From NCBI GenBank assembly GCA_029706075.1, contig JAINUG010000382.1, positions 450,531 through 514,530 of the forward strand: 64,000 nt of DNA, written 5' to 3'. Source of the stretch: Aldrovandia affinis (lineage: Eukaryota; Chordata; Actinopteri; Notacanthiformes; Halosauridae). Below, piece after piece: positions 1-64,000 of the stretch. Numbering within the stretch: the first letter of the stretch is position 1; each line of letters opens with the position of its first letter. Made by a program: the position numbers and the translations under genes. Below the pieces are notes generated by a model. It was not told where the DNA came from and searched no databases. It saw only the letters and a list, made by a program, of their open reading frames with translations.

Positions 1-539
1 ACATTTCTGCAGTAATAAATTAGGATCCAATAGGCACCAGTCATGAGACCTTGCACAATTTGATGTGAATGGATGTTTATCCTGGAAAATTCCACCCAGT
101 GACTTTATAATGTTTAACTACATTTCATTTAAAAAGGTCCAGGGTTTGATTAGCTTTTTATTAATCTGTTAGAGAGTACAGAGTACATTTACCAACAATG
201 CTGTGTTTGCACATGGTATTGTATTTTGGATTAAGTAAAAAAATGCTTGCACTCTACTACGTTGCTAGTTATTTGATGTTTAAAAAAAAACACATTTCAA
301 GATAACATTATGCATTACAATATATGTAAATCTTTGCTTTTCAAATCACCTTTAGTAATCTAAAGCCTAATTGTCTAATTAATGCCAGTATTTGATCCTC
401 TTAAACTTGTATTAATCCAAAATAAATCCCAAGAATTAATTAACTGCCCCTGAATGAAGTTTCATGACGCATCTTAATAATCTATGAAGCAGTGGCTGCA
501 ATTGAAGCAACAGAGCTAATTCATTGAGTCGGTGGCCCT

Positions 540-716
540 AGTCTTGACACCAGATGCTCAATCTCTGATAGATCGTCTGGATAATGTTCTTAACTTTTCT
601 GGCATAGGCTTCCTACAATCTGATTGGTGCCAGCAGATTTCTGATGGTGGATTTGATTGGTTCAGGTGTTTTGTCATTTCACGCACCCGCTCTGTTGTGG
701 GATTCCTCATAAGTAG
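540..716 (+). mobile_element. Possible degraded LINE reverse-transcriptase fragment
   Basis: The plus-strand translation has the spacing of a non-LTR reverse-transcriptase segment: LIDRLDNVLNFSGIG, a diverged stretch, then FDWFRCFV. This resembles the 'LIDRL..V.GLSG..L.WF.SYL' block of L2/Rex-type LINEs. No upstream or downstream domain is recognisable, and the short frame could be chance. Confidence 0.3.
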
Positions 717-1107
717 TACTTAAAAAGAGTTATAATATATTGGACTGGGAATTAGTCAGGCTCATTGTTAGCTTGACAAGTGAGGCTATTATGAACCTAA
801 GCCAGAACTCAAAGACTTAATTGATGAATTTCTGACATCTCAATTTGAAAGGCCCTGCATTGTGTCTCCTTGTTTCCATTACAGTGAATGCCATGCTGTT
901 CCCTGCAGCTATTTCTTTTTGTTATTTTTACCACCTCCATGTTTTACAAGGGAAGTGTCTTCCCGCCCGTCTGTGAATGCAACCACACTGTGTGAATAGT
1001 AGTGAATAGTGTGAGTGTCTGAATAGTATTTCCATATAATTCATTTTTCTAAGCATTTCTTCATGAGAAAATAAGGTATCCCTAACTGCCCCCCCACCCC
1101 CAAAAAA

Positions 1108-1132
1108 ACACACACACACACACACACACACA
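1108..1132. repeat. (CA)n microsatellite
   Basis: About 12 uninterrupted AC dinucleotides following an A-run, with a C-run just upstream (1088-1101). Confidence 0.95.
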
Positions 1133-1904
1133 ATGAAAACATAAAAAAGTCCAAGGCTGCCCCGTGAACTGATTATGAAGATACCATTGTCTAAGCCCCT
1201 TCAATGTCCAGTCTATTAAAATGTCACCTTCTTCTATGAGTTGAGCCAGGCTTTCCTTATCACAGTCCTTCAGGAAGTCTGATACGGCTGACTGCTCGCG
1301 GCATGAGGCGTGGCTCGGGCTATCTCTACTCTGCCGACGGGAGGGGGGTGGGGGGGTCTGAGCTCTTCCTCTGATGGTTAGAATCACTCACGGACGAGGC
1401 AATGGCAGAGTGAGATTGCTTTTGGGAGCCCATTTTTTTTCTTCATTGTAATTTTGAGTTAATAAAAGCGTAAGACCGCAAGAGCTGTAAAAGCTATCAC
1501 CTTCGCGCAACGTTTCCGTATTGAAGGGGAGCAATGACAAAGATAGCTCACCTGAAACAGCCATCGGGGTAATCAACACTCATGGCAGGCAAAGTGCACA
1601 TTAAACCTTGCCAGAGATGTCGCAGGTATGTATGCTCCTAGGTACATACAAATAAATGGGGCCAAACAGTGTATGAACCAGGTAATACGTATACTTTAAA
1701 CGTTGTTTTGGCAGTGGTGTTCAGGGTTGGGGTTAGGGATAGAGGTCGGAAAACCAACATTTATATTAGGGGATGTGGAACATTAGGCTACATCACAGAA
1801 CGACATTAAAAATGGTGTGCGCCCGTTGGGCGATTGCTCTCCTGTAGTACTGTGTGGCCTATAGTGTTCAAAACAGTCACTGGATCATTGGAGTAGTGCA
1901 CATA

Positions 1905-2180
1905 CAGTGGGTATAAAAAGTATTCAACCCCATTTTTCACATTTAATTTTTTTATTTCATGCATTTCTCGCCATCGATCAGTACAAAATACTCTATTAAG
2001 TCAAATTAAAAAAACAACTGTAAAGCTTTTTCATAATTAATTGCAAATAAAAAAATGACAATAATTGATTGCATAAGTATTCACCCCTTTTTCTAAGACA
2101 CACCTAAATAAACTCTGGTACAATCAATTGTCTTCAGAGGTCACATCATTATTTGGCATTTGTTGGTCACACACATTTAT
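1905..2180 (+). mobile_element. Solo end of a Tc1-like transposon
   Basis: Begins CAGTGGGTATAAAAAGTATT directly after a TA dinucleotide (1903-1904), the typical Tc1/mariner start and target site. It continues with a subterminal stretch repeating the 'aagtattcacccc' phrase at about 2077. I see no matching right end or transposase, so this looks like a truncated copy within the gabrb1 intron. Confidence 0.65.
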
Positions 2181-2810
2181 TTTTGCAGCTACCTGTACTT
2201 AATATAAAGTGATTCCATATTCGGTACCAAGTCTCTGACTACTCTGTCTGTTGTGCACTATCTGATGATAATTCACATCTGGGAAAGCATACTAATGACA
2301 GCATTGAAGGGTATGTTGTGATAGTCCAGACTTTGAACAAAGTGGATGTGCAACTCTTCTACTTGATTAAACATCTCTCCTGTGTAAAGCCCACTCCGGC
2401 CTCTCACAGAACCTCTCTAGCTCTCCCAGCATTCCCAGCATGACAGTCAGTCGTAAATGACGGCACTGTTAACGGGAGGATATTGGGTGAAAGTCATAAT
2501 AAATAATCTCCCATTTCTCCGTGTTTGCTGTCAGCAGGATTTCCAGCAGGGCTCAGTCAGGTATAGGAAATTATTTTCAGTGCCAGCACTCCCACATTGC
2601 ACCCCCCACCCCTCCCCATTGAATGAGTCAATCCCACAATCCCCTGTACTCTGTCCTGTTGGCACACAGAACACGTAGCTTGTTTTGGAAGGTCACCAGG
2701 TTTTTTCAGCAGATGCCTGGAAGCAGCTTAGTCACGTGGGGTGGCACATGCTGATGACTTGGCTCCAATTGGCTCTCACATGCCCACCCCCTGTTTCCCC
2801 CTCCAATCAG

Positions 2811-3061
2811 GGATCACAACTGTCCTCACCATGACTACCATCAGCACTCACCTGCGAGAGACCCTGCCCAAGATCCCGTATGTGAAAGCCATCGACATCT
2901 ATCTGATGGGCTGCTTCTTCTTCGTCTTCCTGGCGCTGTTGGAGTATGCCTTTGTCAACTACATCTTCTTTGGGCGGGGTCCTCACCTCCAGAAGAAAGA
3001 GGCGGACAAGGCTGCCAAAATAAACAACGAGAAGAGCAGGGTAGAGACTAACAGGGTTCAG
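2811..3061 (+). CDS. gabrb1: GABA-A receptor beta subunit, penultimate coding exon (end of M2, M3, start of M3-M4 loop)
   Basis: Encodes part of a pentameric GABA-gated chloride channel subunit of the plasma membrane. The exon opens with two bases completing a Gly codon (ag|GG acceptor). It then reads the second half of the M2 pore helix ([11 protein letters not shown]), the M2-M3 linker ([15 protein letters not shown]), M3 ([20 protein letters not shown]) and the start of the cytoplasmic loop (YIFFGRGP, then a charged stretch ending NRVQ). It closes on cag|gtaggg in phase 0. The M2 residue that is Ser in beta-1 and Asn in beta-2/3 (the etomidate/loreclezole site) is Ser here (codon 2843-2845). 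That, with the next exon's resemblance, supports beta-1 over beta-2/3; a fish beta-4 is not fully excluded. The open frame continues upstream to 2741 and downstream to 3097, but those parts are intronic. Confidence 0.93.
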
Positions 3062-5090
3062 GTAGGGGTATGTTTTTCTCTTCTTTTTTTACCCTGAATG
3101 TAACTTTTTTACTTGTTTTGACTATCAAAGTGATGGCATGACACCCAAGGCTGTTTATTCAGATTGAAACAACTGCAGGGTCGCTTGAGCCTTCCTGTGG
3201 GCCATTTTTCTTCCCCCCCCCTCCATCTTCATCTTAATAGTTCATATCAGAAGCCTCAGATCTCTTTTTACTTCAGCGAGCCGATTAATCTTTTTTTTTT
3301 TTTTTATAGTGAGTGACACAGCGACGCTGTATGTAGCCGTTAGTGTCTCGGTGTGAAGGTTATGGACGAATACTTGTATCCTCTCTCCGCATCTGCTGAA
3401 ACAGAATGCAAATTAAATCTGTGTTGCTCTTTAGCTCAGTGCTCATTTCCATGTAGACATCTGGAAATAAAAGGTTGCAAATACGTCAAGCCTCAACCTC
3501 GAGATATAAAAAACAAGAAAACCTATTTGTTAGAGAAAGTAGTGGAGAAATCTAGTCGAAATACCAAGCAGTATTGTACTGCTGTAAGGCATGAAGTATC
3601 AATTGAATCCTGGCGAATGATCAGGCCAGCACTTATTGTTATATGACTTGACATTAATTACATGGAATTACTGTGAAACCCTATGTTATTATCTTAACGC
3701 TACGCTAAACTAAGTAGAGTCAGCTGTACAGCCGAGCCAGTGGAAAATATCCTAAATTTAATGTGCTATGCTATTAACTCTTCCAATAAATAAGGAAACT
3801 ATCTAGCACATCGGGTGGTATTTAGAAAATACAGAAGTAACATTTACTAGTGCATTTAATACCACTTTTCAGCTCTGTTTCTCATTTGGGATTTTTTAAA
3901 ATCGCGACACTTGAATCGCGAGGACACTTCTGGACTACAACACGCACTCTAATTCCCCTGAAAACAGCAGAGAGCACCTTACCCCCAAATGGCCCATACA
4001 TGGAAACTCTTCATTGTGTACCTTATAAACCAACTGGCCCATACACATATGCACCTCAATTTGAGTGATATCAGCAGAGATTTCTGAGACTCTGGCTATG
4101 GGTGACAGACACAACCCCTCTTGGCCCACAGTCATCAGTCAGGTGGAATTCGCACCCGAAGACTTTGACTGCATTTAGAGTCGACCTTCCGGTGTCTGTG
4201 TCACTATTGAGGCCTCCCGCCGGACATTTTTCACCTTCACCGAGATGATGTTTACGCCAGGAGACATTCAGATTTCCTGCTTGCCGGTGTAGAGCAGATG
4301 CGGAGGGGACGCCTCCTGTGGAGGGTCTTGGTAGAACTACCACCTTCACAGGAGGTATTAGTGCCTTGATCAACTCGCAGCCGTTTGCCGGCGCAGGTGT
4401 CAGAGTACTTAATAAGCTTACAGGTTCTGCGTTTTTAATAAATTGCGCGGCCACACATTGAGGCAGCTTATGAAGGCGTGCTTAATCGCGTTCTACATAG
4501 TTCGCTCTTCCAAAACATGCGCGTTAATAATGACTCTCTCATACTCTTATACTGTCCCTTGATAGTGAGAGAATATTTTGAAAGCAGTACAGCTGTCAAC
4601 ATGCAATGCAGTTGGCCTTCTATGAAGGAAGGTGTGTCTACTCGATCATCTTTGCGAAAAAGAAGGCTCGCGCCTCCCAATCTTGTGATTGTTTCAGCAC
4701 GAGATGACAGCTATCACACTGGGCATTAGACATGTTTAGTTCTCCTTCGTATGACCAGCTGTCATCTACTTAATAGGTTCCCTCTGTTTTGTATATTAAA
4801 ACATCGGAAGTGAAAAAGGATTTTTCAATCGGCTTTGTAAGGGTAACAGGAAATGGTGTGCCCTTGTCATCGGACAGAAGCAACAAATAAATACCTTTAA
4901 ATGGACGCGTGAACTTAAGCTTCACAAGTGTGATGCAGTCTTATACTGTAGATGTTCTTTGTTTCCTTTACATTTACATCCAAGCATATTCTTCCTTCCA
5001 TCAATTCAATCTTGCCTCTATGAATCATCATGTAGTGCACTCTATAACTGCATTGTTTACCAAGACCGTTTGACCACTTATAAAGGGTAT

Positions 5091-5235
5091 ACATGCCATT
5101 TAGCAGATGCTTTTATCCAAAGCAGCTTATAGTAGTGAATGCACACATTTTTCAGTATATGTGGTCCCAATGGGAATTGAACCCACAACCTAAGCATTGT
5201 CAATGACATTTTATACCTGCTGAGCCACACAGAAT
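5091..5235 (-). mobile_element. tRNA-derived SINE with L2-type tail
   Basis: Read on the minus strand: a tRNA-like head with an A-box-like TGGCTCAGCAGG and a B-box GGTTCAATTCC, a short body, then the tail 'gctttggataaaagcatctgctaaatgg'-like sequence (at 5095-5125 on the plus strand). The same tail ends the L2 LINE at 39405-40083, as expected of a SINE mobilised by that LINE. A close relative lies at 31385-31525. Confidence 0.7.
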
Positions 5236-5414
5236 CAGAAGTCAATTCAGAAGCCAAGAAAGATATCCTCTGTGTGCTCCTTTGATTGCAAACAACAGAG
5301 CCCACAATAACACTTCTGAGCTGGCTCCAAAAAGATGTTTCTGGAAGTTGAAAGTGTCATGTGACATAGATCGGACAGGACCATTTTTGGCCTCTCAATG
5401 TGATCTATTACAGG

Positions 5415-5416
<2 letters not shown>

Positions 5417-5469
<53 letters not shown>
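5417..5469. repeat. (TAA)n microsatellite
   Basis: About 17 trinucleotide units without interruption. Confidence 0.95.
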
Positions 5470-5470
<1 letters not shown>

Positions 5471-6354
5471 ATTTTATTCATAAATCACTTTAAAATCCCA
5501 AAGTGCTGTACAATGATAAATCTCAGGTATGTTCCACTCATTGAAGTACCTTTCATTGTCCTGTAGGGCCCCCACATACACACAGGGTATAGGGTATAGG
5601 TATATTGTCATAGGCAAAAAAGAAAAAGAAAACAGAATGAACAAAACAGCCACATAATAAATTGTCGGTCTGTACATTTATCAAATGTAGAACAGAAGGA
5701 GTCACTGAATGCTTTCTATTCAATAATGTTGCTTTCACTCCCAATGGGTTTCAGCCATATACAACACACAAGGTACTATTTCCTCAACAGATGGGCTAGC
5801 AAGCAATGCTTTCTTCAACTATTTATGTAGCTATGTTTCTTTTTGTTGGTAGTTGACCTCCAAGTAGGCTTTAGTGATGTAGCATCCAGAGAAAGAGTGA
5901 ATGGGCCAATTAAGCAGTTTTGCTGTTGCTTCTTTGAATATGGGACACAGCAACATACCAATACCCATTGAATCACAATAATATGTTTAGAAATATTCAA
6001 TTAAAGAGTGTACTCATCTCTCATTGAGCAGATCGCTGATGGTGGGTAAAGGGAAACATGTTGAGGAGAAAAGAGGGTGGGTTCAAATGCTGAGAATGAA
6101 TCTGGAGACAAATCCACGCACCAACACCTACTGGACACAATGAGGTGTACACAGGGGATGGGTGGGTGCATGATCCATGCAGACGTTCATGTTTCTCATT
6201 GGCTTAGAACGTTCTGTTCGGTGATAGGTGTTACTATGGCAACATAAAGCACAGCTTTAAGGCCGGACGAGTTTCCATTAGCCTAATGGCGTGTGACTGA
6301 TAATTCCTTTCTTTTTCTTTCCAATCAACCCCATCTACCCCCTGCCCCGAACAG

Positions 6355-6705
6355 GTTGACGCCCATGGCAACATCCTCCTCACCAACCTGGAGATCCGGA
6401 ATGAGATGGGCGGCGCGGAGGTGCTGACAGGCCTCGGAGACCCTCGGACGACCATGTTCTCCTACGACAGCGCCAGCATCCAGTACCGAAGGCCCATAGG
6501 AAGCCGGGGGGACCCGTACGGCCGGCCCCCCCTCGACAGGAGCACAGACCACCAGAAGGGCCGTCTACGGAGGAGGGCCACCCAGCTGAAGGTCAAGATC
6601 CCCAACCTGACCGATGTGAACGCGGTCGACAAGTGGTCCCGCGTCATCTTCCCCATCGCCTTTACCTTCTTCAACCTGGTCTACTGGCTTTACTACGTCC
6701 ACTAA
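6355..6705 (+). CDS. gabrb1: GABA-A receptor beta subunit, last coding exon (M3-M4 loop, M4, stop)
   Basis: Phase-0 exon starting [18 protein letters not shown] and ending in TAA at 6703-6705, 116 residues. It holds most of the large cytoplasmic loop, including [12 protein letters not shown] and the basic [13 protein letters not shown] segment preceding M4. M4 follows ([19 protein letters not shown]) and the C-terminus is WLYYVH. From family knowledge, beta-1 has closely similar [12 protein letters not shown] and YYVH signatures, whereas beta-2 and beta-3 end in YYVN and differ in the loop. GC content rises in this exon relative to the flanking intron. With 2811-3061 this is the 3' part of the coding sequence; upstream exons are outside the window. 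Confidence 0.94.
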
Positions 6706-7250
6706 TTCCTTCACTGCAGTCGATTCCTCCCTTTTTTTCTTTTTTTTCTCTGAAGGGCCATAGTGCAATGAAAAGGTATAGTGCAACTACAAAAGATGAG
6801 AAGGTCACAGAGACATCATGGAAATGAGGTGATGAAAGTTAGTATGTGGAATTCATTTTCCTGAACGTGACATGTACAGTACGAGATTTTTAAAGACATG
6901 TGGACAGAAAAAAAGGGGCTAAACAAGTACTTTTTCCTTGTCCAAGGTCCTTCTATTTGAAATGGAGTAAAGTCATGAAGATTCAAAATACACATGGACT
7001 TTACACTACAAATTTGTGCCAAATCTAACTATGGTACAGTTATTTAAATTAATACGTTACGCTGTCCTGTATCTTAGAACCATAGCAGCTTCTCATATTC
7101 TGCATGCAAAGAACACGCCACTTTTTTGATTGTCTTAAATAAGGGCAGACAAAGTGAATGACACAGATGAATGTTTTTTTTTCTGGTGTTCCATGATAAA
7201 GCCAGGCCCAGCTCTTGAAAGCCTTATTCAAAAATGTATATGTATATATA
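6706..7250 (+). other. Proximal 3' UTR of the GABA-A receptor beta gene
   Basis: Sequence directly after the stop codon; no ORF or repeat recognised. I see no AATAAA between the stop and the Tc1 insertion at 7251. The first two AATAAA hexamers (7386-7391 and 7397-7402) lie inside that transposon. The UTR extent is unknown. Confidence 0.5.
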
Positions 7251-7872
7251 CAGTGTCCCTTAAAAGTCTACACCCTGTCTCAAAAATGTCACCTTTTCTT
7301 GCCTTGCAGCCTGAAATTTATCAGATTTTTCCGCCTTTATTTCCACATTTTACCCTACAACTTACAACATTATACAACATTAATTAATAAATGTTAAATA
7401 AAACTAGAATTACTTGGATTGATAAGTCTACATCTCGCTTATCATGCCAATTGTAATCTAGTTTAGGGGTGACCAATCACCTTCCGATCACATACCAAGC
7501 TAATTGGCCTCCACCTGTGTTCAACTGTAGTGATTCTGATTACTTCAGAATAAAATCAGCTGTTCCTAGAGGATTCCACTGCTGAGTAGTGCATTTCAGA
7601 GTAAAGAATCCACCATGAGCAACAAGGAGTTTTCAAAAAAGCTTCTTTCCAGTTTACAATTGGTATGATAAGCGAGGTGTAGACTTATCAATCCAAGTTA
7701 TTGTCATTATTGTTAATGTTCAGAAATATTGATCTTTGTTTTTTCTCTTGGAAGCTGTAGGGTAAAATGTGTAAATAAAGGCGGAACAAGTCTGATTTTA
7801 TGTTTTAATTTCAGGCTGTAAGGCAACAAAAGGTGACATTTTTTAGACGGAGTGCAGACATTAGGGGCACTG
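7251..7872. mobile_element. Tc1-like transposon, internally deleted, with long inverted repeats
   Basis: Starts CAGTGTCCCTTAAAAGTCTA after TA (7249-7250) and ends in the inverted counterpart, followed by TA (7873-7874). Terminal and subterminal inverted repeats extend about 200 bp: the outer 'gtcaccttt..ttgcctt.cagcctgaaatt' and the inner 'acttggattgataagtctac' block (7410-7454) recur in reverse at 7656-7697. This matches the long IR/DR class of fish Tc1 elements. About 200 bp of the centre remains and no transposase frame survives. Confidence 0.85.
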
Positions 7873-8478
7873 TATATACACAGTAATTATGAATATGATA
7901 AAAGATTATATCCAGAGTATGATAAATGCATATTTTAATATATATTTAAATATACTTCAAATATTACAAAAGATATTAATTATTTTCACTTTCATGTATG
8001 CAATTCTATATATTGCAAATTGTATTTTACTATATATGTAATTTAGCAATATATTCCACAATGTATGCAAAAGTGAAAGTGGTAATAATTTCTATATTTT
8101 ATAATATGTTTAGTATATCTTGACATTTATTTAAAGATTCAATAAATTTTTCTTGGTAATACACTTACTTTTTGAGGGCACCCAGTCTGATACAGAACTA
8201 AGTTGCATGTTTATATTTCATATGTGATGTGATAAAGTGTAGCTTCACCTTTGTGTCTACATCAGGTACATGTATGCAAATATGTTTTGCATAACAGTCC
8301 TAAGACTTAAAGACTCTAAGAAATATTGGTAGTTCATCTTTTTAAGATCCAATTTCCCTTTTGTATAATTTAGAATTATCTTTAAACACATCTAATTGGG
8401 CATTGAAGTCAAGTGAAGGTTTCTGGGAAATATAGTCATTAACTACTTGAAAATAAACCCCAGGGAAAATGTTTATGT
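7873..8478. other. AT-rich intergenic or UTR sequence, nothing recognised
   Basis: Very AT-rich with many TATA and TTTA stretches. No ORF, RNA or clear repeat. Confidence 0.6.
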
Positions 8479-8683
8479 CAGGGGTCACAAATCTTATCCA
8501 GGAAGGCCTGGTGGGGGTCCAGGCTTTTGTTCTAGCCTAGTACTAAATCACCTGATTCAACTAATCAACAAATCATGGTCTTCAATCAAGAAGTATTTTA
8601 GTTCTGGGTTTGAACGGATTCAACACCCAGTCCCACACCGGTCCCACACCGGTTCTTCTCAGAGGAGATTGGTGACCCCCCTG
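8479..8683. mobile_element. Short hAT-like MITE
   Basis: A 205-bp unit with imperfect terminal inverted repeats: CAGGGGTCACAAATCT on the left and, in reverse complement, CAGGGGGGTCACCAATCT on the right. Flanking octamers gtttatgt (8471-8478) and gtttaatt (8684-8691) agree at 6 of 8 positions, fitting a decayed 8-bp hAT target duplication. A tandem 'gtcccacaccggt' doublet lies at 8629-8652. Confidence 0.6.
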
Positions 8684-8762
8684 GTTTAATTGCATGCGTA
8701 AAGCACACATCATCTTAGGGGCTTTTCAAGTGACATTCACAAGGTGAAATGGTTTCTGACTT

Positions 8763-8860
8763 GAGGGCCGTAGGGCAATCACTTATTTATCCTTGAGCAA
8801 AACACTTTACCTGAATTACTTCAGTAACTACTCAGCTGTATATATGGAGAAAATGTGAAA
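8763..8860 (+). mobile_element. Fragment of the tRNA-SINE body
   Basis: The stretch 'ttgagcaaaacactttacctgaattacttcagtaa..cagctgtat' follows the body of the SINE at 26310-26522 ('ccttgagcaaggtacttaacctggattgcttcagtaaa..cagctgtat' on its minus strand). Head and tail are missing. Confidence 0.5.
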
Positions 8861-10552
8861 AAGAGAGCTATGTGCATTGCCATTGATGTGAGAATCTGTT
8901 TAACAAATAATGATGTAGAAATAGTAGTTATTCTAATAGTAGTTATACTAGGCTGCTGCATGTCCAACCTTACAATTTCCTTGGATTTCATTTTCAACCC
9001 TAGGTGCCTTTTAAATTAGTTTAGTTGTTGATCTCCATTCCCCCCCCAAAAATGTAGAGATTAGCAAACGTTCATTGCAGGGTGGTTTCACGCCATGGCA
9101 ATGCCATGATTTCCAACTGTTATAGAATTTATACAAAATGAAATATTGTTAGGAATCAATTGTTCTTAAAAAAACCCAGTGTGAAATGAATACCATTTAT
9201 TACAGTGCTTACATAGGTCATTTTCCTTCTGGTTAGTCAGATACCAGATCACTATGAACCGTAAGTAAAAAAATTAACCCTTTCAACGCACGTTGTACAC
9301 CTCTCAAATGAAGGTCCCCCGTCCCCCACCCAACACTAAATAGCGATGGAAGATCCCACAAATATTTACGCCCGTGGCTGGACTGCTTCCAATGGAAGAT
9401 TACTCCTGTCTGTTTGTTGACATCAGACTGTGCAGTGACTAAATCGGGATCATCATTACAGATCATCCGCTGTATTTGGAACTCTGTTATCGATGAAACG
9501 TGTTTAATTCCAGTATGTCATGACTGGGGGGCAAATGGAGTACATGCTGAGAGCATTCCTAGCATGGGGGACAACAGACGGAGGAAAAGACTGCAGTTTG
9601 GTTCCTGGGTTAACAGTAAGACTGACAGGGCTATAATTGCTTACTTAAGAGGGAGTGTGTTTTTAGACCCTGGAGAACAACAGTAACTCAGTATTAGATA
9701 AGTAATTTACATTCCCTTTGTCATGTTTACAAGGTCAGGACAGAATTCCATTTTTTGCCTTTCAAAATAATTTTTTCCCCCCCAATATACGCTTTACATA
9801 CATACCATTTTAATGCATGTTGTTCCCCCGTCTTAGAAAAGTCAAGAAAACAAAACAATTCTCTCCAGCAATGCACCTTGAAAGACAAAATCGTGTTTAA
9901 GGCGATCGGGAGCCCAAAAAAAAAAATCATTTTGCAATTGATTGTGTTTGATATTTGACACAGCCTTAAGAAACCCAAATCAGACACTAAAATTTAGTTT
10001 TGAGTTGAACTGCAGATCTCAATCAGACGACGAAGCAGAGCGCAGAATAGAAAAAAGCAAACAGTGCTGCGCTCATCTGCAAAACAATTGCTACCCTTGC
10101 AACATTTTTATAACGACTAATGAACTTGTGCAGCAGCAAGCTGGTATTCTCATGCACGTTGAAAGCACGTCACTCCCAAGGTAAAATATGGAGACGGAAA
10201 GCTGATTTGGGGAGATAGGCTTTAAAACAAATGGCTGCGTTTGAAATCTTCAAAAAGGCCGCTCCGAGCCTAGGAGACGTGGTTACAGAGGGACCTGGAT
10301 CCCAAGAAAATTGAATGTGTGCGCCCAAGGGACCGCAATCCTCTACAGCAGTTGGTTTCTCTTCCTTTTAAGATGCTGTACTTTCTAAGTAATTTAATTT
10401 AAAACACACACACACCTTCCAAAAGTAGATCTCTATCTTATCTGCCGAATCAGAACCTATCTGCTCTGCCCTGCTGTAGAATCCTCAGCTGACACGGGTT
10501 CTCATCCTGGATTTGAATGTTTGGAATCATACTGGTTGTCTTTCATAAATTA
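8861..10552. other. Intergenic sequence, nothing recognised
   Basis: No gene, RNA or repeat I can support. Short open frames on both strands here lack any family signature. Confidence 0.6.
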
Positions 10553-10605
10553 ATTAATTATTATGATTATGATTATGATTATTATTATTAGTGGTAGTAG
10601 CAGTG

Positions 10606-10672
<67 letters not shown>

Positions 10673-10700
10673 TAATTATAATAATTATAATAATAATAAA
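10553..10700. repeat. Compound microsatellite (GAT)n-(GTA)n-(ATA)n
   Basis: ATTATG repeats, then GTA/GTAGTG repeats (about 10590-10638), then about 11 ATA units with interruptions. The poly-Tyr frame on the minus strand is an artefact of this repeat. Confidence 0.95.
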
Positions 10701-12379
10701 CAATGTGAACAGTTGGATGTGTTTTAAGATAATAATATCTCAGATCTGAAACTGGTATTTTCTTCACTCCAAAAAACAATCCATATCGAATGACGTTTGT
10801 TTCCTATTAAATTAATTCAGTCTTTCCTTGACAGGCAGGATCCAATAGGGTCTTGTGGGACAAACGCACCATCAGGGTTTACCAGAAAAACAAACACAAC
10901 CAGAAGCACTGTTACTGGATACAGTAATAAACAGTGAGTTCCTTTTCTCATGGCCAAAAAGTGTGCCTTCTACCAATTACTTTCAAAATTTTCACAGGGT
11001 TTAAGCTTATAGCTACTGAGTAGAATTTCATCTAGTTGAAACTGGTACTTTTTAAAATAAATAAATATATACATTGATGCTGAATTTACGCACTATATTC
11101 ATTGGACATTCCAGAATTATGACGACAATCTGTAAATAGGTTGACAAAATTGTTTTTGCAAGTTTATTTTTCTTCCTTTTTATTGGTGTTGTTGATTAAC
11201 ATCTTTAAAAAAATGTACCCGAAGCCACAAATTATAGACCTTCCATAGAGCATGGCCTTTTTCTTTGCACTAGCCACAGTTTCAATATGTAATGAAAATT
11301 TCAGAAGGGTAAAAAAAATATTTCATCAAAGATTTTAAAGAACCAATGAGCTATTTCTTTAATTGTATAAATTGTGTTAATTCGCAGTAAAGTTACATGC
11401 ATATGCTTCTTCTTTGTGACTATATGCATGAACATTGATTGTGTAATCGTGCCTATGCATAGACTCATTTAAAAGTGCTAAGGCTTTGTTCAAAGGGGTT
11501 CAACTAGCTGACAGCACTTCTGAAGCCCATCAAAGCCAATGAAAGTGAATGAATGTACCACTGGCCTATATTGAATCGAAGTGCAATGCATTTTTTTATT
11601 TTTGAATTTGAGCCCCAATTGAATTAAAAGCAAATGTTCTGCTATTTCATTCTTAGAACTGTGGCTTGAATTCAATAAACGTTTGTCCTTAACTTTTTTC
11701 TCAATGCAAACATAGTTTGGCGAGTCAATTTTGGCAATTGCTCGCCAGACTGGGTTTGTGAAGAAAGACACTTCCATTTAATTGCGAGTCCAGGGGAAAA
11801 TGTTAATTGAATCAATACCTGGGGTTTATTGTCATTTTTAAATGATTGTTGAACTTATTATGAAGTGTAAAAAAAAGGCAAAAGCAAAAATGTGCTGAAG
11901 GTCTGCACTCAGTGTCTATGAATGAGTGCAAAGATCTGGACAGAGGCATCGCAGAATGTGACTTCAGGTAGAGCCACATCAGAGACCGCAGAGAAATGGT
12001 AACATTGGACAAACTCCCAACAAAACCCTACTTTTATTTTTATTTTTCAGTCATCCAGCACTACAAGCGTACTGTACATTTGCAGTGACTGTCCTGGTGA
12101 TACTTGAAGGTTATTGAGTTAGAAGAGGGCTTCACTTGTGCTTTTGAAGGGAAACCCCTTTGGAAACCAACCAAATCTTTCCATCTGATTATACCATACC
12201 ATCAACATACTTACAAATAAAATGTATTTTTGTTAAAAAAGAAAAAAAAATTGTTTGGTAAAAAGTGAAATACCTTGTATGCTCTTACTACTCAACCTTG
12301 GGGCTGGGGTTTCTGCCAACTTTGATTTGTGTCAGGGTCAATGTTCATTTGAAAGCTTAATGTTAAATCAAATCCGAAC
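10701..12379. other. Intergenic sequence, nothing recognised
   Basis: AT-rich, no supported feature. Confidence 0.6.
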
Positions 12380-12770
12380 AAATGTGTGGCTGGTGGATAG
12401 CGTAGCGGTCTAACGCACCCGTATTTGGCTGGTCCTATATGAGTGTGAGCTGCCTATCAGGGACGCATCATTGAAACCCATCTCTGCCAGACCAACCCTG
12501 GCCGTTAGCCCCAATCAGGAGCGACATTTGGTTGTCCGCTCCTGAGTGAGGGTGGTCGGCACAAACTCGCTGGGAAGCACGTAAGGGTGTCTTTAGAAAC
12601 GGGGTCGGTGAGCTCCGTCTCGAAGCAGGCGGATCATCGCCAGCCTCGAAGAGTAGCTTGCCCTGTAGAGATGTGCAGCGAGTTTGTGGGGGCAGGGTTA
12701 GTCTAAATAAATAGAGGGTATGATTGGCTTCCAAATTACGGGGAAAAATCCAAAACAAAAATAATTCGGA
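12380..12770 (+). mobile_element. tRNA-derived SINE-like element
   Basis: The head 'ggtggatagcgtagcggtctaacgcaccc' has the spacing of a tRNA A-box region. The body is GC-rich, unlike its surroundings. The 3' part 'gggtatgattggcttccaaattacggggaaaa' recurs in related form at 21620-21660 and, reverse-complemented, near 19470-19510. The B-box is not clear, so the 5' end is uncertain. Confidence 0.5.
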
Positions 12771-13529
12771 ACATTTCAGCTCAGAAATGTCTTTAAAATG
12801 GAAATGAATTAGTAGTTTATTACGTATTCACTATCTTACCACTAAACTATATTATGTGTACCAAAATGTACCCATGCATAATAGGTACAGCATACAACAA
12901 AAATATTGCTTAACTCTTTTCTTCACAGGTTAAACATGCCCTTAAAATAAAGTGTGAGTTTTTATGTCGTTATTGTGAATTATTCCTTGCAGTGCAAGCC
13001 TTATTCAAGTCTTGATCCAAGGTGTTTTTTTTTGTCTTCAGAATCTCTTTCCAGATTTTCCAATTTAACAAAAGCCAGATTTAAAGTGACTAGGCTGTAT
13101 ATTCTCGATGTAATATTCTCTGCAGATTGTAAATGCTTTGTGTAAATAGTTTACTAAGGAAACAACTTTCGTGTTATACCATAACTATGTTTGCTGCATT
13201 AATTTATATTTTGTATTTATTTGGGTCTGTAAATAAACAGCTCTAAGGAAGATAGTCTGTTGCACCATTGTCATTGTATCAGAAAGTAATTTCATTTAAA
13301 CGCCAAGTTCGGACACCATGCTTCACGTTCACTTCCTCTTGCTTTTCACAGTATCCAAATTAATAAAATATAATTATAAATGCTTGGAACCTTATGCCAC
13401 CTTTCAGGCATATTCAAGTAAGCTTGCTCCTTCTAGTCCGCCAATAATTTCAGCAGCAAGCTGGCTTTACCAAGTGTCCATGGCTGTGTATTACATCTTG
13501 TTGTTTGGACTAAGGCCTTTGCTGATGCC
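12771..13529. other. Intergenic sequence, nothing recognised
   Basis: AT-rich; no gene or clear repeat. Confidence 0.6.
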
Positions 13530-13725
13530 CACAGGATACTATGGCTGTACAGTGTGCAAGCACGGTATGGCTGTACAGAATGCAGGCACGGTATGGCTGT
13601 ATGCAGGCATGGTATGGTTGTAGAGTGTGCAGGTACAGTATGGATGTACAGTGTGCAGGCATGGTATGGCTGTACAGAATGCTGGCATGGTATGGCTGTA
13701 CGGTATGCTGGCACTGACATTGGAT
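13530..13725. repeat. Minisatellite, roughly 31-bp unit
   Basis: Six to seven imperfect copies of 'ggcatggtatggctgtacagaatgc', varying in length because one or two copies lack part of the unit. Open frames on both strands across it (repeated HGMAVQ-like and YRAC-like phrases) result from periodicity and show no protein family. Confidence 0.85.
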
Positions 13726-14606
13726 GGTGCAGTGCTGTTCCTTGGTGCATGGTTACAACACTGATTGTTTTGCTTAACAAAAGTATAATTTTAAGGACCT
13801 GATATGTCTTGTCGACCATAACCACACTTATCTCATATTACACTGACTATTAAAATAATTTTCAAACACACTGGGATGTTTAATGATTACACTGAGTCAG
13901 CCCCACAGTTTAACATCTCATCTGAGAGAGACAGACTCTATTTTAAAATACAGTTTTGAAAATAATTGATTTTTACTATATCAAGTTTATCATTGTGAAG
14001 TTGTAGCCTCCAAAGCAGCAGATCTGTTAATTTGATCAAGATTAAAGCTGTCCATTTTGGATAGTTGGAGTCCCTTTCACCTTATATAGTTATTATGCAG
14101 AGGAACTGTTAGAGATATTTTAAGCACATCAAGAAAAGGAAGTAATTTAGGATCAGACAGGTGAATGGGTGTCTGGCCAAATACGTCTCAGTTTATTTAA
14201 TTGAGCCTATCAGCAATATCAACAAGATATGAAGGCACTCATGAAACTGCCATGCTTTAAAAAAAGCAAATTACAAAGGCAAATAATGATCATTTGAAAA
14301 TAAGTTTGTTAATTTAATATGATCTTTTAATGTTGTTGCCTCTTAAAGGCACCTAGGGCTGTTTAACATGCATATCTCATTGGAGCTTGAAATTATATTT
14401 TAGCTTCCCTGATAAAAGAACATAAGTATTTGAAATTAACCGCAGGGAAAATAACAGACACCATCAAAACCTTATGAGGTTTATTTATGAAAGATTAAAA
14501 TGTCCAACTGTATTTTATCACTGGGTTTATTTTAATGTGCTACTATCCAATGAGCTTTTTAGGTTTTCACCATGGCAAACCCAATGTAAAACAAATACAA
14601 ATAAGC

Positions 14607-14637
<31 letters not shown>

Positions 14638-16149
14638 CCAGCATAGTTAATTTAAGGCTGTCTAATATGTTAAATTGTGAAATTCACCTTCATTCAACTT
14701 CTAAATGCATTTTCCGCTATTACCAAGCTGCCAGAAGCAGACAGATAAAACCCATTATCAACACATCATTATCAAAGCATCCCTGTTTCTGCCCACTGTA
14801 TTTCACTGCCAGTCAGCAGGAAAGGCCTCCTGCTTAAGTTATTCAAGCAGAATGTCTCCTCACAGCAGATACCGCAGTCTGCCGAGGAAGGTGACCCAGC
14901 GAGGCTGCAGGCAAAGCCAGTGATCAGACGGGCTCACTGAAATAACAGCTAAGCCCGCCGTTCATCAGTCTCAGGCCCAGGTCCATATTTTATTTACATG
15001 AAATTAGTTGCATCTTTTCTTTAAAAAAATGCAGTTATTCCAGAAGGTTCTATGCTTAAATATATTCCATGGAAATTGTATAGGTGAAGCACTTTCAAAT
15101 CTGCTTTGTGAAGGCCATCCATTTTGAATGCACCAAAAAAAATCTGTATGTTATTTTGTAGATTTTTGGCCCTTACTAGGAAGAAATGTGATGAGATCAA
15201 ACGGTGTTGGTCCTGGTCTGTGAGGAACAAACTGGATATTCTCAGATTACATCAATGCCATCCAAAATTAGATCTAAGGTTCTAAACCATCATCTTTGGA
15301 ATATACCACTGAGTAGCATAGAATTGTTATGAGTTTAGATGAAAAGACACACTGAGTAATGTCAAAGGTTGTTTGAATTTTATATACATTATATGTAGTT
15401 ACAGTACATTTAATAAAGTGCTGCTTCCGTAGAATTTTGTACATGCAGTAATGCTAGCTCTTAGACAAAGCTCACTTGTCCTTGTGAAGTTTTTTGTGTG
15501 TTGTGAATAACAAGTGAGCACACAAGAAGATCCTTAACATCTTAAGTGAACCGTAGTATTTTCCATGGTTCCGTAGCTCTGTCAAATTTTGAAACAGTTG
15601 TATAGGTTAAGTCATAGTACCGCATTCCGTTCACAAGATTGCGCAATAAGTGTGCAACTGTTCGATTTCCTGAATAGCAATGTGCCATGTTTATATACAA
15701 CAGGACACCATATTTATTTCTGGGAGTGGGTTAAGGGCAGTATGGAACCAAAATAACAAAATTCAGGTAACTCCAACATAACATAACTTGTATTTAATTA
15801 CAAGTAAATTGCTTATTTCAACTATTAATACAAAACTAGAAACTGATTTTACATACCAATTCTAAAATATAGAAACTACAGTATTGTGTTTTGTTTTGTT
15901 TTTGCACTTGTATTTTGTATTCAACAATGTTAATGTAGTTAGATAACTAGGCAATACGCTTACTAATGTTACCCTTTATTTTAAACAAAGTGATCAGGGC
16001 TGTGCTGTTTTATTTATAAACTAGCTAGCTCGTAATACATTTGTAATGATAAAATCATCCTAAAATGATGAAGAATTTGCCAAAAAGTACCTAAAACCTG
16101 GTATAGATACATACTAAAACAGAAAATTAAATATTTTGAGATTACTTAC
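13726..16149. other. Intergenic sequence with one CA microsatellite
   Basis: Apart from the (CA)n at 14607-14631, no gene, RNA or repeat is supported. Confidence 0.6.
14607..14631. repeat. (CA)n microsatellite
   Basis: About 12 CA units. Confidence 0.95.
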
Positions 16150-16545
16150 CACATTACCACATATGAGCTGCCCCCATCAACCCTCACCCCCACACCTACC
16201 CCAGTTCCTGGGGTAGGACCCCTTCACGTGGTTTAGCCCCCCCCACTGACTACCTAACTCAGGAGGCGCAAAGTTATTCAGCCCTGAGTCACCTTGGATT
16301 GACCATGATACGGTCTTTTTTGGACACACCCTGTGCCGACCAGAAGAGGATGGGCTCCCTCCCTTTTAGTCTGGTTCCTCCTCAAGGGAGTTTTTCCTTG
16401 CCATTGTTGCCTTTAGGCTTGCTTTTGGGGGGGTCTAGGCCTGGGTTCCCCCTCTGTTAAGCGTTTTGTGACAATTCAATTGTGAAAAGCGCTATACAAA
16501 TACATTTGATTTGATTTGATTTGATTTGATTGATGAAATGAGTTA
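16150..16545 (+). mobile_element. LINE-like 3' end with (ATTTG)n tail
   Basis: Contains phrases common in fish LINE 3' regions: 'gatgggctccctcccttttagtctggttcctcctcaagggagtttttccttgcc', then 'gcgttttgtgac..gtgaaaagcgctatacaaatacatttg', ending in a pentanucleotide ATTTG repeat (16507-16541). The clade (CR1/L2-like) is a guess from memory of such tails. No coding part remains. Confidence 0.6.
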
Positions 16546-16642
16546 ATACCATTAATAAACACATTTCAACGTATGCGGCTTTGATGACACCACTACACAA
16601 TAATGTGTGTCGCACGTTTTCCTCTTCCTCCTCCTTGACATC

Positions 16643-16681
16643 TGTATCAGTTTCCTGACAACTATATCAGAAACTGATACA
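16643..16681. repeat. Short perfect inverted repeat
   Basis: Arms of 12 bp, tgtatcagtttc (16643-16654) and gaaactgataca (16670-16681), with a 15-nt loop. No function is suggested. Confidence 0.8.
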
Positions 16682-17639
16682 CATGCACATTACTTTAGTT
16701 TGGTAATGCTGCACGATAAGCCTTCCAATTATGTACTCCATTTTATTGTAGTGAAAACAAATCCGATAACTTGCTCTTCGCAAGCTGTGGCGCTTGCTCT
16801 TTGTCAAACATGACATCACTGCTATTAAAGGGGAAAAATCTGATGATCCGATTGGCCATAGCGAATCAAAAACCTCAGCACACCCAGGGGTAATTTATTT
16901 TTCCTTAACCAACCTCTTTTACAACCGCGCCACAGACGCGCTACTGTCTCTTGTCGTGAATCTACTGGAATGCGGTAGGATGCACCTTAATGCACCACCG
17001 TGGTGGATTATGACTAGTGTCTGCTCATTGTGCTTTGACAATGAAACCAGAGCCCTATGACTGTGAACTAAAAAAAAATGAAAGCAACTGAAAACTGGAG
17101 CTTATGTGCTTTCCCTGATCTCCCTAGCTGGGAACTGACGGCAGTCAGTATTTAATTCAGGCATCTCAGTCATTTCCTTTTGCTTTTCTCCCAGTGCAGA
17201 AACCAAGGGAATAACAAAACTGTCAACATCACATTGAGTCATGAAGGATCTTACTTCATCTCTCTGTGGAGAGGAAAACTCATGTTTGAAATGATTGAAA
17301 CTTTAACAATATTCATCCAAAATGGATACCTTCCTTTATGCAATATTAATAAAGCAAATCGAAAACTTAAACCTATACTGTAGATCAAATAAAATGTGAA
17401 AAAACTAATAGAAATGTATTAACTATTTCTACATATGTACAGTATGTAATTGAATGTATAAGTTGTCAAATTATTCTAAAAGGACTTGCTGAATATATTC
17501 ATCAAGATATGTACAGTTGCATAGATGAAGTAGTAAATAACTGAGGTGAATACGTGATCTGTATTTTGATTTAGATTGGTACAGCTTGGTGCTAACTATT
17601 TACAGAATAGTAGGACCAAGTTAGTACTTCCTGCCATTT
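16682..17639. other. Intergenic sequence, nothing recognised
   Basis: Short open frames at 16794-17060 and 17180-17383 lack family motifs. Confidence 0.6.
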
Positions 17640-18195
17640 CTAACAAAGTCTGTCATGATGGAGAGTAAGTGGAACAGTTACACCATACCTCCAATCTATC
17701 TTCAAACCGTAAACACCAGTTAGATCGTTCTCATTCCGCAACCTCAAAACGAGGTGGCTGTCCCTTCTTTGTGTGGTTGCTCCTCCCAGCCATGATGCCT
17801 GTCTGTTCTGGCCCCCCAATGGTGGAAAGAATTTTCCCACAGGGGTCAGGACAGCGGAATCACCATCCATCTTCCATCGCAGACTGAAAACTCTTCAGAC
17901 TGCATCTGGCTCCTCTCTCATCCACGCCCTCTAGCACTTGCTTTCTCTATAGCCTTATTAATATATAATTTTCTTCTTCTGTGGTATATGGTATTGTTGT
18001 TAAGTTTTGCGCCATAGTTCTAGGATTGGCATAGTTAACATACAATAGTGCTTTCATGATGATGTACGTGCATTCGCTGGTCTGAGAGTGTTGTTCAGCC
18101 CCGTCTATGCCACTGTGCTCATATTTCTCTTATGGATGAGCTATTCTCTTTCATTGTCACTCTGGATAAGAGCGTCTGCTAAATGATATATATGC
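17640..18195 (+). mobile_element. Degraded L2-clade LINE, C-terminal end and 3' tail
   Basis: A decayed copy of the element at 39405-40083. Recognisable relics include 'ctgttctggccccccaatggtggaaagaattt' (the LCPGPRWWNDLP block), 'gtcaggacagcggaatcaccatccatctt' and 'actcttcagactgcat'. It ends with the shared tail 'cactctggataagagcgtctgctaaatg' at 18159-18187. Several stops break the frame. Confidence 0.7.
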
Positions 18196-18247
18196 CATTT
18201 AGCAGACGCTTTTATCCAAAGTGACTGCTAAATGGCATATATATCAT
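18183..18247. repeat. Perfect 23-bp inverted repeat built from two L2 tails
   Basis: Arms at 18183-18205 and 18225-18247 are exact reverse complements, with a 19-nt loop. The left arm overlaps the end of the plus-strand L2 tail. The loop plus right arm is a second tail fragment in reverse orientation ('agcagacgcttttatccaaag'). Confidence 0.85.
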
Positions 18248-19439
18248 TTATATATATGCCAATGAATACAATGTAATGGAGAATTAGTTAATCGATGTAT
18301 ATTCCATCCCTAAATTTCTAATACCTTAAAGGCAACAGGATCTAAAATCCTGTTTCCACAGCTTTCAGATCTCCAAGCATCTGGCTAAGAACTGGGCACA
18401 TATTGTCCTTTTCATTGGAGAGCCTAACAAAGGAAGTCCATGGCTCCAACACATTCACACCAGCCACAAAGAAAGCCATCTTTGCCCCAGTTACATTCGC
18501 GCTGATGACTGTAATTTGGTTCTATTCACACAAGAAAGCCAATTCTAACAGTGTATTTACCCATTAACTGGATATAAAGACGACCGTCTTTAGTAAAAAA
18601 AGCAAATCTCAAATTTGATACTCTCTGAAATATGATTATCCCTATGTTATACTGTAGCTCAGACAAAAGATCACAAATGAGGAAAATTGATGGTGAATGA
18701 ATGAATGCATTAATGAATGGGTATAACAGTAGGAATTCATTCATTTCAGGAGTCGTGTATAACTGAACTCCCAGTCAGACCTTAAGCACAGTGAATACAG
18801 TCCTACCCATCTAAATCAATGCAAATGGGTAGAGGATGTATCCGTGACTGGATATCAGCCAAACATTGTGCAATAATGGATCAGGCTAGATCTTCCAGTG
18901 ACAGATATTTGAAGTTACAAAAAATACATAATACCTTATATTGTAGCATATATTACTTGGAAAAAGAAAAAGGTTTCTAACAGAAATCGTTTTTGGACCA
19001 AATGGCACTTGCGTCTAAGCTCTGTCGGTATGTCGCCATTATTTAACCTAGTCTACTATTTCAACTGAACTGAGCTGAACTGCGACAGAGGAAGACAAAA
19101 ACATGAATTACGTGAGAGTCAGAGCTCGCTGCTCGTTACTGAATGTCACAGAAAGGACACCAGACTACAATACCTCAATTTTGCCTTCAATACCTCAATC
19201 AATCTGCACTCAGAAAATGGCTGAGTGCAGATTAGAGGGCATGTTGAGGACAAGATCTACTGCACACTGCTCTCTGACCCAGAGAGAAGCGGTGTTAGTC
19301 TGCAAGGGCGTTTCCCCCCCACAACTCTAGTTTTACCTATTCAATTAGGTTTTTTTTAATAGGATTTCATGTTGCCAATGTTGCATCATTTACAGCAACC
19401 TATCAATTCATGCTGCCGAACAATGTGGGTTGTTTCACA
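18248..19439. other. Intergenic sequence, nothing recognised
   Basis: No supported feature. Confidence 0.55.
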
Positions 19440-19720
19440 CCTAGCAGTATTTACCAGGTCTTTTTTTCCCCTTAATTTTTTTCCTCACACAACTTGGAAT
19501 GCCCAATCATAATTAAAGGCCTGTCTTGTTGATTCAACCACCATCAATTAAGGAGGGCACACACGGAAGCATGCATGGCTTCCAAACAAATGCAGTCAGC
19601 TGCTGCTTCTTTTAATCCATTGGCTGAGCTGTGCAATTACTGTGGCGGAGTACTGCGCAAATGATGCGGCAGGTGCAGGTAGATCGCAGGTTCTTGACCG
19701 ACCAGATGTGGGAGACAACC
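19440..19720 (-). mobile_element. Possible reverse copy of the tRNA-SINE-like family
   Basis: 'ttttttcctcacacaacttggaatgcccaatcat' at about 19478-19511 resembles the reverse complement of the 3' part of the elements at 12380 and 21440. A GC-richer body follows. Strongly diverged. Confidence 0.35.
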
Positions 19721-21439
19721 CTGCCAACTGAATTTCTCACCTGGGCAAACACTATGGCCAATTATTCCACAGTGACACTGCCACAATCTAGATTAAATCC
19801 AAACCATAGGGTGTACCACTGCAATAAGCACAAGTACCTTGACCGGAAAAACAAAATTTTACTCCATTTATGCAAATGCTAGATTTCCTAAATACTTCTA
19901 CAATTAGTCCCCGTACTGCCGACTCAACAGTAAAAAGGGATTGCAGCACTGAGACCTTGGGAAAGGTGAGAGATAAAGTTAATTTTGAAGCAGACCTTTT
20001 TCCATCAGCTCCTCTGAACCAAACCACATAGAGACAAGACAATTGCCTTTTCACCGCAGGGTCTCCCCACCCCTCTCCTCTAAGCAATCAAAACCAATAT
20101 TAGTGCCCCCTCCCACAAAAGCCCCATCATCCCAACGTCAGGGTTTCTCAGCGCACATAAACCGCAAGTATCCGGCCTCGAGCGGGAGTCTGAGACTTTT
20201 GCCAAACAATAATTTATGGCATTCTTAAAAAACGGGATCTGACTGGGGACAGCTGCAATTCTTTGAGTCACTCGCCCATCTAAGGGCTGGTTGTTGGTTG
20301 TCACGGTAATACGGACACGACCACTGGCAGGCACCCCTGGCTCACACGTTACGGTCGGCACGAGGCGATATCAGTAAGAACAAAGACACTAACTCTTCTC
20401 ATCTCGAGGCGGAACAACTAGCTAGGTTTCAATTCAATCAAAATCCCAGCTCTGAACCTGAAAGCTTTAACTGGGTTTATTGGAACCTGCTATTCCACAG
20501 CATGTTTCAAGTTATCAAAGGGCTACATTTTGCAAATGGCAATTGGATGTTGGTTTGTGCTTTACATTATCATATTGGAGAGTGATTGCAGAATATCACA
20601 GATTTTTTTTTTTTATGTGTACAATTGGCAGGAATCAACAGAGATGAGCAATAAGGCAATGATGAAATACATTCAGCACAATACATAAAAATACTTAAGG
20701 CCAACAGGCGCATGACCCTACAGACATCCCATAAAGCAGTACATTTGCACAGCTGCCAAATGGGACAGCCACACTGCCAAACAGCCATCAAACAGCCAGG
20801 CTTTCTTTAATATCCTTTAACGCCGGATTTAATGCCTGCCTGTAAAATAACTGTGTTTGGGGGTAAGCCCACATATATAGCAGATAGGAGCCCTATTGAT
20901 TTGCCCTGTCAAAGATTTAATATAAACAAATCAGTAAGCAGGGGGTGCTTACTGGGTGCGGCCAATGACAAGTAAATCCTGAAGTGCAAATCGAAAGCTA
21001 TCACCTTTTTTTCAATTAATTTAATCGGACGGTAAGACGAGGGCTGCCAGCTGAGACTGAGACTGTGAATGTACTGATCATCATCTTCACCTCCCCCTGA
21101 TTTTCTCCTCTGTACATAAGGTTTATAAATTACTGAGCAATATCCAATTGCTCTGATTTCATGAAAAAACTGCTGGATAAAATCCCAGAAATATAAAATC
21201 AGACAAACAAGAATCGAGTTCTCATAAATGAAAAATGAAATGCTGGTGATCCGGGTTGCCAGGCTCTTGTCAAAATCCCCATGCCAAATTGTTGTAATCT
21301 ATATGGCAAAGAAAGCATGATGTTGCATGGTCAACAGAAGAGGCAATGTTCTCAACATTGTTTGTTTTGGGAAATGCCCAAAGAGACCAAACTGGGTTTT
21401 TACAACAAATTAGTAATGGCTCCATATTGTCATTTGAAC
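19721..21439. other. Intergenic sequence, nothing recognised
   Basis: No gene or RNA supported; open frames here lack signatures. Confidence 0.55.
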
Positions 21440-21690
21440 TCAAACTGTTTGCCTTTATAGGAGTGGCTCTGGAGTACCGGAGTTACAGTCGACGGCTTGG
21501 CGAGTGTTGTCTCGGAGGAGACGGTACTTCCCCTTTGTCACTGCCAGCGCCACCGCCAGGGTCAGTCTCAGGGCTACGGCAGCGAACTCACAATATGAGG
21601 GGGGATTGACATGAAAAAGAGAGGGTGTAATTGGTTACTAAATTGGGGGGAAAATGGGATAAAATCAGAAACAAAAATAATAAAAATAAA
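21440..21690 (+). mobile_element. SINE-like element, 3' part
   Basis: A GC-rich body (about 21460-21590) followed by 'gggtgtaattggttactaaattggggggaaaatggg' and an A-rich end. It shares its 3' part with the element ending near 12770. A further 3' scrap ('ccatgtagcaatcccacgttagggggaaaaaggg') lies at about 21982-22015. Confidence 0.45.
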
Positions 21691-22015
21691 CAAATAAAAG
21701 GAAAACCTCACAGTTTTGCTTCTGAAATAATTCACACATGACTTTTCTGCTTCCACTCTGGCCTACCTATATACTGACCACAAAGAGAATAATAGCAAGG
21801 GATCAGACTTCACAGGAATGGAAGGCACACTGCATGTCTCTCTCCATCCCACATATCTGAGTGTGGTATTTCTCAACAGTGCAGATTGGTCAGGAAAGAC
21901 AACCTCTGTCATAAGCTGACTATAACCCTGAGTCTTCAACCATGGGACACAACTGGCCTCGTCCCACCAGGAGTAGGGTGGCCATGTAGCAATCCCACGT
22001 TAGGGGGAAAAAGGG

Positions 22016-22734
22016 AGGAAAAATTGTAATAAAAAAGTTATGAATGAATAAAAATCATCTCTGAAACAAAGCCACAAACATGATGGTGGCGTTTGTTGTA
22101 TTTAGGAGTCATCCAGAAATAAATAAAATTGGCAAACAAAGCAAAATGCAACACGTGGTCTCTATCCGTGCCCTGTAGAATCTACCATAGGGGTTACATT
22201 TTCAGGCAGCACACGCTCTTTCTTGTTCATGCGGCATCAAACCTCCCTGGCCTTGTCGGACATGTACACAAAAGTCCATTACTCTCAGGATAACAGCGCC
22301 CCCTAGGATTACTCTGATGTCATCTCTCTCTGTTTTATTTCAACTGGAACAATGCTGTTCACAGACCTAATCAGTTGGACTTATGCTTTCTTCTACTTAT
22401 CAGTGAAAAGACTGAAACCCCAGCTGGTTTATCACGCTGTCTTTTTGAAGCAACCGGAACAAAAAGGGTGTTGTTTCTGATGACCACCAGCAGACCCGGG
22501 CAGTTTGTTTTCTGGTAAAAGCATCAGGATAGACACGTGGAACCATGGGTGCTTGATAACAGCATTGATCATATCATTCTGTATGACAGCAAATGGCGTC
22601 ATGTTATGCACAGCCTTTTATTTCCAGTGTGTGCAAAGAGAGTTTTAGCTTTACAGAAATTGTGGAGATGAAAGGAGTAAGGATGGAGAAGGGAACGTGG
22701 ATATGAATACATGTTTTTTTTACACAGAGAGTCG
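22016..22734. other. Intergenic sequence, nothing recognised
   Basis: No supported feature. Confidence 0.55.
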
Positions 22735-22897
22735 TCAATACCTGGAACAGCTTACCAGGTCAGGGAGTAGAGGCGGAAATACTTGAGCTATTCAAGCTCT
22801 GGCTAGATGCAGTACTAGATATTCTTTCGATTAGGACATGATGAGAGCCTAGACGGGCTGAACGGCCTTTTCTCATGATGTATTCTTATGTTCTTAT
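22735..22897 (+). mobile_element. LINE C-terminal end and 3' tail
   Basis: Translates as RVVNTWNSLPGQGVEAEILE, then LFKLWLDAVL. This is the WNSLP...FK..LD block that closes many non-LTR reverse transcriptases. It is followed by 'cgggctgaacggccttttctcatgatgtattcttatgttctta', a tail shared by fish copies of such elements. Upstream domains are missing. Confidence 0.6.
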
Positions 22898-23115
22898 AAA
22901 CACACAGACTGCATTCTGCCCGTCACATGAAAAACCACATGAATTCTGCACATATAAATCTCGTTTTATTTATGGTATAGATGTGATTCACATGTATACT
23001 ACACATTTCCACATGTGTACCACATATTGTCACATGGAGTCACATTTTACTTCACAGGTATTCACTTGTGATCACGTGTGATTTTTCAACATTGCATGTG
23101 ACATTCATATGATTT
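22898..23115. repeat. CACATG-rich repeat
   Basis: Many near-palindromic CACATG/CACATGTG motifs at short intervals, ending about 23103. It could be a small foldback element or a degenerate simple repeat; no clear termini. Confidence 0.4.
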
Positions 23116-24699
23116 TTACATTGGGGTGGAACTTTCAAAAGTCAAATATCATGGGGTAAACATGGGGTACCCCACACAAATATATGGGGTACACATTCTT
23201 CATTACATGATGGAAATAAGCACCAAATCTTTTTGTATTATTCAATATTTAAACAGCCAATCGCATCTGAAATTTAAAGAAACTCAAGGAGTGTCACAAT
23301 CTAAAACCGAATCAGGTCTAGGAAGGATTACATGGAAGAATTGTTCATTTTGCACATGATAATACAAGAAAACTCTTGTCCATTTTAAAATCAATACTAT
23401 TAGTTATGTGAGATAATTATGAAAAATAACAGAGATATATAGAAACTCTATTTTATTGTAACTGAAAAAGAATTGAATCCTTGCTATGGGACTAATTATA
23501 AGTTCCTACTCAGAGCTCCAATGTCTATAATAACAGCAACACTCTTACGAATCGATTAAAGGGAGCCAACAATTTACTCCATTTAAAATTCACGGCATGC
23601 TAGTTGCTGCCTCACAAATAAAGTGTTGTGGTTTTTAACTAATTTGCACATCTGTCTCTGGATTAAGAAAGCCCTTCCAATTCTACCAGTTGAGAGCTTA
23701 GCTTTCTTGACGGGTCTGATTAGAGAGATGACTTGCGGTGTTGTTTGCGATATGCAACATCGCTCAATTATACAAATAAAGGCCGCCCTAAGTGTTCACG
23801 GTGAAAATAAATAAAGAAATAAACATGATATCAAGAGAATATGCCGATTTAATCTCAAGGCAAACTGAGGCACACTCAGACATATTTAGCCATATTTGGC
23901 AAGACTTATATATTTTGAGCCTCTCCGCTCAAGGGTCTGTGCGGAAAACCGCACATATCCTCAAAAAAGTGTCACCACAGACACACCTGATCCCAGCCCC
24001 CTACTTGACAGTTAAAATGCTGTGTATTTCAGTAGAAGCTGATAGACACATACTACCACCGTGGTCTTCTTTTTTTCTTTTGGAGAAGCAGCAAGCAAAC
24101 CAGTTCTTCTTTGTCTGTCACCATATCCGTTGTCTCCTTCGTCTCTCGTGTCCTGTCGTAGCTACGTGTGGATGTTGGCAAACACTGAAGAGGCATGAGA
24201 GCTCACACGAGAATCCGCTTCCGTTAGGTAGGTAGCAGCTGCACGGCTCTTTCTTAGAGCATCAATTAGGCATTGGGCTCTTTCACCGCAAGGGCACTTC
24301 TGCCTGAGATCCATATCCGTGTGCCTCCTGAAGGCGTGGTCCAACAAGTGTAATACATTTCCCCACATCGAATGCATGGCCCTTACGATGATGGCAGAGT
24401 GAGATCTCATTCTGATTCCACTCCAATGACATGTCCTCTGCACAAGGACATGTCAAAACACAGGGAGACACCATACATGTAATGAAACAGTTGTGGGAGA
24501 ACATTTCAGGAGGGTGCCTCATGTCACTGCTATGTCACCCACACTGACACGGAAAGCTCTGCCACTGAAGCATGTGGACTCCTCTGACATGCTCGCATAA
24601 AAGGCAGTGATCATTTCCCACACTACAGGCCACACAATATACTGCAGGAGAGCTAGCACAGATCAACGGATAGGCAGAAACAACCCGAAACAACAGCTC
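23116..24699. other. Intergenic sequence, nothing recognised
   Basis: Includes a 147-codon open frame at 23792-24235 with no family resemblance and no GC or codon bias unlike its surroundings; not supported as a gene. Confidence 0.5.
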
Positions 24700-24860
24700 G
24701 CTGACAACTAGCTACCTCCCTGTGCACCTACGGGGGTGCTTAAGTGCCAGTCATCTAAGCAAACCTTGCCGACCCTAGCCCGGCGGGATGAAGCCAATTG
24801 TGTCCAACCACTGCGGACTCCTGGTCTTATCCGCCTAATGGCATAGCTGATACTTGAAGT
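24700..24860 (-). mobile_element. Possible SINE remnant
   Basis: 'ccttgccgaccctagcccggcgggatgaagccaattgtgtccaaccactgcggactcctggtc' resembles the GC-rich body of fish tRNA-SINEs in reverse orientation. Head and tail are not visible. Confidence 0.35.
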
Positions 24861-25299
24861 TCTGTCAAGGCTATAGGCCTCAGGGCAAGCATATTTACAG
24901 GCTGAGCCATTTGAGGGCTCCCCTCAGGGCCCTATCTTTATCACTCTACAATGCAGCACAAGGGCTAATGTGGTTGTTCATGCTGCCTTGAGATTAGACA
25001 GCAACAATGCCTACAGTGGGAAAAAAATGCAATTTTCACCGCAAACTGCAAAATTGTAATTGAAATGATGTACATTAGATGTAATCAGCTTTGGCAATAA
25101 CTGCAAATGTTGTTTGTGCCATATAAAAACCTATTTGCTGTCCCAGAGGCCATTTTCTGACATACACTAGTGCTGTTAGAGATCACACCGAGATCGCCAC
25201 TTCCCAAGTGAGACACACACACAAACCATTCCTCCATGCTTCTGGACTATTTACCAATGCTGACCAACTTTTTTGCATATCCCATTTCATTAACGTTAC

Positions 25300-25345
25300 A
25301 GTACATCAATTTAGCAGACGCTCTTATCCAGAGTGACTTACAATA
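25300..25345 (-). mobile_element. L2-type tail fragment
   Basis: 'tttagcagacgctcttatccagagtgacttacaa' is the reverse complement of the tail ending the LINE at 39405-40083. Confidence 0.65.
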
Positions 25346-25715
25346 CAAGAGAACATAAGTGCATCCACAAGAGTAATATGAGCAGTGACATAGGCCAGGC
25401 TGAACAACACCCCTAGACTAGAGAGTATACAGCCATCATCACTAAAGCACAGACGCAGGTTAACTATTCCAATTGTAGATACAAAGGCATCCAATACCAT
25501 AGGCATAAAAATACCAATACCACAGACCGATAAATTCAATATTCCATTTGTATGTTTCATATTACTTCGCATTACACTGACCTTTATTTAACAGAAGTTT
25601 GTATTGTATTGTATTTTTGTATTGACTTTTCCATGTTTGTTTTGGAATTCTGAGCGTTCCGTAAGAAATCCTTAAGATTTCATAAGAGATGCTTAGTTTC
25701 GAACTGTGTTGATTC

Positions 25716-25850
25716 AATGAGTCAAGTTGAGTCAAAGTCTCCAAAATAGGCTATGAAATGAGTCAAAGCCGGGTTTCAGTCCATCATAGGTGATGGAATG
25801 AGTCAAACTTGAGCCCCAGTCTCCACGAGAGGTAATGAAATGAGTCAATT
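25716..25850. repeat. Minisatellite, roughly 41-bp unit
   Basis: Three diverged copies, each beginning 'atgagtcaaa' and containing 'cagtct/cagtcc' and 'aggt.atg.aa'. No function evident. Confidence 0.6.
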
Positions 25851-26309
25851 TGTGGTACTGCCAAGAGGTCTTTGCAGACACCTGGCAAAGTGACACAACC
25901 CTGCTCTGGGAAGAAGCCCAGACAGCACCTATTAATACAGACGATTGTGTCTTTTGACACACCACCAAAACAGACCCACAGCCACTATTAGGGATAAATG
26001 AGTAGCAGATTAATGGTCTTCACATACTATTTCTCACACACAGGCTCCTCAAGCTATTGTAGTACTTACTTCAAAATGGAAATATAATTAAACCAGTTGT
26101 GATTATAGGTGTATTTTTATAAACGTAGATCAAGGACAAACCCTTTCCATAGCACCACAGATCCAAGATAAATGTTCACTTCTGGTTTAATGTTGATTCA
26201 TTCACAGAACATGATCTCGTAACTGTAACACATATTTAAAATAAACAAAGCTACTGCTACATAAATTCATCACATGCACTACTAAACATTTAAGTTGAAT
26301 TTCTATACT

Positions 26310-26522
26310 GTTGACATTTACATTTTAGGCATTTAGCAGATGCTCTTATCCAGAGCAACTTACACAGTTTATATACAATCCATTTATACAGCTGATATTT
26401 TACTGAAGCAATCCAGGTTAAGTACCTTGCTCAAGGGTACAACAGCAGTACCCCACCTGGGAATTGAACCTGCAACCTCCAAGTTACAAGCCCAGCTCCC
26501 TAACCATTACACTACACCTACC
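26310..26522 (-). mobile_element. tRNA-derived SINE with L2 tail, near full length
   Basis: On the minus strand: a tRNA-like head with an A-box-like TGTAATGGTTAGGG and a B-box GGTTCAATTCCC, a body with 'gtacccttgagcaaggtacttaacctgg', then the tail 'ctctggataagagcatctgctaaatgcc' ending in ATTTTACATTTAC-like sequence. A stray piece of the same body lies at 41121-41147, touching the start of the tRNA array. Confidence 0.8.
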
Positions 26523-26746
26523 ATGACCCGAGAGCATCCTGGCATCCAAATGACTGATGCCATAAACTGGGTTGGCTCATGAAAAACAACAATTTCCAGT
26601 TATGATGCTGATTCATAATACACAGAAAACAGAATAATAATGGCCCTTTCCTTATAAATTTCACTAAAGAGGAAATGCTTCAATTATCCCGCCAAACATT
26701 TTCACCTCAAATGCCTCTCTGAGAAATATGGTTTTAAACATTCTGG
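26523..26746. other. Intergenic sequence, nothing recognised
   Basis: No supported feature. Confidence 0.55.
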
Positions 26747-27170
26747 TATTTACATTTACATTGACATTTTAAGCATTTAGCAGACGCTCTTATCCAGAGC
26801 AACTTACAAGATGCATAAATACATGGTAGGAACAATCATAGTTAGCGCAAGAGATCAGTGCAGTAATACAGCGATAGACATCATTGCAGGCAACTGCGTA
26901 CCATACCTGTAACACTGGGAAGGAAAAGGTTAGTACGTTTTTTTTTTTTTTTTATTAAATGGAGTAAGCAGGGGTATATAGGCAGTGGTGGTGACAGCTA
27001 GATGTTCAGAATTCAGTGGTAGTGGAGTCTGAAAAGGTGGGTTTTGAGTCTATTGCAGAAGATCGTAAGTGATTCCGCGGTCCTGACCGATTGCGGAAGG
27101 TCGTTCCACCAGCGAGGGGTCAGGACAGAGAAGAGACAAGACCACGAGGAGCGGCTGCCAGGCGCCCGAA
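26747..27170 (-). mobile_element. L2-clade LINE, 3' end, reverse orientation
   Basis: Starts with the reversed tail (catttagcagacgctcttat at 26775-26794). It continues with the 3' untranslated part found at 40257-40500 ('ggaacaatcatagttagcgcaagagatcagtgcagtaatacagcg'). It ends in the reversed C-terminal coding part ('ccgattgcggaaggtcgttccaccagcgaggggtcaggacagag'). Confidence 0.8.
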
Positions 27171-30100
27171 TATTTAGTTATTATCATAAACATATTGTTA
27201 AAAAAATTTCATGAATCGTGTCAGAGCCAGGTAAACCCCACTGTTTGTGTTCATTACTAATCTATTGTTATCTACCAATACACGGACGAGAAGAACATCC
27301 ACTCAACTGGACAATGGTGAGATGTCAAAGTTTTGTGACACATCAAAGCAGGTTTTTAAATATCACAGTTAAATGTACTGAAAATATGGACATATGTTAT
27401 ATGCACAGATCAGTCGGAATCTCATATTTTCAGCAATATGTGCCAATTCACATCAACTGCAATGACACAAAACAAAATCCCACCCCGATTCAAGGCAGGG
27501 TACTCCAGGAAAATAGCTGCTCCTTACATTTGGTGAAGTCTAGAAGTCCCAAAATATAATAGATCCTTATCACCGTAAGGGTCTTATGAACAAAAGAAGC
27601 GATGCTGTTTTGTCACAAAAGCAAGCCAAATCGAGAGTTATAATGTTTTCTATGCGCTTCATATCATAAGTGCAAAGATGTCATTCTGCTGGGTCTAGAA
27701 GATATGTGAGTATGTTTCACATAGGAACGTTTTGTATCCTCGCAATGGTAAGGCTACAAAATAAGCCCACACCCACCATTCTCCGATAACTATTGGTCAA
27801 ACATGCACTAAGCGCATATTGTGATGCTAATTGCTGAAGAGAGTGTATGGATTTCAGAGTTTTGGAAAACTCTTTATACTTTTCTCATAGTTTATTGGTT
27901 TATTAATCAGTTGTATAATACCAAAGGCCTGAATTAAGACCTGTTTTGACGGCCGGGATCCTGTTCACCACCAATGAGTAGCTACCGATCAGCTAGTGGC
28001 TCTGCCACAAGAAGACATCTATCAAGTTCACGTCCTGTGACGGTAACTACTTCAATGACTGGCACAATCAAAATCACCTATAGTTTATCCTATGTTGCCT
28101 GATTAAAGAACACTAATTGACACTGTAAATAGCACCCTGTAAATTTCTGCAGGGCAGAGGGCACACAATTGGCAATTTTGCAATTTTGTCTTGGCTAAAC
28201 AAATGTGTTATATTATTCCAATATTACATATTATTAAAATCATTATATATTATTTATATTGGTGCAATATTTTAATAATTTTGACAGCTGTTGCTGTTTT
28301 TGTTTTGAAAAGTTGATCATGGTAAATGCCTGTTGGTTACCTTTTTGCCATTGGAGAAAAAAAACGTTGGTTTTTACAATTAAATTATTTGGTTTGACTT
28401 TGGTGTGTGTGTCTCATAGGCAAAATCATGCTGTAGCGTGATTCTCAGTGTCACAGAAGAGAATTGTACCACTTGGAGACATTAGGAGACACTTTGAGCC
28501 ATCACAGTAGTTTTGTGACCAAAATAATAATCCATAATTGTTTGGGTGATAGAAACAGGTTTTATAATCATCAAAAGTTTTAGTATGTTTTCCATTGTTA
28601 CAGAAGTAAATAGTCAATTGGAGACCACCGGTGACCCCACTCACTAAAAGGCCTCTAGTTCATGAGTCTTTGGGTCTAGAAGTAGTTTTTGCACATACTT
28701 AGTTGACATATTGGACAAGGCATGCCCAAAATCAGGTATATCATGAAATGTGACTCTTTTATTGCTTTTCAAACAACAGACAGCAAACAACAAACATGAG
28801 ATTCTACATAAGAAAACTAAAAAAGCCTACTTTATTGTTCGGTTATTTGGGATGTGTTGTGTCCATATGCTATTTTTATACCCCCATAAACTACAGTGTG
28901 TTTCCTTTCATACCATGTGTACGGAATGCGGCCATCACGGTTCTTGAGCTGTGAACTCTTATATTTGGGTATCTTGCATGAATGCCAAAAATAGGGGGTG
29001 GTGGTTAAGGTGTTAATATATATGGCTTGTATTGTATTTCATTACATTCAGATTTTATGTGATTTTATGTCTAAAAACAAGTCATGAGCCACCCCCCTTT
29101 AAGTCTTAAGTCTTACACTTTACAGCACGTAGAGACGCATCGAAAACACAAAACCATAACGTGCTATCCATGTGTCATTTCACCACATTTCTTCAAACAG
29201 GGTGACAAATGGCAAGGTATCTCATTAGTCACATCTAACGAGTCCATCAGGCACCGCTGCTCTTCCTGCTCTGTTTCCATGGAAACCGTCTTTGCCGCTT
29301 CCCTCTCGCCACTCCATAGCTGCATTGTTTAAAAATAAATAGTTTTGACATCCTTATGTTGGTGGCAACTAAGATGCCACCAGTGTAAGTGATTTGAAAC
29401 ACCAGGTTTAAGAGAGGTTTTGTGACCCCGCAGAAATATAACCTAACAACGGCCAATGGCATGTCAAAGGAACCGTTCCTGTTGTGTTTTAGACCAGCCT
29501 TAGTGGACCGGTTTTCTGTTTCGGTAGTTCTGACAAAATATCCCCTACTTGCAATATTAGGAATAATATAAGGATATTAACAATTTATCAATCACAAGGC
29601 ACACACATTTGTGCATATATCATTCGTATGAGAAATTTCACAAACATTTTGTCATTTTACGAAGGTTTTTGTATTTTGGGATTTGTGCTTTGGTTTGAAG
29701 AAAATCTACGATCACTCATTCCACATGTGTAAATGAAAACATTGTTGTAAATGTTGAGTTTATTGTTTATAGTTTAAAGTCAGTTTATTCTCCATTGTTT
29801 TTTGGTTAATATATTTACAAGACTAAATAAATAGCCTATTTGAAATTCTAAATTAATAGAAGATATAACAACAGTAAAAATAAAATGCTATAAACTACCC
29901 AATTTGTCATTCATAATTAAAAATGTATGCAATTATTAGTTTAATAGCTATTTTCTTAATTGTCTATATGAAACTATTACAATGGAATTTATTATAAAAT
30001 ATATTACAACTTGCTCTTGAATCGGACCAAATCTATAGACGAGAAAAAAAAGCGACATAAAAATTATTAGAAAAATAAAATTATTGTCTAATCCTAAGAA

Positions 30101-31384
30101 AAGTACAGTTGCCATTTGAGGTTGAGGGGGACATCTCCTGGAGCTTGTGGAAGATTGTGTAATACCGATACCCATTGCAGCTTACTTTGCTCTGGTCTGA
30201 TGCAACAGCAATGGCCCTGTATCTCATTAGTCAGTGGGAATTCCTCTCCTTCAGTCCCAGCAGAACCCATGCCTCCACAGTCTCACAGCTCTTACGGGAT
30301 ACCGCAATAAACTATGTGTTTATAGGAGCATGCAGCCATCCGCAGGTACATCGCCATCATTCTTCAAGAGAACAAGGAGCACTGACAACTGCCATACAAG
30401 GGCTTTTCCAACTGTGTTTGACGCAAAGGAAGCTGTGATCATTTGCAAACGTAACAACTTAATAGACTGCCTTTGATACTTTCTCAAACTTCATTGCCTT
30501 TGCTGTGAGCCTAAATCTGAATTGCTCTATATGCATACAGCACTTGGACACCTCTCTCTGCAAGAATCAATAGCTTGATCTGAAAGATTAACTGGACTTC
30601 CTAACTAGACTATCCCTTCAAATATATGCTCCACAGCAGATTTGAAAGATTATTGTTGGAAAATATTGTTCATACATTATATAGAAGACTGATGTATATG
30701 TGGGTCCTTTTTGGAAATGGGAAATAAAATAATTTCCCTGGAAGAGGAGAGAGAGATATTATCTATGAAATTACCATGAGTACTTTCCTCTAGACCAAGA
30801 GAAAGGACAATTTCCTGTTCATTTGGGTTTCGGACATTGGGTTAATGTAGGTATAGGTAAACTGCGTAAACTGATAGGTAAATTTGCCTGCTATAGAAAG
30901 GTTATTGAACAAATTAATGTATGTCCTGGGGGAGTATTTGCATGTGAAGGTGATCTTTTTCAATATTCACGCTCATTATGCGAAGGAATAATTTAATAAG
31001 CATGTTAATGGTTCCTTAAGATGAATTACAATTTTTTTTTGAATACACAATTTTTTTGTGGTGGTGATGGGGGGCAAGGTCTATATGGGTAGGCTACAGA
31101 AATCTCTCAAGATTACAAAAAGCAACATATTTTAAACCAATCAGTTGGGTCTTTTTTTGCTATGAAACATGATTTATAGTGACTACTGCCCACCCTCCAT
31201 AGGTGCACTTGTTAAATTTCTAGTATTCCAATGTTCATTCCCTGCCACTACTGCCTGTCAAATGGTGAGTCAGTGAGACAACACTATTTAAAAAAATATA
31301 TATATATTATTTCTCGAAAACAATTATTTTGGACAAAGCTAATATTTAATTTATCATTTATTTCTTAAATAATATATAATATAT
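27171..31384. other. Intergenic sequence, nothing recognised
   Basis: About 4.2 kb of AT-rich sequence. I find no exon with family similarity, no RNA gene and no clear transposon. Confidence 0.5.
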
Positions 31385-31525
31385 ATGCCATTTATCAAAC
31401 GATTTTATCCAAAGCGACTTAGAGTAGTGAATGCACGCATTGTTCAGTATATGTGGTCCCAATGGGAAACGAACCCACAACCTAAGCCTTGTCAGCGCCA
31501 TGCTCTACTTACACAGAAATGGAAA
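31385..31525 (-). mobile_element. tRNA-derived SINE with L2-type tail (second copy of the 5091 type)
   Basis: Same layout as 5091-5235: reversed tail 'gccatttatcaaacgattttatccaaagcgacttag', body 'gtagtgaatgcacgcattgttcagtatatgtggtccc', then the head's B-box region 'gaacccacaacctaagcctt'. Confidence 0.7.
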
Positions 31526-31720
31526 TGAGACCATTCATCTTCATCTTGTTTAGGATACAGAATAGGCCTACTGCTTATTTCAATAGAATATCCCCCAACT
31601 GAAATATACATGCACATACATACTAACCTCTCAGTTAGATGCTACCATTTAGGCCTTGAGATGAGGGATTTACAGGCCTCACATATTGATAATGTGATTA
31701 ATTCTGGGGAGGAAATAAAG

Positions 31721-32512
31721 TTTTCCAGTTTTTACTTAAATTTAAGCAGTTCAAGTCCGGTGAATAACCTGAAATGGTACAAAGGTAAGCGGTAAAGTGG
31801 TTAAATAAAAAAAGTTTAGGTTACCAAAAATTGAAAAATAATGTACATTTCAGAGTTATAAAAAAGGCCCTTTTCAGGGAACAAGTAATGGGTTAACAGT
31901 CACTCTGCGCAAGTTGCCGACTCTGGATCCAGCAAAAGAGCCCCAGACCATCACGCTTCCTCCTCCATGTTTGACAGTTGGTGTCACACACTGAGGAATC
32001 ATCCTTTCGCCTACTCGACAGTGTACAAAGATACGCAGACCTGCGTGATGAACCGAAGATTTAAAATTTTGATTCATTGGTCCATAAGACCTTCCAGTCT
32101 TCAGTAGTCCACGAGCGGTGCTTCATGGCCCAGGCAAGCCTCTTTTTCTTATTTTGCCATCGTAGCAATGGCTTTCTTACTGCTACTCGACCTGCCAAAC
32201 CTGCAGCTCAAAGTCTTTTCTTCACAGTTGAAACTGAGACCAGTGTTAAGCTGTGCTTGAAGCTGTTGTCCTGTGAGCCGCCTATCATGAGAGCTGTTGA
32301 CTCTCAGGAACTTTCTGTCAGAGTTTCCTCCAGCTTCCAAGTGCCATTTGATGGTGTAGGAAACTACTTGCTGCCAAAAAATGTACATTATTTTTCAGTT
32401 TTTGGTAACCGAAACTTTAAAAAAAAATCTCTGGCAGTTTTCCGCTTACCTTTGTACCATTTTAGGTTATTCACTGGACTTGAACTGCTTAAATCTCAGT
32501 AAAAAAATGGAA
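31721..32512 (-). mobile_element. Tc1-like transposon with a broken transposase
   Basis: Inverted repeats of about 130 bp frame the element: 31721-31853 (containing 'taagcagttcaagtccggtgaataacct') and 32384-32512 in reverse. Between them, on the minus strand, lies a frameshifted Tc1/mariner transposase. The segment RRVGERM-like, VGERMIPQCVTPTVKHGGGS and VMVWGSFAG (about 31900-32010) is the conserved block of the DDE catalytic domain. The N-terminal DNA-binding region is largely lost and stops interrupt the rest. Confidence 0.82.
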
Positions 32513-33012
32513 AATGGGGTGTGGTGTAGTGTATATATACTGTATATACAGTATATTGTGGCAGCTGCCCCGGAGGCATACCGAGGGGTGGTGGTTGAGG
32601 GGTGGTACATAGTATCCTGCTGGCTCTACCGCCGTAGCTTAATGGGAAGTCCATGGCTAACGGGGCACACCTGGCCCATTTTAACCAAGTAATGAATGGG
32701 AAATAAAATACGTACCGTTTCCACAGGCAATTCACAAAGTATTGGAAAGGGAAATGCAATGGTGAGTGAGGAAGAGAAAAAGAGTATTGGTTTTGGATTG
32801 ACTACTTGGATTGACTTTTTGAAAACCCAGTTTGTGTACCAACTTTTTTGATTGTTTGAGGAGCTGGATTGGATTGGAAGACCGAGAAAATGGATTACGG
32901 ACTATACTTGTTTTCTTCCCCCTATTCCCCTCTTGTGTTCACTCTCCTAATAATTTCCTATTTGTTTCCTATTTGTCGTTGTATGGTAATTTTTTTATTG
33001 ATCATTGGCTGT
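32513..33012. other. Intergenic sequence with a TATATAC palindrome
   Basis: A short palindromic TATATACTGTATATACAGTA stretch at 32533-32552; nothing else supported. Confidence 0.5.
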
Positions 33013-33590
33013 GTTGTAACCTAAAACACCTGATCCTACACGACACCTGTACACCTGCTCGTTAATGTGATTATCTAATCAGTGTTTCAGAAACTGCTGA
33101 TCTCATGGGATTTTCACGCACAACAGTCTCTAGAGTTTACAGAGAATGGTGCGAAAAACACAAAAAACATCCAGTGAGCGACAGTTCTGTGGGCGAAAAC
33201 GTCTTGTTAATGAGAGAGGTCAGAGGAACAATGGCCACACTAGTTCAAGCTGACAGGAAGGCGACAGTAACTCAAATAACAACGCGTTACAGTGGTATGC
33301 AGAAGAGCATCTCTGAATGCACAACACATCGAACCTTGAAGTGGATGGGCTACAGCAGCGGAAGACCACACCGGGTTCCACTCCTGTCAGTTAAGAACAG
33401 GAAAGTGAGGCTACAGTGTGCACAGGCTCAGCAAAACTGGACAGTTGAAGAATAGCAATTCCATTAGTGAATTCCAGACACTTGTAGAATATATGCCAAG
33501 ATGCACTGGAGCTGTTCTGGTGTCTTGTGGTGGCCCAGTGCTGTATTAAGACACTATGTTGGTGTTTCCTTTATTTTGGAATTTAACTGT
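33013..33590 (+). mobile_element. Second Tc1-like transposon, deletion derivative
   Basis: Plus-strand frame to 33455 reads the N-terminal helix-turn-helix part of a Tc1-type transposase: SVSETADLMGFSRTTVSRVY, then REWCEKHKK, and later KVRLQCAQAQQNWTVEE before a stop. Upstream 'cacctgtacacctgctcgttaatgtgattatctaatcag' and downstream 'cacttgtagaatatatgccaagatgcactggagctgttctgg' are the usual 5' and 3' non-coding ends of this family. The catalytic DDE half between them is missing. Confidence 0.8.
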
Positions 33591-33949
33591 ATTTCACAGA
33601 AACTAAACAAGCACCGTTCCAAAGCAAGGCTACCCATATTTTCCTACACTCCTTCAAGTAACTGGGCCATGATTATCTCAGGAGAATGTGGTCTTTATGT
33701 GTGTGGTCAATGTCTAATGGATTGCCTGTGGTAAAATAAAGAAATGCTTTCAAGTTGCACATTATTTATTTAAACTCTTTATTTAACTATGTATTTAAAC
33801 TAAACAAATCATCAGCATTTTATTCTCGTATACTGTAAGTGTCAGTTTTGTTTGCAATGTTTTTGCCTTCTAATATTGCAAGAAGACATTATTTCACTTA
33901 ACGGAATATTGAAAAAATCTGGCACCTCTTATTGCTAGGTGATGCATAA

Positions 33950-34135
33950 ATATTGATGCATGGTTTTGTCATGTCAAGGCTAGGTTATTGCAATGCCCTT
34001 TTATCTGACTGCTCTAATACCTGTGAGGAGCCTCCAGCTGGTTCAGAATGCAACCAAAATCTAATTTGACCACAACAAAGCCTTGACCAGTGCTAGCCTC
34101 AGTTCACTGGCTACCCACCAGTGCCGACAATGCTC
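33950..34135 (+). mobile_element. LINE fragment, L2-like
   Basis: Relics of the block preceding the C-terminus: 'ggttattgcaatgccctttta..ctgact' (YCNALL), 'agcctccagctggttcagaatgcaac' (LQLVQNA) and 'tcactggctaccca' (HWLP). Frames are broken. Confidence 0.6.
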
Positions 34136-34564
34136 CGTCTTCAGAACCTGCTGTTGACCCCGCTGTTCATCCCTGCTTGCCATCCTACCCTAGGACTGCC
34201 ACCTCCAGCTGCCTTGAATTTAATAAAGTCCCTAATTTTGACTCATTCACCACTGTTGGTCATTAAAAACCCAGACCTTGAGCCAGCCAGAGGAGGACGG
34301 CTGTCTGATTTCTTGTATTTGTTCCACCAATGGAGTTTTTCCCGGCTCAGTCCATGTGCAATAACAGTAGTTCACATGATTTTAGAAAATTACACAAAAT
34401 TAAATGCATCCGTCTTTGGGAGGTCCCTCAGTCAGGTAGTGAATTTCAAGCAAAGACTCAATCATGAAGACTCATGAGCTTCCAAATCAAAGGCACAAAT
34501 CAAGAGAAGGACATCAGTGAATCTGAATATCCCTTTGAACACAGTCAAGTGAATCATTGGGATT
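34136..34564. other. Intergenic sequence, nothing certain
   Basis: May include further decayed LINE sequence just after 34135; not supportable. Confidence 0.45.
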
Positions 34565-35150
34565 AGTGGTTCCCAACCTTGGTCCTGGGGACCCACTGTG
34601 TATGCTGGTTTTTGTTACAGCTAATTTCTTGATCAATTAAAGTTGATTGAAAACATGTGTGTAAGTTCTACCATCATTTTCTTCCTTGTACTTATTTTGA
34701 CACAACGCAGGTTTTGCTTAGTGCAATTTGCTCTGTCGTTGAGCTCTTATTTTCCACAAACAGTTTAGTTTCAATTACCAGCTTGTCCACACTTTCAACA
34801 ATAAGGCCCCGTGCTGATTTCACCTGCATGTCTATAATTGAATAAATTTAAAAAGGTAAAGTCTTTCTGAAGAAATCTTGTGTCATATAGCACATTATAG
34901 AAAATGAGAGCATTGGTTGATCTGACTGATTAAAAGTCCTGGGGTGTGAATATGGGAGACTTATTGTTCATAGTATGCATAGCTATTTCTGATATAATAT
35001 GACCTTAACAGAGTAAATCATGCTTTAACAGAAATTCAAGTGTATCATTAAGAACAATTAACAGCTAGTTACCACTCAGAGGTTGCACTTATGGTTGGAA
35101 TGAAAACCAGCATACACAAGGCGCCCCCAGGACCAAGTTTGAGAACCGCT
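34565..35150. mobile_element. Foldback-type element with about 55-bp inverted ends
   Basis: Left end 'agtggttcccaaccttggtcctggggacccactgtgtatgctggttttt' (34565-34614) returns in reverse at about 35100-35150 as 'aaccagcatacacaaggcgcccccaggaccaagtttgagaaccgct'. The interior is AT-rich with no transposase. The class is not determined. Confidence 0.6.
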
Positions 35151-36890
35151 GCACAAAGCACAGTCAAGTGAGTCATTAGGAAGTGGGCAGTTGCATACAC
35201 CACCTGATTTAAACCTAGACACCTCCTTGGTCCAGGAGGCCCTCAAAATTGATAAGCAAGGCAAGGTCATGAGTCTAATAAATTAAAACTTTGGAATGTT
35301 CAAAATTGATCTCCAAGGTCATGAGTCTAATAAATTAAAACTTTGGTATGTTAAATTCTTCTCCAAGTGGGTGCTATGTACAGCACTTGCACAGTAGTGT
35401 TAGCAAGATCATTTCAGTATTGTATTGACCGGCAGTGATCTGTTTCACCACAGCTTTCATGGCTGGGAAGTTTATCTCAACGTATGCTGTTAATTATTTA
35501 ACAATGTTTCACTTACTGTAAGTAAGTATTGGTAAATAAACAGTAAGTAAGATGGTAAGATGAAACATAAAAAATAATTAGACCAGAAAAGAGTATGATC
35601 TGCACCTATTTACAACTTAGCTTGAAAGTTTCTTTGGGTTAGTATAAAAAATAAACATTGTAAAAACTTTGCTACAATGTTCTTATTCACCAAAATGTTA
35701 CTGGAACATTGTAAAACATTGCAATCACGTTTTGAGCTAGCTGGGGCTTCAAGAAACTATTCCAATAAATATAGTATAAACATAATATGACCATATGGAG
35801 GTCCTAAATTATCTATGCGATGAGTGAATCAATGTACTTCAAAGACAGAACTCTCCAGCTTTTTTACTCCTAGTTCAAACAAACAAATGATTGTTTATTG
35901 GATTGAGTGGGAACAGTGTGGGAACACATCAGGACAATGTGCTGCAAGTGAAGCATTTGCATCGTTGTTCACATAATGTGGCCTCTTGATTAATTTATAC
36001 ATACAAATGAATACAGTAAATGCTGTTTTCCTGACCCTCAGGAAATGGCTTTGTGCAGACTTCCTCTGTACGGATTTTATTATTTTATTTTAAAAAATTT
36101 AATCCAATTCAGTGTGTGGCTGGAATACAGCATAGGGTACCAAAATGTTCAATACAAAAGGCCACATAATGAATTTACAGTGTTTCCTTTGAAATTTCAG
36201 AGGATGGCAAAAGCATTTTAATTAAATTGGACAGCAAGGCTGTAATTCTACATGGTAAATTTACAGTCAGCAGAATGACTCAAAAAAAGACTTGTTAAAG
36301 TGTTACAGCACTGCCACTCAACCCTTCCCCTCCTTCATCCCCCATCCCTACTTTACAAGTATATGTTAAAATGTGCTCAAAGGGGAAGCAACACATCAAA
36401 AATAATATCTGAATGGGCTGGCCTTTCTATGATGGTGGAAAGAGGAAAAACTAATTATAATAATTACACCCTTAACTCCTACCCTAACAGTCTTTTTTAT
36501 TTTTTTAAAATTAGATTTCTTTTTTTAACATTAAATCTGTCATTATCTGTACATGGGGTCCTTTGCAAAGCCCCCTTCTGCCATCTAATGGTCAAAACTG
36601 ATATTCATACACTCTTTTGAGCACAGTCCTTCAGTATTGTTTTATATTTTTTGTTGAACCCTTGTTCATGCAAAACCCGAAATTCACATGTTAATCTTCC
36701 AATCCTTTAACGGTAAACATGTGACTATTATGAATGTTCACACACATCAAAAACAATTGCAATAGATTCCAGATAAGGAGAAAGTAAACTATAAGGTAAA
36801 ATAGGGCCCAAAGTCACAAGGACAATGTTTCGACTACACAGGTCTTTGTCAGTTGCCGAAGAAAGTTGTCCAAGATTGTGATATACGCCA
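35151..36890. other. Intergenic sequence, nothing recognised
   Basis: A 31-bp near-exact direct repeat (aaggtcatgagtctaataaattaaaactttgg, at 35262-35293 and 35315-35346) is the only structure seen. Confidence 0.5.
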
Positions 36891-36894
36891 TTTA

Positions 36895-36935
36895 ATATAC
36901 ACAATTTAGCAGACGCTTTTATCCAAAGCAATTGT
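36895..36935 (-). mobile_element. L2-type tail fragment
   Basis: 'atttagcagacgcttttatccaaagcaattg' is a reversed copy of the shared LINE/SINE tail. Confidence 0.6.
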
Positions 36936-37649
36936 GCAATAAAACATCACATTCAGGAGCATCAGCAGTGTGTGGATATTACGGATGTTGCATTCAATAA
37001 CTCATCAACAGCTTCTTAAATGAATAATGAACACTTGATGAATACTAAATAAACAATAAAATAAAAACACATTTTATATAGAAATAATGTATACTGTAGA
37101 GATGTTCCAGGCCTGCGGTGTTGGTGAGAAAATGGAGTGTTAAAGTAGAGTTTCCAGTTCAAAATTCACACCATCCCAATTCAGAGCTGACTCCTGTTGG
37201 GTGCAATTGACTGAAGTCAATTTTTGTTTCAACATGAAGTGACCAGAACATTGTTTTTTAAAAGCAATTTGTGGGAAAGAACCAAAACCTACAAATATTG
37301 GGGTGGCCATTGGAAAAACCTGGGCTGTTTAGGGGAGTTGTGTTGGGGTTCAGGGATTGTATGAATAAAGCTGCTCAGAGTGAACATTTACTCCTAGGTG
37401 TGGGAAAATTCTAAGAATTGTGGAAATGTACTCCTACTCATAGAAGTAATCATAAGAGCTGTGCATAATAAATATTAATGAGCTTACTCTTAATTAAGTA
37501 CTCTTAACTTTTTGAGAGTAGTCAGGAAGTTGGGGCACACCTTTTCAGACAGAATGTATGCATCATCGGACGATGCAGTAATACTATGCAATATTACTAC
37601 TAATAATAATAAATCAAACAAAGCATTTAAGAGCACTTTTGAGTGCTCT

Positions 37650-38345
37650 AAAGTTTGTATCACAAACACTCCTGTACCATCTCTAACAGGAAGTAGAAAT
37701 GTGTCCTCAATCTCCAAACAAATCCTGTTTCATGTCATGTCAAGGAAGTAGATTAAGCCCTTCAAGCAGATGCAGATGCAGACTATGATCCTGACCACAT
37801 AGTAGTGTGCTGAACATTGGTATATGCTAAGATAATATGCCACAGTAAACCACTTGCATTTAGGAATATTGTGGTGAGCCAGAGACAGTGCAAAGGCACC
37901 AATCTGCGCCTAGTTATTATAGTGTGCAGTATCCCCGCCTGTCGCGCGGGAGACCAGGGTTCAATTCCCTGACGGTGAGATGTTTAAGACTTTTGCTTGC
38001 TGGATGACAAGCAGAATGCCACAAATAGAAGACAAATGCTTCACACTTGCATTAAGAGGACTAACTCTTACTCATTGGTGGCAAGCAGCAGGACCCAGTC
38101 CCTTACAAAAGGCTGCCTAGATGCCTTTTTGCCTAGGCAGCACTGTAATTCAATTCACAGGACATGTCCACTAATACCTGGAGTTACTATGGTCATGTTT
38201 ACCATCACAGGGGCCCCAGATCAAGAAACTTCAGTGCAACAGCTAAAGCTAAAGTTTGTATCACAAACACTCCTGTACCATCTCTAACAGGAAGTAGAAA
38301 TGTATCCTCAATCTCCAAACAAAATCCAGTTTCATGTCATTTCTA
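37650..38345. repeat. Dispersed direct repeat, two clear copies and a diverged third
   Basis: About 90 bp starting 'aaagtttgtatcacaaacac' at 37650 recurs at 38251 with few changes. A diverged third copy lies near 38445-38510 ('aaacactccataactgttctaccagga'). The neighbouring phrase 'agtagattaagcccttcaa.cagatgc' occurs at 37747 and 38777. This suggests a duplicated unit of about 0.6-1 kb, now decayed. Confidence 0.7.
37908..37979 (+). pseudogene. tRNA-Asp(GTC) pseudogene
   Basis: 72 nt aligning end to end with vertebrate tRNA-Asp. The anticodon arm is intact (CCCGC, CTGTCGC loop with GTC, GCGGG), and the T-arm CAGGG/TTCAATT/CCCTG pairs fully. The acceptor stem is ruined (GCCTAGT against ACGGTGA; about three mismatches). 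The loop base after the anticodon is G rather than A, and the D-arm has several changes. No T-run follows closely. It lies 3.4 kb upstream of the tRNA array on the plus strand. Confidence 0.75.
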
Positions 38346-39404
38346 CAAGAACATCAAGAGAGAGACCTAATAAAGACCGTTGATTTTTCAAGGGCCAATT
38401 ACAAAAGGCAGCTTGACAGTTGGAAGGATGTCCATCCTGCTTGGGGTTACCCCAAACACTCCATAACTGTTCTACCAGGAAGGAGAATGGGGTTCTCAAT
38501 CTCCAAACCATGGTAGTGCATGTTCAGCTTTTTCGTGTCTTTTTTACAAGACCATGCAGAGAGACAAAGAATACAGTCAATGGATGTTAAAGGGGTGACG
38601 ACACGAGGGATCGGCGCAATCGTCAGGAGGTGAACCTACGCATGGAGACCCCAATGGATTTCCAGCCCAGCGACTTCACCACTCCGGCAAGAGTGCGCAT
38701 AGAATAGTATTTTGTGACTTGGACTGGAAAACGTTTTGATGAGTGGTGTTGAGTATTATGGTTTATATGAAAAGCCAGTAGATTAAGCCCTTCAACCAGA
38801 TGCAAAAAGGTATCTAGGCGACCTGAACGCAGCGTCTTTTTAAATTATTATTATTTTTTAATTTAATTTAAATCATTTTATAACAAATACAATCCTTTCA
38901 CTAAACATCAACACAACTTAAACCTCAACACCCCCTCCACCACAGACATAAATGGGTTCCTACAGATAAATACCTGTTCAAAAACCTCCAGCTCACCCTG
39001 TGACAGAAAATAAGAAAACACCAACCCCATGTAGCGCCGAACTAGAGCCTTGAACAGCCTGGTCACATCCACGTACTTCCCTTCATTCAGAGCAAAGTTC
39101 CTCCTCACCCACACCGCATATCTGGCACAGCTCAGAAAATAATTTCTGACCAGCACATTACTGGCCTTTAAGCAACCCCTTCTACCAAACAATAACATGG
39201 TATCTCACCCTCCACCCACGCCGCCACCCACCCACCCCCATTAAGCCCCCCACAATGAAAATCTGCCAGTCCCACATATTTTACAAACAAATGCATCACA
39301 TTCTCTTCCGCCAATGTACAAACACAGCAGATCGGCGATGGCGCGATGTCGAGTTTGTAAATAAGTTTCTGTACAAATATACAGTTGTGCCGCAATTTGA
39401 AGTC

Positions 39405-40083
39405 ATCAAGCCACTGCAACTAGTCCAGAACGCTGCTGCTCGCCTGGTGTTCAACCAGCCGAAGTTCACCCACGTCACCCCTCTACTCTCCTCTCTGCAT
39501 TGGCTCCCCATCGCAGCACGCATCAGATTCAAGTCACTGGTGCTTGCTTTTCAAGCGGCCAGATGTACTGCTCCCCCATACCTCCAGTCACTCATCACGC
39601 CCTACACCCCGTCCAGACCCCTCCGCTCCGCCTCCGCTGGCAGACTGACTGCCCCATCCTCCGGGCGCCTGGCAGCCGCGCTCCTCGCGGTCTCGCCTCT
39701 TCTCTGTCCTGGTCCTCGTTGGTGGAATGACCTCCCGCAATTGGTCAGGACTGCGGAATCACTTCCAATCTTCCGCAAGAGACTCAAAACCCACCTCTTC
39801 AGACTCCACTACCACTGAACACTGTCCATCTAGTCAATCTGTCGTCACCACTGGTTACTTGTTCTAAAAAATAAAAATAAAAATAAAAACACCCACTAAC
39901 CTTTTCTTTCCCAATGTTACAGGTATGATATGCAGACGCCTGCAATGATGTCTTTTGCCGTTTTACTGCACTGATCTTGTACGCTAACTTTGATTGTTCT
40001 TACCTTGTATTAATGCACATCTTGTAAGTCGCTCTGGATAAGAGCGTCTGCTAAATGCTTAAAATGTAAAATGTAAATGTAAG
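39405..40083 (+). mobile_element. L2-clade LINE, C-terminal coding end, 3' UTR and tail
   Basis: Open frame to 39818 reads the closing block of an L2-type ORF2: LQLVQNAAARLVF, TPLLSSLHWLPIAARIRFKS, PPYLQSLITPYTPSRPLRS, PGPRWWNDLPQLVRTAESLP and FRKRLKTHLFRLHYH, then a stop. About 265 bp of 3' UTR ends in 'gtcgctctggataagagcgtctgctaaatg' and ATG/TAA-rich repeats. This is the best-preserved LINE in the window and identifies the tails found elsewhere. Confidence 0.88.
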
Positions 40084-40162
40084 TCCAACGCAGCCAGTTC
40101 CGGAGCCAGGTACTTCACCTTCAAGGGCCTCCAAATGTCACACCTTTGAATGTCTGGAACCC

Positions 40163-40209
40163 CCCACCCCCACCCCACCCCCACCCCACCCCACCCCACC
40201 CCACCCCAG
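40163..40209 (-). repeat. C4-tract repeat, G-quadruplex candidate on the minus strand
   Basis: About eight CCCC/CCCCC tracts separated by single A bases. The minus strand therefore has runs of G4 with one-base loops, the most favourable G-quadruplex arrangement. It sits in the Tx1 LINE fragment between the two L2 insertions. Confidence 0.85.
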
Positions 40210-40256
40210 AATCTCTCAGAAACAGCTGGCTTAAAAGACCAAGACCAAGAGTGAAT

Positions 40257-40865
40257 AAAACACATAAATACTTGGTAGGAACAATCATAGTTAGCGCAAG
40301 AGATCAGTGCAGTAATACAGCGATAGACATCATTGCCGGCATATGCGTACCATACCTGTAACACTGGGAAGGAAAAGGTTAGCAAAAATGTGTTACATTT
40401 TTTTTATTTTTTAAGGAGGGGTATATAGTGTTGAACACATAGGCAGTGGTGATGGTAATTAGCTAGATGGACAGAGTTCAGTGGTAGTGGAGTCTGAAAA
40501 GGTGGGTTTTGAGTCTCTTGCAGAAGATTGCAAGTGATTCTGCGGTCGTGACCGATTGCGGAAGGTTGATCCACCAGCGAGGGGTCAGGACAGAGAAGAG
40601 GCGAGACCGCGAGGAGCGGCTGCCAGGTGCCCGGAGGATGGGGCAGTTAGTTTGCCAGAGGAGGCGGAGCGGAGGGGTCTGGCTGGGGTGTAGGGAGTGA
40701 TGAGCGACTGGAGGTATGGGGGAGCAGTACCTCTAGCAAGCAAGCAAGCACCAGTGATTTGAATCTGATGCGTGCTGCAATGGGGAGCCAGTGCAGAGAG
40801 GAGAGTAGAGGGGTGAGGTGGGTGAACTTCAGCTGGTTGAACACCAGACGAGCACCTCCAACCCT
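40257..40865 (-). mobile_element. L2-clade LINE, C-terminal end and 3' UTR, reverse orientation
   Basis: Reverse-complement relative of 39405-40083. 3' UTR at 40257-40500, reversed coding part at 40500-40865 ('gaccgattgcggaaggttgatccaccagcgagg', 'caatggggagccagtgcagagaggagagtagaggggtgagg', 'ttgaacaccag'). The tail is missing. A GCAA tetranucleotide run lies at 40735-40748. With the plus copy it makes an inverted pair separated by about 170 bp. Confidence 0.85.
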
Positions 40866-41120
40866 CCTGTATTGATAAAACCCTCTACCATGGTAGCAAC
40901 GTCCTCCCCTCCACCCTGTCCCCCACTCTTACCCTTGTCAATTTCTTCCACCCAACTACCTGGGATAGCATGCTTAATTTTCTCATAATAAGCACAAATC
41001 GACTCCTGAGAGACGTTCCAATCCACTTCCCGTCAACTGCAGCTTGCGTCCCTGGCCGGACCTCATATATCACGTCCTTCACCTTCCTTATTCCAGCAGC
41101 CAAGAACGTACAACTGCATA

Positions 41121-41147
41121 AAGGTACCCTTGAGCAAGGTACTTAAC
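41121..41147 (+). mobile_element. Scrap of tRNA-SINE body at the left edge of the array
   Basis: 'aaggtacccttgagcaaggtacttaac' matches the body of the SINE at 26310-26522. Array sequence begins immediately after it. Confidence 0.6.
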
Positions 41148-41417
41148 CTCCCTCACCTGTTGTTGGATAGATTAAAAACTCCTGCTCCAACGCACAGTCA
41201 AGAGTCACAGGGGTAAAGTTGTCTTCTGTCGATCCAGTGCTTGTTTGAAATGTCAAAGTAATTGAATGTACAGAGTCACAGAATATTTCAAGATGGCTGC
41301 AAGGGCATGATGAAGGTGACCTTGTAGGCACTGAGGTAGAAACTGATCTTGACTGTGTATTGGAGCAGGAGTTTTTAGTCTATCCAACAACAGGCGAGGG
41401 AGAAAATAGACGCGTCG

Positions 41418-41489
41418 TTCCCTGACCGGGAATCGAACCCGGGCCGCGGCGGTGAAAGCGCCGAATCCTAACCACTAGACCACCAGGGA
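41418..41489 (-). tRNA. tRNA-Glu(TTC), unit 1
   Basis: 72-nt cloverleaf, reading on the minus strand TCCCTGG...TCAGGGA with discriminator A. A-box is TGGTCTAGTGG, anticodon loop CTTTCAC (anticodon TTC) and B-box GGTTCGATTCC. It decodes GAA, with GAG by wobble. The acceptor stem has one G-T pair at position 7. A TTTT terminator follows 13 nt downstream (aaaa at 41403-41406 on the plus strand). This is the reference copy for the TTC genes; no intron. Confidence 0.95.
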
Positions 41490-41740
41490 TTGCACTGCAA
41501 AGATGGAGTTGGATCAGTTCTCCAGTCTACTGACATGACATTTCAAAACATGTTGACCTCACAGCTTGCTACTTATCCTCTCAATCATCAGGTATCCACC
41601 CCTGGAAGAGCCATAACCAAGTCCCAGTCCATGGGACAAGATCTGTACTAGTTAAGTGGCCGTGACATTAATCATAACATAACCTGTCACTTTTCTGCAT
41701 GATGAGCAGAGTTTTACAAGCTGATAGAAAAAGAAGGCAC

Positions 41741-41826
41741 TCCTTCGAGCCGGATTTGAACCAGCGACCTAAGGATAACCCGTTAACAACTACAGTCCTC
41801 CGCTCTACCAACTGAGCTATCGAAGG
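41741..41826 (-). tRNA. tRNA-Tyr(GTA) with 13-nt intron, unit 1 type a
   Basis: On the minus strand CCTTCGA...TCGAAGG plus discriminator A. A-box TAGCTCAGTTGG, anticodon GTA in loop CTGTAGA, B-box GGTTCAAATCC. The mature tRNA is 73 nt. The intron follows the base 3' of the anticodon, the standard eukaryotic site; tRNA-Tyr genes are normally intron-containing in vertebrates. This copy's intron is 13 nt, one base shorter than all the others (ACGGGTT instead of ACGTGGTT). Pol III T5 terminator about 11 nt downstream. Confidence 0.94.
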
Positions 41827-42043
41827 CACTCTTCATAGCTTTAAAATTGTGGCATTTTTCTAGAAGGACATCTGTACTAACGTACATCTTTTACATCTTC
41901 AGTTGGATCAGTTCTCCAGTCTACTGACATGACATTTCAAAACATCCTCACAACTCTATTGAGATTTTTTCGCCTTCACCGTTCAATTCCTCAGTGATCA
42001 TTCGACATACAGGCCGTACCCCTTTTCCATAGCTGAAGTCCTA

Positions 42044-42115
42044 TCCCTGATGGTCTAGTGGTTAGGATTCGGCGCTCTCACCGCCGCGGCCCGGGTTCGA
42101 TTCCCGGTCAGGGAA
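42044..42115 (+). tRNA. tRNA-Glu(CTC), unit 1 type a
   Basis: 72 nt, TCCCTGA...TCAGGGA plus A, with a fully Watson-Crick acceptor stem. Anticodon loop CTCTCAC, anticodon CTC at 42077-42079, anticodon stem CGGCG/CGCCG, T-arm CCGGG/TTCGATT/CCCGG. It decodes GAG. A TTTT terminator lies 8 nt downstream. It is divergent from the Tyr gene on its left and convergent with the one on its right. Reference copy for the CTC genes. Confidence 0.95.
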
Positions 42116-42420
42116 AGACATCTTTTGCTCCTCAACAGTTTTGTCTCCCTCACCTGTTGTTGGATAGATTAAAAACTCCTGCAGGAGTTGGATCAGTTCT
42201 CCAGTCTACTGACATGACATTTCAAAGCATGTTGACCTCACAGCTTGCTACTTATCCTCTCAATCATCAGGTATCCACCCCTGGAAGAGCCATAACCAAG
42301 TCCCAGTCCATGGGACAAGATCTGTACTAGTTAAGTGGCCGTGACATTAGTCATAACATAACCTGTCACTTTTCTGCATGATGAGCAGAGTTTTACAAGC
42401 TGATAGAAAAAAGAAGGCAC

Positions 42421-42507
42421 TCCTTCGAGCCGGATTTGAACCAGCGACCTAAGGATAACCACGTTAACAACTACAGTCCTCCGCTCTACCAACTGAGCTA
42501 TCGAAGG
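42421..42507 (-). tRNA. tRNA-Tyr(GTA) with 14-nt intron, unit 1 type b
   Basis: 87 nt. The intron TTGTTAACGTGGTT is the form found in all remaining copies and contains the palindrome GTTAAC. T6 terminator downstream (aaaaaa at 42407-42412 on the plus strand). 5' flank carries the b-type 'cttttcacagc' variant. Confidence 0.95.
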
Positions 42508-42666
42508 CACTTTTCACAGCTTTAAAATTGTGCCATTTTTCTAGAAGGACATCTGTACTAACATACACCCTCACAACTCTGTTGAGATTTTTTCGCCTTC
42601 ACCGTTCAATTCCTCAGTGATCATTTGACATACAGGCCGTACCCCTTTTCCATAGCTGAAGTCCTA

Positions 42667-42738
42667 TCCCTGATGGTCTAGTGGTTAGGATTCGGCGCTC
42701 TCACCGCCGCGGCCCGGGTTCGATTCCCGGTCAGGGAA
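42667..42738 (+). tRNA. tRNA-Glu(CTC), unit 1 type b
   Basis: Sequence identical to the reference CTC gene. Its 3' flank reads acgtctattgc, so the first TTTT is about 27 nt downstream rather than 8. It faces the next Glu(TTC) gene across an imperfect inverted repeat. Confidence 0.95.
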
Positions 42739-43050
42739 AGACGTCTATTGCTCCTCAACAGTTTTGGCTCTCCCTCACCTGTTGTTGGATAGATTAAAAA
42801 CTCCTGCTCCAACGCACAGTCAAGAGTCACAGGGGTAAAGTTGTCTTCTGTCGATCCAGTGCTTGTTTGAAATGTCAAAGTAATTGAATGTACAGAGTCA
42901 CAGAATATTTCAAGATGGCTGCAAGGGCATGATGAAGGTGACCTTGTAGGCACTGAGGTAGAAACTGATCTTGACTGTGTATTGGAGCAGGAGTTTTTAG
43001 TCTATCCAACAACAGGCGAGGGAGAGAAAATAGACGTCGTTCCCTGACCG
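42731..43050. repeat. Inverted repeat joining convergent Glu(CTC) and Glu(TTC), unit example
   Basis: The 3' flank of Glu(CTC) (gacgtctattg...ctctccctcacctgttgttggatagattaaaaactcctgctccaa) reappears in reverse complement as the 3' flank of the minus-strand Glu(TTC) (ctcctgctccaata at about 42980, cgcctgttgttggatagactaaaaac at 42995-43020, tagacgtc at 43031-43038). With the two tRNA genes the arms approach 170 bp each; the centre of about 140 bp is unique. The same arrangement occurs in every unit. Confidence 0.9.
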
Positions 43051-43111
43051 GGAATCGAACCCGAGCCGCGGCGGTGAAAGCGCCGAATCCTAACCACTAG
43101 ACCACCAGGGA
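43040..43111 (-). tRNA. tRNA-Glu(TTC), unit 2
   Basis: 72 nt. One change in the T-stem (C49 to T in the tRNA sense) turns a C-G into a T-G wobble; otherwise as unit 1. Confidence 0.93.
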
Positions 43112-43363
43112 TTGCACTGCAAAGATGGAGTTGGATCAGTTCTCCAGTCTACTGACATGACATTTCAAAACATGTTGACCTCACAGCTTGCTACTTATCC
43201 TCTCAATCATCAGGTATCCACCCCTGGAAGAGCCATAACCAAGTCCCAGTCCATGGGACAAGATCTGTACTAGTTAAGTGGCCGTGACATTAATCATAAC
43301 ATAACCTGTCACTTTTCTGCATGATGAGCAGAGTTTTACAAGCTGATAGAAAAAAGAAGGCAC

Positions 43364-43450
43364 TCCTTCGAGCCGGATTTGAACCAGCGACCTAAGGATA
43401 ACCACGTTAACAACTACAGTCCTCCGCTCTACCAACTGAGCTATCGAAGG
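43364..43450 (-). tRNA. tRNA-Tyr(GTA), unit 2 type a
   Basis: 87 nt with the standard 14-nt intron; no change seen against the consensus. Confidence 0.95.
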
Positions 43451-43666
43451 CACTCTTCATAGCTTTAAAATTGTGGCATTTTTCTAGAAGGACATCTGTA
43501 CTAACGTACATCTTTTACATCTTCAGTTGGATCAGTTCTCCAGTCTACTGACATGACATTTCAAAACATCCTCACAACTCTATTGAGATTTTTTCGCCTT
43601 CACCGTTCAATTCCTCAGTGATCATTCGACATACAGGCCGTACCCTTTTCCATAGCTGAAGTCCTA

Positions 43667-43736
43667 TCCCTGATGGTCTAGTGGTTAGGATTCGGCGCTC
43701 ACCGCCGCGGCCCGGGTTCGATTCCCGGTCAGGGAA
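43667..43736 (+). pseudogene. tRNA-Glu(CTC), unit 2 type a, damaged anticodon loop
   Basis: 70 nt. Two bases (TC) are missing from the anticodon loop, leaving a 5-nt loop CTCAC, which cannot present a normal anticodon. The rest is intact. Either a real loss of function or a consensus error. Confidence 0.7.
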
Positions 43737-44041
43737 AGACATCTTTTGCTCCTCAACAGTTTTGTCTCCCTCACCTGTTGTTGGATAGATTAAAAACTCC
43801 TGCAGGAGTTGGATCAGTTCTCCAGTCTACTGACATGACATTTCAAAGCATGTTGACCTCACAGCTTGCTACTTATCCTCTCAATCATCAGGTATCCACC
43901 CCTGGAAGAGCCATAACCAAGTCCCAGTCCATGGGACAAGATCTGTACTAGTTAAGTGGCCGTGACATTAGTCATAACATAACCTGTCACTTTTCTGCAT
44001 GATGAGCAGAGTTTTACAAGCTGATAGAAAAAAGAAGGCAC

Positions 44042-44128
44042 TCCTTCGAGCCGGATTTGAACCAGCGACCTAAGGATAACCACGTTAACAACTACAGTCC
44101 TCCGCTCTACCAACTGAGCTATCGAAGG
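44042..44128 (-). tRNA. tRNA-Tyr(GTA), unit 2 type b
   Basis: 87 nt, consensus sequence with 14-nt intron. Confidence 0.95.
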
Positions 44129-44287
44129 CACTTTTCACAGCTTTAAAATTGTGCCATTTTTCTAGAAGGACATCTGTACTAACATACACCCTCACAACTC
44201 TGTTGAGATTTTTTCGCCTTCACCGTTCAATTCCTCAGTGATCATTTGACATACAGGCCGTACCCCTTTTCCATAGCTGAAGTCCTA

Positions 44288-44358
44288 TCCCTGATGGTCT
44301 AGTGGTTAGGATTCGGCGCTCTCACCGCCGCGCCCGGGTTCGATTCCCGGTCAGGGAA
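44288..44358 (+). tRNA. tRNA-Glu(CTC), unit 2 type b
   Basis: 71 nt. One G is missing from the variable region (CGCGCCC for CGCGGCCC). All stems still pair. Confidence 0.75.
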
Positions 44359-44658
44359 AGACGTCTATTGCTCCTCAACAGTTTTGGCTCTCCCTCACCT
44401 GTTGTTGGATAGATTAAAAACTCCTGCTCCAACGCACAGTCAAGAGTCACAGGGTAAAGTTGTCTTCTGTCGATCCAGTGCTTGTTTGAAATGTCAAAGT
44501 AATTGAATGTACAGAGTCACAGAATATTTCAAGATGGCTGCAAGGGCATGATGAAGGTGACCTTGTAGGCACTGAGGTAGAAACTGATCTTGACTGTGTA
44601 TTGGAGCAGGAGTTTTTAGTCTATCCAACAACAGGCGAGGGAGAGAAAATAGACGTCG

Positions 44659-44730
44659 TTCCCTGACCGGGAATCGAACCCGGGCCGCGGCGGTGAAAGC
44701 GCCGAATCCTAACCACTAGACCACCAGGGA
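44659..44730 (-). tRNA. tRNA-Glu(TTC), unit 3
   Basis: 72 nt, consensus. Confidence 0.95.
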
Positions 44731-44982
44731 TTGCACTGCAAAGATGGAGTTGGATCAGTTCTCCAGTCTACTGACATGACATTTCAAAACATGTTGACCT
44801 CACAGCTTGCTACTTATCCTCTCAATCATCAGGTATCCACCCCTGGAAGAGCCATAACCAAGTCCCAGTCCATGGGACAAGATCTGTACTAGTTAAGTGG
44901 CCGTGACATTAATCATAACATAACCTGTCACTTTTCTGCATGATGAGCAGAGTTTTACAAGCTGATAGAAAAAAGAAGGCAC

Positions 44983-45069
44983 TCCTTCGAGCCGGATTTG
45001 AACCAGCGACCTAAGGATAACCACGTTAACAACTACAGTCCTCCGCTCTACCAACTGAGCTATCGAAGG
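44983..45069 (-). tRNA. tRNA-Tyr(GTA), unit 3 type a
   Basis: 87 nt, consensus. The 5' flank reads 'actcttcacagc', a mix of the a and b variants. Confidence 0.95.
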
Positions 45070-45207
45070 CACTCTTCACAGCTTTAAAATTGTGGCATTT
45101 TTCTAGAAGGACATCTGTACTAACGTACATCTTTTACATCTTCAGTTGGATCAGTTCTCCAGTCTACTGACATGACATTTCAAAACATCCTCACAACTCT
45201 ATTGAGA

Positions 45208-45226
45208 TTTTTTTTTTTTTTTTTTT
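45208..45226. repeat. T19 tract replacing spacer sequence in unit 3
   Basis: In other units this place reads six T then 'cgccttcaccg'. Here the T-run extends through it for 19 bases. A similar T16 tract occurs in the b spacer at 50703-50718. Confidence 0.9.
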
Positions 45227-45286
45227 CAATTCCTCAGTGATCATTCGACATACAGGCCGTACCCCTTTTCCATAGCTGAAGTCCTA

Positions 45287-45358
45287 TCCCTGATGGTCTA
45301 GTGGTTAGGATTCGGCGCTCTCACCGCCGCGGCCCGGGTTCGATTCCCGGTCAGGGAA
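45287..45358 (+). tRNA. tRNA-Glu(CTC), unit 3 type a
   Basis: 72 nt, consensus. The upstream spacer carries the T19 tract about 60 bp away. Confidence 0.95.
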
Positions 45359-45663
45359 AGACATCTTTTGCTCCTCAACAGTTTTGTCTCCCTCACCTGT
45401 TGTTGGATAGATTAAAAACTCCTGCAGGAGTTGGATCAGTTCTCCAGTCTACTGACATGACATTTCAAAGCATGTTGACCTCACAGCTTGCTACTTATCC
45501 TCTCAATCATCAGGTATCCACCCCTGGAAGAGCCATAACCAAGTCCCAGTCCATGGGACAAGATCTGTACTAGTTAAGTGGCCGTGACATTAGTCATAAC
45601 ATAACCTGTCACTTTTCTGCATGATGAGCAGAGTTTTACAAGCTGATAGAAAAAAGAAGGCAC

Positions 45664-45750
45664 TCCTTCGAGCCGGATTTGAACCAGCGACCTAAGGATA
45701 ACCACGTTAACAACTACAGTCCTCCGCTCTACCAACTGAGCTATCGAAGG
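45664..45750 (-). tRNA. tRNA-Tyr(GTA), unit 3 type b
   Basis: 87 nt, consensus. Confidence 0.95.
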
Positions 45751-45909
45751 CACTTTTCACAGCTTTAAAATTGTGCCATTTTTCTAGAAGGACATCTGTA
45801 CTAACATACACCCTCACAACTCTGTTGAGATTTTTTCGCCTTCACCGTTCAATTCCTCAGTGATCATTTGACATACAGGCCGTACCCCTTTTCCACAGCT
45901 GAAGTCCTA

Positions 45910-45982
45910 TCCCTGATGGTCTAGTGGTTAGGATTCGGCGCTCTCACCGCCCGCGGCCCGGGTTCGATTCCCGGTCAGGGAA
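45910..45982 (+). tRNA. tRNA-Glu(CTC), unit 3 type b
   Basis: 73 nt. One extra C in the 3' anticodon strand or variable region (CCGCCCGCGG) weakens the outermost pair of the anticodon stem. Confidence 0.65.
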
Positions 45983-46282
45983 AGACGTCTATTGCTCCTC
46001 AACAGTTTTGGCTCTCCCTCACCTGTTGTTGGATAGATTAAAAACTCCTGCTCCAACGCACAGTCAAGAGTCACAGGGGTAAAGTTGTCTTCTGTCGATC
46101 CAGTGCTTGTTTGAAATGTCAAAGTAATTGAATGTACAGAGTCACAGAATATTTCAAGATGGCTGCAAGGGCATGATGAAGGTGACCTTGTAGGCACTGA
46201 GGTAGAAACTGATCTTGACTGTGTATTGGAGCAGGAGTTTTTAGTCTATCCAACAACAGGCGAGGAGAGAAAATAGACGTCG

Positions 46283-46354
46283 TTCCCTGACCGGGAATCG
46301 AACCCGGGCCGCGGCGGTGAAAGCGCCGAATCCTAACCACTAGACCACCAGGGA
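46283..46354 (-). tRNA. tRNA-Glu(TTC), unit 4
   Basis: 72 nt, consensus. Confidence 0.95.
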
Positions 46355-46605
46355 TTGCACTGCAAAGATGGAGTTGGATCAGTTCTCCAGTCTACTGACA
46401 TGACATTTCAAAACATGTTGACCTCACAGCTTGCTACTTATCCTCTCAATCATCAGGTATCCACCCCTGGAAGAGCCATAACCAAGTCCCAGTCCATGGG
46501 ACAAGATCTGTACTAGTTAAGTGGCCGTGACATTAATCATAACATAACCTGTCACTTTTCTGCATGATGAGCAGAGTTTTACAAGCTGATAGAAAAAGAA
46601 GGCAC

Positions 46606-46692
46606 TCCTTCGAGCCGGATTTGAACCAGCGACCTAAGGATAACCACGTTAACAACTACAGTCCTCCGCTCTACCAACTGAGCTATCGAAGG
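46606..46692 (-). tRNA. tRNA-Tyr(GTA), unit 4 type a
   Basis: 87 nt, consensus. Confidence 0.95.
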
Positions 46693-46909
46693 CACTCTTC
46701 ATAGCTTTAAAATTGTGGCATTTTTCTAGAAGGACATCTGTACTAACGTACATCTTTTACATCTTCAGTTGGATCAGTTCTCCAGTCTACTGACATGACA
46801 TTTCAAAACATCCTCACAACTCTATTGAGATTTTTTCGCCTTCACCGTTCAATTCCTCAGTGATCATTCGACATACAGGCCGTACCCCTTTTCCATAGCT
46901 GAAGTCCTA

Positions 46910-46981
46910 TCCCTGATGGTCTAGTGGTTAGGATTCGGCGCTCTCACCGCCGCGGCCCGGGTTCGATTCCCGGTCAGGGAA
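46910..46981 (+). tRNA. tRNA-Glu(CTC), unit 4 type a
   Basis: 72 nt, consensus. Confidence 0.95.
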
Positions 46982-47288
46982 AGACATCTTTTGCTCCTCA
47001 ACAGTTTTGTCTCCCTCACCTGTTGTTGGATAGATTAAAAACTCCTGCAGGAGTTGGATCAGTTCTCCAGTCTACTGACATGACATTTCAAAGCATGTTG
47101 ACCTCACAGCTTGCTACTTATCCTCTCAATCATCAGGTATCCACCCCTGGAAGAGCCATAACCAAGTCCCAGTCCATGGGACAAGATCTGTACTAGTTAA
47201 GTGGCCGTGACATTTCAGTCATAACATAACCTGTCACTTTTCTGCATGATGAGCAGAGTTTTACAAGCTGATAGAAAAAAGAAGGCAC

Positions 47289-47375
47289 TCCTTCGAGCCG
47301 GATTTGAACCAGCGACCTAAGGATAACCACGTTAACAACTACAGTCCTCCGCTCTACCAACTGAGCTATCGAAGG
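47289..47375 (-). tRNA. tRNA-Tyr(GTA), unit 4 type b
   Basis: 87 nt, consensus. Two extra bases occur in its distal 3' spacer ('gacatttcagtcat' near 47208). Confidence 0.95.
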
Positions 47376-47534
47376 CACTTTTCACAGCTTTAAAATTGTG
47401 CCATTTTTCTAGAAGGACATCTGTACTAACATACACCCTCACAACTCTGTTGAGATTTTTTCGCCTTCACCGTTCAATTCCTCAGTGATCATTTGACATA
47501 CAGGCCGTACCCCTTTTCCATAGCTGAAGTCCTA

Positions 47535-47606
47535 TCCCTGATGGTCTAGTGGTTAGGATTCGGCGCTCTCACCGCCGCGGCCCGGGTTCGATTCCCGGTC
47601 AGGGAA
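47535..47606 (+). tRNA. tRNA-Glu(CTC), unit 4 type b
   Basis: 72 nt, consensus. Confidence 0.95.
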
Positions 47607-47904
47607 AGACGTCTATTGCTCCTCAACAGTTTTGGCTCTCCCTCACCTGTTGTTGGATAGATTAAAAACTCCTGCTCCAACGCACAGTCAAGAGTCACAG
47701 GGGTAAAGTTGTCTTCTGTCGATCCAGTGCTTGTTTGAAATGTCAAAGTAATTGAATGTACAGAGTCACAGAATATTTCAAGATGGCTGCAAGGGCATGA
47801 TGAAGGTGACCTTGTAGGCACTGGTAGAAACTGATCTTGACTGTGTATTGGAGCAGGAGTTTTTAGTCTATCCAACAACAGGCGAGGAGAGAAAATAGAC
47901 GTCG

Positions 47905-47975
47905 TTCCTGACCGGGAATCGAACCCGGGCCGCGGCGGTGAAAGCGCCGAATCCTAACCACTAGACCACCAGGGA
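47905..47975 (-). tRNA. tRNA-Glu(TTC), unit 5
   Basis: 71 nt. One base is missing from the 3' acceptor strand (TCAGGAA), so one acceptor pair is lost. Confidence 0.6.
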
Positions 47976-48225
47976 TTGCACTGCAAAGATGGAGTTGGAT
48001 CAGTTCTCCAGTCTACTGACATGACATTTCAAAACATGTTGACCTCACAGCTTGCTACTTATCCTCTCAATCATCAGGTATCCACCCTGGAAGAGCCATA
48101 ACCAAGTCCCAGTCCATGGGACAAGATCTGTACTAGTTAAGTGGCCGTGACATTAATCATAACATAACCTGTCACTTTTCTGCATGATGAGCAGAGTTTT
48201 ACAAGCTGATAGAAAAAGAAGGCAC

Positions 48226-48312
48226 TCCTTCGAGCCGGATTTGAACCAGCGACCTAAGGATAACCACGTTAACAACTACAGTCCTCCGCTCTACCAACTG
48301 AGCTATCGAAGG
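48226..48312 (-). tRNA. tRNA-Tyr(GTA), unit 5 type a
   Basis: 87 nt, consensus. Confidence 0.95.
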
Positions 48313-48529
48313 CACTCTTCATAGCTTTAAAATTGTGGCATTTTTCTAGAAGGACATCTGTACTAACGTACATCTTTTACATCTTCAGTTGGATCAGTTC
48401 TCCAGTCTACTGACATGACATTTCAAAACATCCTCACAACTCTATTGAGATTTTTTCGCCTTCACCGTTCAATTCCTCAGTGATCATTCGACATACAGGC
48501 CGTACCCCTTTTCCATAGCTGAAGTCCTA

Positions 48530-48601
48530 TCCCTGATGGTCTAGTGGTTAGGATTCGGCGCTCTCACCGCCGCGGCCCGGGTTCGATTCCCGGTCAGGGA
48601 A
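48530..48601 (+). tRNA. tRNA-Glu(CTC), unit 5 type a
   Basis: 72 nt, consensus. Confidence 0.95.
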
Positions 48602-48906
48602 AGACATCTTTTGCTCCTCAACAGTTTTGTCTCCCTCACCTGTTGTTGGATAGATTAAAAACTCCTGCAGGAGTTGGATCAGTTCTCCAGTCTACTGACA
48701 TGACATTTCAAAGCATGTTGACCTCACAGCTTGCTACTTATCCTCTCAATCATCAGGTATCCACCCCTGGAAGAGCCATAACCAAGTCCCAGTCCATGGG
48801 ACAAGATCTGTACTAGTTAAGTGGCCGTGACATTAGTCATAACATAACCTGTCACTTTTCTGCATGATGAGCAGAGTTTTACAAGCTGATAGAAAAAAGA
48901 AGGCAC

Positions 48907-48993
48907 TCCTTCGAGCCGGATTTGAACCAGCGACCTAAGGATAACCACGTTAACAACTACAGTCCTCCGCTCTACCAACTGAGCTATCGAAGG
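48907..48993 (-). tRNA. tRNA-Tyr(GTA), unit 5 type b
   Basis: 87 nt, consensus. Confidence 0.95.
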
Positions 48994-49152
48994 CACTTTT
49001 CACAGCTTTAAAATTGTGCCATTTTTCTAGAAGGACATCTGTACTAACATACACCCTCACAACTCTGTTGAGATTTTTTCGCCTTCACCGTTCAATTCCT
49101 CAGTGATCATTTGACATACAGGCCGTACCCCTTTTCCACAGCTGAAGTCCTA

Positions 49153-49225
49153 TCCCTGATGGTCTAGTGGTTAGGATTCGGCGCTCTCACCACCCGCGGC
49201 CCGGGTTCGATTCCCGGTCAGGGAA
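49153..49225 (+). pseudogene. tRNA-Glu(CTC), unit 5 type b, weakened anticodon stem
   Basis: 73 nt. CCACCCGCGG replaces CCGCCGCGG: a substitution and an inserted C leave only about three pairs in the anticodon stem. It shares the insertion site with the b gene at 45910, and both upstream flanks read 'ttccacagctgaag' where others have 'ttccatagctgaag', so these two copies are related. Confidence 0.6.
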
Positions 49226-49526
49226 AGACGTCTATTGCTCCTCAACAGTTTTGGCTCTCCCTCACCTGTTGTTGGATAGATTAAAAACTCCTGCTCCAAC
49301 GCACAGTCAAGAGTCACAGGGGTAAAGTTGTCTTCTGTCGATCCAGTGCTTGTTTGAAATGTCAAAGTAATTGAATGTACAGAGTCACAGAATATTTCAA
49401 GATGGCTGCAAGGGCATGATGAAGGTGACCTTGTAGGCACTGAGGTAGAAACTGATCTTGACTGTGTATTGGAGCAGGAGTTTTTAGTCTATCCAACAAC
49501 AGGCGAGGGAGAGAAAATAGACGTCG

Positions 49527-49598
49527 TTCCCTGACCGGGAATCGAACCCGGGCCGCGGCGGTGAAAGCGCCGAATCCTAACCACTAGACCACCAGGGA
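49527..49598 (-). tRNA. tRNA-Glu(TTC), unit 6
   Basis: 72 nt, consensus. Confidence 0.95.
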
Positions 49599-49852
49599 TT
49601 GCACTGCAAAGATGGAGTTGGATCAGTTCTCCAGTCTACTGACATGACATTTCAAAACATGTTGACCTCACAGCTTGCTACTTATCCTCTCAATCATCAG
49701 GTATCCACCCCTGGAAGAGCCATAACCAAGTCCCAGTCCATGGGACAAGATCTGTACTAGTTAAGTGGCCGTGACATTAATCATAACATAACCTGTCACT
49801 TTTCTGCATGATGAGCAGAGTTTTACAAGCTGATAGAAAAAAAAGAAGGCAC

Positions 49853-49939
49853 TCCTTCGAGCCGGATTTGAACCAGCGACCTAAGGATAACCACGTTAAC
49901 AACTACAGTCCTCCGCTCTACCAACTGAGCTATCGAAGG
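49853..49939 (-). tRNA. tRNA-Tyr(GTA), unit 6 type a
   Basis: 87 nt, consensus. Its terminator is the longest in the array (T8). Confidence 0.95.
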
Positions 49940-50155
49940 CACTCTTCATAGCTTTAAAATTGTGGCATTTTTCTAGAAGGACATCTGTACTAACGTACAT
50001 CTTTTACATCTTCAGTTGGATCAGTTCTCCAGTCTACTGACATGACATTTCAAAACATCCTCACAACTCTATTGAGATTTTTCGCCTTCACCGTTCAATT
50101 CCTCAGTGATCATTCGACATACAGGCCGTACCCCTTTTCCATAGCTGAAGTCCTA

Positions 50156-50227
50156 TCCCTGATGGTCTAGTGGTTAGGATTCGGCGCGCTCACCGCCGCG
50201 GCCCGGGTTCGATTCCCGGTCAGGGAA
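50156..50227 (+). tRNA. tRNA-Glu(CTC), unit 6 type a, G at position 33
   Basis: 72 nt with anticodon CTC, but the loop reads CGCTCAC: the near-universal T33 before the anticodon is G. T33 makes the U-turn needed for decoding, so this copy is probably inactive unless the base is an error. Confidence 0.7.
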
Positions 50228-50532
50228 AGACATCTTTTGCTCCTCAACAGTTTTGTCTCCCTCACCTGTTGTTGGATAGATTTAAAAACTCCTGCAGGAG
50301 TTGGATCAGTTCTCCAGTCTACTGACATGACATTTCAAAGCATGTTGACCTCACAGCTTGCTACTTATCCTCTCAATCATCAGGTATCCACCCCTGGAAA
50401 GAGCATAACCAAGTCCCAGTCCATGGGACAAGATCTGTACTAGTTAAGTGGCCGTGACATTAGTCATAACATAACCTGTCACTTTTCTGCATGATGAGCA
50501 GAGTTTTACAAGCTGATAGAAAAAGAAGGCAC

Positions 50533-50619
50533 TCCTTCGAGCCGGATTTGAACCAGCGACCTAAGGATAACCACGTTAACAACTACAGTCCTCCGCTCTA
50601 CCAACTGAGCTATCGAAGG
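50533..50619 (-). tRNA. tRNA-Tyr(GTA), unit 6 type b
   Basis: 87 nt, consensus. Confidence 0.95.
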
Positions 50620-50702
50620 CACTTTTCACAGCTTTAAAATTGTGCCATTTTTCTAGAAGAAGGACATCTGTACTAACATACACCCTCACAACTCTGTTGA
50701 GA

Positions 50703-50718
50703 TTTTTTTTTTTTTTTT
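50703..50718. repeat. T16 tract replacing spacer sequence in unit 6
   Basis: Same spacer position as the T19 tract in unit 3 but in a b-type module; the 'cgccttcacc' that normally follows is gone. Confidence 0.9.
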
Positions 50719-50781
50719 GTTCAATTCCTCAGTGATCATTTGACATACAGGCCGTACCCCTTTTCCATAGCTGAAGTCCTA

Positions 50782-50856
50782 TCCCTGATGGTCTAGTGGT
50801 TAGGATTCGGCGCTCTCACCGCCGCCGCGGCCCGGGTTCGATTCCCGGTCAGGGAA
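50782..50856 (+). tRNA. tRNA-Glu(CTC), unit 6 type b
   Basis: 75 nt. A duplicated GCC (CCGCCGCCGCGG) adds three bases between anticodon stem and T-arm. The stem can still pair, leaving an enlarged variable region. Confidence 0.6.
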
Positions 50857-51157
50857 AGACGTCTATTGCTCCTCAACAGTTTTGGCTCTCCCTCACCTGT
50901 TGTTGGATAGATTAAAAACTCCTGCTCCAACGCACAGTCAAGAGTCACAGGGGTAAAGTTGTCTTCTGTCGATCCAGTGCTTGTTTGAAATGTCAAAGTA
51001 ATTGAATGTACAGAGTCACAGAATATTTCAAGATGGCTGCAAGGGCATGATGAAGGTGACCTTGTAGGCACTGAGGTAGAAACTGATCTTGACTGTGTAT
51101 TGGAGCAGGAGTTTTTAGTCTATCCAACAACAGGCGAGGGAGAGAAAATAGACGTCG

Positions 51158-51229
51158 TTCCCTGACCGGGAATCGAACCCGGGCCGCGGCGGTGAAAGCG
51201 CCGAATCCTAACCACTAGACCACCAGGGA
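51158..51229 (-). tRNA. tRNA-Glu(TTC), unit 7
   Basis: 72 nt, consensus. Confidence 0.95.
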
Positions 51230-51480
51230 TTGCACTGCAAAGATGGAGTTGGATCAGTTCTCCAGTCTACTGACATGACATTTCAAAACATGTTGACCTC
51301 AGCAGCTTGCTACTTATCCTCTCAATCATCAGGTATCCACCCTGGAAGAGCCATAACCAAGTCCCAGTCCATGGGACAAGATCTGTACTAGTTAAGTGGC
51401 CGTGACATTAATCATAACATAACCTGTCACTTTTCTGCATGATGAGCAGAGTTTTACAAGCTGATAGAAAAAGAAGGCAC

Positions 51481-51565
51481 TCCTTCGAGCCGGATTTGAA
51501 CCAGCGACCTAAGGATAACCACGTTAACAACTACAGTCCTCCGCTCTACCAACTGAGCTCGAAGG
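51481..51565 (-). pseudogene. tRNA-Tyr(GTA), unit 7 type a, positions 8-9 deleted
   Basis: 85 nt. The dinucleotide TA linking acceptor and D stems is missing (CCTTCGAGCTC for CCTTCGATAGCTC). T8 is a conserved tertiary-contact base and part of the A-box, so transcription and folding would suffer. Besides the intron-length variant in unit 1, this is the only altered Tyr copy. Confidence 0.75.
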
Positions 51566-51782
51566 CACTCTTCATAGCTTTAAAATTGTGGCATTTTTCT
51601 AGAAGGACATCTGTACTAACGTACATCTTTTACATCTTCAGTTGGATCAGTTCTCCAGTCTACTGACATGACATTTCAAAACATCCTCACAACTCTATTG
51701 AGATTTTTTCGCCTTCACCGTTCAATTCCTCAGTGATCATTCGACATACAGGCCGTACCCCTTTTCCATAGCTGAAGTCCTA

Positions 51783-51854
51783 TCCCTGATGGTCTAGTGG
51801 TTAGGATTCGGCGCTCTCACCGCCGCGGCCCGGGTTCGATTCCCGGTCAGGGAA
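51783..51854 (+). tRNA. tRNA-Glu(CTC), unit 7 type a
   Basis: 72 nt, consensus. Confidence 0.95.
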
Positions 51855-52159
51855 AGACATCTTTTGCTCCTCAACAGTTTTGTCTCCCTCACCTGTTGTT
51901 GGATAGATTAAAAACTCCTGCAGGAGTTGGATCAGTTCTCCAGTCTACTGACATGACATTTCAAAGCATGTTGACCTCACAGCTTGCTACTTATCCTCTC
52001 AATCATCAGGTATCCACCCCTGGAAGAGCCATAACCAAGTCCCAGTCCATGGGACAAGATCTGTACTAGTTAAGTGGCCGTGACATTAGTCATAACATAA
52101 CCTGTCACTTTTCTGCATGATGAGCAGAGTTTTACAAGCTGATAGAAAAAAGAAGGCAC

Positions 52160-52246
52160 TCCTTCGAGCCGGATTTGAACCAGCGACCTAAGGATAACCA
52201 CGTTAACAACTACAGTCCTCCGCTCTACCAACTGAGCTATCGAAGG
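52160..52246 (-). tRNA. tRNA-Tyr(GTA), unit 7 type b
   Basis: 87 nt, consensus. Confidence 0.95.
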
Positions 52247-52405
52247 CACTTTTCACAGCTTTAAAATTGTGCCATTTTTCTAGAAGGACATCTGTACTAA
52301 CATACACCCTCACAACTCTGTTGAGATTTTTTCGCCTTCACCGTTCAATTCCTCAGTGATCATTTGACATACAGGCCGTACCCCTTTTCCATAGCTGAAG
52401 TCCTA

Positions 52406-52477
52406 TCCCTGATGGTCTAGTGGTTAGGATTCGGCGCTCTCACCGCCGCGGCCCGGGTTCGATTCCCGGTCAGGGAA
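52406..52477 (+). tRNA. tRNA-Glu(CTC), unit 7 type b
   Basis: 72 nt, consensus. Confidence 0.95.
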
Positions 52478-52777
52478 AGACGTCTATTGCTCCTCAACAG
52501 TTTTGGCTCTCCCTCACCTGTTGTTGGATAGATTAAAAACTCCTGCTCCAACGCACAGTCAAGAGTCACAGGGGTAAAGTTGTCTTCTGTCGATCCAGTG
52601 CTTGTTTGAAATGTCAAAGTAATTGAATGTACAGAGTCACAGAATATTTCAAGATGGCTGCAAGGGCATGATGAAGGTGACCTTGTAGGCACTGAGGTAG
52701 AAACTGATCTTGACTGTGTATTGGAAGAGGAGTTTTTAGTCTATCCAACAACAGGCGAGGAGAGAAAATAGACGTCG

Positions 52778-52850
52778 TTCCCTGACCGGGAATCGAACCC
52801 GGCCGCGCGGCGGTGAAAGCGCCGAATCCTAACCACTAGACCACCAGGGA
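52778..52850 (-). tRNA. tRNA-Glu(TTC), unit 8
   Basis: 73 nt. A CG insertion and a G loss in the GC-rich variable region (net +1). Stems and anticodon kept. Confidence 0.7.
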
Positions 52851-53101
52851 TTGCACTGCAAAGATGGAGTTGGATCAGTTCTCCAGTCTACTGACATGAC
52901 ATTTCAAAACATGTTGACCTCACAGCTTGCTACTTATCCTCTCAATCATCAGGTATCCACCCCTGGAAGAGCCATAACCAAGTCCCAGTCCATGGGACAA
53001 GATCTGTACTAGTTAAGTGGCCGTGACATTAATCATAACATAACCTGTCACTTTTCTGCATGATGAGCAGAGTTTTACAAGCTGATAGAAAAAGAAGGCA
53101 C

Positions 53102-53188
53102 TCCTTCGAGCCGGATTTGAACCAGCGACCTAAGGATAACCACGTTAACAACTACAGTCCTCCGCTCTACCAACTGAGCTATCGAAGG
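53102..53188 (-). tRNA. tRNA-Tyr(GTA), unit 8 type a
   Basis: 87 nt, consensus. Confidence 0.95.
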
Positions 53189-53405
53189 CACTCTTCATAG
53201 CTTTAAAATTGTGGCATTTTTCTAGAAGGACATCTGTACTAACGTACATCTTTTACATCTTCAGTTGGATCAGTTCTCCAGTCTACTGACATGACATTTC
53301 AAAACATCCTCACAACTCTATTGAGATTTTTTCGCCTTCACCGTTCAATTCCTCAGTGATCATTCGACATACAGGCCGTACCCCTTTTCCATAGCTGAAG
53401 TCCTA

Positions 53406-53478
53406 TCCCTGATGGTCTAGTGGTTAGGATTCGGCGCTCTCACCGCCGCGTGCCCGGGTTCGATTCCCGGTCAGGGAA
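53406..53478 (+). tRNA. tRNA-Glu(CTC), unit 8 type a
   Basis: 73 nt. One inserted T in the variable region (CGCGTGCCC); stems intact. Confidence 0.75.
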
Positions 53479-53781
53479 AGACATCTTTTGCTCCTCAACA
53501 GTTTTGTCTCCCTCACCTGTTGTTGGATAGATTAAAAACTCCTGCAGGAGTTGGATCAGTTCTCCAGTCTACTGACATGACATTTCAAAGCATGTTGACC
53601 TCACAGCTTGCTACTTATCCTCTCAATCATCAGGTATCCACCCCTGGAAGAGCCATAACCAAGTCCCAGTCCATGGGACAAGATCTGTACTAGTTAAGGC
53701 CGTGACATTAGTCATAACATAACCTGTCACTTTTCTGCATGATGAGCAGAGTTTTACAAGCTGATAGAAAAAAGAAGGCAC

Positions 53782-53868
53782 TCCTTCGAGCCGGATTTGA
53801 ACCAGCGACCTAAGGATAACCACGTTAACAACTACAGTCCTCCGCTCTACCAACTGAGCTATCGAAGG
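53782..53868 (-). tRNA. tRNA-Tyr(GTA), unit 8 type b
   Basis: 87 nt, consensus. Confidence 0.95.
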
Positions 53869-54025
53869 CACTTTTCACAGCTTTAAAATTGTGCCATTTT
53901 TCTAGAAGGACATCTGTACTAACATACCCTCACAACTCTGTTGAGATTTTTTCGCCTTCACCGTTCAATTCCTCAGTGATCATTTGACATACAGGCCGTA
54001 CCCCTTTTCCATAGCTGAAGTCCTA

Positions 54026-54098
54026 TCCCTGATGGTCTAGTGGTTAGGATTCGGCGCTCTCACCGCCGCGGCCCCGGGTTCGATTCCCGGTCAGGGAA
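54026..54098 (+). tRNA. tRNA-Glu(CTC), unit 8 type b
   Basis: 73 nt. One extra C in the C-run before the T-stem; stems intact. Confidence 0.78.
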
Positions 54099-54399
54099 AG
54101 ACGTCTATTGCTCCTCAACAGTTTTGGCTCTCCCTCACCTGTTGTTGGATAGATTAAAAACTCCTGCTCCAACGCACAGTCAAGAGTCACAGGGGTAAAG
54201 TTGTCTTCTGTCGATCCAGTGCTTGTTTGAAATGTCAAAGTAATTGAATGTACAGAGTCACAGAATATTTCAAGATGGCTGCAAGGGCATGATGAAGGTG
54301 ACCTTGTAGGCACTGAGGTAGAAACTGATCTTGACTGTGTATTGGAGCAGGAGTTTTTAGTCTATCCAACAACAGGCGAGGGAGAGAAAATAGACGTCG

Positions 54400-54471
54400 T
54401 TCCCTGACCGGGAATCGAACCCGGGCCGCGGCGGTGAAAGCGCCGAATCCTAACCACTAGACCACCAGGGA
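54400..54471 (-). tRNA. tRNA-Glu(TTC), unit 9
   Basis: 72 nt, consensus; the rightmost fully intact TTC gene. Confidence 0.95.
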
Positions 54472-54722
54472 TTGCACTGCAAAGATGGAGTTGGATCAGT
54501 TCTCCAGTCTACTGACATGACATTTCAAAACATGTTGACCTCACAGCTTGCTACTTATCCTCTCAATCATCAGGTATCCACCCCTGGAAGAGCCATAACC
54601 AAGTCCCAGTCCATGGGACAAGATCTGTACTAGTTAAGTGGCCGTGACATTAATCATAACATAACCTGTCACTTTTCTGCATGATGAGCAGAGTTTTACA
54701 AGCTGATAGAAAAAGAAGGCAC

Positions 54723-54809
54723 TCCTTCGAGCCGGATTTGAACCAGCGACCTAAGGATAACCACGTTAACAACTACAGTCCTCCGCTCTACCAACTGAGC
54801 TATCGAAGG
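54723..54809 (-). tRNA. tRNA-Tyr(GTA), unit 9 type a
   Basis: 87 nt, consensus. Confidence 0.95.
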
Positions 54810-55026
54810 CACTCTTCATAGCTTTAAAATTGTGGCATTTTTCTAGAAGGACATCTGTACTAACGTACATCTTTTACATCTTCAGTTGGATCAGTTCTCC
54901 AGTCTACTGACATGACATTTCAAAACATCCTCACAACTCTATTGAGATTTTTTCGCCTTCACCGTTCAATTCCTCAGTGATCATTCGACATACAGGCCGT
55001 ACCCCTTTTCCATAGCTGAAGTCCTA

Positions 55027-55098
55027 TCCCTGATGGTCTAGTGGTTAGGATTCGGCGCTCTCACCGCCGCGGCCCGGGTTCGATTCCCGGTCAGGGAA
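55027..55098 (+). tRNA. tRNA-Glu(CTC), unit 9 type a
   Basis: 72 nt, consensus. Confidence 0.95.
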
Positions 55099-55403
55099 AG
55101 ACATCTTTTGCTCCTCAACAGTTTTGTCTCCCTCACCTGTTGTTGGATAGATTAAAAACTCCTGCAGGAGTTGGATCAGTTCTCCAGTCTACTGACATGA
55201 CATTTCAAAGCATGTTGACCTCACAGCTTGCTACTTATCCTCTCAATCATCAGGTATCCACCCCTGGAAGAGCCATAACCAAGTCCCAGTCCATGGGACA
55301 AGATCTGTACTAGTTAAGTGGCCGTGACATTAGTCATAACATAACCTGTCACTTTTCTGCATGATGAGCAGAGTTTTACAAGCTGATAGAAAAAAGAAGG
55401 CAC

Positions 55404-55490
55404 TCCTTCGAGCCGGATTTGAACCAGCGACCTAAGGATAACCACGTTAACAACTACAGTCCTCCGCTCTACCAACTGAGCTATCGAAGG
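55404..55490 (-). tRNA. tRNA-Tyr(GTA), unit 9 type b
   Basis: 87 nt, consensus. Confidence 0.95.
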
Positions 55491-55649
55491 CACTTTTCAC
55501 AGCTTTAAAATTGTGCCATTTTTCTAGAAGGACATCTGTACTAACATACACCCTCACAACTCTGTTGAGATTTTTTCGCCTTCACCGTTCAATTCCTCAG
55601 TGATCATTTGACATACAGGCCGTACCCCTTTTCCATAGCTGAAGTCCTA

Positions 55650-55721
55650 TCCCTGATGGTCTAGTGGTTAGGATTCGGCGCTCTCACCGCCGCGGCCCGG
55701 GTTCGATTCCCGGTCAGGGAA
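55650..55721 (+). tRNA. tRNA-Glu(CTC), unit 9 type b
   Basis: 72 nt, consensus. Confidence 0.95.
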
Positions 55722-56024
55722 AGACGTCTATTGCTCCTCAACAGTTTTGGCTCTCCCTCACCTGTTGTTGGATAGATTAAAAACTCCTGCTCCAACGCAC
55801 AGTCAAGAGTCACAGGGGTAAAAAGTTGTCTTCTGTCGATCCAGTGCTTGTTTGAAATGTCAAAGTAATTGAATGTACAGAGTCACAGAATATTTCAAGA
55901 TGGCTGCAAGGGCATGATGAAGGTGACCTTGTAGGCACTGAGGTAGAAACTGATCTTGACTGTGTATTGGAGCAGGAGTTTTTAGTCTATCCAACAACAG
56001 GCGAGGGAGAGAAAATAGACGTCG

Positions 56025-56094
56025 TTCCCTGACGGGAATCGAACCCGGCCGCGGCGGTGAAAGCGCCGAATCCTAACCACTAGACCACCAGGGA
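56025..56094 (-). pseudogene. tRNA-Glu(TTC), unit 10, two deletions
   Basis: 70 nt. One base is missing from the 3' T-strand/acceptor junction (CCCGTCAGGG) and one from the variable region (GGCCGGG). The T-arm and acceptor register is disturbed; anticodon TTC kept. Confidence 0.6.
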
Positions 56095-56345
56095 TTGCAC
56101 TGCAAAGATGGAGTTGGATCAGTTCTCCAGTCTACTGACATGACATTTCAAAACATGTTGACCTCACAGCTTGCTACTTATCCTCTCAATCATCAGGTAT
56201 CCACCCCTGGAAGAGCCATAACCAAGTCCCAGTCCATGGGACAAGATCTGTACTAGTTAAGTGGCCGTGACATTAATCATAACATAACCTGTCACTTTTC
56301 TGCATGATGAGCAGAGTTTTACAAGCTGATAGAAAAAGAAGGCAC

Positions 56346-56432
56346 TCCTTCGAGCCGGATTTGAACCAGCGACCTAAGGATAACCACGTTAACAACTACA
56401 GTCCTCCGCTCTACCAACTGAGCTATCGAAGG
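56346..56432 (-). tRNA. tRNA-Tyr(GTA), unit 10 type a
   Basis: 87 nt, consensus. Confidence 0.95.
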
Positions 56433-56649
56433 CACTCTTCATAGCTTTAAAATTGTGGCATTTTTCTAGAAGGACATCTGTACTAACGTACATCTTTTAC
56501 ATCTTCAGTTGGATCAGTTCTCCAGTCTACTGACATGACATTTCAAAACATCCTCACAACTCTATTGAGATTTTTTCGCCTTCACCGTTCAATTCCTCAG
56601 TGATCATTCGACATACAGGCCGTACCCCTTTTCCATAGCTGAAGTCCTA

Positions 56650-56723
56650 TCCCTGATGGTCTAGTGGTTAGGATTTGTTGGCGCTCTCACCGCCGCAGCC
56701 CGGGTTCGATTCCCGGTCAGGAA
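56650..56723 (+). pseudogene. tRNA-Glu(CTC), unit 10 first module, damaged
   Basis: 74 nt. GGATTTGTTGGCG replaces GGATTCGGCG before the anticodon loop (+3), CGCAG replaces CGCGG, and one G is lost from the acceptor end (TCAGGAA). The anticodon stem and acceptor are both impaired. Confidence 0.72.
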
Positions 56724-56791
56724 AGACATCTTTTGCTCCTCAACAGTTTTGTCTCCCTCACCTGTTGTTGGATAGATTAAAAACTCCTGCA

Positions 56792-56834
56792 GGAGTTGGA
56801 TCAGTTCTCCAGTCTACTGACATGACATTTCAAA
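56792..56834. repeat. 43-bp recombination repeat at the module-duplication junction
   Basis: The sequence starting ggagttggatcagttctcc occurs three times in each normal unit: after Glu(TTC), in the a-type divergent spacer (from gttgg), and after Glu(CTC)-a. Here the left side matches the flank of Glu(CTC)-a (ctcctgca), while everything right of it (aaaacatgttgacc, gacattaatcat) matches the flank of Glu(TTC). The crossover therefore lies within this block. Confidence 0.88.
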
Positions 56835-57027
56835 ACATGTTGACCTCACAGCTTGCTACTTATCCTCTCAATCATCAGGTATCCACCCCTGGAAGAGCCA
56901 TAACCAAGTCCCAGTCCATGGGACAAGATCTGTACTAGTTAAGTGGCCGTGACATTAATCATAACATAACCTGTCACTTTTCTGCATGATGAGCAGAGTT
57001 TTACAAGCTGATAGAAAAAGAAGGCAC

Positions 57028-57114
57028 TCCTTCGAGCCGGATTTGAACCAGCGACCTAAGGATAACCACGTTAACAACTACAGTCCTCCGCTCTACCAAC
57101 TGAGCTATCGAAGG
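57028..57114 (-). tRNA. tRNA-Tyr(GTA), unit 10 extra type-a module
   Basis: 87 nt, consensus. An additional gene, giving unit 10 three Tyr genes. Confidence 0.95.
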
Positions 57115-57331
57115 CACTCTTCACAGCTTTAAAATTGTGGCATTTTTCTAGAAGGACATCTGTACTAACGTACATCTTTTACATCTTCAGTTGGATCAGT
57201 TCTCCAGTCTACTGACATGACATTTCAAAACATCCTCACAACTCTATTGAGATTTTTTCGCCTTCACCGTTCAATTCCTCAGTGATCATTCGACATACAG
57301 GCCGTACCCCTTTTCCATAGCTGAAGTCCTA

Positions 57332-57401
57332 TCCCTGATGGTCTAGTGGTTAGGATTCGGCGCTCTCACCGCCGCGGCCCGGGTTCGATTCGGTCAGGGA
57401 A
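57332..57401 (+). pseudogene. tRNA-Glu(CTC), unit 10 extra module, T-stem deletion
   Basis: 70 nt. CC is missing from the 3' T-strand (GATTCGGTC for GATTCCCGGTC), breaking the T-stem and B-box 3' end. The anticodon arm is intact. The same deletion occurs in 61182-61249. Confidence 0.7.
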
Positions 57402-57704
57402 AGACATCTTTTGCTCCTCAACAGTTTTGTCTCCCACCTGTTGTTGGATAGATCACAAACTCCTGCAGGAGTTGGATCAGTTCTCCAGTCTACTGACATG
57501 ACATTTCAAAGCATGTTGACCTCACAGCTTGCTACTTATCCTCTCAATCATCAGGTATCCACCCCTGGAAGAGCCATAACCAAGTCCCAGTCCATGGGAC
57601 AAGATCTGTACTAGTTAAGTGGCCGTGACATTAGTCATAACATAACCTGTCACTTTTCTGCATGATGAGCAGAGTTTTACAAGCTGATAGAAAAAAGAAG
57701 GCAC

Positions 57705-57791
57705 TCCTTCGAGCCGGATTTGAACCAGCGACCTAAGGATAACCACGTTAACAACTACAGTCCTCCGCTCTACCAACTGAGCTATCGAAGG
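57705..57791 (-). tRNA. tRNA-Tyr(GTA), unit 10 type b
   Basis: 87 nt, consensus. Confidence 0.95.
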
Positions 57792-57949
57792 CACTTTTCA
57801 CAGCTTTAAAATTGTGCCATTTTTCTAGAAGGACATCTGTACTAACATACACCCTCACAACTCTGTTGAGATTTTTTCGCCTTCACCGTTCAATTCCTCA
57901 GTGATCATTTGACATACAGGCCGTACCCTTTTCCATAGCTGAAGTCCTA

Positions 57950-58020
57950 TCCCTGATGGTCTAGTGGTTAGGATTCGGCGCTCTCACCCGCGCGCCCGGG
58001 TTCGATTCCCGGTCAGGGAA
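57950..58020 (+). pseudogene. tRNA-Glu(CTC), unit 10 type b, anticodon stem disrupted
   Basis: 71 nt. After the loop the sequence is CCGCGCGCCC instead of CGCCGCGGCCC, leaving mismatches in the anticodon stem. Confidence 0.6.
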
Positions 58021-58318
58021 AGACGTCTATTGCTCCTCAACAGTTTTGGCTCTCCCTCACCTGTTGTGGATAGATTAAAAACTCCTGCTCCAACGCAGTC
58101 AAGAGTCACAGGGGTAAAGTTGTCTTCTGTCGATCCAGTGCTTGTTTGAAATGTCAAAGTAATTGAATGTACAGAGTCACAGAATATTTCAAGATGGCTG
58201 CAAGGGCATGATGAAGGTGACCTTGTAGGCACTGAGGTAGAAACTGATCTTGACTGTGTATTGGAGCAGGAGTTTTTAGTCTATCCAACAACAGGCGAGG
58301 GAGAGAAAATAGACGTCG

Positions 58319-58389
58319 TTCCCTGACCGGGAATCGACCCGGGCCGCGGCGGTGAAAGCGCCGAATCCTAACCACTAGACCACCAGGGA
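58319..58389 (-). tRNA. tRNA-Glu(TTC), unit 11
   Basis: 71 nt. One T of the conserved TTC in the T-loop is missing (GGGTCGATTCCC), which also shortens the B-box. Confidence 0.6.
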
Positions 58390-58639
58390 TTGCACTGCAA
58401 AGATGGAGTTGGATCAGTTCTCCAGTCTACTGACATGACATTTCAAAACATGTTGACCTCACAGCTTGCTACTTATCCTCTCAATCATCAGGTATCCACC
58501 CTGGAAGAGCCATAACCAAGTCCCAGTCCATGGGACAAGATCTGTACTAGTTAAGTGGCCGTGACATTAATCATAACATAACCTGTCACTTTTCTGCATG
58601 ATGAGCAGAGTTTTACAAGCTGATAGAAAAAGAAGGCAC

Positions 58640-58726
58640 TCCTTCGAGCCGGATTTGAACCAGCGACCTAAGGATAACCACGTTAACAACTACAGTCCTC
58701 CGCTCTACCAACTGAGCTATCGAAGG
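58640..58726 (-). tRNA. tRNA-Tyr(GTA), unit 11 type a
   Basis: 87 nt, consensus. Confidence 0.95.
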
Positions 58727-58943
58727 CACTCTTCATAGCTTTAAAATTGTGGCATTTTTCTAGAAGGACATCTGTACTAACGTACATCTTTTACATCTTC
58801 AGTTGGATCAGTTCTCCAGTCTACTGACATGACATTTCAAAACATCCTCACAACTCTATTGAGATTTTTTCGCCTTCACCGTTCAATTCCTCAGTGATCA
58901 TTCGACATACAGGCCGTACCCCTTTTCCATAGCTGAAGTCCTA

Positions 58944-59015
58944 TCCCTGATGGTCTAGTGGTTAGGATTCGGCGCTCTCACCGCCGCGGCCCGGGTTCGA
59001 TTCCCGGTCAGGGAA
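58944..59015 (+). tRNA. tRNA-Glu(CTC), unit 11 type a
   Basis: 72 nt, consensus. Confidence 0.95.
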
Positions 59016-59319
59016 AGACATCTTTTGCTCCTCAACAGTTTTGTCTCCCTCACCTGTTGTTGGATAGATTAAAAACTCCTGCAGGAGTTGGATCAGTTCT
59101 CCAGTCTACTGACATGACATTTCAAAGCATGTTGACCTCACAGCTTGCTACTTATCCTCTCAATCATCAGGTATCCACCCTGGAAGAGCCATAACCAAGT
59201 CCCAGTCCATGGGACAAGATCTGTACTAGTTAAGTGGCCGTGACATTAGTCATAACATAACCTGTCACTTTTCTGCATGATGAGCAGAGTTTTACAAGCT
59301 GATAGAAAAAAGAAGGCAC

Positions 59320-59406
59320 TCCTTCGAGCCGGATTTGAACCAGCGACCTAAGGATAACCACGTTAACAACTACAGTCCTCCGCTCTACCAACTGAGCTAT
59401 CGAAGG
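59320..59406 (-). tRNA. tRNA-Tyr(GTA), unit 11 type b
   Basis: 87 nt, consensus. Confidence 0.95.
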
Positions 59407-59562
59407 CACTTTTCACAGCTTTAAAATTGTGCCATTTTTCTAGAAGGACATCTGTACTAATACACCCTCACAACTCTGTTGAGATTTTTTCGCCTTCACC
59501 GTTCAATTCCTCAGTGATCATTTGACATACAGGCCGTACCCTTTTCCATAGCTGAAGTCCTA

Positions 59563-59634
59563 TCCCTGATGGTCTAGTGGTTAGGATTCGGCGCTCTCAC
59601 CGCCGCGGCCCGGGTTCGATTCCCGGTCAGGGAA
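59563..59634 (+). tRNA. tRNA-Glu(CTC), unit 11 type b
   Basis: 72 nt, consensus. Confidence 0.95.
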
Positions 59635-59934
59635 AGACGTCTATTGCTCCTCAACAGTTTTGGCTCTCCCTCACCTGTTGTTGGATAGATTAAAAACTCC
59701 TGCTCCAACGCACAGTCAAGAGTCACAGGGGTAAAGTTGTCTTCTGTCGATCCAGTGCTTGTTTGAAATGTCAAAGTAATTGAATGTACAGAGTCACAGA
59801 ATATTTCAAGATGGCTGCAAGGGCATGATGAAGGTGACCTTGTAGGCACTGAGGTAGAAACTGATCTTGACTGTGTATTGGAGCAGGAGTTTTTAGTCTA
59901 TCCAACAACAGGCGAGGAGAGAAAATAGACGTCG

Positions 59935-60004
59935 TTCCTGACCGGGAATCGAACCCGGCCGCGGCGGTGAAAGCGCCGAATCCTAACCACTAGACCACCA
60001 GGGA
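59935..60004 (-). tRNA. tRNA-Glu(TTC), unit 12
   Basis: 70 nt. One base is lost in the acceptor 3' strand (as in unit 5) and one in the variable region. Confidence 0.55.
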
Positions 60005-60255
60005 TTGCACTGCAAAGATGGAGTTGGATCAGTTCTCCAGTCTACTGACATGACATTTCAAAACATGTTGACCTCACAGCTTGCTACTTATCCTCTCAAT
60101 CATCAGGTATCCACCCCTGGAAGAGCCATAACCAAGTCCCAGTCCATGGGACAAGATCTGTACTAGTTAAGTGGCCGTGACATTAATCATAACATAACCT
60201 GTCACTTTTCTGCATGATGAGCAGAGTTTTACAAGCTGATAGAAAAAGAAGGCAC

Positions 60256-60342
60256 TCCTTCGAGCCGGATTTGAACCAGCGACCTAAGGATAACCACGTT
60301 AACAACTACAGTCCTCCGCTCTACCAACTGAGCTATCGAAGG
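60256..60342 (-). tRNA. tRNA-Tyr(GTA), unit 12 type a
   Basis: 87 nt, consensus. Confidence 0.95.
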
Positions 60343-60559
60343 CACTCTTCATAGCTTTAAAATTGTGGCATTTTTCTAGAAGGACATCTGTACTAACGTA
60401 CATCTTTTACATCTTCAGTTGGATCAGTTCTCCAGTCTACTGACATGACATTTCAAAACATCCTCACAACTCTATTGAGATTTTTTCGCCTTCACCGTTC
60501 AATTCCTCAGTGATCATTCGACATACAGGCCGTACCCCTTTTCCATAGCTGAAGTCCTA

Positions 60560-60631
60560 TCCCTGATGGTCTAGTGGTTAGGATTCGGCGCTCTCACCGC
60601 TGCGGCCCGGGTTCGATTCCCGGTCAGGGAA
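60560..60631 (+). tRNA. tRNA-Glu(CTC), unit 12 type a
   Basis: 72 nt with one C-to-T change in the anticodon stem (CGCTG), giving a G-T wobble; fold retained. Confidence 0.9.
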
Positions 60632-60936
60632 AGACATCTTTTGCTCCTCAACAGTTTTGTCTCCCTCACCTGTTGTTGGATAGATTAAAAACTCCTGCAG
60701 GAGTTGGATCAGTTCTCCAGTCTACTGACATGACATTTCAAAGCATGTTGACCTCACAGCTTGCTACTTATCCTCTCAATCATCAGGTATCCACCCCTGG
60801 AAGAGCCATAACCAAGTCCCAGTCCATGGGACAAGATCTGTACTAGTTAAGTGGCCGTGACATTAGTCATAACATAACCTGTCACTTTTCTGCATGATGA
60901 GCAGAGTTTTACAAGCTGATAGAAAAAAGAAGGCAC

Positions 60937-61023
60937 TCCTTCGAGCCGGATTTGAACCAGCGACCTAAGGATAACCACGTTAACAACTACAGTCCTCCGC
61001 TCTACCAACTGAGCTATCGAAGG
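60937..61023 (-). tRNA. tRNA-Tyr(GTA), unit 12 type b
   Basis: 87 nt, consensus. Confidence 0.95.
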
Positions 61024-61181
61024 CACTTTTCACAGCTTTAAAATTGTGCCATTTTTCTAGAAGGACATCTGTACTAACATACACCCTCACAACTCTGTTG
61101 AGATTTTTCGCCTTCACCGTTCAATTCCTCAGTGATCATTTGACATACAGGCCGTACCCCTTTTCCATAGCTGAAGTCCTA

Positions 61182-61249
61182 TCCCTGATGGTCTAGTGGT
61201 TAGGATTCGGCGCTCACCGCCCGCGGCCGGGTTCGATTCGGTCAGGGAA
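61182..61249 (+). pseudogene. tRNA-Glu(CTC), unit 12 type b, heavily damaged
   Basis: 68 nt, the most altered copy. TC is lost from the anticodon loop (as at 43667), one C gained and one lost in the variable region, and CC lost from the T-stem (as at 57332). Flanks are normal. Confidence 0.78.
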
Positions 61250-61550
61250 AGACGTCTATTGCTCCTCAACAGTTTTGGCTCTCCCTCACCTGTTGTTGGA
61301 TAGATTAAAAACTCCTGCTCCAACGCACAGTCAAGAGTCACAGGGGTAAAGTTGTCTTCTGTCGATCCAGTGCTTGTTTGAAATGTCAAAGTAATTGAAT
61401 GTACAGAGTCACAGAATATTTCAAGATGGCTGCAAGGGCATGATGAAGGTGACCTTGTAGGCACTGAGGTAGAAACTGATCTTGACTGTGTATTGGAGCA
61501 GGAGTTTTTAGTCTATCCAACAACAGGCGAGGGAGAGAAAATAGACGTCG

Positions 61551-61621
61551 TTCCCTGACCGGGAATCGAACCCGGCCGCGGCGGTGAAAGCGCCGAATCC
61601 TAACCACTAGACCACCAGGGA
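61551..61621 (-). tRNA. tRNA-Glu(TTC), partial unit 13
   Basis: 71 nt. One base lost in the variable region; stems and anticodon intact. Last tRNA gene; array homology stops 106 bp later at 61727. Confidence 0.8.
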
Positions 61622-61809
61622 TTGCACTGCAAAGATGGAGTTGGATCAGTTCTCCAGTCTACTGACATGACATTTCAAAACATGTTGACCTCACAGCTTG
61701 CTACTTATCCTCTCAATCATCAGGTATAGGGCTCATTGGCTCCATAAACAGATGTTGTTAATTGGACAGTCTGACCTGTTAGAAAGTCAGACTGACGTAA
61801 GTGGCTTAA

Positions 61810-63330
61810 CCCTCTGAGGTCCGTGCTAAGCTTTAAGATGTTTTCTGATTTTGGCATGGTCTGATATTTATCTCAATTTCATCAATTTAACACACACTTA
61901 CTCCAAAGTGTTTGATATTTTTATTTGAAGGACAATCACAGCTACATTTGTATGCCATCAATAGTTTGGTCAGTATCATATGCAGCTTGTAAATAGATCT
62001 ACAAACACACAAGTTAAAAATAGTAAATTTTTCTGCTGTCACAAAAGTTGTGAAAGCACACACTAAACTATAGTGACGAATTGTTTTGCCAATGTACGTT
62101 TGTTCATCAAGGTCTTGGTTATGTAAGGGTGTGAAAACAGTTTAGCACATCTGAGATCTAAATAGCTAAAAACCTGTTTTTATCAGAACTGGTCACATTT
62201 ATTTCAGGCTGTGGGAGGGCTAAATGCTAAAAACCTGAATATTCATTATTCATTGTCCACACCTCTAAGACCTGTCAGATGGGCCATCTCACTGGGCCAT
62301 CAGTGTTATATTCTGAGTTCCTGTTCTGTTGTTTTTTGGTCTTTGTTTATTTTTCATTCAGTCCTTATTCATTATTCTTTATCCAGTATTGCATTTTCCC
62401 TGTTCTGTCACGTTCTGCTCCCTGTCTGTCCTTGTTCCGTTTATTTCGAGATCCACTCCTTGTCGTGTCATGCACTTCGGGAGTTTATACTTTTCGGGGT
62501 TTTTTCCGCCTTCGCTTATTATCTCGTTTTCTTCCTTCTTACTTTCTAGATTGCACTTTGTATATATTAGGTAGATGTGTATAGTACTAACCAACTAATC
62601 TACTAACGTTAGGGGTTTAGATTAAGTTACTAACACGCGGAATATGTTTGGCGTCACAATGACGCGGAATTCATATATTTTCACGAGTATTTGAAAACAA
62701 GCGAAATAAATAACATTTTAGGCTGTTCTTCTTTAGAAAAGTATTCTTCCATAGATCTTGTGTGCATATTGCAATTTGTTACGTTGCAACACGCGGAATA
62801 TGTAGTCACAAGACGCGAATTCATATATTGAATATATATCACAGTATTTGATAACATGGCAAATCAAATATAGTTACTTACTGTTCGTCAGTTATTGTCT
62901 TCGCCGCTTTTCATCAATACTCTCAAACACTGCAGCGCAGAAAATCTTTCCATCTTGAATAAAATTGTATGTCTGTATAAAATCTTGCTTCAAATTGTCG
63001 GGACAGTTTATGTGTTTACGCCGGCGTTTTCACACATGGCCCCACGCCCCTCCCCACACCTCCCGAAACTCGCACCTAGTTACCATGTCAATAGAAGGGG
63101 ACGTTACTACCAGGTAAAAAAGAGAGTAAAAGGCAAGGTTTACTTTTGGTCTAATTAACCTAATTTAAAAATCCCATTTGATTTGCCAGTGCTCAAATCG
63201 GAAAGTCGCGATTCTAAGGTTTCTGTCAATGTTTTTGTCGCGTGTGTATGATAAAATATCGCGAAGTTAGAAATAGTAATATACTTGTATTGCTGCTTGG
63301 ATCGGCGCCGATCCAGCCGACCTCAGGGGG
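61810..63330. mobile_element. piggyBac-like non-autonomous element
   Basis: Flanked by TTAA on both sides (61806-61809 and 63331-63334). Terminal inverted repeats are CCCTCTGAGGTCCG on the left and CCCCCTGAGGTCGG on the right, read inward. Starting CCC next to a duplicated TTAA is the signature of the piggyBac superfamily. The 1521-bp interior has short frames (for example 62211-62549 and 62895-63158) without transposase motifs. It also has an internal duplication: 'aacacgcggaatatgt..' at 62632 recurs at 62787. Confidence 0.72.
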
Positions 63331-63568
63331 TTAAACAGATGACGTATGTTATTTGCTGATTGGCCTGATAAAAAGGCAGGCTGACGTAAGTGGCTTGCGA
63401 TTGGAGGACCTGGGAAAACATCAGCCAATCAGCAGAGACCTGATTTTGAGTTAAAGAAGAGTTTGGAGACGGCGGAAGGGAGAGCGCTCCCCGGAAGACA
63501 GCTGGACAAATCAATTGAGATTTGTGTAGTTCGCTTCTGATTCCTGTTACCTTTTACTTGTCTCTTTA

Positions 63569-63574
63569 ATAAAT
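63569..63574 (+). promoter_or_regulatory. Polyadenylation signal in the LTR
   Basis: AATAAA in 'tctctttaataaattctgag', about 70 bases before the LTR's right end, as expected for the R region. Confidence 0.65.
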
Positions 63575-63645
63575 TCTGAGTTAAGAATTATTGGGTCTTA
63601 GCATTTTGCCTCCTCAAACGCCTCCTTTGATACACGCTATCAATT

Positions 63646-63663
63646 TGGTGTCCCCGACGTAGG
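63646..63663 (+). promoter_or_regulatory. Primer binding site, tRNA-Trp type
   Basis: TGGTGTCCCCGACGT is complementary to the 3' end of vertebrate tRNA-Trp (including CCA), with one mismatch in the first 15 positions, by my recall of that tRNA. It starts three or four bases after the LTR end, the usual spacing. Confidence 0.72.
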
Positions 63664-64000
63664 AGGGAGTAGGCGCCGCTACGGACGAGTGGCAGGGATA
63701 CCCAATCACTGATAAATCTGACACTTACAGGCCGGCCAATCGAAAGGTAAGCAGAAACCTTTTTCATAAAATTCTGCATTAGTCTAGAAGTGAAGTGTCA
63801 GACTGTTGGATGAGAAGGTCTAAATTTAGGGAATTGTTTGTTATATTAAGAGAGACAAATAGATTGTAACGCAATGATATGCAGAGACACAATATTAGTT
63901 TTAAATAATTAGGTGGGACGTACGGGCGATCTCGAACTCAAACAGCAAGTCGTTTGCAGAGTTGATTGGAACTGCGCGTGGCCAGTTGATTCAGCGCAGA
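63664..64000 (+). mobile_element. Leader of the LTR element, running off the window
   Basis: Sequence after the primer binding site contains a possible splice donor (cgaaag|gtaagc at 63743-63748). No gag start is seen before the window ends; coding regions, if any survive, lie to the right. Confidence 0.5.

Follow-up and report, generated by a model that had tools for sequence, protein, structure and literature searches.

A 64,000-nucleotide stretch of the Aldrovandia affinis genome (here called the window) carries 63 tRNA loci in a mixed-strand array of 20.6 kb (positions 41148 to 61727), which we judge, with moderate confidence and on sequence grounds, to be a real Pol III tRNA tandem array: its near-identical units multiply Glu and Tyr genes, its length was probably changed by unequal exchange, and it was probably built by steps leading from a Tyr/Glu-CTC unit through an inverted copy and a dimer to amplification. 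A blastn search with three array tRNA queries recovered exactly the counts of the original prediction, i.e., 13 Glu-TTC (minus strand), 25 Tyr-GTA (minus strand), and 25 Glu-CTC (plus strand) loci, and the predicted array edges are in agreement with the repeat structure. The order and strands of the loci likewise bear out the mixed-strand anatomy with a fixed higher-order unit, in which TTC(−), Tyr(−), CTC(+), Tyr(−), and CTC(+) follow one another (unit consensus, 1,623 bp). Several isotypes are thus repeated head to tail, with identical gene order in 11 of the 12 complete units and an extra TTC gene at the end. The proposed "twelve units of about 1622 bp" therefore hold for 11 five-gene units but not for the remaining one (55753 to 58051), which has seven genes due to an extra Tyr/CTC pair.

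Unit 1 (41148 to 42769) comprises TTC at 41418 to 41489 (−), Tyr at 41741 to 41826 (−), CTC at 42044 to 42115 (+), Tyr at 42421 to 42507 (−), and CTC at 42667 to 42738 (+). The next eight five-gene units lie at 42770 to 44389 (unit 2), 44390 to 46013 (unit 3), 46014 to 47637 (unit 4), 47638 to 49256 (unit 5), 49257 to 50887 (unit 6), 50888 to 52508 (unit 7), 52509 to 54129 (unit 8), and 54130 to 55752 (unit 9), the last showing zero differences from the unit consensus. In the seven-gene unit 10, genes start at 56025 (TTC), 56346 (Tyr), 56650 (CTC), 57028 (Tyr), 57332 (CTC), 57705 (Tyr), and 57950 (CTC); its right edge, like the left edge of the five-gene unit 11 (58052 to 59665), was set by spacer offset. 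Unit 12 (59666 to 61280), again with five genes, ends in the CTC gene with the lowest blastn identity to the consensus (61182 to 61249) and is followed by a terminal partial unit (61281 to 61727), consisting of Glu-TTC (61551 to 61621, minus strand) and 106 bp beyond it.

With introns allowed, ARAGORN called 61 of the 63 loci, 60 of them with the expected anticodon; the loci at 51481 and 61182 were missed, and a 2-nt gap caused the one at 43667 to be taken for SeC. Ten mononucleotide shuffles of the array yielded a single ARAGORN gene in total. The 24 Tyr loci called have introns of 13 to 14 nt. Rfam reported 57 of the 63 loci at the gathering threshold, but since locus 43667 scored 51.5 bits in a smaller Rfam search, at least one of the six Rfam misses is a filter loss. 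A permissive Rfam search of one unit revealed no further RNA family of note, and TRF, with its period limit of 500, did not detect the array. Rfam also found four UnaL2 LINE tails in the window, which, like the GABA-A receptor beta-type gene described below and the genome size of 1.22 Gb, are compatible with a teleost. The genome holds at least two dense tRNA-Cys clusters besides the Glu/Tyr array.

The unit contains an inverted pair of Glu genes: Glu-TTC and its 3' flank duplicate the neighboring Glu-CTC in inverted orientation, with a different anticodon. As an example, the CTC arm at 42667 to 42823 (plus strand; Glu-CTC and 85 bp of 3' flank) is matched by the TTC arm at 42971 to 43111 (minus strand, inverted relative to the CTC arm; Glu-TTC at 43040 to 43111 and 69 bp of 3' flank). 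The consensus arms, 157 and 141 nt long, differ by 7 mismatches and 2 gaps. Even the arm flanks alone align with a score of 101, compared to 13.4 ± 2.1 for 500 shuffles (maximum, 23), and the 5' flanks of the two genes are unrelated (12, compared to 13.3 ± 2.0 for 200 shuffles). Array Glu-TTC has a G at base 7 and array Glu-CTC an A (A7). The loop between the arms (42813 to 42960, plus strand), used as a genome-search query, was found on both array contigs, the second of which is described below, and in four other places at 87 to 93%. In the TTC-less half-unit, the CTC-to-Tyr spacer (42116 to 42420) joins the arm directly to the segment upstream of Tyr.

Four decayed relatives, on contigs C1079, C1608, C2122, and C113, suggest how this pair arose. 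Each has the arrangement Tyr(−)/Glu(+), the anticodon is CTC and base 7 is A in all six of their Glu genes, and an inverted Glu(−) is absent from the stretches of these contigs that were examined, so that TTC appears to be a gain in the array lineage. Because this gain affected one half-unit, the 2:1:2 ratio of CTC, TTC, and Tyr, originally predicted to be a fixed dose supplied by the unit, is better explained as its by-product; a purposeful dose is unsupported, the exact-consensus genes being distributed as 12 CTC, 6 TTC, and 23 Tyr. We also dropped the idea that the TTC-less half-unit had lost a TTC arm: no inverted Glu accompanies the arm and loop of C1079, C1608, and C2122, and the spacer at 42116 to 42420 lacks the loop found in them, so loss of the loop is enough to account for this half. 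In these three loop-bearing relatives, Glu plus flank scored 357, 296.5, and 350.5, respectively, against the TTC side of the array and 211.5, 176, and 195 against the CTC side; the 58-bp insertion of the TTC-bearing half-unit is missing from them.

On the basis of these comparisons, the ancestral unit would have consisted of Tyr(−), a short spacer, Glu-CTC(+), a 3' arm, and the loop, an arrangement still visible in the decayed relatives. Glu, arm, and loop would then have been duplicated in inverted orientation in the lineage of the array; either two changes or conversion would account for the TTC and G7 of the inverted Glu, the donor in the latter case being a dispersed Glu-TTC gene such as the identical one on contig C621. 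Two half-units, one with the inverted TTC arm and the 58-bp insertion and the other minus the loop, may then have formed a dimer, which would have multiplied in register apart from one or more out-of-register exchanges. As decay has affected all four relatives and two of them, C1079 and C1608, nearly duplicate each other (96% alike over 2.9 kb), this order of events is the one suggested by parsimony. Isoacceptor anticodon shifts, Glu among them, have been surveyed before (PMC3923123) and share with the array the difference at the first anticodon position; here, however, the change sits on an inverted arm within a unit that has been amplified, and a dispersed TTC gene may have converted it.

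An out-of-register exchange is suggested by a recombinant spacer of the seven-gene unit (56725 to 57027), the left part of which is of the CTC-Tyr type and then gives way to the TTC-Tyr state at 3 of 3 diagnostic sites. Together with the low divergence among spacer copies (10 substitutions, 6 of them isolated, in 15,318 bp), this argues that unequal exchange probably keeps the units near-identical. Two substitution sites are each common to two spacer copies. Private spacer differences amounted to 42 indels versus 6 isolated substitutions. Two T-for-C/G/A replacements (9 and 8 bases; units 3 and 6) contribute three pieces each to the 42, and one of the 3 fixed indels was created by the cut point; after correction to 38 private indels and 2 fixed ones, the private-versus-fixed contrast remained (p 1.2e-5). 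Spacer events numbered 65 in one count and 52 in another, as aligners place gaps differently. Given this predominance of indels among the private differences, errors of assembly may account for many of the "pseudogene" changes.

Variation is distributed unevenly, at 15.0 events per kb in TTC, 13.9 in CTC, 0.9 in Tyr, and 4.2 in spacers (Tyr versus spacers, Fisher p 0.014). Overall, 41 of the 63 loci match their consensus exactly, but only 18 of the 38 Glu loci do, which we count against our preferred explanation. Of the CTC events, 18 of 21 fall at positions 26 to 47, and 6 of 12 TTC events fall at 46 to 48, within GC-rich short repeats. Transcription-associated mutation, which we considered for the Glu variation, was rejected, as the Tyr genes of the same units lack such high variation and as the clustering makes errors in the consensus no less probable. 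Some TTC "substitutions" at positions 70 and 72 look like single-G deletions shifted by the chosen gene boundaries. Variant Glu-CTC genes were as frequent in TTC-bearing half-units (6/13) as in the others (7/12).

Such homogenization would also be expected of a neutral or selfish satellite that grows by unequal exchange, with genes that are mostly silent passengers, an alternative that we regard as improbable but still deserving of serious weight. The spacers are homogenized like the genes, 20 of the 38 Glu loci deviate from consensus, the older relatives have decayed, and in Arabidopsis a Ser-Tyr-Tyr cluster undergoes silencing in most tissues (PMC12308677). Additionally, the spacers are poor in CpG (observed/expected, 0.29, versus 0.42 in the left flank), so that long-term methylation also fits, a point that we count against an expressed array. 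On the other hand, a T4+ terminator lies within 7 to 24 nt of all 63 loci and Tyr genes vary less than spacers, although a lower error rate there would look alike; activity in specific cells of the root tip is known even for the Arabidopsis cluster (PMC12308677). With B boxes also kept at 60 of the 63 loci, the array genes look transcribable. The A-box pattern used matches the Tyr consensus and misses both Glu consensuses, a limit of the pattern itself.

If transcribed, the genes of the tandem array would possibly be used chiefly in oocytes and early embryos, by analogy with zebrafish, in which array-encoded isodecoders are found in eggs and early embryos (PMC11417395); oocyte and somatic tRNA genes of Xenopus are cited in PMC3565088, whose references include a tyrosine tRNA paper. 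Zebrafish isodecoders that are both arrayed and dispersed are expressed at all stages (PMC11417395). Since dispersed loci also contain the array TTC gene and the Tyr exons of the array, a point that we count against early-embryo use, the A7 Glu-CTC would be the only clear early-only candidate. Among the matches listed, which include 13 of the 21 window copies, its first 39 nt were found only on the two array contigs. Array Tyr was rejected as an expression marker, as dispersed copies (contig C2280) have the same exons. Tentatively, we speculate that the array is a germline-specific Glu/Tyr supply locus. Here, Glu-TTC would have been gained on the spot (an inverted A7 Glu-CTC copy changed to TTC and G7, for which a dispersed TTC gene may have served as conversion donor). 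The convergent CTC/TTC pair would then have been locked into the amplified unit, with both Glu codons and Tyr served from one homogenized array that varies in copy number and encodes an A7 Glu-CTC isodecoder of its own.

An unlikely role, also drawn by analogy, would be that of a chromatin boundary, with insulation as the main effect of the array. The model is human 1q23.3, where insulation has been proposed for a CTCF-bound tRNA repeat (PMC4041453), and exons of a GABA-A receptor beta-type gene lie approximately 34 kb from the present array. The human variable-number tandem repeat has five tRNA genes per unit (Leu, Gly, Glu, Gly, and Asp) on both strands and resembles ours in this number, its mixed isotypes, including Glu, and the near identity of its units, but its unit is 7.3 kb long, GC rich, and bound by CTCF, and it is not known to contain an inverted Glu pair (PMC4041453). 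It is flanked by LTR elements (PMC4041453); here, an LTR-like stretch, identified by eye only, adjoins the right array edge.

Considerably less credible is the notion that arms and loop constitute a foldback element or MITE that spread, carrying or capturing Glu genes. The arms do resemble terminal inverted repeats, the loop has four divergent copies elsewhere, and on contig C702 it sits beside a Tyr gene in another arrangement; however, the homology continues from the flank into the tRNA gene, and on C1079, C1608, and C2122 the loop sits in a decayed Glu/Tyr unit with a single arm, with no two-ended element. Finally, copy number is not fixed by the window contig, as the assembly contains another array contig (C1486) that is 11.7 kb long, unplaced, and has 27 or more loci. 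This second contig has its own roughly 2-kb insertion. Least credible of all is multiplication of one or few real units by the assembler: although indel-dominated private differences are unable to certify each copy, the longest exact repeat at offsets of at least 600 bp is 1,167 bp, with no exact multi-unit duplicate, the recombinant unit and shared substitution sites argue against it, and the second contig makes an assembly that is too short, or two alleles, more likely.

Multi-isotype tRNA arrays as such are already known, so the original description of such arrays as unusual is overstated; a Glu-Tyr array of this design was not found described in open-licence PubMed Central. Teleost tRNA clusters reportedly reach fifty and more members, and those of zebrafish are similarly large and heterogeneous, but the frequent Danio neighbors reported are K-N, K-S, and R-T, with nearly all pairs parallel (PMC2888827), whereas the Glu and Tyr genes here are divergent and convergent, a difference that we count against our preferred explanation. 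The Arabidopsis cluster shares a short multi-gene unit, intron-bearing Tyr, tandem expansion, and variant copies, but is a plant Ser/Tyr cluster (PMC12308677). Entamoeba has 25 array types, likewise multi-isotype tandem units, with no more than 5 tRNA genes each (except for one E. invadens array with 6), but almost all of its tRNA genes are arrayed, and short repeats separate the genes in E. histolytica and E. dispar (PMC2652664). Highly repeated tRNA genes are dropped from reference sets by the GtRNAdb filter (PMC11417395). What appears new here is the probable inverted origin of Glu-TTC, the decayed relatives, the recombinant spacer, the second array contig, and the indel-dominated differences.

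"Pseudogenes" and copy number are unsafe to read from one assembled contig. A7 in Glu-CTC offers one candidate marker base for use of the array. Together with its decayed relatives, the locus would constitute a record of how such an array is built, from an old Tyr/Glu unit through an inverted copy with a new anticodon and a dimer to amplification and unequal exchange.

When the three array tRNA sequences were used as blastn queries, the original prediction of an array at 41148 to 61727 was borne out, the search returning the same 63 loci: 13 Glu-TTC genes on the minus strand, 25 Tyr-GTA genes on the minus strand, and 25 Glu-CTC genes on the plus strand. With introns allowed, ARAGORN called 61 of these and gave the expected anticodon for 60 (a control of 10 mononucleotide shuffles yielded one gene in total), and Rfam reported 57 at its gathering threshold; at least one of the six loci missing from the Rfam list (43667, 51.5 bits) was lost to a filter. 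The genes look transcribable and are homogenized: a terminator run of ≥4 T's lies 7 to 24 nucleotides downstream of all 63 loci, the B box is kept in 60, and 41 are exact copies of their consensus (23/25 Tyr, 12/25 Glu-CTC, and 6/13 Glu-TTC). Outside the array, a degenerate tRNA-Asp(GTC)-like locus was found at 37908 to 37979 (also given as 37914 to 37979; Rfam, 33.5 bits).

The unit has the order TTC(-) Tyr(-) CTC(+) Tyr(-) CTC(+) and a consensus length of 1,623 bp, with divergent Tyr/CTC pairs (spacers of ~217 and ~159 bp) and with CTC genes convergent with Tyr or TTC (spacers of ~305 and ~301 bp). Counted from TTC to TTC, there are indeed twelve complete units, but only 11 of them have five genes, the sole exception being a seven-gene unit (55753 to 58051); one further TTC gene after unit 12 ends the array. 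The five-gene unit is itself a dimer of two half-units, each with a Tyr and a CTC gene. In the half without TTC, the arm (the Glu gene plus its 3' flank, one half of an inverted repeat) runs straight into the segment upstream of Tyr and, compared with the relatives described below, the loop (the segment between the CTC and TTC arms) is missing. The TTC-bearing half has, besides its inverted TTC arm, an extra 58 bp between Tyr and CTC, 45 nucleotides of which repeat the TTC-Tyr segment. Fixed differences between the halves amount to 10 substitutions and 2 small indels over 457 bp (~2.2%), a third indel in the first count having been left out as an artifact of where the sequences were cut. A reading of the 2:1:2 ratio of CTC, TTC, and Tyr as a supplied dose is not supported; the ratio follows from the gain of a TTC gene by one half.

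One spacer of the seven-gene unit (56725 to 57027) starts as the CTC-Tyr type but matches the TTC-Tyr type at each of three diagnostic sites (111, 234, and 291, the last of which is weak on its own, its state lying within an A-run and also occurring in one other copy); it is the expected product of out-of-register exchange between half-units. Against their consensus, same-type spacer copies showed 42 indels and 10 substitutions over 15,318 bp. Six substitutions were isolated: two fall at the recombinant's sites, another two represent a single half-unit diagnostic site in a pair of copies, and the last two are at one site common to two copies. Substitutions dominate the fixed half-unit differences, whereas indels dominate the private ones (P = 1.8e-5; P = 1.2e-5 after merging the pieces of single events and dropping the cut artifact). 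On the basis of this contrast, we infer that many private indels, and hence many of the "pseudogene" changes in Glu genes, are probably errors of the assembly consensus at short, GC-rich repeats. Additionally, two spacer copies, in units 3 and 6, show T in place of 9 and 8 non-T bases without any change in length (consensus positions 825 to 835 and 1448 to 1457), which looks like a consensus artifact.

The convergent CTC-TTC spacer is an inverted repeat in itself. The CTC arm (157 nucleotides) and the TTC arm (141 nucleotides), each taken as gene plus flank, differ by 7 mismatches and 2 gaps, with homology unbroken across the gene/flank junction; without the genes, the flanks score 101, against 13.4 ± 2.1 (maximum, 23) in 500 shuffles. 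The 5' flanks of the CTC and TTC genes are unrelated (score of 12 versus 13.3 ± 2.0 in 200 shuffles). Base 7 is A in 25/25 CTC genes and G in 13/13 TTC genes, and the two also differ in the first anticodon base.

A search of the assembly (1.22 Gb, 2,576 contigs) placed the loop at 23 or more sites, repeat counts from this search being lower bounds. This contig accounts for 13 of them and contig C1486 for 6; the other 4 are divergent copies (87 to 93% identical) on C1079, C2122, C1608, and C702. At the C702 end, the loop directly adjoins a Tyr gene (97.6% over 82 nucleotides), an arrangement unlike that of the array. Decayed relatives of the array unit on C1079, C1608, C2122, and C113 each contain Tyr(-), a short spacer, and Glu(+), with ~72 to 96% identity to array pieces (C1079 and C1608 are 96% alike across 2.9 kb). 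ARAGORN called one Glu-CTC on C113, whereas the first stretches of C1079, C2122, and C1608 yielded none. All six Glu genes of these relatives have the CTC anticodon and A at base 7; no opposite-strand Glu was found in the examined stretches of the four contigs, which also lack the 58-bp insertion seen in the longer of the array's Tyr-CTC spacers. In C1079, C1608, and C2122, Glu is followed by arm and loop, oriented as from the array's TTC side, and Glu plus flank aligns better with that side (scores of 357, 296.5, and 350.5) than with the CTC side (211.5, 176, and 195). Since the relatives have CTC only and no inverted Glu, the older unit likely had no TTC gene, and the inverted Glu copy and its TTC anticodon appear to be gains within the array lineage. 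Because the array TTC gene is identical across 72 nucleotides to a dispersed gene on C621, conversion, instead of two substitutions, may account for its anticodon and G at base 7. Shifts between isoacceptors through the first anticodon base are described as common, with reported cases including Glu (PMC3923123).

Among the matches listed, the first 39 nucleotides of Glu-CTC with A at base 7 had 15 occurrences, of which 13 lie on this contig and 2 on C1486; the window alone has 21, so these are lower bounds. For the first 37 nucleotides of Tyr, the matches listed numbered 49, with 17 off both array contigs. Tyr genes on C2280 have exons in common with the array Tyr. C1486 (11,686 bp) is array almost throughout, with array sequence at both ends, 27 loci seen (6 TTC, 12 Tyr, and 9 CTC; some interrupted by masked stretches), and a seven-gene unit of its own. 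The contrast noted for the window's private differences recurs on C1486: CT is missing from the anticodon region in 5/9 of its Glu-CTC genes, and its uncut Tyr loci are near-perfect. One arm has a transposon-like insertion of ~2 kb (~9384 to 11385) with short inverted termini, which the window's array lacks. C1486 represents either another allele or array sequence left unassembled; 63 is therefore a one-contig count, not a genome total.

The last 24 nucleotides before the array (41124 to 41147) recur on the opposite strand at 26417 to 26440, near a UnaL2 LINE tail (26323 to 26376), and the array begins inside this dispersed repeat. Left of the array lies an inverted repeat of ~360 bp (40501 to 40854 and 39437 to 39795; 89% identity), which may extend further, the query having been cut at 40501, and the first part of which also matches 27036 to 27168. 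The right edge adjoins an LTR-like stretch (61728 to 61805 and 63335 to 64000), called by eye from AATAAA and a primer-binding-like sequence and containing a ~65-bp segment twice (76% identity). It is split by a TTAA-ended element (61806 to 63334) with inverted termini (CCCTCTGAGG ... CCTCAGGGGG), piggyBac-like in form. Elsewhere in the window are GABA-A receptor beta-type subunit exons (2732 to 3097 and 6304 to 6705; Pfam Neur_chan_memb, best solved match beta-1) and an open frame containing a transposase helix-turn-helix of the Tc3 type (33066 to 33452; Pfam PF01498).

An Entamoeba array also links Tyr and Glu. Entamoeba units are described with up to five tRNA genes (PMC2652664), and the human 1q23.3 array with five per 7.3-kb unit on both strands, 9 to 43 units per allele, and LTR elements at its edges (PMC4041453); in teleosts, tRNA clusters reportedly reach fifty members and more (PMC2888827). 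Multigene tRNA arrays are thus an already known type; in this one, the history of construction is legible. The same genome also has dense tRNA-Cys(GCA) clusters at C1369:785749-789214 (8 tRNA genes in 3.1 kb, one of them Trp) and C2400:3506772-3514594 (two stretches of 7 and 12 tRNA genes).

As for function, an Arabidopsis Ser-Tyr-Tyr cluster is reported to be silenced in most tissues and active in root-tip cells (PMC12308677), a pattern showing that both silence and restricted use are possible. Xenopus tRNA genes are described as being of oocyte and somatic types (PMC3565088). In zebrafish, egg and early-embryo isodecoders reportedly come from repetitive regions and later ones from scattered genes, with all-stage isodecoders having copies in both contexts (PMC11417395). 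By analogy, the likeliest role of the Aldrovandia affinis array would be to increase the amounts of Glu and Tyr tRNA available to oocytes and early embryos.
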